A stretch of 29,067 nt of DNA. It comes from a virus. Below the pieces are notes generated by a model. It was not told where the DNA came from, searched no databases, and saw nothing but the letters and a program-made list of their open reading frames with translations. The translations under genes were made by a program, and so were the position numbers. Below are positions 1-29,067 of this stretch, in pieces (the first letter of the stretch is position 1; each line of letters begins with the position of its first letter). The DNA lies in the IMG/VR virus record IMGVR_UViG_3300009436_000074, positions 1 to 29,067 of that record, one strand, 5' to 3'.

Positions 1-1
1 A

Positions 2-202
2 GCTGCACTGATTAAGATTAGAGACTTGGCTCTTTCGGAAGGGGACATGAAGGCTGCTATGGATTCGATTAGGATTATAAACGATATGCAAGGGTACAAG
101 GCTCCGACTAAGGTCGAGCAGACAAAGATTGATATCACTGCCACAATAGATTTAACAGAGCCTACCGACAAACAAGACTTTTTGGATATAGATGCAGATT
201 AA
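2..202 (+). CDS. Probable terminase small subunit, C-terminal part (5' truncated)
   Basis: The reading frame is open from base 2 and ends at TAA 200-202, giving the last 66 residues of a protein whose start lies outside the window. The visible part contains a helix-like stretch (KIRDLALSEGDMKAAMDSI) followed by APTKVE and an acidic tail ending DFLDIDAD. The stop overlaps the terL start at 192 by 11 bases, so the two are probably translationally coupled. Small terminase subunits normally sit directly upstream of terL and bind the pac or cos site, and that position is the main reason for the call. The DNA-binding domain is not visible, so the family cannot be confirmed. Confidence 0.6.
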   Translation, partial: AALIKIRDLALSEGDMKAAMDSIRIINDMQGYKAPTKVEQTKIDITATIDLTEPTDKQDFLDIDAD

Positions 203-1439
203 ATTATACAAACCTACTGAGCCGCAAAAGGATTTTAATCAGCTCGTACACGATCACCAGCCTTTCATAAGCTGTATCGTTGCGGGTAGACAGACAGGTA
301 AGACCTTCTTCATGCAGAACGATTGTGTGATGAGGGCATTAAACAACCCTAAACACCGAATGTTCTGGGTAAGCCCAATACAAGATCAAGCAAACAAAGT
401 GATGAAGGACATTGAAGCAATGTTCAGTAATCATCAAGAGTTGTGGAATCAGATAGTCAAGCGTTATGACAGAAAGGCAAACGAACTTTATTTTTACAAT
501 GGCAGCTTTATTAAGTTTAGGTCTGCTGATAGTGGTGATAACTTGCGTGGTGCAACACTAGACTTCATCTACTTGGATGAAGCAGCATACATGAAGTTGG
601 ATTTTATAAACGAGGTACTATTACCTATGGTCACACGTACCAACGGAAATGTATGTGCGGCCTCGACATTCAACGGCCCGAATTGGTTTTACGAATGGTA
701 CAAGGATGGACAGGTAGAAGCCAACTGGGAACAAGTAAGAAGCATTAAGCGGACTTACCTAGACTTAAACGACAACAAGGTTTCTAAAACTGTACTCGGT
801 ATCAAGAAGTCTATGACACGATCACAGTTCGACCAGGAGTTTTTATGCAAGCCTGTAAGTTCGAGCACTCTTTTTAGCAACATCGAGGAGTGCGTGTCCA
901 CAACTAAGAAGGAGTACGAGAGACTGTACATAGGAATGGATATCGGTGTGGCTCAGGATTACACTGTACTCACGGCAATCACCGAAAACTACGATGTCAT
1001 AGATATAGACCGATTCAATTACAAAGAGGAGAACATGGACAGCGATGAGTTCAAGGACAGGATAAAGGGATTCTACTTGAAGCACGATGAGAAGTTAGCG
1101 GCTGCGTACTTCGAGGTCAATAACAATGACTTGCTGTTTGATGACATCACAGATGACGATAGACTCTACAAGATGATACCTTTCCTAACCACAACCAAGA
1201 GCAAACCAGAGATGGTTAAGAACTTGGTCAAGCTTTTCGAGGACAGGGAGATTACAATCCCAATTAACGATGAGCTAACAAAAGAGCTTTACGACTTTAA
1301 GTCTAAGCGAAATCCAATAACCGGTAACCTTCAGTTTTCAAACACAGAGGGCAAGCATGATGATATGGTGATGAGCCTAGCGATTGCAGCTTATTGTGCA
1401 AGAGAAGAACAAGACGGGGGTGTAACAATGTTCCTATGA
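192..1439 (+). CDS. terL: Terminase large subunit (DNA packaging ATPase/nuclease)
   Basis: This 415-aa protein has the two-domain plan of phage packaging motors. The ATPase domain shows Walker A GRQTGKT (residues 32-38) and Walker B IYLDEA (about 126-131). The nuclease domain shows the RNase H-like metal-binding positions D250 (in GMDIGVAQDYT), E308 (in YFEVN) and a late acidic pair D390-D391 (in GKHDDMVMS). It pumps DNA into the prohead through the portal and cuts the concatemer. The start at 192 overlaps the upstream small-subunit frame by 11 bases, and the TGA stop forms an ATGA overlap with the next gene at 1436. Length and motif order are normal. The family call is firm; the packaging type (cos or pac) cannot be read from this. 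Confidence 0.96.
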   Translation: MQIKLYKPTEPQKDFNQLVHDHQPFISCIVAGRQTGKTFFMQNDCVMRALNNPKHRMFWVSPIQDQANKVMKDIEAMFSNHQELWNQIVKRYDRKANELYFYNGSFIKFRSADSGDNLRGATLDFIYLDEAAYMKLDFINEVLLPMVTRTNGNVCAASTFNGPNWFYEWYKDGQVEANWEQVRSIKRTYLDLNDNKVSKTVLGIKKSMTRSQFDQEFLCKPVSSSTLFSNIEECVSTTKKEYERLYIGMDIGVAQDYTVLTAITENYDVIDIDRFNYKEENMDSDEFKDRIKGFYLKHDEKLAAAYFEVNNNDLLFDDITDDDRLYKMIPFLTTTKSKPEMVKNLVKLFEDREITIPINDELTKELYDFKSKRNPITGNLQFSNTEGKHDDMVMSLAIAAYCAREEQDGGVTMFL

Positions 1440-2152
1440 TAACGTTTAAAGAGCATATAAGCTATTCTAAGAGCATAACTATAGATGATGACGGTATTGT
1501 ATCAGCTGATAATTTAGATGCCTTAGAGAAGCTTGATTTGCTTCGCAGAATGTCAGAGACATATCCGTTAAAGGAAAGCAAAAGTATAACTCCATACATC
1601 AGAGAGAATTTCAAGGTCAACAAAGGGGTAATGGATTTGGTCTTAGGTCAGTTCATAATGGTAGAGCAAATACTCACTGGTAAATCTAAGTTTGATTCAG
1701 AAGAAGAAATGGAGCTTGGCATACTAGAACTAATACTCAGACCAAAGCACCACACTGAGTTCGACAACGTAAACCCTATTGAAGAACAACAACACCGTGA
1801 AAAACTATTAAACTCACCTGTTCAAGACTTGTATAACGTGTTGCAAAGATATTTAGGCAATAGAGAAGATATACTGTTTAATAAATTCAAGGGAGTTTTC
1901 TACGAGGTAAACGAAGAAACCGAAGAGGTGGAGGAAAAGGTTCAAGATACTGGTGAAGCGGGTGCTCAATTCCATTCTCAATGGTACTGGTATTCTATAG
2001 TTAGGTTGTTAGCACACGAGGATATAACTAGATATTCCGTTATATATATGCTGAATATGTCCGAGGTTTTACCAGAAATGAGCTATCTAGCTCAAAAGAA
2101 CAAGGTGGAGTCAGCTCAACAAAGACAGAACGCAGCTCTTAGTAAATTGTAA
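1436..2152 (+). CDS. Possible tail assembly chaperone-like protein
   Basis: This is a 238-aa protein. I place the start at ATG 1436, which overlaps the terL TGA as ATGA; a longer frame from 1394 would run into terL. The N-terminal part (to about 120) is charged and helical. The C-terminal part has an aromatic helix (QWYWYSIVRLLAHEDIT, near residues 180-196) and then a helix with MSEVLPEMSYLAQKNK. A small helical protein with an aromatic C-terminal helix upstream of the tape measure gene resembles tail assembly chaperones of Bacteroidetes phages. No slippery sequence is evident in this gene. The chaperone assignment is an inference from shape and position; the gene itself is certain. Its stop TAA lies inside the TTGTAAATTA motif at 2147. 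Confidence 0.45.
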   Translation: MITFKEHISYSKSITIDDDGIVSADNLDALEKLDLLRRMSETYPLKESKSITPYIRENFKVNKGVMDLVLGQFIMVEQILTGKSKFDSEEEMELGILELILRPKHHTEFDNVNPIEEQQHREKLLNSPVQDLYNVLQRYLGNREDILFNKFKGVFYEVNEETEEVEEKVQDTGEAGAQFHSQWYWYSIVRLLAHEDITRYSVIYMLNMSEVLPEMSYLAQKNKVESAQQRQNAALSKL

Positions 2153-2156
2153 ATTA
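2147..2156 (+). promoter_or_regulatory. TTGTAAATTA motif, copy 1
   Basis: This exact copy of the recurrent intergenic motif begins 23 bases before ATG 2170. The stop codon of the upstream gene (TAA 2150-2152) lies inside it. It is a candidate phage promoter or initiation element; its function is inferred from recurrence only. Confidence 0.5.
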
Positions 2157-2169
2157 AATAAATGTAATC

Positions 2170-2607
2170 ATGAATAATTTATTGTCTTTCTACGATAAGG
2201 TTAAAGAGTTTTGCTCAAGCCACCATATGATTAATGAGTTCATGCTTTTGGGTTCAGCAGACGAATTAGGTAGCAGAGAGTTTGGTTATAGAAGCTTTGT
2301 GATGATACCATCTAGGTCAAATATATCAAGAGATTTAAGCAGACCTATATACACATTAACATTTAATTGCACAATACTAGATCGCTGCGAAGTCTCCAAC
2401 GAACAGAGTTATGTTATCTCAACGGAAGAAAACTTATTTGTCGTGGGCCAGCTTCAAGATTTTCTTATACAAGACGATGAGAATTGTTACATTGATGATG
2501 TAGAGGTCGGATCGTTTTACAACGAGGATGAAAATGTTACAGCTGCTTACTTTGATTTAACGATTTCATTTGCTAGAAAAAACTATAACGTATCCATAAA
2601 TAATTAA
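2170..2607 (+). CDS. Putative tail completion/terminator-like protein
   Basis: This 145-aa protein is predicted to be mostly alpha/beta. An N-terminal helix (residues 1-20) is followed by alternating strands, for example RPIYTLTFNCTILD and the C-terminal AAYFDLTISFARKNYN. The size, the fold-like pattern and the position between terL and the tape measure gene fit neck or tail terminator proteins that cap the tail tube. I do not recognise a specific family from sequence, so the role is inferred. It begins an intergenic unit with its own TTGTAAATTA motif, and its TAA overlaps the next ATG by one base (TAATG at 2605-2609), suggesting coupling with the 208-aa neighbour. Confidence 0.4.
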   Translation: MNNLLSFYDKVKEFCSSHHMINEFMLLGSADELGSREFGYRSFVMIPSRSNISRDLSRPIYTLTFNCTILDRCEVSNEQSYVISTEENLFVVGQLQDFLIQDDENCYIDDVEVGSFYNEDENVTAAYFDLTISFARKNYNVSINN

Positions 2608-3233
2608 TGTTAAGCCCAGCTCAACAAAGAGGAAGGTTGAGGTCTATAGTGGTTCGTAGATTAAAAGAGTACGACATAGGCTACCAACTTAGAAGTAAGC
2701 TATCTGCGTATGGACAGAAGGCTAGTGGTCGCTTAGGTAGAAAGATAAGTTACGAGGCAAGAAACTTAAATGTATCTGTGTCTTCAGACTTAGACACTAA
2801 CACTGGATACATAGATAATATATTTGTAAATATTAACCTTCCATGGGAAAACAATTACGGTAGGAAATTAGATACTGAAGCTGGTGCTTCGGAGAATGCG
2901 GAAAGCCAAATGATACCTAGTATCGATGCGTTAGTACAGTGGATTAAAGATAAGAACATTACTACAACAATGACCGTAAGTAGTAGTCTTAAGTCTGGCG
3001 GCATAAAAGAATATACTTATACAAACACAATGTCCTCTAGAAAAAGAATGGCTTGGTTTGTTCAGCAAAACATTATAGAAGAAAACGAATTAAGAACTAG
3101 AAATGACTACGCAGAAGAACTTCGGTTTGAATTAGAAGACTTATTAAATGAATCAATTGAAGAATGGTTTGATGAAATAAGTGTAGATTTTATGGGAGAG
3201 GTTTACGTAGAGATAGGAAACATACTAGGATAA
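2607..3233 (+). CDS. Hypothetical neck/tail protein upstream of tape measure
   Basis: This is a 208-aa protein with a basic N-terminus (QRGRLRSIVVRRLKEY), a central Ser/Thr-rich strand region, a segment with PSIDALVQWIKDKNI (about residues 110-125) and an acidic C-terminus (EELRFELEDLLNESIEEWF). The segment naming a helix and W-I-K-D-K resembles head-tail or tail completion proteins of the HK97 gp10 type in other Bacteroidetes phages, but no diagnostic motif is visible. It follows its neighbour with a one-base overlap and is followed one base later by the tape measure start at 3235, so it belongs to the tail assembly cluster. Confidence 0.4.
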   Translation: MLSPAQQRGRLRSIVVRRLKEYDIGYQLRSKLSAYGQKASGRLGRKISYEARNLNVSVSSDLDTNTGYIDNIFVNINLPWENNYGRKLDTEAGASENAESQMIPSIDALVQWIKDKNITTTMTVSSSLKSGGIKEYTYTNTMSSRKRMAWFVQQNIIEENELRTRNDYAEELRFELEDLLNESIEEWFDEISVDFMGEVYVEIGNILG

Positions 3234-3234
3234 A

Positions 3235-3498
3235 ATGGCAAAGAAAACAAGTAGTACAAGCAGTTTATCATATCAGGTATCGGAGATAAAATCTTCGATG
3301 AACGATCTTCAGAAGAAGATTAAAGACCTTGGTGCTGAAGGCGAGTCAGTTGTAAAGATATTCAGCGAATTAGGTGATAAGATAAAGGGTGGCGTTGGTG
3401 GCGCAGAAGATGTTATAGATCAGATTAAAGAATCTAAAGCCGCCATACTAGACTTTGTAGAGGCCAAAAAAAAGAAGGCAATCTTACAGATGAGATAA
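3235..3498 (+). CDS. Unshifted short product of the tape measure gene (87 aa)
   Basis: Without frameshifting, ribosomes from ATG 3235 make an 87-aa protein that ends KKKKAILQMR at TAA 3496-3498. It is hydrophilic, with a Ser/Thr-rich start (KKTSSTSSLS) and a helical coiled-coil body (MNDLQKKIKDLGAEGES). If shifting is programmed, this would be the zero-frame product and might act on its own, for example in chaperoning the long form. If the A-run is an artefact, the peptide does not exist as a separate product. Nothing else in the sequence decides between these. Confidence 0.5.
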   Translation: MAKKTSSTSSLSYQVSEIKSSMNDLQKKIKDLGAEGESVVKIFSELGDKIKGGVGGAEDVIDQIKESKAAILDFVEAKKKKAILQMR

Positions 3499-6400
3499 GT
3501 GCGGGACAAGCAAAGTCGTTAAACGCATTAATTTCACTAGAGAACAAGCTTGAACGATCTAAGCAAGGGGTTTTATCTGCTTTATCTAACGTTGCAAAGG
3601 AAGAGAAAAGAACCAACGACCTAAAGCGCAGAGCTGCTGAAGAGCAATTTAATGCAGACCAACAAGCAAAGGCTGCAATAAAAGAGCAGTCTGCTGGTGA
3701 ATCTGAGATAAATAGAATACTCAGAGAAAAAGCATCCAACACCGCAGATATAAACGAAGAAGTTTATAAACGTCAGCAAGCTGAGAAAGAGGCTTTAGCT
3801 AAAGAAAAAGAATCTGCAAAGCTTAAGAAGCAGTCTTTAGAGGAGCAACGTGAATTAGAGAGGTTCATGCTTGAGCAGAGCCTCATCAGACAAGGTAAGA
3901 AGTTCGAAGAAGAAGAACGTCTTGAAAAAGAAGCTTTAGAAAGAAAGAAAGAAGCGGTTGCGGAAGAAGCTAGGTTAGAAAAACAACAAGCACTAGCAGC
4001 CATTGAGAACGCTAGAAAAGAAAAGGAAGCCGACAACAAGCTTCGTCTTGCTAAGATAAGAAACAGCAAGCTATCTGTAAACAAAAGAGCCGCCCTAGAA
4101 GAAAAATACTGGGAAGATTTACAGTCGAACTACAGTGAGGACTCCGTAGAATACAAAGAGCTTGAGGTAAAGAAGTTAGCAGCTACTAAAAAATACGAAA
4201 GAGAAAGAGCTGGAGTAGTTAAGAAATTTAGATCCTCTAGGGCCAAAGAAAATAAAGTAGACAATAAAGGATTTTTTGGTCAGTTTAAAGATGGTCTTCT
4301 TAGCAAGGGTATTGGTAAGACTTTGGGTAGACTTGCTGGTGTAAGTGGAATTGTACAAACCGCTAGAAAATCTTTTCAGTTATTAAGGAACGCTATAGTT
4401 AATTCTTTTAAGGCTTCCGTAGACTTTGAAGCACAACTTGCTCAGTTACAAGCTGTTACTGGTATAAACAACGATGAGCTTGGTCAGTTAGAGCAAAGTG
4501 TACTCTCCGTTGCTGGTAGTACGAAGTTTACATCTGAGGAAATCGTACAGCTACAAACGGAACTTGGTAAGCTAGGGTTTAGTGTCGCTGAGATTGAGGC
4601 AGCTACATTGGCCGTTGCACGTACAGCACAAGCACTTGGAGAAAAGGTTGGCCCTGTGGCTCAAAGAATTGGACAGATACTTAATCAGTTCAATCTCGCA
4701 GCAGCAGAAACCACTAGGGTTGCAGATTCACTCGTGTCTGTAATTAACTCTTCTGCACTTTCATTCGAAGGGTTTAGTACGGCACTACAATACATTGGCC
4801 CATTAGGAGCTGAGGTAGGTACTACTTTCGAGGAAACAGCAGTTGCTATGGCACTCTTAGCAGATAACGGTTTCACAGCGTCTCGTATCGGTACTGGTCT
4901 TCGTGGTATACTTACCGAGCTGTCTAAAACGGGTAAAGACTTAAACACCGTAGTAGAAGATTTAGCTGAAGAAGAGTTAACACTTGCCGAAGCGGTAGAC
5001 CTAGTTGGAAAGCGGAACGCTGCTCAGTTAATAACTTTAGTACGTGCAGCTAGTGCTCAAAAAGAAGTAGGTAAATCACTTTCGGATTTAAATGACCAAT
5101 ACTTTAATCAAGGTTCTGCTGCTATTGCGGCTGCTCAACAAGTAGATACATTTCAAGGTAACTTAGATTTATTAAAGTCTGCTGTTAACCGTGTTCAGAT
5201 TGCATTTGGTAACTTCATGAAGACAAGTAAGCTGCTGAGGTTTGCATTAAAACTTATAGATGAAGAGGGATACAATGCCGCTATCGCTGCTGAAGCTATT
5301 GCCGCAGCAGATCCCACGCAATTCAGTCAGAAGCTTTCTGAGGCTGCCGATGTTGTTGGTGGTCTTAAAAACGATTTAACGGATGTAGCAGAAGTAAGGG
5401 CTTTTGGTAATATAGCTGCACGTAGGATAGTTGGTGAAACAATTATACAGCCGATGGAGGATGAGCTTGCTATGTTGAAAAAGCTTAAAAAAGAACGAAT
5501 AGACGGATTGAAAGCTAAAAAAGAAGAGTTAAGGCTTCAGCAACTAGAATTACCCTCAGGTTCAGAAGAAAGACTTAGATTGCGTAGAGAGGAGGTTGCC
5601 CTAGGCATAGAGATGGCTAAGCGAACTAAAGAGACAATAGCTGAGAGTCAAGCAATTGTCTCTTTAGAAAAGAAAATAAAAGACAGAAAAGAAGAGGGAT
5701 TCGAAGCTGAGATTGAATATGTTCAAGAGTTAATCAATGAGGTAGGTCTTCAGACTGCTTTGGAAATCGAAAGAAACAAAGTAATAGATGAAAGAAAGGA
5801 CATCTTAGAAGAGCTTCAGAACACTAGAGAAGCAGAAACGGAAAGCCTTAAAAAAGCTAATGACTTTAATGTTAAAGTTCAGACTGAATTTACAACAGTA
5901 CAAGAAAAAATAAATGCGCTCCTTGATGAACAATCAAAAAGAAAAGAAGAAGGAAATGAATTAACTGGTGAAGAGCTTCTTTTATTTAACGCAAAGCTAG
6001 AACAGTACAAACAAGAAAGTAACTCTTTGTCAAATCAAATAGTCCAGAAAGGGGATTTAGAAAAGTTGGCTCAAAAAGAATTTGAAAAGGAGTTTAAGCA
6101 GTTAGCCAATCGTATTACGGCTAGAAAGCAATTGTTAGAAAATGAGCAAGCACTACTAGATGTAGCTATACTAACAGAAAAAAATCTTTCTAAAAACGCA
6201 AGAACTGAGGAAGAACGTAACGAAGCTACAGAAAGACTAAGCACTCTTCAGCAAAAAAGACTCTCTAACGAAACACAAGCTTTTAATGATTTAAATGGAA
6301 TCACTAATGAATATGCAGATTTAATTGACGATGTAGGAGTAGAGATAGAAAGAGCTGGTCTTGACGGTAGGTTTATTGAAAAGGCAAATGAGAGATTAAA

Positions 6401-7568
6401 TTCTTTTAGATTAGGATTTAATGCTCTAGCTCTAGACATTGGAGATATTGCAAAGGCTGGAGAAGATTTAGCTGATTCGTTAGCCGCTGTATACAAAATT
6501 GATTTAGAGACTGGCGAACTAGATCCTAAACAGCTAGCTGATGTAGATAAACAAATTAAAGACTTAATAAGAAAGCTTTTACCTGGATTAGAGATTCTAT
6601 CTCCTGATGCTTTTGAAGCTATATATCAAAAGCTACAGCCTCTAGTAATGTCAAGACTTATTCCAGATCCGAAGGATGATGAGAAGGAGCGTAAGAAAAA
6701 AGTAAAAAAATTATTAGATACTGTTTTAAAAGAACTGACTGATGCAGCAAAAGAATATAACGCTACGGCATTGGAAAACACTCAAGGTCGTTTAGATGCT
6801 GAGTTAGACGCTATAAAGAATAGATACGATACAGAACAAGATATTTTAAAGTCTCAGTTAGACAATCAGCTTATAACAGAGTCTCAGTTCAGAGTTAAGT
6901 CTAACGAGCTTAAAAGAAAGCAAATACAAGAAGAGAACGATATCAATAAAAAGAAGTTTGAGGCAGAGAAAAAAGCTGACTTGATAAACGTTGCTATAGA
7001 AACAGCTGAAGCAATTGCTTCCAACTTGATAAACAACTATGGCAAGACAGATACTGTAACAGCGACTGGTTTAACTCTAGCGGGTAATGCTGCATTGCTT
7101 GCCGGGGGTGCTTTAAAAGCTGATGCTATTCGTAGACGTAAGTTCTTCCCTGTAACCTTTGAAGAAGGGGGTATCGTTGAAGGGCCGTCTCATGCAAATG
7201 GTGGGGTTCCTTTTTCTGTTGCTGGTCAAGGGGGATATGAAATGGAAGGTGGCGAGTTTGTAATTAACAAAAAAGCATCTGCTCTTCATAGAAGTCTTTT
7301 AGAAAGAATAAACAGTTCTATAAAGCCAAACACAAATATTGATACACACAAGTTTGCTATGGGTGGATTGATTGACAAATCAAAATCGTCCACTGTAAAT
7401 GTCAAAACCGACAATAGAGAAAGTGTAAATTATCTAAAGGCAATTGCTGAGGCAAGTGTGTCAACAGCTATTAATAGCAACAAGCCATTAAGAGCTTTTG
7501 TATCGGAGAGAGACTTAAGAACTAGCGAGAACGAAAGAAGACTAAGAGAAAGAAACGACAGAATATGA
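3235..7568 (+). CDS. Tail tape measure protein, expressed by predicted -1 frameshift
   Basis: The full product is read as 3235-3471 joined to 3471-7568, predicted 1444 aa. The first frame starts at ATG 3235 and would stop at TAA 3496. The -1 frame is open from 3438 to 7568 but has no in-frame ATG until 3867, although the stretch 3474-3866 is clearly coding (Lys/Glu-rich coiled coil). The frames meet at A_AAA_AAG (3468-3474). Features of the joined protein include a long N-terminal coiled coil, a TP901-type PhageMin_Tail domain around residues 390-600 (VDFEAQLAQLQAVTGINN; GFTASRIGTGLRG), further coiled coils, and a C-terminal GG(I/V)VEGPSHANGG segment seen in other phage tape measures. It sets tail length and occupies the tube lumen. 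An assembly indel in the run of eight A is the main alternative to programmed shifting. Confidence 0.88.
3466..3474 (+). other. Predicted -1 ribosomal frameshift site (A_AAA_AAG)
   Basis: Eight A (3466-3473) are followed by G. In the zero frame the codons are AAA 3466, AAA 3469 and AAG 3472, so bases 3468-3474 form A_AAA_AAG, the classic bacterial -1 slippery heptamer. After slipping, reading continues with GAA at 3474. A purine-rich TAGAGG lies just upstream (3458-3463). No strong downstream hairpin is obvious by eye. Confidence 0.75.
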
Positions 7569-8155
7569 CATTTCAATTTATAACAAATCCACAATCTTCT
7601 ATAAACACATCTGCTTTAACAGCACCTGTAGATGTTGATGGGGAATTAGCCACAGTTTTTGTGCCTAACGTTGCTGTAGAGGTCAACGATGTTGTTCATC
7701 TTTCATACAAACTAAACAGCATACCTCAAGGGGTATATGGCGTGTGTATAAGTGTAGACATGGATGGAGGACAGCCTAATTTTGTTTTCAACTTTGATTC
7801 TAAAGTGTATAGTCTTCTAGCTGATATACCGCAGAACAATGTAACAAACATAACTACATACAGAGGTAACGCTTACGATAAGGTATCTCAGTATGAGATA
7901 GTACCAACTGTAACAAGAGCTGTTTATTCTGATCAGTTAAAGTCTTATAACACGACTTTAGATTACAGCTTAACAATAAACCAGGAAAACAGAAAATTTT
8001 TTAATGGCTTTAAGTCTGTTGTTACTGAAGACAAGATATTGTTTGCTGACTTTTGTGATAACTACGCTTATGGCGTATCTTTATCTGACGTTACTTTTAA
8101 TAATATAAAGAACGTCTTTAGTCAAGCAATAAATTTTAATATAGCCAAACGATGA
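7565..8155 (+). CDS. Putative distal tail protein
   Basis: This is a 196-aa protein, rich in beta-strand residues, with no signal peptide or membrane span. It starts in an ATGA overlap with the tape measure stop (7565-7568) and ends in an ATGA overlap with the next gene (8152-8155), so it is cotranslated with both. Proteins directly after the tape measure in siphoviruses form the distal tail ring or hub, and this position is the main evidence. Visible sequence includes PQGVYGVCISVDMDGG and a C-terminal half with TTLDYSLTINQENRKF. I do not recognise a named family. Confidence 0.45.
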   Translation: MTFQFITNPQSSINTSALTAPVDVDGELATVFVPNVAVEVNDVVHLSYKLNSIPQGVYGVCISVDMDGGQPNFVFNFDSKVYSLLADIPQNNVTNITTYRGNAYDKVSQYEIVPTVTRAVYSDQLKSYNTTLDYSLTINQENRKFFNGFKSVVTEDKILFADFCDNYAYGVSLSDVTFNNIKNVFSQAINFNIAKR

Positions 8156-10845
8156 GTTTTACCTTATCTATAAGTTCAGATAATGTTACGTTTTACGAAG
8201 TTGATTTATTTGAAGAGCAAGAGCTTTTTTATGAGGCTTCGTTTTACGATGATGTGGATGTTAGTAAAATTAAGATTCCTTTTTATACGACATTAAATAT
8301 ACCTTTAACAAACACAAATAAAAGTATATTATCTTACGATCCTGTCTCTCAAAATACTTCTAGCTATCCTTTATCTAATTATTACTTTAAGATAAACGTC
8401 CATAATAACAATTATACTACTATAAACGGTGTAATGACCGTCTCTTCATATGAGTTTAATTCCTACGCTCCTTTCATTGAAGTTGAATTAAAAGATTTCA
8501 TAACAGTGTTTATGAGTGAGCTAAGTTCTTTGGGATTAGGCGATGTGCTTACATCTTCCTACTATAGCACTCAACACTCTTTTAATGACTTTATACTCAC
8601 TACCGCTAATGGGGGTGAGGCTGGTACTGCGAACACTAACCCCGACTACACTAGGCCAGTAAATTTCCCATATGTAGATTTAGCGAATGATACAGAGAAG
8701 TATACCTATGAAGCTAGACACTTTGCGGAGTACGGATCAGGTATGGATAGAACAGCTTTTATCCCGACTCTTTCTGTAAAAAATTATTTAGATTCTATAG
8801 GGGACTACCTAACAGATAGTAACAGAGCTGTTGAGATAAGGTCTAAACTTTTTGGGATAAACGACACTGTACATGATACAGACTTTCAGCCAGAAAAACT
8901 TCAAGCAGTTGTACCAGCTAAATTACAAGCGGTAAAAGAGGTTAACAATAGACAGTTCCAACTTACTCAAGCACCAGAGCGAGCTAGGCCAAATGAAGGA
9001 ATGGATTTTGGCACTAACATAGATGGTACTACAAAGCTAATGAGAACAATAGCTTTCGGAGAGGGAGATATTTTTGGAAACTATAATTCCACAGCTAATA
9101 CAAGTTATCAAAAGTACGGCATAAAAAATAACAGTGACCGTGCCTTGGCCTTGTACGATTCTGTAAATCAAAGTTGGGAGAATGAGCTAGGATATTTTTG
9201 TCCTCATATGTCATTTAAGGCAAAGGTTCAGTTTATTAATGGCGATGCCTTTAAATCTACGGGTGAAATCGGATACGACATACCCGTAATCACTGAAGAT
9301 AAAATGGTTAAGAAGATAGACACAACCTCTAGTAATATGAAGTTTGGTTTATTTATATGTATCTATGAAGACAAGTATCTTAAAAAAGAAATAAGACTAA
9401 ACGATTCCAACGGTGATCCTATAGAGTTGGACATAACAAATGCCACCTTAGATAGAGGAGCTACTTCTAAAACAGAACAGGAAACTAGCGGGAGCGACTT
9501 TCTGAACCCGCTTGGTGGGAGCACTCGTATGCGTATGAATACGTTAAATCCCATATTCCCTTCTGGTGGTATATTAGACAAGTTAGTTTTTTCTAGTGTT
9601 GACGCTTACCTTCCTACAGATGAATCTATAGAATTTGATGTGTCTGGGGAAAGCAGATACGGAACTTCACTTGTTTTAAAGCCTATATTTGGGGAGATAA
9701 ATATTGAATATGTTTCTTCGTTTTCAACGACAGTTACTGGGAATCCACAGGTCAGATATGCTGATGCCTACCAGACAGATAATTTTGAGGTAGAGGATAT
9801 TAGAAAAGCGAATACACTTGTAGCTGATTATGATGACTTTGGATTGCTTGTAAAAGCAGATACTGATTCAAACATATATTTTTTAAATGATGAGTTTGTT
9901 ATAAAAGATTCTTTAAATGAAACAACAGACTTAACGCCAGTAGATATTATAAAGTCTATCGCTAAGAGATTTGGTTGTGGATTGTTTTACGAGTTTGAGT
10001 CTAACACACACATACTCAGGATTGATCCGATACATATATTAAGAGACAGTACAGTTGAAGGTGATTCCTACATAGATGATTCGGTGTCAATAAAAATCTA
10101 TAGACCTTCAGATATAGTTAAGAATCTAATTGTATCAAACGAAGATAAAGGTTTGTTTTTTGATAAATACACAGAGTATGACGAAGAAACTGCGGGAACA
10201 ATAAATCAAGTTTTAAATTCCAACGGATTAAATGATTTACAGATAGAGCTTAAATCCTCAGTGTACAGAAAATCTTTATGTGGAGATATATTTTTTGAGT
10301 CAAACAGCAACATTGATTTAGGTATTATAAGTCCTTCAGAGGCTGGTGTTACAGACAATGTATTTACTAAATACTATGACATAGGTATTAGATATGCCTA
10401 CCTTATAGAGCCGCTATATAGAACAAATATTAAAGTTCCTTTTAGTATAGAGCAAAACAGAAGACCATCTTTGCAAACCACTACTCAACGTATATATATT
10501 AATATGTATAACTTTGATAATGGCACGAATTTAAATAAACACACGTTTAATGGTAGATTAACCAACAAAAATTCTAGCGGTTTTGATTTGTTAGGAGAAG
10601 ATAAGGATGCTAACACTACTGATTATTATGATTTAATATCTTCAACAGAACAAGTAACATCTAAGGGTAGTGCTTCTGCTGAAATGTCTTTAGTTTTACC
10701 TGTATCATTTATGAATACCACAGGCTTTATGTTAGACAAATACACTTTTTCCTTAATTAATGGCCAAAAACTTTTAATTAAATCTGCCGAAGGACAAGTC
10801 TTTAACGACAACGCTTATCTGACTGTTAAGGGTTTGATAGAATAA
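8152..10845 (+). CDS. Putative tail tip/baseplate hub protein
   Basis: This is a large 897-aa protein following the distal tail-like gene. The N-terminus (SFTLSISSDNVTFYEVDLFEEQELFYEASFYDD, given here only in part as SFTLSISSDN) is followed by a segment about fitting linear constraints (KIKIPFYTTLNIPLTN). A stretch near residues 600-640 reads DLTPVDIIKSIAKRFGCGLF followed by YEFESNTHILRIDP, reminiscent of tail-hub proteins that contain a domain for positioning within a baseplate. Its size and place after the tape measure fit a tail-associated hub or tip protein. The exact family is not certain, and no lytic enzyme motif is visible. The next gene is preceded by a 15-base gap containing a TTGTAAATTA motif. 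Confidence 0.5.
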   Translation: MSFTLSISSDNVTFYEVDLFEEQELFYEASFYDDVDVSKIKIPFYTTLNIPLTNTNKSILSYDPVSQNTSSYPLSNYYFKINVHNNNYTTINGVMTVSSYEFNSYAPFIEVELKDFITVFMSELSSLGLGDVLTSSYYSTQHSFNDFILTTANGGEAGTANTNPDYTRPVNFPYVDLANDTEKYTYEARHFAEYGSGMDRTAFIPTLSVKNYLDSIGDYLTDSNRAVEIRSKLFGINDTVHDTDFQPEKLQAVVPAKLQAVKEVNNRQFQLTQAPERARPNEGMDFGTNIDGTTKLMRTIAFGEGDIFGNYNSTANTSYQKYGIKNNSDRALALYDSVNQSWENELGYFCPHMSFKAKVQFINGDAFKSTGEIGYDIPVITEDKMVKKIDTTSSNMKFGLFICIYEDKYLKKEIRLNDSNGDPIELDITNATLDRGATSKTEQETSGSDFLNPLGGSTRMRMNTLNPIFPSGGILDKLVFSSVDAYLPTDESIEFDVSGESRYGTSLVLKPIFGEINIEYVSSFSTTVTGNPQVRYADAYQTDNFEVEDIRKANTLVADYDDFGLLVKADTDSNIYFLNDEFVIKDSLNETTDLTPVDIIKSIAKRFGCGLFYEFESNTHILRIDPIHILRDSTVEGDSYIDDSVSIKIYRPSDIVKNLIVSNEDKGLFFDKYTEYDEETAGTINQVLNSNGLNDLQIELKSSVYRKSLCGDIFFESNSNIDLGIISPSEAGVTDNVFTKYYDIGIRYAYLIEPLYRTNIKVPFSIEQNRRPSLQTTTQRIYINMYNFDNGTNLNKHTFNGRLTNKNSSGFDLLGEDKDANTTDYYDLISSTEQVTSKGSASAEMSLVLPVSFMNTTGFMLDKYTFSLINGQKLLIKSAEGQVFNDNAYLTVKGLIE

Positions 10846-10855
10846 TTGTAAATTA
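10846..10855 (+). promoter_or_regulatory. TTGTAAATTA motif, copy 2
   Basis: This is an exact copy that starts directly after the tip protein stop (TAA 10843-10845) and begins 15 bases before ATG 10861. The same 15-base spacing recurs before the genes at 15173 and 21568. Function is inferred. Confidence 0.55.
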
Positions 10856-10860
10856 TTTAT

Positions 10861-11253
10861 ATGGCTACTTATAACGACTATCCTTCATCTGCATCTAACA
10901 ACGCCAAGAAGGTTCTTGAGTGGAAAAAGAAGTATGGTTCAGAGGTTAAGGGAATGACAGCTGTAGGCTGGACTCGTGCAAACCAATTAGCCTCAAAAAG
11001 AAAATTAAGTTATGAAACAATTGCTCGGATGGCTGCCTTCAATCGTCATCGTAAAAATGCTACAATTGACCCGAAGTACAAAAGCACTCCTTGGAAAGAC
11101 AGAGGATATGTTGCTTGGCTTGGTTGGGGAGGAACAAGCGGAATTAATTGGGCGATTAGAAAAGCTGAAAGCATTAGAAAAGGAAATGTCAAAGCCGAAG
11201 TAGAGGTTGCTGATCTCCCTTATGGAGATAGAAAAAAGAAAAAAAATGGATAA
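10861..11253 (+). CDS. Conserved small phage protein upstream of the prohead protease
   Basis: This is a 130-aa, basic protein. It carries an ordered string of short conserved-looking motifs: YPSSASNNAKKVLEW, GMTAVGWTRANQLA, IARMAAFNRHRKNA and TPWKDRGYVAWLGWGG followed by SGINWA. I recognise this pattern as a domain found in phage head gene clusters, sometimes fused to other head proteins, but its biochemical role is not known to me. The C-terminus (ADLPYGDRKKKKNG) is strongly basic and carries an LPYGDR motif also present at the N-terminus of the capsid protein. The stop at 11251-11253 overlaps the next start (ATG 11246) by eight bases within an A-rich stretch. Confidence 0.6.
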   Translation: MATYNDYPSSASNNAKKVLEWKKKYGSEVKGMTAVGWTRANQLASKRKLSYETIARMAAFNRHRKNATIDPKYKSTPWKDRGYVAWLGWGGTSGINWAIRKAESIRKGNVKAEVEVADLPYGDRKKKKNG

Positions 11254-12307
11254 AGATTTACCATTATACGATATTACACTTGAGGATTTTGAACAAGGTA
11301 TGTACAAAATTTCTCTTGTGGACAAACCTGCGATAGAAGAAAACTTCATCTACTTCGATAAAACTGAGGTTGTAGAGATGTTTGCTAATGACGAGAAGAA
11401 AGAAGTTGTTGGGCCAATTATGATCCCTAACAAACAAATCTTACGTCACTCGCTAGAGAATGGTTATTACTACGTTAGATTCACGGAAGAAACAATCCGT
11501 GACATTATGTATAACTATTCCAAGAAAGGTTTGTTTAACCAATTTGGCATCCACCATGAGTACGATACAAGCGAAGTGGTGATGCTTGAAGTTTGGATGA
11601 AAGAGTCTAATAACGATAAGTCAACTGACTATGGTTATGACCTTCCAAACGGAACCGTATTCGTTAAGGCTAAGATTGAGTCTGACGAATTGTTTAGTGC
11701 GATTAAAGAAGGGGAAGTAAATGGCTTCTCTATCGAAATTCAAGCTGATATTAAACCCGTAATAAAAGAAGAACACATGAACGAATTTAATTTTGCTAAA
11801 GAACTAGGCAAGATGGAGGCTCAACAAGAGGCTTCAGCTGCTAAGTTTGAGGCTAAGATTGTCGCTTTAGAAGAGGAGAATGCTACTCTTCTAGAAGTGT
11901 TGACCTCTTTTGAAGAAAAGTTCGCTGGCGTTGAAGACCTAAAGTCTGCTGTCGAAATGATTCAAAAGCACATCTCTGCAATGGCTGATACTCACGAAGA
12001 AGAAAAAGAAGAAGAGGAGAATCAGGAGGAAGAGAAGGAAGATAAAGAAGAGGAAATGGTTGAAAAGAAAGAGAAGTACATTGCTCCTGTAACCTCAGCC
12101 ACAGACCTTTCTGAAGAAAAAGACGAAGAGAAAGAGTACGAAGCCGTTGAGGAAGAAGTAACTCAGTCTGAAGTCGAAGAGGCTTTTGCTGCCGAACAAA
12201 AAGCAGAGGAAGCGGAAGAAACAGTAGAAGACAAAACTGTGGTTTTCAATGCTATTACAGCGGAGAAAGTAAACATGGTAAATGATTTCTTCAATCGTTT
12301 CAAGTAA
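11246..12307 (+). CDS. XkdF-like prohead protease with C-terminal scaffold region
   Basis: This is a 353-aa protein if started at ATG 11246; ATG 11222 in the same frame would add eight residues. The N-terminal half matches XkdF-type putative phage serine proteases: KISLVDKPAIEENF (about 21-34), VVGPIMIPNKQI, a histidine pair in GIHHEYD (H103-H104) and a GFSIE motif with the candidate nucleophile S162. The second half is a coiled coil (KMEAQQEASAAKFEAKI onwards) followed by a very acidic Glu/Lys stretch (about 250-320) and a short conserved-looking end (NAITAEKVNMVNDFFNRF). This is the usual protease-scaffold fusion: it guides capsid assembly and is then cleaved out. It lies directly before the capsid gene. 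An in-frame ATG at 11777 could start a scaffold-only form. Confidence 0.85.
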   Translation: MDKDLPLYDITLEDFEQGMYKISLVDKPAIEENFIYFDKTEVVEMFANDEKKEVVGPIMIPNKQILRHSLENGYYYVRFTEETIRDIMYNYSKKGLFNQFGIHHEYDTSEVVMLEVWMKESNNDKSTDYGYDLPNGTVFVKAKIESDELFSAIKEGEVNGFSIEIQADIKPVIKEEHMNEFNFAKELGKMEAQQEASAAKFEAKIVALEEENATLLEVLTSFEEKFAGVEDLKSAVEMIQKHISAMADTHEEEKEEEENQEEEKEDKEEEMVEKKEKYIAPVTSATDLSEEKDEEKEYEAVEEEVTQSEVEEAFAAEQKAEEAEETVEDKTVVFNAITAEKVNMVNDFFNRFK

Positions 12308-12308
12308 A

Positions 12309-12318
12309 TTGTAAATTA
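12309..12318 (+). promoter_or_regulatory. TTGTAAATTA motif, copy 3 (before capsid gene)
   Basis: This is an exact copy just after the protease stop (TAA 12305-12307), 41 bases before the capsid start. The following leader is A/T-rich (AATAAAAACGTAACTC, then TTTAAATTTAAATAAA), as is common before strongly translated Bacteroidetes genes. Confidence 0.55.
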
Positions 12319-12349
12319 ATAAAAACGTAACTCTTTAAATTTAAATAAA

Positions 12350-13240
12350 ATGAGTGTATCTATTGCATCTTTACCATATGGTGACCGCAGACAAAATCTG
12401 TTTATCGACTCTATGGTTAAAAGCGCAGCGGTTTTAAACCGTTTCCGCTTAATCGATGGCGTAAAAGCCAAAGTAAACGTACCTATTTTTGACGCATCTT
12501 TGACGTTTGGTACAGACCTATGTGTGTTCACACCAGCTTCTTCTGCTTCTATTGCAGAAAAAGAAATGACTGTTGACACTTACAAGTGGGCTTTCTTAAA
12601 CTGTAAGAATGTACTTGAAGCATCTTACCGTGGACTTCTATTGAAGAAAGGTCAGCACAACCCAGAGACTATGGACGCTGAGTTCAAGGATTGGGTATTT
12701 GACTACTTCTCTAAATTAGCTGCTGAGAAAGCATTGACTCTTGCTGGTAGCGAAATTGAATTAGAATTAGGTAATGACGCTGCTGTTCTTGACTATACTA
12801 TTGCAGCTGGTGGTTTAACTTCTGCTAACATCTTAGACGAGATGGAAAAAGCTTACGCAACAATGAGTGGTGATATGTTGGCCGCTATCTACGGAGACGC
12901 TGATCGTGATTTCAAACCAGCGTTCTTTATGAACACTGTTAACTTGCAAAAGTATCAAATTGCTATTGCTGAGAAATTCACTACTACTCCAGAAGGTATC
13001 ATCGAAGGTAACATTCCTCCGTACTACGGAATGGAAGTTATCCACATGGCTTCTATCGCTAATGATTCTTTCTTTATCTCTGCTCCACAAAACTTGGTTA
13101 TGTTGACTGATGACTACAACGATGTAAAAGCTATCGACATGAAGTACGAAGCTGAGTTGTCAAGCGACAAAATCTGGGGACAGTTTAAGTTAGGTTTCTC
13201 TTACTTGAAAGGCGAGGAAATCGTTTACGCTCAAGTATAA
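12350..13240 (+). CDS. Major capsid protein (HK97-fold type)
   Basis: This 296-aa protein directly follows the protease-scaffold gene, is followed by a hairpin terminator and has its own motif-bearing leader, all typical of the most abundant virion protein. Sequence features fit compact HK97-fold capsid proteins: an early N-arm (SVSIASLPYGDRRQNLF), strands with VNVPIFDASLTFG, a helix with AEFKDWVFDYFSKLAAEKAL (about 105-125), and a C-terminal beta-rich part with IPPYYGMEVIHMAS and DDYNDVKAIDM ending in LGFSYLKGEEIVYAQV. There is no long N-terminal delta domain, which is consistent with a separate scaffold being supplied by the upstream gene. The family call is by context and pattern. Confidence 0.85.
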   Translation: MSVSIASLPYGDRRQNLFIDSMVKSAAVLNRFRLIDGVKAKVNVPIFDASLTFGTDLCVFTPASSASIAEKEMTVDTYKWAFLNCKNVLEASYRGLLLKKGQHNPETMDAEFKDWVFDYFSKLAAEKALTLAGSEIELELGNDAAVLDYTIAAGGLTSANILDEMEKAYATMSGDMLAAIYGDADRDFKPAFFMNTVNLQKYQIAIAEKFTTTPEGIIEGNIPPYYGMEVIHMASIANDSFFISAPQNLVMLTDDYNDVKAIDMKYEAELSSDKIWGQFKLGFSYLKGEEIVYAQV

Positions 13241-13250
13241 TTAAATTAAT

Positions 13251-13273
13251 GGAGGGGCGTAGTCCCCTCCCTT
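13251..13273 (+). terminator. Hairpin terminator after capsid gene
   Basis: The stem GGAGGGG (13251-13257) pairs with CCCCTCC (13264-13270) around the loop CGTAGT, followed by a short CTTT. The T-tract is brief, so it may be a partial (attenuating) terminator or an mRNA 3'-end stabiliser that leaves the capsid transcript in excess. Confidence 0.7.
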
Positions 13274-13295
13274 TAACCTTAAAAATAAAAATAAA

Positions 13296-13913
13296 ATGGC
13301 TTGTGAATTATCTCTTGCTGACGTAACATACGACTGTACTGATTTAGGTATTGGTGGACTAAAGTCTGTTTACGTTGCTAATCGCTCAAAATTAATCGCT
13401 AACACAGATTCTGCTTCAGCTGCATGGGTTCCTGTTTCTGTTGCCCTTGACGTTGTAACTGTAACTCAAGATGCCAATGTTGCTACTAGTGGTGACGACA
13501 ACAGCATTTTAGGAACAATTGGTTCGGGCCACTCAGCTCAAATCAACTTTAACTTGAAAGATGGGTTCTCTGTCTTTACAGATGTTAAGACTGTAACTGC
13601 TGATGGTATCGTATCTAGTGTACCTACTGTTGCTGTAGAAGTTCCTTCTATGTCTTTGGCTCACCGTAACGCTTTGAACTCTCTTGCTTCTGGTGGTTCT
13701 GAATTGGTTGCTTTCGTAGAAACTGCTGCTGGTACTTACCATATGCTAGGCTTCGATTACGGAATGTACGCTGCTACAATTGACGGAACATCAGGTTCTG
13801 GTCGTAGTGAGAAAAACCGTTTCCAAATTACCCTAACAGGTGATGAGGATTCTTTGGCTTACAGCCTTACTGCCGAGCAGTGGGAAGACATTACTTCTTC
13901 TGTTGTTGCATAA
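13296..13913 (+). CDS. Putative major tail tube protein
   Basis: This is a 205-aa protein that begins MACELSLADVTYDC and continues GIGGLKSVYVANRS, a start I associate with tail tube or major tail proteins of Bacteroidetes phages. The rest alternates short strands and loops, with SGHSAQINFNLKDGFSVF (about 76-93) and KNRFQITLTGDEDSL (about 171-185). It is flanked by two G/C-rich hairpins, as expected for an abundant structural protein with an isolated message. Its C-terminus (AEQWEDITSSVVA) ends in a W-E-D-I sequence similar to motifs in the small proteins further on. A related but shorter protein is encoded next. The tube role is inferred from pattern and context. Confidence 0.65.
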   Translation: MACELSLADVTYDCTDLGIGGLKSVYVANRSKLIANTDSASAAWVPVSVALDVVTVTQDANVATSGDDNSILGTIGSGHSAQINFNLKDGFSVFTDVKTVTADGIVSSVPTVAVEVPSMSLAHRNALNSLASGGSELVAFVETAAGTYHMLGFDYGMYAATIDGTSGSGRSEKNRFQITLTGDEDSLAYSLTAEQWEDITSSVVA

Positions 13914-13923
13914 TAACAGAATC

Positions 13924-13933
13924 TTGTAAATTA
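13924..13933 (+). promoter_or_regulatory. TTGTAAATTA motif, copy 4
   Basis: This is an exact copy located between the tube gene stop and the strong terminator at 13940. If it is a promoter, transcripts would meet the terminator almost at once, so this copy is the least easy to reconcile with a simple promoter role. Confidence 0.5.
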
Positions 13934-13939
13934 ACACAA

Positions 13940-13970
13940 GGGGAGGGACTAATACCCCTCCCCTTTTTTT
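13940..13970 (+). terminator. Strong intrinsic terminator after tail tube gene
   Basis: GGGGAGGG (13940-13947) pairs with CCCTCCCC (13956-13963) over an eight-base loop, followed immediately by seven T (13964-13970). This is the best intrinsic terminator in the window and should limit readthrough into the downstream tail genes. Confidence 0.88.
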
Positions 13971-13981
13971 ATACATATAAT

Positions 13982-14491
13982 ATGAGTTTTAGCTGTAGTA
14001 TTTTACTTGAGGATTTAGACATTAACTGCAACAAAAATGTTGGTGGAATCACAAAGGTAGTATTAGGTCTTCAGAAAGATTTAGATATGGTGTTTGACGC
14101 TACGGATGAAACGATTATAACTCAAGCTCAATTAACTGATCACGTTATATTTGAGCACAACAACAAAGATTCCGTAACTAATTTCACGGAAACAAAAGCA
14201 ACTAGTAATGGCCTTGGTGTTATATCTACAGAGATATTAATTAGAATACCATTTCTAGATAGAAAAATGAATCAAATAGACTATATGTCTAGAAGACAAG
14301 ATTTGGTTTGTATAATGTACCACAATAATGGAACGGCTACCATTAGTGGATGGATGGATGCTTTGACTATGAATTACTCAGCAAATAGCGGAGCTTCAAA
14401 AAAAGAGTTATCTTACATAGACATAAGCCTGGTTACGGATAGTTGGATTGCTTCAATGGCTTGTAGTCAATCCGTAATTGATTTGAACTAA
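13982..14491 (+). CDS. Tail tube-like protein, paralogue of the upstream tube protein
   Basis: This is a 169-aa protein started at ATG 13982; a longer frame back to 13880 would cross the terminator and is rejected. The N-terminus (MSFSCSILLEDLDINC followed by VGGITKVVLGLQ) parallels the start of the 205-aa tube protein: a Cys-containing first strand, an acidic turn with a second Cys, then GG(L/I)(K/T). Middle features include TKATSNGLGVISTEILIRIP and a C-terminal strand with ELSYIDISLVTDSW. It may be a minor tube, tail terminator or tube-initiator protein. The relation to its neighbour is seen in the sequence; the role is inferred. Its stop overlaps the next start by one base (14491). Confidence 0.6.
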   Translation: MSFSCSILLEDLDINCNKNVGGITKVVLGLQKDLDMVFDATDETIITQAQLTDHVIFEHNNKDSVTNFTETKATSNGLGVISTEILIRIPFLDRKMNQIDYMSRRQDLVCIMYHNNGTATISGWMDALTMNYSANSGASKKELSYIDISLVTDSWIASMACSQSVIDLN

Positions 14492-14754
14492 TGAGCTACG
14501 CCCCTATAAAAAGAGGGTATAGCCGTAACTCCCAACAAGTATCTTCTAGTATAGTTGATTATGTAATTGGGGGTATAGAGCCTTACAGCTCTAATAACAT
14601 TACTATAATAACTGGTAGGGTAGATTATCTTATTGGTAATAGAAGTTACTACTCCGGATCAGATTTAGAACAAACTGATGCTGGTTTTGCCAACTTGCAG
14701 TGGGAGACGATAGAGGCACTTTGGGAAACTATTAATGAATATTGGAACGTATAA
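14491..14754 (+). CDS. Small protein with C-terminal W-E-T-I repeats
   Basis: This is an 87-aa protein I do not recognise. The N-terminal part is polar (SYAPIKRGYSRNSQQ); the middle has two related strand-like segments (DYVIGGIEPYSSNN and DYLIGNRSYYSGS), suggesting a short internal duplication. The C-terminus carries a periodic tryptophan pattern (LQWETIEALWETINEYW). Start and stop both overlap neighbours by one base (14491 and 14754), so it is translated in step with the tube-like protein and the next small protein. It lies between tail tube and fibre genes and is probably a minor tail component; this is inference. Confidence 0.65.
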   Translation: MSYAPIKRGYSRNSQQVSSSIVDYVIGGIEPYSSNNITIITGRVDYLIGNRSYYSGSDLEQTDAGFANLQWETIEALWETINEYWNV

Positions 14755-15017
14755 TGAGCAACATTACTAAAGATAGAAACTACTATCAAGCAACAACAGG
14801 AGATTTAGGGTTTCGTAAACTTTCCGCTGGAGACACTACTCCTAACGGTGAGAAGTATCGTTTTATTGTTTGTCTTCAAGAGGCTAACGTAAACGTTGAA
14901 AGCGAAGTAGGAGATTCTCTTACAGGGCAAATCTTACCAACGGGTATGACTTTGTTTGGTAGATTCACTGAAGTTCAGTGTTATGAAGGAGTTGTGTTAG
15001 CATACATATCAGAGTAA
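14754..15017 (+). CDS. Small hypothetical tail-region protein
   Basis: This is an 87-aa protein. I chose ATG 14754, which overlaps the previous TAA by one base (TAATG); an upstream in-frame ATG at 14742 lies inside the preceding gene. The sequence includes KDRNYYQATTGDLGFRKL, then VGDSLTGQILPTGMTLFGRF, and ends EGVVLAYISE: a compact, beta-rich protein without membrane spans. I do not recognise it. Conservation of the overlapping arrangement on both sides suggests a stoichiometric partner of the small W-E-T-I proteins encoded before and after it. Confidence 0.65.
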   Translation: MSNITKDRNYYQATTGDLGFRKLSAGDTTPNGEKYRFIVCLQEANVNVESEVGDSLTGQILPTGMTLFGRFTEVQCYEGVVLAYISE

Positions 15018-15163
15018 TGATAAACCTTGCTCTATCTGTACTATCTATATCAACACGATCTGCTGCTTTAATTTATCAGCGGACAGAATTTGACAATGTG
15101 CAGTGGAATACTATACAAATGCGTTGGGAAACAGTTCAAGATACTTGGGAAGCAGAATTGTAA
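15017..15163 (+). CDS. Very small protein with W-E-T motifs (48 aa)
   Basis: This frame starts at ATG 15017, overlapping the previous TAA by one base, and stops at TAA 15161-15163. The N-terminus is hydrophobic (MINLALSVLSIS) and then turns polar (YQRTEFDN). The C-terminal half has the same tryptophan periodicity as the 87-aa protein at 14491: VQWNTIQMRWETVQDTWEAE. The shared motif, the tight overlap and the lack of any other use for this gap make it very likely to be a real gene. Function is unknown. Its stop codon sits inside the TTGTAAATTA motif at 15158. Confidence 0.7.
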   Translation: MINLALSVLSISTRSAALIYQRTEFDNVQWNTIQMRWETVQDTWEAEL

Positions 15164-15167
15164 ATTA
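15158..15167 (+). promoter_or_regulatory. TTGTAAATTA motif, copy 5
   Basis: This is an exact copy overlapping the stop of the 48-aa gene, 15 bases before ATG 15173 (five bases between motif end and start codon). It opens the fibre cassette. Confidence 0.55.
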
Positions 15168-15172
15168 AAGAG

Positions 15173-15604
15173 ATGGCTACACTAACTGGAAATAAACCAA
15201 AGGATACATACAAAGGTCTTATAAAGACCTCCGATTCTAACGAGCTGACATCAGAGAAACAACTCTCAGATGGTAACGGAAATAACATACCCCTTCATGT
15301 AAGCACAGATAGTGTAAGATTCTCTGGAGAGGTTAAAGATTCTTCGTCTTCTGCTGGCTCTGAAGGTCAATCGCTTCTTGTAAACTCAAGCGGGACTGTT
15401 CAATGGACAGACGTAAAATATACACATAGCCAATCTGTCGCTTCAGACAGGTGGGGAATACAACATAACTTAGGTTTTAAGCCGAGTGTAACTGTATTAG
15501 ACTCCAGTGACAACGAGGTCTATGCAGAGGTACAGCATTCTAGCAACAATCAGCTTGATGTTAGATTTAAGAACGCCCAAACAGGCAAAGCATATTTAGT
15601 TTAA
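15173..15604 (+). CDS. Putative tail fibre/receptor-binding accessory protein (143 aa)
   Basis: This is a 143-aa, Ser/Asn/Gly-rich protein. The N-terminal half (KDTYKGLIKTSDSNEL, then a D-G-N-G-N-N turn) resembles the start of fibre or collar proteins. The C-terminal half reads WGIQHNLGFKPSVTVLDSS, followed by VYAEVQHSSNNQLDVRFKN and ends TGKAYLV; this HNLGF(K/R)PSVTV...LxVxF...GxAYL pattern is common at the tips of phage tail proteins. It opens a run of four likely adsorption genes. Whether it is a tip, a chaperone or a fibre connector cannot be told from sequence. Confidence 0.65.
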   Translation: MATLTGNKPKDTYKGLIKTSDSNELTSEKQLSDGNGNNIPLHVSTDSVRFSGEVKDSSSSAGSEGQSLLVNSSGTVQWTDVKYTHSQSVASDRWGIQHNLGFKPSVTVLDSSDNEVYAEVQHSSNNQLDVRFKNAQTGKAYLV

Positions 15605-15621
15605 TTTATATATAAAAAACA

Positions 15622-17052
15622 ATGGCAATTAAATTTTTAGCTGACTTAAACCTCTCCGGATCAGAGCTGGTTTCAGCAGCGTTAGAAACAAGAGCAAGTG
15701 CTCAAGAAAGCGGAAACGCAACGGGACAAATTTACTTTAATACCACAGACGGTGCGGTAGAGATATTCAACGGTAGTTCATACATTGTAGTTGGTAAGGA
15801 GTATGGTGCTGGTGATGGTATTACATTAACAGGTACTACATTCTCCGCTGATGCAAACGATGGTATAAGCGTAGATTCAAATGGTATAAGTGTTGACAGT
15901 ACAGTAATCCGTACTAGTGGAGCACAGACCAAAGGTGGTAACATGACGTTCTCCAATGACGTTACTGTAACTGGTAACTTGACTGTAAACGGTACACAGA
16001 CTATCTTGAACACTGCGGAACTAGCAGTAGAGGACACTAACATTACATTGAACTCTGGAGCTAGTGAGGGTGCTGATAGTGGTATCTCTGTACATAGAGG
16101 GCAAGGTGAAGATGTACCCGTATTACAATGGGATGAATCTGAATCTAGATGGACATTTACTAACGATGGTTCTACGTTCAACAACATCCCACTTTCCTCA
16201 GAGTACAACAACTACACTTTACCAGCTGCTACTTCATCTGCTTTAGGTGGTGTTAAAGATGGTGCTAGAATTACTATCGCTGCCGATGGTACAATCTCAG
16301 CTGATACTCAAACAGCAAACGACTTTACCGATACTTTGCTTACAAAGCTTGGTGGCATTGCTACAGGTGCAGATAATTACGGATCGTGGACTGTATCTGA
16401 TGGCACAAACTCTGAGACAATAGGTAGCGGAGACTCAGTAGCATTCCGTAGTGGTACAAACACTACTGTATCATACGATGAATCCACAAATCAGTTTACA
16501 TTCTCGTCTGCCAATACTCAGTTGTCTACTGCTGATGTTCGTGGTAAAATTTCTGGAACTGGTTTAATTGGCTACGATTCTTCAACTGGTGTTATAAGCA
16601 CAACTGCAAATAACTACTCGTTACCAGAGGCTACAACAAGTGCTTTAGGTGGAATTAAAGTAGGGTCAAACCTTACAGTTACCGCTGATGGTACACTTTC
16701 GGGTACTGCAAACACTCAGTTAAGTGCAGAAACCGTAAGAGATTTGGTTGCAGATGTAATGGTTGGCAATGCAACACACGTTGGTATTACTGCTAATGAT
16801 GCCGATTCAAGTAACGCTGTTACCTTAACAAACTCATATAACGTATATACTGTAAACACTGGTTCTCACACAGGAGACTATAGTGTAACTACAGCAACAG
16901 CTGGGGTGAACCATCCCGCTCATGTTGATGTTTATGACAGTAGTGGTAACCATTGCATGGTTGAAATAAACTATGCAAGTTCTACTTGGACAATTGTAGG
17001 TTTACCAACAGATTCTTATGACGTTGTTATAAGCGGTAAAAGAAGAGTATAA
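15622..17052 (+). CDS. Tail fibre protein (476 aa)
   Basis: This protein has strongly repetitive, Gly/Ser/Thr/Asn-rich composition typical of trimeric beta-structured fibres. The N-terminus (AIKFLADLNLSGSELVSAAL) fits a virion-attachment head. Around residues 115-150 is the recognisable fibre module GNLTVNGTQTILNTAELAVE followed by DTNITLNSGA, found in many marine phage fibres. Two copies of an SALGG(V/I)K...ADGT(I/L)S module follow. The C-terminal 90 residues form a different, less repetitive domain ending VVISGKRRV, probably the tip. There is no lytic or depolymerase motif. The gap before its start (TTTATATATAAAAAAC) lacks the TTGTAAATTA motif, suggesting cotranscription with the 143-aa gene. 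Confidence 0.82.
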   Translation: MAIKFLADLNLSGSELVSAALETRASAQESGNATGQIYFNTTDGAVEIFNGSSYIVVGKEYGAGDGITLTGTTFSADANDGISVDSNGISVDSTVIRTSGAQTKGGNMTFSNDVTVTGNLTVNGTQTILNTAELAVEDTNITLNSGASEGADSGISVHRGQGEDVPVLQWDESESRWTFTNDGSTFNNIPLSSEYNNYTLPAATSSALGGVKDGARITIAADGTISADTQTANDFTDTLLTKLGGIATGADNYGSWTVSDGTNSETIGSGDSVAFRSGTNTTVSYDESTNQFTFSSANTQLSTADVRGKISGTGLIGYDSSTGVISTTANNYSLPEATTSALGGIKVGSNLTVTADGTLSGTANTQLSAETVRDLVADVMVGNATHVGITANDADSSNAVTLTNSYNVYTVNTGSHTGDYSVTTATAGVNHPAHVDVYDSSGNHCMVEINYASSTWTIVGLPTDSYDVVISGKRRV

Positions 17053-17057
17053 TTCAT

Positions 17058-17070
17058 TATATTTGTTGTA
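17058..17070 (+). promoter_or_regulatory. TATATTTG-type promoter box before the large fibre gene
   Basis: TATATTTG (17058-17065) exactly matches the Bacteroidetes -7 consensus TAnnTTTG and is part of a 13-base sequence, TATATTTGTTGTA, repeated at 20922. It overlaps a variant of the recurrent motif (TTGTAAAATAAATTA, 17066-17080). No good -33 TTG is visible at the usual distance. Confidence 0.55.
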
Positions 17071-17082
17071 AAATAAATTAGT

Positions 17083-19821
17083 ATGGCTATTAAGGTAGTA
17101 GGAGATATAGATGTTTCAGGGAGTCACAATTTAGGGGCTTCAGATATTCCTAACTTAGCAGCAAGTAAGATTACGAGTGGTACATTGGGTACTGCTCGTA
17201 TTCCTTCTTTAGCGGCTTCAAAAATTACAAGCGGGACGTTTGATGCGGCTCGTATACCTGACTTGTCAGCTACTTATCAAGCAGCGGGGAACTATTTTAC
17301 CGATGGCGATTCTGTCATCAATATGAACAACAACGATGGATTTAGCTATAATGACACTACAAATGTAATGTCTGTAAAGCTAGACGGAACTCTTCGTGAA
17401 CTTTATCATACGGGCAACCTAACGCCTTTAACAATAGGAACAACATCAAGCACGGCAATGGCGGGTGATACTACCATACCGAGTGGTAACGCAGTAATAG
17501 ATTGGACTGCTGACCAAGGAGATACAAACATTCATTCTGGAAACTATATTAACACTACATACACTGTAGGTGATAATGGTTTAACGGCAAAGAATTTTAC
17601 ATCTACGCTAAAAACCAAGCTTGATGGAATTTCTACTGGAGCTGATGTAACTCCATCTTGGGTTCCTAGTTCCGATCCAAGCTATATATCTAGCGTACCC
17701 GCAACATTCTCGGCAACGCAAATAACACTAGGTAGTGGGGTTATACTAAAAGAATCTGCTGACCGTGCCGATTTACTATACATAAACAGCTCTACAAGCG
17801 GTTGGGGTGGACTTCAAATAGGAAACACATCTAATGAGTTTATTTTCTCATTAATGGGTAACGGCAGTGTAGGTGGTATATATGATGACCAAAACGCAGA
17901 CTGGTTAATTCAATGGACTGAAAATGAGGGTGTTAGTTTATACTTTGAAGACAGCAGCAGAAAATTCCAGACAACAAGCACGGGTGTTACCATTACTGGT
18001 GAAATTGTAACAACTGGCGGCAACTCTACTAATTGGAACACTGCTTATGGTTGGGGTGACCATGGCGAAGCGGGGTATGGAACGTCAAATTTTGACGGAG
18101 CATATAGTTCTTTATCTGGTAGACCAACATTAGGAACAGCAGCAGCCGCAGCAACAGGAGACTTTGCTACAGCAGCTCAAGGAACTACAGCTGATAGTGC
18201 ATTACAGTCGGGTGATGCCGACTTAACTCCAAGCTGGGTTCCATCAACTGATCCTAATTATTTAACATCTCATCAATCCCTATCATCTCGCACAGCTCTT
18301 AATGATATTCGCTCTTTAGGCTCACAAGCGTTTACAAATGGTTCAAACCCTAATATAACTACAGCTCAAGTAATATCTGAAATAGAATCTGATGGTGGTT
18401 TTGATTCTTTTAGCTCGGTATTTAAAACATCTTGGAGCTACGCTGGTAACTATAATCTTAGTGATGCGGGTAACTTTACTGAAACTGCTGGTTCGTCTTG
18501 GATAACATGGACTGATAACTCTAGCGACAGCAGTAGAGGTAACATAACTGCACTTGCTATTGCACCAAACACAGGTGGTTCAGCTGGAGGAGTATTTATA
18601 TATAATGACCAAGGAAATGATTATTCTCCTGGATGGAGAGAGGTTTGGACTTCATCTAATTTCGCTGACAACTCAGGTAATTGGAACACAGCCTACGGAT
18701 GGGGTGATCACGGTGCTGCTGGTTATGGTGATGCTACTCAAGATTATGTTGGTGAGCAGATTGGTAGTTTATCAATACCTACGAATAACAATCAGCTAAC
18801 CAATGGTGCTGGTTACATAACGTCACAACGTGCTATTAGTGGTACTCCTACTGATGGAGCAACCACAACTGCTATATCTTCTGATTGGGCTTTTGATAAT
18901 GTCAAGACTGCTGTGCCCGCTAACGCTGTGTTTACAGATACGGTTAATACTTTTGACGGGGCTTATAGTTCTTTATCTGGTACTCCAACATTGTTTGACG
19001 GAGCTTATAGTTCTCTTAGCGGAAGACCTACAATACCAAGTGGTAACGCTATTATAGATTGGACTGCCAACCAAGGAACTACTAATATCCACTCTGGTAA
19101 TTATAGCAACACTCAGTTATCGAATGCTGATGTCATAAGTGCTGTAGTAGCGAGTAACAGCATTGATGATGCAGATAAAGTCACTATAAGAAGTAATATT
19201 GGTGCTGGAACATCAAGTACAGATACAGTATATACGCACCCTACCTCAGCTGGGAACAAGCACATACCTACGGGGGGAGCGGCTGGGCAGTTTCTAAAAT
19301 ACTCTTCTAGCGGTACGGCTACATGGGCAACGCCATCATATACTACAAATACAGACACTCAATTAAGTCAAGAGGAAGTTGTGAACATGCTAACAGCTGG
19401 AACTAATGTAACAATTAGTGATGAGGGGGTTATAGCATCAACTGATACAGATACAGTATATACTCACCCTACTTCAGCTGGTAACAAACACATACCAAGT
19501 GGCGGTTCTGCTGGGCAGTTCCTAAAGTATTCAGCAAGTGGTACTGCTACATGGGCAACACCTTCTTACACAACCAACACGAACACAACTTATTCAGCGG
19601 GTACTGGTCTTGATTTAACAGGCACTACATTTAGTGTTGAGGCTGATTTAAGAGATGGCATTACTCACGTTGGTAAAGATTCTAACAACTACATACAGTT
19701 TGATCCCACGAATGGACGTATAGATTTTTATACAGGTGGTGTATTTGTAGCTCGTTTAGAGTCGGATGGTGATTTGCACGTTAAAGGCGATGTTATTGCA
19801 TACTCAGATATATTCTCATAA
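17083..19821 (+). CDS. Large repetitive tail fibre protein (912 aa)
   Basis: This is the largest adsorption protein in the window. The N-terminus (AIKVVGDIDVSGSHNLGASD) parallels that of the 476-aa fibre, suggesting both dock to the same site. The body is built of repeated modules: two SKITSGT(L/F) units (about 27-60), two T(I)PSGNA(V/I)IDWTA...TNIHSGNY units, two PSWVPS(S/T)DP units, two WNTAYGWGDHG(E/A)AGYG units, three FDGAYSSLSG units and two long THPTSAGNKHIP...TATWATPSY units. The final 60 residues (LRDGITHVGKDSNNYIQF onwards) are non-repetitive and end in VKGDVIAYSDIFS, perhaps the tip or a trimerisation element. It is likely host-range determining. It shares TKL(G/D)GI(A/S)TGAD with the 476-aa fibre. 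Confidence 0.85.
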   Translation: MAIKVVGDIDVSGSHNLGASDIPNLAASKITSGTLGTARIPSLAASKITSGTFDAARIPDLSATYQAAGNYFTDGDSVINMNNNDGFSYNDTTNVMSVKLDGTLRELYHTGNLTPLTIGTTSSTAMAGDTTIPSGNAVIDWTADQGDTNIHSGNYINTTYTVGDNGLTAKNFTSTLKTKLDGISTGADVTPSWVPSSDPSYISSVPATFSATQITLGSGVILKESADRADLLYINSSTSGWGGLQIGNTSNEFIFSLMGNGSVGGIYDDQNADWLIQWTENEGVSLYFEDSSRKFQTTSTGVTITGEIVTTGGNSTNWNTAYGWGDHGEAGYGTSNFDGAYSSLSGRPTLGTAAAAATGDFATAAQGTTADSALQSGDADLTPSWVPSTDPNYLTSHQSLSSRTALNDIRSLGSQAFTNGSNPNITTAQVISEIESDGGFDSFSSVFKTSWSYAGNYNLSDAGNFTETAGSSWITWTDNSSDSSRGNITALAIAPNTGGSAGGVFIYNDQGNDYSPGWREVWTSSNFADNSGNWNTAYGWGDHGAAGYGDATQDYVGEQIGSLSIPTNNNQLTNGAGYITSQRAISGTPTDGATTTAISSDWAFDNVKTAVPANAVFTDTVNTFDGAYSSLSGTPTLFDGAYSSLSGRPTIPSGNAIIDWTANQGTTNIHSGNYSNTQLSNADVISAVVASNSIDDADKVTIRSNIGAGTSSTDTVYTHPTSAGNKHIPTGGAAGQFLKYSSSGTATWATPSYTTNTDTQLSQEEVVNMLTAGTNVTISDEGVIASTDTDTVYTHPTSAGNKHIPSGGSAGQFLKYSASGTATWATPSYTTNTNTTYSAGTGLDLTGTTFSVEADLRDGITHVGKDSNNYIQFDPTNGRIDFYTGGVFVARLESDGDLHVKGDVIAYSDIFS
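18034..18081 (+). repeat. WNTAYGWGDHG module, copy 1
   Basis: Coding repeat within the large fibre gene; the second copy lies at about 18680-18727. Protein identity is near complete (one E/A change) while many third codon positions differ, indicating an old duplication held by selection. Confidence 0.7.
18680..18727 (+). repeat. WNTAYGWGDHG module, copy 2
   Basis: Second copy of the 48-base coding repeat found at about 18034-18081 in the large fibre gene. Confidence 0.7.
18952..19031 (+). repeat. Tandem FDGAYSSLSG repeat
   Basis: Two back-to-back 40-base units (each about 13 residues, FDGAYSSLSG followed by TPTL or RPTI); a third, separate copy lies at about 18091-18130. They are part of the fibre shaft. 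Confidence 0.65.
19219..19354 (+). repeat. 136-base fibre module, copy 1
   Basis: Encodes DTVYTHPTSAGNKHIP and then a GQFLKYS...GTATWATPSYTTNT segment. The second copy begins 228 bases further on at 19447. Differences between the copies are mostly synonymous. Confidence 0.75.
19447..19582 (+). repeat. 136-base fibre module, copy 2
   Basis: Direct repeat of 19219-19354 within the large fibre gene, with a shared first 17 bases and further scattered identity. Confidence 0.75.
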
Positions 19822-20783
19822 TGGCATTACAAAGCAGTGGACAAATAAAAATATCGGAGATAGCTACCGAGATTATTGGCAATAGCGAACCAAACCTTAG
19901 TCTTAGAGGATTGTCGGGTGGCACTTACGGAGCGATAAACACTAATAATGCAGCGGCAGATAGACCAGATGGTAACACTCCTCACGCTATGAGCGAGTTT
20001 TACAGCTATGACCATAGTGCATCGGCAGCATACTCAAACACAAAGTATTATCAAAACGATGGTACAAGCGATTACATAAACTGTACTACAGGAACATCTC
20101 CGTTTAGCATAAATACTACACAAGACTTGAGCTTTAGTATGTGGGTACGCAACACGGGTAGTTTGCAGAACCAATTACTTTTTAACTTTGGTAACACAAA
20201 TTCAAACGGTAATAACCGTATATTTCTTACCTATAGCCAAAGTCTAAATAGACTTATTTGTAGAATCAGAACCAATAGCGTAAACTTTGATAGGCAGTTC
20301 CCCTTGCATGATAACAACTCCGCAACGGGAATTAATAGCAGTGCAAGATGGAAAAGCACGGCACGAGGCAATGTCAATAGCGATGGATTCTGTATGATTA
20401 CAATGACTTACGATGCCTCACAAACAAATGCCTCTAACGCATTTAAACTGTACTGGAATGCTACAGAGTGCACTTCGCAGTCAAATGCTAATAACGGAAC
20501 AAGAACAGGGATTAATGCCACTAAGGGTCGTATAGGGGAAAACCTACACGCTACAAACAGTGCGGGTAATGCCACCCTAGATTACGATGAAATTAAGATA
20601 TACAATAAGGTGCTGTCTTCAAGTGAGGTAACAACCTTATATAACAGTGGTGTTATAGCAGATAGTAGTCAAACAGTTTCTAGTGGTCTTATAACAGAAT
20701 GGACTTTTGAGGGGAACAACGCTAACGATAGCAATAGTAAATATACCAACTCAATTGTAAATGGTAACATAGCAACGTACTAA
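19821..20783 (+). CDS. LamG/concanavalin-like lectin tail protein
   Basis: This 320-aa protein starts with a one-base overlap with the large fibre stop. The first 60 residues (SSGQIKISEIATEIIGNS, then AMSEFYSYD) form a short conserved-looking phage tail module. Residues about 75-320 form a jelly-roll, laminin-G-like domain: LSFSMWVRNTGS (sugar-binding fold strand), GFCMITMTYDAS, and the closing GRIGENLH...LDYDEIKIYNKVLSSSEVTTLYNSG. This arrangement is typical of LamG_3 domains in glycan-binding proteins. It probably binds a surface polysaccharide of the host together with the fibres. No catalytic motif is visible. Confidence 0.82.
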   Translation: MALQSSGQIKISEIATEIIGNSEPNLSLRGLSGGTYGAINTNNAAADRPDGNTPHAMSEFYSYDHSASAAYSNTKYYQNDGTSDYINCTTGTSPFSINTTQDLSFSMWVRNTGSLQNQLLFNFGNTNSNGNNRIFLTYSQSLNRLICRIRTNSVNFDRQFPLHDNNSATGINSSARWKSTARGNVNSDGFCMITMTYDASQTNASNAFKLYWNATECTSQSNANNGTRTGINATKGRIGENLHATNSAGNATLDYDEIKIYNKVLSSSEVTTLYNSGVIADSSQTVSSGLITEWTFEGNNANDSNSKYTNSIVNGNIATY

Positions 20784-20920
20784 TGGCATACGATATACAA
20801 CCTTACGATGAAGAAGAAACAGTTTGGGAAGCTGTTAATGATGGAACTCCAGAGTTCTACGGAACACATGAGGAATGTGTTATATATATAGAAGATGTTA
20901 GTCGGGGGAGATATAATTAA
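20783..20920 (+). CDS. Very small acidic protein (45 aa)
   Basis: ATG 20783 overlaps the previous TAA by one base and the frame stops at TAA 20918-20920. The product is strongly acidic (YDEEETVWEAVNDGTPEFYG, then HEECVIYIEDVSRGRYN). The tight one-base overlap, the lack of any other gene here and the position at the end of the fibre unit support it. A W-E pair (VWEAVND) recalls the W-E-T motifs of the small proteins upstream. Function is unknown; it may be a fibre-associated chaperone or a tail accessory protein. Confidence 0.6.
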   Translation: MAYDIQPYDEEETVWEAVNDGTPEFYGTHEECVIYIEDVSRGRYN

Positions 20921-20921
20921 C

Positions 20922-20939
20922 TATATTTGTTGTAGTTAA
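20922..20939 (+). promoter_or_regulatory. TATATTTG promoter box plus TTGTAGTTAA motif variant
   Basis: TATATTTGTTGTA (20922-20934) is identical to 17058-17070 and includes a perfect Bacteroidetes -7 box, TATATTTG. It overlaps TTGTAGTTAA (20930-20939), a variant of the recurrent motif, 26 bases before ATG 20956. It likely drives the portal-connector-lysis block. Confidence 0.6.
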
Positions 20940-20955
20940 CTAAAATATATTTTGT

Positions 20956-21189
20956 ATGGCTAAGGCTAAAAAACTAACAAAAAAAGAACACGAAACAATG
21001 GAGGCTATTGTCTCTCTTATTCGTAACACGGAAAACGCAATTGTTGAAGCTGCTATTGTAAGTAGTAGAGCAACTTCTGAGCTTCTTAACGCAAAAGAAT
21101 CTTGGGAAAAACTTAGTAAGAGTCTAGAGGAAAAGTACGGTTCTGTTGAAATAGACATGAAAACCGGAACTTTTAGAGACGCTAGCTAA
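20956..21189 (+). CDS. Small helical protein, unknown function (77 aa)
   Basis: This protein is basic at the start (AKAKKLTKKEHETMEAI) and then helical with Ala/Ser/Leu heptads (VEAAIVSSRATSELLNAKES), ending in IDMKTGTFRDAS. It looks like a short coiled-coil protein. It is the first gene of the unit driven by the promoter-like region at 20922 and is followed by a TGTAAATTA motif. Proteins of this size near portal genes may be internal scaffold or head decoration factors, but nothing specific is visible. Confidence 0.6.
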   Translation: MAKAKKLTKKEHETMEAIVSLIRNTENAIVEAAIVSSRATSELLNAKESWEKLSKSLEEKYGSVEIDMKTGTFRDAS

Positions 21190-21192
21190 TTA

Positions 21193-21202
21193 ATGTAAAT
21201 TA
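21193..21202 (+). promoter_or_regulatory. ATGTAAATTA motif, copy 6
   Basis: This copy differs from TTGTAAATTA only at the first base and begins 23 bases before ATG 21216, the same spacing as copy 1 at 2147. The leader also contains AAAGGGCAAG, which could act as a weak ribosome-binding site. Confidence 0.5.
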
Positions 21203-21215
21203 AGTAAAGGGCAAG

Positions 21216-21551
21216 ATGAAAAGAATTAAGTCTGAGGTTATTAATACTATCTCTTTTGTAAAGTCGTTAGATTGGGTTATCAATTCTTTCGATGTTACAT
21301 TGGAAAAAGTTGTTGGTAACGGCAGTCAAACATTTGTAGACTTACAAGACTTAAACAGCTTGGAAACTTGCACCGACTTTATTCGTCTTAATATAGATTT
21401 AATAAATACCTCGTTAGAAGGTGGTGAGTATTTCCTCACCCTTTCTAATGGGGATTCTAGATATAGGTATTCTTGCAATATAGAAGACTATACAACAACA
21501 CAAGACGGATCAGGTATTTATGAAGACTCTGTTAAGTTTTCAACGTACTAA
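21216..21551 (+). CDS. Hypothetical protein upstream of portal (111 aa)
   Basis: The protein has a helical N-terminus (MKRIKSEVINTISFVKSLDW), a short alpha/beta middle and a beta-rich second half (IRLNIDLINTSLEGGEYFLT, then YRYSCNIEDYTTTQ). The LxIDL...EGGEYxLTLSNG pattern recurs in small proteins near head or tail genes of Bacteroidetes phages, but I know no function for it. It has its own upstream motif at 21193 and a 16-base gap before the portal gene, so it may be expressed in its own right. Confidence 0.6.
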   Translation: MKRIKSEVINTISFVKSLDWVINSFDVTLEKVVGNGSQTFVDLQDLNSLETCTDFIRLNIDLINTSLEGGEYFLTLSNGDSRYRYSCNIEDYTTTQDGSGIYEDSVKFSTY

Positions 21552-21552
21552 T

Positions 21553-21562
21553 TTGTAGATTA
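21553..21562 (+). promoter_or_regulatory. TTGTAGATTA motif, copy 7 (before portal)
   Basis: One mismatch from TTGTAAATTA. It begins 15 bases before the portal ATG at 21568, the same spacing as before the genes at 10861 and 15173. Confidence 0.5.
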
Positions 21563-21567
21563 TAGTA

Positions 21568-22800
21568 ATGGGATTATTTAATAACATAGTAGATTTTTTT
21601 GCATCTAAGACAGATGTTCAAGCAACTGAACAGACTATAGCTACAAACGAGCTAGAGAACTCTATTAGAGACTTAAACAATAGATATCATCTAGGGCACA
21701 CTACGTTTGGTGACTACATTAAATTTGGTGTCAATGATGACTTCCCGGTTATCTTAGAGAAGATGTTACGTCAATCGCCTGTACACTCTGGTATACTTAC
21801 TAAGAAGTCTAAGATGATTGCGGGTAACGATATTAAGTTTGATGATTCATTCTTAAAGACAAACAAGTCTAAGCAAGAGCTTAAAGTTTTCTTAGGTAAC
21901 TGTGCTGGTAACAACAAAGGAATGTATGATGTTATACTACACGCAGCATTTCAATACGAATCAAAAGGAGCATCTGCCTTTTACATCAGATGGAACAAGG
22001 GTAGAAGCAAGATATTAGAGCTTAAATCCTTAGACGTTAAAGGAGTTAGAGCTGCTGAACCAAACGAAAAAGGAGAGGTTACTCACTACATCATAAGAAG
22101 AACATTCGGATACGGAGCTAATTCAGTACAGCATAACGATCCTAAAAAAATTAAGGCTTTCAATAAGTTCGACAGGACTGGAACTGAAGCTGTTCTATAC
22201 ATATCTAACCCTTATAGCGGTAATCCATACTATGGTGTTCCTAACTATATTTCTGCATTTCACTACATCGAGTCTGACTTTGCCTTTGGTAAACACATTA
22301 AAAACTCTGCTGAAAATGGATTCTCGCCAAAAGTTCTTGCTACATTCATTGGTAGGAATATGTCAAATGAGCAGAAAGCCACTGAGTATAAAAACTTTAA
22401 AGAGTCTTTCATTGGCCCTGAAGCGGATAACTTTGTAGTATCTTGGGTTAAGAAACAAGAAGACGCACCTAAGTTCACACCTTTAGATATAGCTAATTTA
22501 GATAAAACGGTAGATGTGTTATCGAGACTTAACGATGCTAAGATACTTACTGCCCATAATATTACTAGTCCTACTTTATTTGGTGTTATGGTTTCGGGTA
22601 AGTTGGGTGGCACGGGGAACGAACTCGTCACAGCTTATCAAATCTTCAGAGCTACTGAAACACTACCTAATAGAGAAATTATTCTAAGTGGTTTAACTAG
22701 AGTTTTATCTACTGTAGGGTACGATAAGATGAACTTAAATGTTGTAGAAGAAGACGTAAACCTTGAAAGTATCAAGGGTGCAAATACTCAAGATATATAA
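21568..22800 (+). CDS. Portal protein
   Basis: This 410-aa protein matches the compact portal proteins of siphoviruses. Supporting features are an N-terminal segment for clip assembly (GLFNNIVDFFAS), VNDDFPVILEKMLRQSPVHS (about 50-70), a central strand region with FYIRWNKGRSKILELKSLDV, the NPYSGNPYYGVPNYISAFHY motif (about 212-231), and the C-terminal crown helices (GKLGGTGNELVTAYQIFR). It forms the dodecameric ring through which DNA is packed by TerL and to which the neck attaches. Its location is unusual: it is about 20 kb from terL and downstream of the fibres. The connector gene follows after one base. Confidence 0.85.
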   Translation: MGLFNNIVDFFASKTDVQATEQTIATNELENSIRDLNNRYHLGHTTFGDYIKFGVNDDFPVILEKMLRQSPVHSGILTKKSKMIAGNDIKFDDSFLKTNKSKQELKVFLGNCAGNNKGMYDVILHAAFQYESKGASAFYIRWNKGRSKILELKSLDVKGVRAAEPNEKGEVTHYIIRRTFGYGANSVQHNDPKKIKAFNKFDRTGTEAVLYISNPYSGNPYYGVPNYISAFHYIESDFAFGKHIKNSAENGFSPKVLATFIGRNMSNEQKATEYKNFKESFIGPEADNFVVSWVKKQEDAPKFTPLDIANLDKTVDVLSRLNDAKILTAHNITSPTLFGVMVSGKLGGTGNELVTAYQIFRATETLPNREIILSGLTRVLSTVGYDKMNLNVVEEDVNLESIKGANTQDI

Positions 22801-22801
22801 G

Positions 22802-23323
22802 ATGGTTGAGGTAATATTTATAGATGATAATTTTCTTTACAAAAACTTTCCTCTTCCTAAGAGATTGGATCGTGCTGCGCTATTGTCTATCATACAGTTA
22901 GAGCAGTACACATCTATACAAGATTTATTAGGTACTTGTTTGTACGAGCATATGGAATCTGGTGTAAGCAATCAAACGCTAACAGCAGACGAAATAAGCC
23001 TGTTTAAGCTTATCAAATACTCTCTGGCTATGTACTCGGCCAAAGCAACGATTACTATGCTTAGAACGCAAGCAGCGAACACTAAGCACGAAGAATCATC
23101 ACAGGATCAATACGTCATAGATACACTGTCTTCTCAGATAGAAGGTAAAGTTGCATACATAAACAAGAGAATTGCACAATTTGTAAAATCTACAGCAAGT
23201 TTAAAAGCTATAATTGATGACTCTGATTGTGATGGAGACTTGTTTAATGAAGATGAAGTTTATAGCAGTTCTGTGTACTACCCTTATTCAGCAAACATTG
23301 AAGATGAGTGTGAAGAATCATGA
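22802..23323 (+). CDS. Head-tail connector-like protein
   Basis: This is a 173-aa protein with the start placed at ATG 22802, two bases after the portal stop; the longer frame from 22763 lies inside the portal gene. It is mainly helical: LDRAALLSIIQLEQYTSIQD (about 20-40), LLGTCLYEHM, LIKYSLAMYSAKATITMLRT and a C-terminal acidic tail with YYPYSANIEDECEES. It resembles DUF6712-like adaptor proteins that sit below the portal in Bacteroidetes phages. Position directly after the portal supports an adaptor role. The acidic end overlaps the lysin start by ATGA. Confidence 0.6.
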   Translation: MVEVIFIDDNFLYKNFPLPKRLDRAALLSIIQLEQYTSIQDLLGTCLYEHMESGVSNQTLTADEISLFKLIKYSLAMYSAKATITMLRTQAANTKHEESSQDQYVIDTLSSQIEGKVAYINKRIAQFVKSTASLKAIIDDSDCDGDLFNEDEVYSSSVYYPYSANIEDECEES

Positions 23324-23784
23324 GACTAACTGCGAACCTAACTCTTGCGGAACTAACGAAGTCTGCCACTGCAAAGAGGCTGGGGATAGAAAACGAGCCT
23401 ACAGTAGAGCACTTAATAAATCTAAAGTCTACTGCTCTAAATATTTTTCAACCTTTAAGAAACCACTTCGGACATCCAATAGCGGTTACTTCGGGTTATA
23501 GATCAGAAGCCTTAAACAAATACATCAAGGGGAGTTCTAGAAGCCAACACACAAAAGGCGAAGCCATAGATGTAGACGCTCATGTTTTTGGGGGTATGAC
23601 AAATTTAGATATATTTCTTTTTATAAAAGATCACCTATACTTTGACCAACTAATCGGTGAGTTTCCAGACGAAAATGGTGAGTTTTCATGGATTCATGTA
23701 AGTTATATAAAAGAGAACAACAGAGGAGAGGTTCTTGTAGCTTATAAATCAGAAGAAAATAAAACCATGTATAAAAAATACTAA
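23320..23784 (+). CDS. Endolysin, M15-family peptidase
   Basis: This 154-aa protein shows the metal-binding pattern of Peptidase M15A (PF08291-like) enzymes: SGYRSEALN (58-66), then SQHTKGEAIDVD (about 75-86) giving H77 and D84, and WIH (124-126) giving the third ligand H126. The enzyme would cut peptide cross-links in peptidoglycan at the end of infection. No signal peptide is seen, so export would need a holin. It is translated from an ATGA overlap with the connector gene and followed two bases later by a small single-span membrane protein. Length and motif order are normal for the family. Confidence 0.9.
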   Translation: MRLTANLTLAELTKSATAKRLGIENEPTVEHLINLKSTALNIFQPLRNHFGHPIAVTSGYRSEALNKYIKGSSRSQHTKGEAIDVDAHVFGGMTNLDIFLFIKDHLYFDQLIGEFPDENGEFSWIHVSYIKENNRGEVLVAYKSEENKTMYKKY

Positions 23785-23785
23785 A

Positions 23786-23953
23786 ATGAATAACACTGAT
23801 TTGAAGGTTTTATTAATGAATGGTGCTACGTTTAGCATAACTATGGCTCAAATAGAAGTGACTCTTAAACTTACTCTCTTAATTGTATCAATAGGGTATA
23901 CGCTACAAAGATGGTATTATATGAATAAAAATAATGATGCCGGAGGAAAATAA
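23786..23953 (+). CDS. Small membrane protein, possible holin/lysis accessory (55 aa)
   Basis: This frame runs from ATG 23786 (one base after the lysin stop) to TAA 23951-23953. After a short polar start, residues 21-41 (QIEVTLKLTLLIVSIGYTLQ) form one likely membrane helix, followed by a short positive tail. It overlaps the next gene. The position directly after the endolysin suggests a role in lysis. I cannot assign a family. Confidence 0.6.
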   Translation: MNNTDLKVLLMNGATFSITMAQIEVTLKLTLLIVSIGYTLQRWYYMNKNNDAGGK

Positions 23954-24185
23954 ATCTTTTCTAAAAGAAAATTGGTCAATGCTTGTGTGGATTCTAGCAG
24001 CAGTATTTGCTTCTGGTGGAATATACGCTGAGTTCTCCTCTTTAAAGATGGAGCTTCAAACCGTGCACGAAAGATTAGATAAAAAGATTTTAGTAATTGA
24101 CAACTTAGAACAAAGAATCTATGTTCTAGAGAAAAATGTCGAGTACGAAAGAGGGTACAAAGAAGCTCAAAAAGAAAAGGGATAG
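23934..24185 (+). CDS. Single-span membrane coiled-coil protein, possible lysis/spanin-like factor
   Basis: This is an 83-aa protein starting at ATG 23934 or 23937, overlapping the previous frame by about 20 bases. Residues about 14-33 (WSMLVWILAAVFASGGIYAE) form a membrane helix; residues 34-83 form a hydrophilic coiled coil (LQTVHERLDKKILVIDNLEQ) ending in KEAQKEKG. An N-terminal anchor plus coiled coil resembles inner-membrane spanins or holin-associated proteins. It is the last plus-strand gene before the convergent terminator region. Assignment as a lysis protein rests on topology and position. Confidence 0.6.
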   Translation: MMPEENKSFLKENWSMLVWILAAVFASGGIYAEFSSLKMELQTVHERLDKKILVIDNLEQRIYVLEKNVEYERGYKEAQKEKG

Positions 24186-24255
24186 ACTAAAGCCTACCCC
24201 CTTTTATTACAAGTACCCATACAGGTACATTCTACTGGTGCAGATTCGCACCACT
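24186..24255. terminator. Convergent, hairpin-rich terminator region
   Basis: This 70-base gap separates the rightward and leftward units. An AAAAGGG...CCCTTTT hairpin (24175-24181 with 24199-24205) has A-tracts on one side and T-tracts on the other, so it could act in both directions. Further inverted repeats are GTACC...GGTAC (24213-24217, 24224-24228) and TGGTGC...GCACCA (24236-24241, 24248-24253). Confidence 0.7.
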
Positions 24256-24621
24256 TTACTTTAGACGGCCTCTCTTGTCCACGCTTCTTACTGCGAAGTA
24301 CCCGCCTATCACTGTTACGCTTACCATTTCCCATAGACCAATCCATCTTTCACTTACACTACTAATACCAAATCCTTCAAAGAAGGTCATTAATACTAAA
24401 AAAATAATTACTGTGGCTAGAGTGAGTGGTCTTACGTTCTTGGACAACCAGGAATCAGAGGACATATCAGACTTCCATCTCTTGCTGATCTCAGCTTCTA
24501 CAGACTGTCTTATCTCCTCCTTCTCTTCTGGAGTCGTTACAAATTTGTCTACAGCGTTTGTTACAGCATTTATGGTTTCTGCTGCACCCCCGCTAAATAA
24601 TTTTTTTATCGGATTTCCCAT
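24256..24621 (-). CDS. Three-TM holin-like protein (GTA holin type)
   Basis: This is a 121-aa protein read leftwards. The N-terminal 55 residues are soluble and helical (VDKFVTTPEEKEEIRQSVEA), then comes the signature RWKSDMSSDSWLSKNVRPLT (about 48-67), followed by membrane segments VIIFLVLMTFFEGFG and WEMVSVTVIGGYFAVRS. This layout matches the holin family described for gene-transfer-agent release (GTA_holin_3TM-like). It would let endolysin cross the inner membrane. It is the last gene of the leftward unit, on the opposite strand from the endolysin, and its ATG lies two bases after the stop of the 41-aa ORF upstream. Confidence 0.75.
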   Translation of the reverse strand: MGNPIKKLFSGGAAETINAVTNAVDKFVTTPEEKEEIRQSVEAEISKRWKSDMSSDSWLSKNVRPLTLATVIIFLVLMTFFEGFGISSVSERWIGLWEMVSVTVIGGYFAVRSVDKRGRLK

Positions 24622-24623
24622 CG

Positions 24624-24749
24624 TTAACTACCGCAAGCTTCGCAATCTTCTGGATTATCAATGGAGCATTGAGCTTTATCATTCTTCTCTGAACCCTCAA
24701 GTTCGTCAATAAAGTCTTGGAAGTCATTCTGTGTGTCAATGTCGTTCAT
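24624..24749 (-). CDS. Very small acidic protein (41 aa)
   Basis: This frame reads from ATG at 24749 to TAA at 24626-24624. The sequence is acidic with a Cys-containing end (DIDTQNDFQDFIDELEG, then CSIDNPEDCEACGS); the CxnCxxC pattern at the end could bind a metal. It starts one base after the stop of the 36-aa ORF and stops two bases before the holin-like start, so it fits an overlapping leftward operon. Function is unknown. Confidence 0.6.
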   Translation of the reverse strand: MNDIDTQNDFQDFIDELEGSEKNDKAQCSIDNPEDCEACGS

Positions 24750-24750
24750 G

Positions 24751-24861
24751 TTACTTGGTTTTTTTAGCTTCCTTAATAAAGGTCTGAGCACATAACTGTT
24801 TATCTTCTATGCCTACTGATTTACAGCGTTGGATAAATTGTTTTCTTGTCTCGTTCTTCAT
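24751..24861 (-). CDS. Very small basic protein (36 aa)
   Basis: This frame reads from ATG 24861 to TAA 24753-24751. The product is basic with two Cys (KNETRKQFIQRCKSVGIEDK, then QLCAQTFIKEAKKTK), similar in style to short phage proteins with FIxRC...C spacing. It overlaps the end of the 45-aa ORF by about 40 bases and is followed one base later by the next ATG. The ordered spacing supports a real gene, but it is short and unproven. Confidence 0.5.
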   Translation of the reverse strand: MKNETRKQFIQRCKSVGIEDKQLCAQTFIKEAKKTK

Positions 24862-24958
24862 CGGTGTTGGAATCATTCTTTTTAGAATTAGAGTTAGTAA
24901 AAATAGGTTCGTCCCAGTACAAAAATACTTGGTCGCTTTTATAATTTACATTACTCAT
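24821..24958 (-). CDS. Very small protein (45 aa)
   Basis: This frame reads from ATG 24958 to TAA 24823-24821. It starts SNVNYKSDQVFLYWDEPIFT and ends with a polar, charged tail. The ATG overlaps the stop of the membrane protein upstream (TAA 24953-24951) by eight bases, typical of this operon. No family is recognised. Its first codons contain ATGTAAATTA by chance or design. Confidence 0.5.
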   Translation of the reverse strand: MSNVNYKSDQVFLYWDEPIFTNSNSKKNDSNTDEERDKKTIYPTL

Positions 24959-25199
24959 TAACTAGCTTTCTATAAGTGAGTTCCGCAATTAAGCTTGAAT
25001 AAATTGCGTGCATAGGATGTAAATCCATTGCTGCAAATATAATTAAGCAGCTCCAGAACGACAAGCATAATACACAGTTAAACGGTTTGTAAGGCAGTAT
25101 GTTCTCTATAATCCAGCCCCAAGGCTCAAACACAAATAGATACGCAAATAAAAACCCCATTCCAATGGCTATAAACCATCCCTCATAAATATCAATCAT
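24951..25199 (-). CDS. Small membrane protein with Cys motif (82 aa)
   Basis: This protein starts in an ATGA overlap with the sigma-like gene (25199-25196). It has two likely membrane segments (about residues 8-27, WFIAIGMGFLFAYLFVFEPW, and 45-62) and between and within them PYKPFNCVLCLSFWSCLI, a CxxC plus a later Cys. The PFxCxxCLxFW pattern resembles DUF1360-type membrane proteins. Function is unknown; a role at the host membrane is inferred from topology. Confidence 0.65.
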   Translation of the reverse strand: MIDIYEGWFIAIGMGFLFAYLFVFEPWGWIIENILPYKPFNCVLCLSFWSCLIIFAAMDLHPMHAIYSSLIAELTYRKLVNE

Positions 25200-25603
25200 A
25201 ATTTTTTACTTGTATAATCATCACGAATATAACGAACAAGTTTTAATTTAACCTCTCCGTCTTCTATTGTATATATCCGTCCTTTTATTTTCTGCCCATA
25301 CACATCTCTCCACTTTAGAGAGACTATCTTATTATTCATTGTAGAATAAATTATAGATATTATTAAATTAGCAGCGGACTTCCCTGGTTTATAGTAGTAG
25401 AGAAACTTTTCGCACACTCTCATAACAGCTTCGTCTACAAGAGATTGTCGAAGCTCTTCGTTACCGTTAGTTATAAATGAATAGTAGGATATCTCCTTAG
25501 CTCTTGCTAATATAAAACGCCCAAGAGCATCGGTAATTTTACCTTGCTGTGCAGAGATTATTGATTCCTTCTCTATTAATTGTTTATCGTATTTCTTCTT
25601 CAA
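25196..25603 (-). CDS. Possible phage late sigma factor, T4 gp55-like
   Basis: This is a 135-aa protein that starts at TTG 25603-25601 (no in-frame ATG fits) and overlaps the upstream gene by 20 bases. Residues about 25-100 resemble T4 gp55 and its relatives: DALGRFILARAKEIS, then ELRQSLVDEAVMRVCEKFLY and YYKPGKSAANLIISIIY followed by NNKIVSLKWRD, in the same order as the gp55 pattern of a helix, an (M/L)(I/V)(A/D)(D/E)(G/A)(I/V) helix and a NFDxxKxxNPxAY(I/F)xxxxxxAFxxxI core. gp55-type sigmas replace the host sigma to direct late transcription. Similarity is by eye only, and the protein is shorter than T4 gp55. It lies among replication genes, as expected for a late-gene activator. Confidence 0.55.
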   Translation of the reverse strand: MKKKYDKQLIEKESIISAQQGKITDALGRFILARAKEISYYSFITNGNEELRQSLVDEAVMRVCEKFLYYYKPGKSAANLIISIIYSTMNNKIVSLKWRDVYGQKIKGRIYTIEDGEVKLKLVRYIRDDYTSKKL

Positions 25604-25796
25604 TACGATCTACTATTCGTACAATGTCAAAGAGGTAGTCTGAAAGTTCTGCGGTGCTAATGTCGAGTTCATAACCCAACCGCACCAAGGTAACTTTGTT
25701 TCCACTGACAATAAGTTCTCTGATTTTTTCATACATTGATATCAAGAAGTCTGCTTCTTGAGATGTTATTTCCGAATATGTTTCATCAATTTGCAT
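25584..25796 (-). CDS. Small protein with possible helix-turn-helix (70 aa)
   Basis: This is a helical, acidic protein starting at ATG 25796. Residues about 35-58 (VTLVRLGYELDISTAELSDY) have the spacing of a helix-turn-helix: a first helix, a Gly/Asp turn and a second helix beginning T-A-E-L. It overlaps its upstream neighbour by 11 bases and the sigma-like gene by 20. It may be a regulator or a partner of the sigma factor; that is inference. Confidence 0.5.
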   Translation of the reverse strand: MQIDETYSEITSQEADFLISMYEKIRELIVSGNKVTLVRLGYELDISTAELSDYLFDIVRIVDRIEEEIR

Positions 25797-25998
25797 AAGG
25801 TCTAATAGATAAAGCCTTGGCGGGATCTAGTTCGGCTATCTTATCTATCATCTCATTTTCCTTCTTATAAGCAGCTTGAATATCTTCAAGTGTAGAGTCC
25901 GTTCCAAGGTTCGCAAATAGCTGTGCCATTTCATAAAGGTACAAGTCTATGCGATTCTTAATTAATTTACAATTATAGTAGTTACGATTACTCAGCAT
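25786..25998 (-). CDS. Small hypothetical protein (70 aa)
   Basis: This protein, read leftwards from ATG 25998, overlaps the RusA stop by 11 bases. The C-terminal 47 residues (from MAQLFANLGTDSTLEDIQAA) look like a compact helical domain with an acidic helix and ends KALSIRPYAN. The first 23 residues are of different character and their DNA contains a perfect TTGTAAATTA on the minus strand (25972-25963); an alternative start at 25929 would use this as an upstream element. No family is recognised. Confidence 0.5.
   Translation of the reverse strand: MLSNRNYYNCKLIKNRIDLYLYEMAQLFANLGTDSTLEDIQAAYKKENEMIDKIAELDPAKALSIRPYAN
25963..25972 (-). promoter_or_regulatory. TTGTAAATTA on minus strand (inside the 70-aa gene)
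   Basis: An exact copy on the leftward strand, coding for part of C-K-L if the upstream start is used. It lies 43 bases before an alternative ATG at 25929. It may be a chance match; listed because it is the only exact leftward copy. Confidence 0.3.
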
Positions 25999-26359
25999 AT
26001 TTTAGATTTTTACATATAAGCGTCACTTTGTAAGTGTCCTTTGGTAGTTCTGCGTTATAAGTTATTTTGACTTCTGTGTAGTATTTTTTGTTATCATCCG
26101 GAACAATACCTTCAGAAACAAGGGTATCCGCCAAAAATTTTGATACAAGAATACCATTGTCAATGTCAAGCCTACTGTTATACTCAATAGCCATCTTAAA
26201 GGCATCAAAAGTAAACTTGTCATATTTTGATAAAGCTTCTTGGCAAATGATTTTATACTCATCTTTCTTTTTCTTTCTATATGTCCAGTGCTTTCCAGCG
26301 TAAATCATATTTAAGCTAGGAGGCTTTGGTAACATTAGTTCTATTTCTGTGTAATCCAT
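25988..26359 (-). CDS. rusA: RusA-like Holliday junction resolvase
   Basis: This 123-aa protein has the RusA layout: PKPPSLNMIYAGKHW (11-25), a basic stretch RKKKKDEYK (28-36), then RLDIDNGILVSKFLADTL (63-80) with the metal-binding D65 and D67, and GIVPDDNK (84-91) with D88-D89. These acidic positions match the family's catalytic set. The enzyme cuts branched DNA formed during phage replication and packaging. Start ATG 26359 overlaps the nuclease stop by 19 bases. Length is normal for RusA. Confidence 0.9.
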   Translation of the reverse strand: MDYTEIELMLPKPPSLNMIYAGKHWTYRKKKKDEYKIICQEALSKYDKFTFDAFKMAIEYNSRLDIDNGILVSKFLADTLVSEGIVPDDNKKYYTEVKITYNAELPKDTYKVTLICKNLKYAE

Positions 26360-26796
26360 CTACATAAATCTTTAGGTACACGATAGAACGCATCTAATCC
26401 GTTTCTGTGAGACGTTCTTATTCTACGAACTTCTCTAAAGTCTTCTTTAAATATCTCTGAGGAATGTGCTATACACAATGCCTGTGTCTCTGCACAAACA
26501 AGCACATAATAAAAACCCTTGCCTTCCCACTTTTTCTTTCTACCTAAGAAAGATACCGTGTCGAAAGGAAAGGATTCTTTGTCTGTCCAAGGATAGTTAC
26601 CTTTAACTTCTGCTTCGAAGAAGTGAGACTTACCTTCATGGTCTAAGGCTTCTAGGTCGATGCCATAGTCTTCTTCATCTATTATCTTTGATACCCAATC
26701 CTGGTCTTTTAGCCAGGCAGTAACGATAGCTTTCCCGTAAGCATCGTTTGTGTCGTAGGATTCTTGATTGAACTTTCTGGCTTCAAACTTACTCAT
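26341..26796 (-). CDS. PD-(D/E)XK-like nuclease
   Basis: This is a 151-aa protein read from ATG 26796, in an ATGA overlap with the DUF1599 gene. A likely nuclease core is seen: YGIDLEA (44-50, D47) followed, after a turn, by FFEAEVK (59-65, E63-x-K65), which matches the D...(D/E)xK arrangement. It ends in DAFYRVPKDLCRWITQK. It may be a recombination or DNA-degrading nuclease acting with RusA, which follows. Motif placement is by eye, so the substrate is unknown. Confidence 0.65.
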   Translation of the reverse strand: MSKFEARKFNQESYDTNDAYGKAIVTAWLKDQDWVSKIIDEEDYGIDLEALDHEGKSHFFEAEVKGNYPWTDKESFPFDTVSFLGRKKKWEGKGFYYVLVCAETQALCIAHSSEIFKEDFREVRRIRTSHRNGLDAFYRVPKDLCRWITQK

Positions 26797-27056
26797 CCCT
26801 TGTTCCTTATTGCAATTTTTAACAGGATCAAATATCCTATCAAATCTTGCACAGTATCCTCTGTTGCATCTGTAATGCCACGAGACTTAATCCGCATAAG
26901 CTTATCATCAATCCTTGCACATAAACTATCTACGGCTTCTCCCTTTGAGAAGATACCCACGGGGTAAAGGGCTGAGTCCCCGTAGGCATCATTCTTCTCT
27001 AAAAGCAAGTTTGTAACTTCCGTAGAAACTTCAATAATTAAATCTCTTGTTTCCAT
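26793..27056 (-). CDS. DUF1599/nucleotide modification-associated domain protein
   Basis: This is an 87-aa protein, close to the expected length of the small nucleotide modification associated domain 1 family. The pattern is clear: LLEKNDAYGDSAL (18-30), GIFSKGEAV (34-42), ARIDDKLMRI (47-56) and EDTVQDLIGYLILLK (66-80). The family is associated with phage nucleotide or DNA base modification, but no synthase or glycosyltransferase is visible in this window, so the target base cannot be named. It lies nine bases after the 103-aa gene and overlaps the nuclease gene. Confidence 0.8.
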   Translation of the reverse strand: METRDLIIEVSTEVTNLLLEKNDAYGDSALYPVGIFSKGEAVDSLCARIDDKLMRIKSRGITDATEDTVQDLIGYLILLKIAIRNKG

Positions 27057-27065
27057 ATCACTAAG

Positions 27066-27377
27066 TTAGTCTATTTCATCTAGCAAATCAACTTCTACTT
27101 TGTAAATCTTTTTAACATTATTTCCTTGTAGAACTAATCTGCCAGAAGATGGATTAAAAAATATATATCTCTCCGTACATCCTGTGTAGTCAGATACATC
27201 AAACTTATAAAGGTTTCCATTGATAGATATGTTGCCATCTTTTTCAACAACTATGTTAAGAGCATCGTCTACATTAAACCTCATATATGCCCTCACTAAA
27301 TTAGCAAAGGCAATCTTACGATCAAGAATTAGGCTGTGGACTTGCGAAGACTTTGTTTCCTTGTTTGTCGAGTTCAT
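27066..27377 (-). CDS. Hypothetical protein in replication cluster (103 aa)
   Basis: This protein begins inside the end of the ATPase gene (ATG 27377; overlap 56 bases), which is longer than the other overlaps here. Its N-terminal ten residues are polar (NSTNKETKSS) and may be a shared-strand artefact, while the body (VDDALNIVVEKDGNISINGN, then YIFFNPSSGRLVLQGNNVKK) has a compact alpha/beta pattern. I do not recognise it. Order in the operon suggests a role with the helicase-like protein or nucleotide metabolism. Confidence 0.6.
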   Translation of the reverse strand: MNSTNKETKSSQVHSLILDRKIAFANLVRAYMRFNVDDALNIVVEKDGNISINGNLYKFDVSDYTGCTERYIFFNPSSGRLVLQGNNVKKIYKVEVDLLDEID

Positions 27378-28257
27378 AGTATCTGTTCATTAATTTATCA
27401 TAGAATAGTGTTACTGATCCAAGCTTACCTACAATCTTAGGCTTGGCTTTCACAACTGTAATCTCAACTTGATTAGGCTCATACGGAACTCCGTTCCCAT
27501 CTTCCAATCCGAAGGGACACCTCCATACGTTTATAACCATCATACCTTTACGGCTCCACTGCATCCCCCCGGCTATGTCATTCATAGTGGGCTTGTCCAT
27601 ATATGGTACTCCGTTCTTGTACTTAGCCTGTTGGTGTTTAGTGTGTACTGTTACAATCGAATGATAGTCCCTCTCTGAAGAGTGCTTTCTGACCTTCGTG
27701 AGTATCTGACCAATAGCGATGTCATCTCTTACTCCAGAAGTTACATCGGTCTTTATCTCCGTAAACGGATCGACAAAACAACCATCTATCTCTGTGAACT
27801 GAGACTCCTCAATCTCTTGGACACAAGTATAGAATCCTTCTATAGTTAGGTCTTGCAGACCACTATCTATAATAAAGAAGTGTTCATTGATAAACTCCAA
27901 TGCCTTCTCTGTCTCCTCATCGGTAGCAGTCATATGGTCATTGATAAGGAAGGGCTTACGAAGATACACCCATAAGAGTTCAGCGAACACCTCCGTTGGC
28001 GATCCTGTCTCTGGGCTATAGACTGCCCACTTCCATCCCGAATACTGAGCCGTATTCATCATCAACTCGAAACCGAATTGTGATTTACCTTGATGAGCAC
28101 CCGCATAGATATATGTGGTGCTTCCTTTTTTCATAGAGTATTTGTCGAACAATGAATCAAATCCTGTCCACGTTCCTTTCTTTACTCCTTCTTTTCTCAG
28201 CGAGGTCAAACTGCCCTTAACCTCTTTCGCTGTGTATACAAACTTGCTTAATGCCAT
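27322..28257 (-). CDS. DnaB/RecA-like ATPase, probable replicative helicase
   Basis: This 311-aa protein has a single RecA-type ATPase domain. Walker A is AGAHQGKS (52-59) within YIYAGAHQGKSQFGFE; Walker B is GCFVDPF (159-165, D163); the sensor-like strand IVTVHTKH (201-208) follows; and GGMQWSRKGMMVINVWR (about 229-245) resembles the DnaB loop with an arginine finger. There is no N-terminal primase or zinc domain, so it is shorter than full DnaB. It likely unwinds DNA at the phage replication fork. It precedes recombination and nuclease genes in the same unit. Confidence 0.82.
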   Translation of the reverse strand: MALSKFVYTAKEVKGSLTSLRKEGVKKGTWTGFDSLFDKYSMKKGSTTYIYAGAHQGKSQFGFELMMNTAQYSGWKWAVYSPETGSPTEVFAELLWVYLRKPFLINDHMTATDEETEKALEFINEHFFIIDSGLQDLTIEGFYTCVQEIEESQFTEIDGCFVDPFTEIKTDVTSGVRDDIAIGQILTKVRKHSSERDYHSIVTVHTKHQQAKYKNGVPYMDKPTMNDIAGGMQWSRKGMMVINVWRCPFGLEDGNGVPYEPNQVEITVVKAKPKIVGKLGSVTLFYDKLMNRYYELDKQGNKVFASPQPNS

Positions 28258-28550
28258 TACTCTTTTTCTTTTAGATAATCTTTTTCCTTATGTGTAAACG
28301 ATTCACTTAGTTCTTTTCTATGTAGTTCTTCATAGACGTGAAAGTCGTAAATCTTTTTACTTGTCAATTTTAAAGCGGCCATCAAATTCATTATCATCTC
28401 TGGCTGCTGATTCATATCATCAATGGTTTTCATCCTAGTGGGGAACTCCATTGTTCTGTAGTGGTTAATGTAACCATTACCCTTCTTTACCTTGTAGGCT
28501 AACTTAACACCGACATAGTAAATCATTTGTCCCTCATCGCCATCGGTCAT
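28257..28550 (-). CDS. Hypothetical protein upstream of helicase (97 aa)
   Basis: This protein starts at ATG 28550, overlapping the 76-aa gene's end by four bases, and its stop overlaps the helicase ATG by one base. Sequence: a beta-like start (GQMIYYVGVKLAYKVKKGNG, then YRTMEFPTRM), a middle helix (PEMIMNLMAALKLTSKKIYD) and a charged end (THKEKDYLKEKE). No family is recognised. Tight packing with the helicase suggests a replication accessory factor. Confidence 0.6.
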   Translation of the reverse strand: MTDGDEGQMIYYVGVKLAYKVKKGNGYINHYRTMEFPTRMKTIDDMNQQPEMIMNLMAALKLTSKKIYDFHVYEELHRKELSESFTHKEKDYLKEKE

Positions 28551-28777
28551 TTTAGAATATCTTTTATAGCATTCTTATAGTGGTTAGCTATGTCCATCTT
28601 TTCGACCATCCACTCTAAATAACTTCTTGGAACTTCCGACAACTTCTTACCCTTGTGTTTACCAATCTTCATTACACCATCTGTAATTCTAAAAGGAGTA
28701 AGCTTTACTTTCTTGGTAACTGCTGAGTTATTAGACCCAGACCTATTGTCCATCATCAATTTTGTTTTTCTTCTCAT
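28547..28777 (-). CDS. Small basic protein, DUF3820-like (76 aa)
   Basis: This protein starts at ATG 28777 in an ATGA overlap with the 47-aa gene. The first 25 residues are basic and polar (RRKTKLMMDNRSGSNNSAVT). The rest has GVMKIGKHKGKKLSEVPRSY (about 34-53) followed by LEWMVEKMD, which matches the short F/IGKHKGxxxSEVPxxYLxW motif of DUF3820-type proteins, often found beside DNA-processing genes. Role unknown. Confidence 0.65.
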   Translation of the reverse strand: MRRKTKLMMDNRSGSNNSAVTKKVKLTPFRITDGVMKIGKHKGKKLSEVPRSYLEWMVEKMDIANHYKNAIKDILK

Positions 28778-28917
28778 TTCTCTTTGGTGTTAAAGTATTC
28801 TACAATTAATTCAATCGCCATTCCTAAATCTTTAGGCTCTGCCATCTCTAAAGTATCATCACCTCTGCGCCACTTGTTGTGATTCTCAAGTATTGTTACT
28901 GCTTCTTGTAGTGTCAT
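28774..28917 (-). CDS. Very small conserved-type phage protein (47 aa)
   Basis: This frame reads from ATG 28917 to TGA 28776-28774. The sequence TLQEAVTILENHNKWRRGDD (2-21) then PKDLGMAIELIVEYF fits a small helical phage protein I have seen in other phage early regions (EAVxxLExHNxWRRGDD pattern). Both ends form ATGA overlaps with neighbours, which strongly supports it. Function unknown. Confidence 0.75.
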   Translation of the reverse strand: MTLQEAVTILENHNKWRRGDDTLEMAEPKDLGMAIELIVEYFNTKEK

Positions 28918-29067
28918 TTTCGTTTGATTTTAATTACATAATTTATGTAGCGTGGTATATGTGAATAGTCATACTTGTGGTAGGTGATGTATGAGTTGAT
29001 TATTTCAACATCGTTTTCATTTACCCAATCTATAAACTCACTATGCTTCTTCATTCCATCAGTTCCA
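28914..29067 (-). CDS. Small hypothetical protein, open at the window edge
   Basis: The frame ends at TGA 28916-28914, overlapping the next ATG, and is open to base 29067. An in-frame ATG at 29054-29052 would give 46 aa (KKHSEFIDWVNENDVEIINS, then YHKYDYSHIPRYINYVIKIK). Upstream in-frame codons (G-T-D-G) continue to the edge, so it may be the 3' end of a larger gene. The product is basic and aromatic-rich. No family is recognised. Confidence 0.5.
   Translation of the reverse strand, partial: GTDGMKKHSEFIDWVNENDVEIINSYITYHKYDYSHIPRYINYVIKIKRK

Follow-up and report, generated by a model that had tools for sequence, protein, structure and literature searches.

A conserved ten-letter word before late phage genes as a candidate single-element promoter, and a small sigma-like protein that may read it

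A recurrent word at the heads of structural genes

The window, that is, the whole stretch of 29,067 nucleotides analysed here (IMG/VR record IMGVR_UViG_3300009436_000074), carries structural genes on its plus strand, among them a putative major capsid gene and a portal gene, and a sigma-like gene on its minus strand. The ten-letter word TTGTAAATTA occurs exactly five times on the plus strand and once on the minus strand, and the features considered in this study are as follows.

2147..2156, plus strand: P1, predicted late promoter, exact TTGTAAATTA; predicted +1 A at 2162; gene 2170-2607
10846..10855, plus strand: P2, predicted late promoter, exact TTGTAAATTA; predicted +1 is the A of the ATG at 10861, leaderless
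12309..12318, plus strand: P3, predicted late promoter, exact TTGTAAATTA; predicted +1 A at 12324; A-rich leader of 26 bases; putative major capsid gene 12350-13240
13249..13276, plus strand: terminator-like hairpin with short U tract, between the putative capsid gene and the next gene
13924..13933, plus strand: P4, predicted late promoter, exact TTGTAAATTA; predicted +1 A at 13939; gene 13982-14491
13939..13971, plus strand: terminator-like hairpin with U-run; its base lies at the predicted +1 of P4
15158..15167, plus strand: P5, predicted late promoter, exact TTGTAAATTA; predicted +1 is the A of the ATG at 15173, leaderless
17066..17075, plus strand: weak candidate, TTGTAAAATA, before gene 17083
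21193..21202, plus strand: P6, predicted late promoter, ATGTAAATTA, one mismatch; predicted +1 A at 21208; gene 21216-21551
21553..21562, plus strand: P7, predicted late promoter of the portal gene, TTGTAGATTA, one mismatch; +1 is the A of the ATG at 21568, predicted leaderless
25196..25603, minus strand: candidate gp55-like late sigma factor, 135 aa, based on predicted fold and conservation
25963..25972, minus strand: exact TTGTAAATTA inside ORF 25786-25998; candidate autoregulatory promoter

The initial annotation had listed the five plus-strand copies, near copies at 21193 and 21553 and looser ones at 17066 and 20930. All of these coordinates agree with the sequence, the weakest match being 20930 (TTGTAGTTAA, three mismatches), and the distances given to the start codon are correct as well (15 bases at 10846, 15158 and 21553; 23 bases at 2147 and 21193). 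The sixth exact copy at 25963-25972 had been missed. The gaps before genes 13296, 15622 and 20956 contain no TTGTAAATTA or a poor match only. Further copies at 7423, within the tape measure gene, and at 13301, in the codons of MACEL, were judged to be chance occurrences.

The word is far more frequent than in shuffled sequence. For the structural part (plus strand, 1-24200), the five exact copies compare with a mean of 0.07 and a maximum of 1 in 300 dinucleotide shuffles. Based on the A/T-rich gap sequence alone, 500 shuffles gave a mean of 0.008 exact copies (maximum 1) versus the same five, and a mean of 0.22 copies with at most one mismatch (maximum 2) versus eight.

The word is also kept in related phages, at the same gene starts. 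Across about 160 related loci, TTGTAAATTA was found 341 times on the structural strand versus 8 times on the other, and the reversed pattern, used as a control, gave 6 and 2 copies. Five genes have it upstream in 87-100% of their homologues, namely gene 2170 (P1, 69/70 with at most one mismatch), gene 10861 (P2, 66/66), the capsid gene (P3, 40/42), gene 13982 (P4, 48/55) and the portal gene (P7, 36/36 with at most one mismatch, 26 of them exact TTGTAAATTA). For P5, 5/20 homologous regions carry it with at most one mismatch, and for P6 it is present in 4/38. None of the homologues of terL (n = 69), gene 1436 (n = 54), gene 13296 (n = 52) or gene 22802 (n = 37) has the word upstream, and the same holds for most other structural genes. 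P-values are uncorrected for relatedness. Neither the lack of enrichment nor the lack of conservation, both named in the initial annotation as refuting its reading, was observed. With the exception of the copy before the sigma-like gene, the word precedes late (structural) genes only.

Architecture of the predicted promoter

Information in the aligned sites is confined to positions -15 to -6 relative to the predicted +1, which are occupied by the word itself, and to the vicinity of +1. Positions -20 to -45 carry no information, and neither a -33/-35 signal nor a conserved AT-rich motif near -28 was found. In its looser form the word reads TTGTANATTA, with A/T just upstream. The only other strongly fixed base is an A six bases 3' of the word, the predicted +1. 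This A is present at all seven strong sites of the window and is kept in all gene classes, including those with start codons 11-58 bases away; at position 15, it reaches 97-100% in the classes with distant start codons (g2170, MCP and g13982).

The gap between word and start codon depends on the gene and is mostly 4-6, 11-16, 28-35 or 45-58 bases. It measures five bases in 61/66 homologues of P2, mostly 11-16 bases for gene 2170, 28-35 for the capsid gene and 45-58 for gene 13982, and no element lies at a constant distance from the start codon across gene classes. In the window, a terminator-like hairpin lies 3' of the word at 13924, and the start codon at 13982 is 58 bases away from the first base of the motif; therefore, the fixed spacing proposed in the initial annotation is nearly true within a gene class and does not extend to comparisons between classes. 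The hairpin begins at +1 or +2 in all 25 sequences inspected of 44 distinct ones, and its mean folding energy over the 44 is -19 kcal/mol, with arms that vary while pairing is kept.

The retention of the +1 A regardless of the distance to the start codon supports the earlier suggestion of a promoter whose messages have a short leader or none. At genes 10861, 15173 and 21568 the start codon would itself supply the +1 A, and these messages are predicted to be leaderless; elsewhere, a short leader would be formed.

A sigma-like gene and the copy of the word upstream of it

The 135-aa ORF at 25196-25603 was modelled by AlphaFold with a pLDDT of 85 and shows four helices. Its best fold match among 350,542 PDB chains was T4 gp55 (7d7c_F, probability 1.00), closely followed by region 2 of sigmaE and SigC; the Foldseek match to gp55 has an E-value of 0.02-0.03 and a TM-score of about 0.57, with a large rmsd over 119 columns. 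Matches in a viral structure library include annotated late sigma factors (E = 5.6e-4 and 5.8e-3). The predicted structure has the fold of sigma region 2 and lacks region 4. At the sequence level, this ORF had no significant match in Pfam, PHROGs, NCBIfam or the PDB; alignment to gp55 by hhalign was collinear with an E-value of 0.014-0.016 and a low probability (about 3), and one family member weakly matched the PHROG “sigma factor for late transcription” (E = 0.021).

The gene is present in 21/34 records tested and in almost every record that reaches 35 kb. One 53-kb record, a linear contig (G023), has four copies of the word and no detectable sigma. In the clade whose sigma diverges most (44-45% identity), TCGTAAATTA is used instead of TTGTAAATTA, with five and three TCGTAAATTA copies on the late strand and no TTGTAAATTA, a covariation of motif and sigma that comes from one clade. 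The word is probably read by a small phage-encoded sigma factor resembling T4 gp55.

The sole minus-strand copy of the word in the window is located upstream of this gene, at a distance of 360 bases. Across homologues, the codons overlapping it are strongly biased, with Leu encoded by TTA in 36/38 cases versus 41/274 elsewhere in the ORF and Ile by ATT in 30/31 versus 102/257. The copy is under DNA-level constraint at synonymous codon positions, and this codon test argues against its being a chance occurrence or being kept merely for the amino acids CKL. Its +1 base is G or A, not strictly A, and several relatives have no copy. Given its location upstream of this gene, the copy may allow the sigma factor to amplify its own expression.

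We consider it likely that TTGTAAATTA is a single-element late promoter, read most likely by the phage's own gp55-like sigma on host RNA polymerase. Host polymerase carrying the 135-aa sigma would recognise the word at -15 to -6 without the need for a -33/-35 element, and transcription would start at the A six bases further on, with an uncertainty of one base. As in T4 gp55, the protein is predicted to have region 2 and no region 4, and this would account for the conservation of a -10-type element only. Transcription would thereby restart where the structural operons begin, and the copy upstream of the sigma gene may drive that gene and lead to amplification. More speculative is a complete self-amplifying switch, in which a 135-aa sigma acts without clamp or coactivator, its own promoter is hidden in upstream coding sequence and several late mRNAs start at AUG; we regard this version as possible, though doubtful. 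If true, late messages would be leaderless even though leaderless mRNAs are rare in the host lineage.

Known promoters and alternative readings

T4 late promoters are read by gp55 together with gp33 and the gp45 clamp. Their only element is of the -10 type, with TATAAATA spanning -13 to -6 (PMC1524935; PMC7892883), and divergent gp55 proteins are accompanied by promoter variants, e.g. in Aeh1 (PMC1524935). The phages studied here share with T4 a single -10-type element with an A/T-rich core and no -35 conservation, a start few bases downstream, restriction to late genes and a small, here predicted, phage sigma of region 2 fold. In contrast to TATAAATA, TTGTAAATTA has an obligatory TTG at -15 to -13; TGTAAATT laid on TATAAATA is identical at 6/8 positions, in a register that fits only if +1 is placed one base earlier. 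Further differences are the genome size of about 37-40 kb in phages not related to T4, frequent predicted leaderless starts and the promoter copy before the sigma gene. In a general scan of the genes, neither a sliding clamp nor a gp33 homologue was recognised, and the 135-aa protein has a predicted beta-hairpin after its last long helix where gp55 has a helix-loop-helix.

The primary promoter of Bacteroidota combines TTTG at -33 with TAHHTTTG at -12 to -5. In flavobacteria, T-6 and G-5 of this -7 box are nearly invariant (PMC6847099). The host primary sigma might read the word as an odd -7 box of the extended -10 type with an upstream TTG, perhaps with a phage activator, while the 135-aa protein serves otherwise. 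T-12, A-11, T-8 and T-7 agree with the -7 box in the same register and at the same distance from the start, and published work describes the -33 element as weak in F. johnsoniae. However, the word has A-6 in 97% and A-5 in 67% of sites with no conserved G, the added TTG and the lack of -33 and -28 motifs also set it apart, the late strand shows no enrichment of host-type TTG-N17-21-TAnnTTTG, the word is limited to late genes and the sigma gene, and the phage itself encodes a predicted sigma-type fold. We therefore judge reading by the host sigma unlikely, and the earlier statement that the word is not the standard Bacteroidetes promoter pair is upheld.

The remaining alternatives would assign the word to other processes. 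As a translation initiation element, also proposed initially, a conserved A/U-rich stretch at -15 would aid ribosomes without Shine-Dalgarno; three window genes and most homologues of 10861 and portal do have a five-base gap to the ATG, and adenines at -12/-13 raise translation in F. johnsoniae according to published work. Since there is no fixed distance to the start codon (4 to 58 bases, at gene 13982 with the hairpin in between), the A downstream is fixed instead, and the word is missing before genes 13296 and 15622 and before most genes inside operons, this role appears highly improbable. A site for RNA processing or protein binding within a long late transcript would fit an intergenic word adjoining a hairpin at 13924, yet the flanks share nothing beyond the +1 A, no hairpin is evident at other sites and a processing site fails to explain the opposite-strand copy upstream of the sigma gene, all of which makes such an RNA element very unlikely. 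Many proteins can bind a conserved 10-mer, so an operator bound by some non-sigma phage protein was also considered; the word, however, has no symmetry, its orientation always follows the gene and the position of the +1 A is fixed, and we give this option hardly any credence.

Little has been written on how phages of marine Bacteroidota-like hosts control their late genes; the literature searched contained neither a late promoter for such phages nor TTGTAAATTA in a phage context. The sigma-like gene, its upstream copy and the likeness to T4 late promoters were absent from the initial annotation. If the promoter reading is true, T4-type late transcription, a known kind of control, would extend to small tailed phages unrelated to T4 as what appears to be a new variant with a sigma-promoter pair of minimal size. 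The word could then be used directly to predict late operons across a large group of uncultured viruses, and leaderless late translation would become directly testable.

In tblastn searches against isolated phages, the sigma-like and capsid proteins had no match and the portal protein matched P12024S/L only (23-25%). Among the bacterial genomes searched, no terminase relative was found; a single sigma relative turned up in a MAG, where its 3.8-kb contig is probably a phage contig. Tenacibaculum phage pT24, the best viral fold match, has no TTGTAAATTA in its first 50 kb. Nonlabens phage P12024S, a marine flavobacterial phage isolate and distant portal relative, has an annotated sigma-region-2 gene (gp33), which was considered as a relative of the 135-aa sigma and gave no match. 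Its genome carries a repeated element, CGTTAATA, near start codons, four bases before the ATG, which differs from the word described here in having an upstream A-rich AAAACAAA-like block. As a minor observation, TATATTTG, located directly 5' of the weak candidate at 17066, resembles the host -7 box.

Conservation of the repeated word and gene content

The sequence analyzed derives from a 29-kb IMG/VR virus contig, whose genes are named here by their start coordinates where needed. The labels "capsid" (12350) and "major tail" (13296) are inferences from gene position.

192-1439, large terminase (terL)
3867-7568, tape measure
21568-22800, portal
23320-23784, endolysin
24256-24621, minus strand, holin
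minus strand, RusA-like gene
minus strand, DnaB-like gene

Between the ORF at 3235-3498 and 3867, a plus-strand stretch of 368 bases (3499-3866) may hold an earlier start of the tape measure frame, or the upstream gene may continue into it through a frameshift.

The initial annotation had described a ten-base word recurring in gaps of the structural (plus) strand. All of its motif coordinates were correct on re-checking, and a sixth exact copy, at 25963-25972 on the minus strand, was absent from its list. The word is clearly enriched over dinucleotide shuffles, with five exact copies on the structural strand (1-24200) compared to 0.07 expected, and five in the A/T-rich gaps alone compared to 0.008 in shuffles. 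It is also conserved: across 160 related loci from two scans (terminase or capsid identity 71-98%), the structural strand carries it 341 times and the opposite strand 8 times; the reversed word, used as control, gave 6 and 2. The tolerant position is the sixth base (A, G or T). The portal copy is inexact in the window (TTGTAGATTA) and exact in 26/36 relatives. Gene by gene, the word shows an all-or-none distribution, which is the pattern of operon heads.

Word (at most one mismatch) in homologous upstream regions, and usual distance in bases to the start codon
2170: 69/70; mostly 11-16
10861: 66/66; mostly 5
Capsid: 40/42; mostly 28-35
13982: 48/55; mostly 45-58
Portal: 36/36; mostly 4-6
terL: 0/69
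1436: 0/54
13296: 0/52
22802: 0/37

Probable promoter architecture

One further base is fixed in all classes, an A six bases past the word (97-100% in classes without a start codon there; 7/7 strong window sites), and the base preceding it is also mostly A. With this A as +1, the TAAATTA of the word has T-12 and A-11 as well as an adjacent T pair at -8 and -7, and the predicted +1 coincides with the A of ATG in three window genes. A class-balanced profile of the sites showed no signal from -20 to -45. The word had been proposed as a promoter giving short-leader or leaderless messages, or as a translation initiation element. The promoter reading is supported and can be sharpened: the word is best read as a late promoter of T4 type that consists of a single element and is probably served by a small sigma factor of the phage itself. 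That the word functions as a promoter is very likely, and leaderless starts are rather probable; in Flavobacterium psychrophilum, leaderless messages are reported as rare (5.5%; PMC9723704).

In register, the word matches the -7 box of flavobacteria, TAHHTTTG from -12 to -5 (PMC6847099), at T-12, A-11, T-8 and T-7, but A replaces T-6 and G-5 is missing, so that the word is -10-like without matching the host consensus. Together with the empty upstream profile, this agrees with the previous statement that it is not the standard Bacteroidetes promoter pair. At 17058-17065 and 20922-20929, immediately in front of the two weak copies of the word, stands TATATTTG, which fits the host-type -7 box TAnnTTTG well; both sites share an upstream TATAATT, no -33 partner was seen at either, and the genes behind them may use host-type promoters.

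Two hairpins lie in gaps of this region.

13939-13971, terminator-like hairpin with U-run, starting exactly at the predicted +1 of the 13924 promoter
13249-13276, second G+C-rich hairpin, between 12350-13240 and 13296

At the 13924 site, the predicted +1 is base 1 or 2 of the strong hairpin, whose arms change across relatives while pairing is kept (44 distinct sequences folded, 25 printed). The hairpin may end the upstream operon, the next transcript gaining a 5'-terminal hairpin, or may attenuate the new transcript. The second hairpin is found in relatives too, and its gap has no promoter word.

A candidate sigma factor

25196-25603, minus strand, gp55-like sigma candidate (135 aa, TTG start)

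The strongest evidence for a gp55-like identity is the predicted fold (pLDDT 85). Its top match among 350,542 PDB chains is T4 gp55 in the open complex (7d7c_F), followed closely by region 2 of -10-bound sigmaE and SigC region 2; the top viral fold matches likewise include proteins annotated as late sigma factors. Sequence libraries yielded hints only, with E 0.021 for the PHROG family annotated "sigma factor for late transcription" and E 0.071 for NCBIfam sigma70-ECF, and profile comparison with ten gp55 sequences was collinear and weak (E 0.014-0.016). Relatives occur in 63 loci (58-99% identity), with more divergent ones (44-57%) in near-complete records. The best viral fold match, an unannotated 119-aa protein of the isolated Bacteroidota phage Tenacibaculum phage pT24 (UniProt A0A1B4XWX9), is probably an unrecognised late sigma.

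A -35 element is normally read by sigma region 4. In the T4 late system, the -35 sequence is not conserved, and gp55 is built from a domain homologous to region 2 together with a helix-loop-helix (PMC7892883); the window phage shows the same pairing, of a predicted region-2-type sigma with no -35 conservation.

Nearly all word-carrying records of at least 35 kb also encode the sigma. Exceptions are G029, which seems to stop short of the expected place (compared to its relative G030), and G023, which has no such explanation. In G019 and G025, the sigma is just 44-45% identical, and its presumed recognition helix is altered at otherwise (nearly) invariant residues. Both lack TTGTAAATTA, and TCGTAAATTA followed by TAAAAAG replaces the word before the orthologues of 2170 and 10861 (TCGTAAATTA copies: five in G019, three in G025, none on the other strand). 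The T4-like phage Aeh1 is reported to show the same coupling of divergent gp55 and divergent late promoter (PMC1524935). Overall, we consider it likely that the 135-aa sigma reads the word. In G019, a promoter and its next 50 bases are repeated 10 kb apart (late-strand 24506 and 34538; L238:4506 and L238:14538), which points either to duplication of a module within the 51.6-kb record or to an artefact of assembly.

In the window and most relatives, a minus-strand word lies 369-384 bases upstream of the sigma gene on the same strand. Being inside an ORF, it could be kept merely through the peptide CKLI; however, codons are frozen chiefly at the word, with Leu as TTA in 36/38 cases compared to 41/274 elsewhere and Ile as ATT in 30/31 compared to 102/257 (all uncorrected for relatedness). 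Sigma autoregulation has about an even chance of being correct.

A promoter-like element in the nearest isolated phage

None of the isolated phages compared is close to the window; the nearest is Nonlabens phage P12024S (portal 23%), and a Bacteroidota host is plausible. P12024S (NC_018271, L266) carries a repeated plus-strand element, CGTTAATA, at 167, 3019, 5400, 23949, 25189 and 26790, with CGTTACTA as one variant occurrence. It lies invariably 4 bases before ATG, mostly with an A-rich AAAACAAA-like block upstream. Together with gp33, an encoded sigma-region-2 protein, this element apparently forms a second phage promoter system, two-element and with near-leaderless starts.
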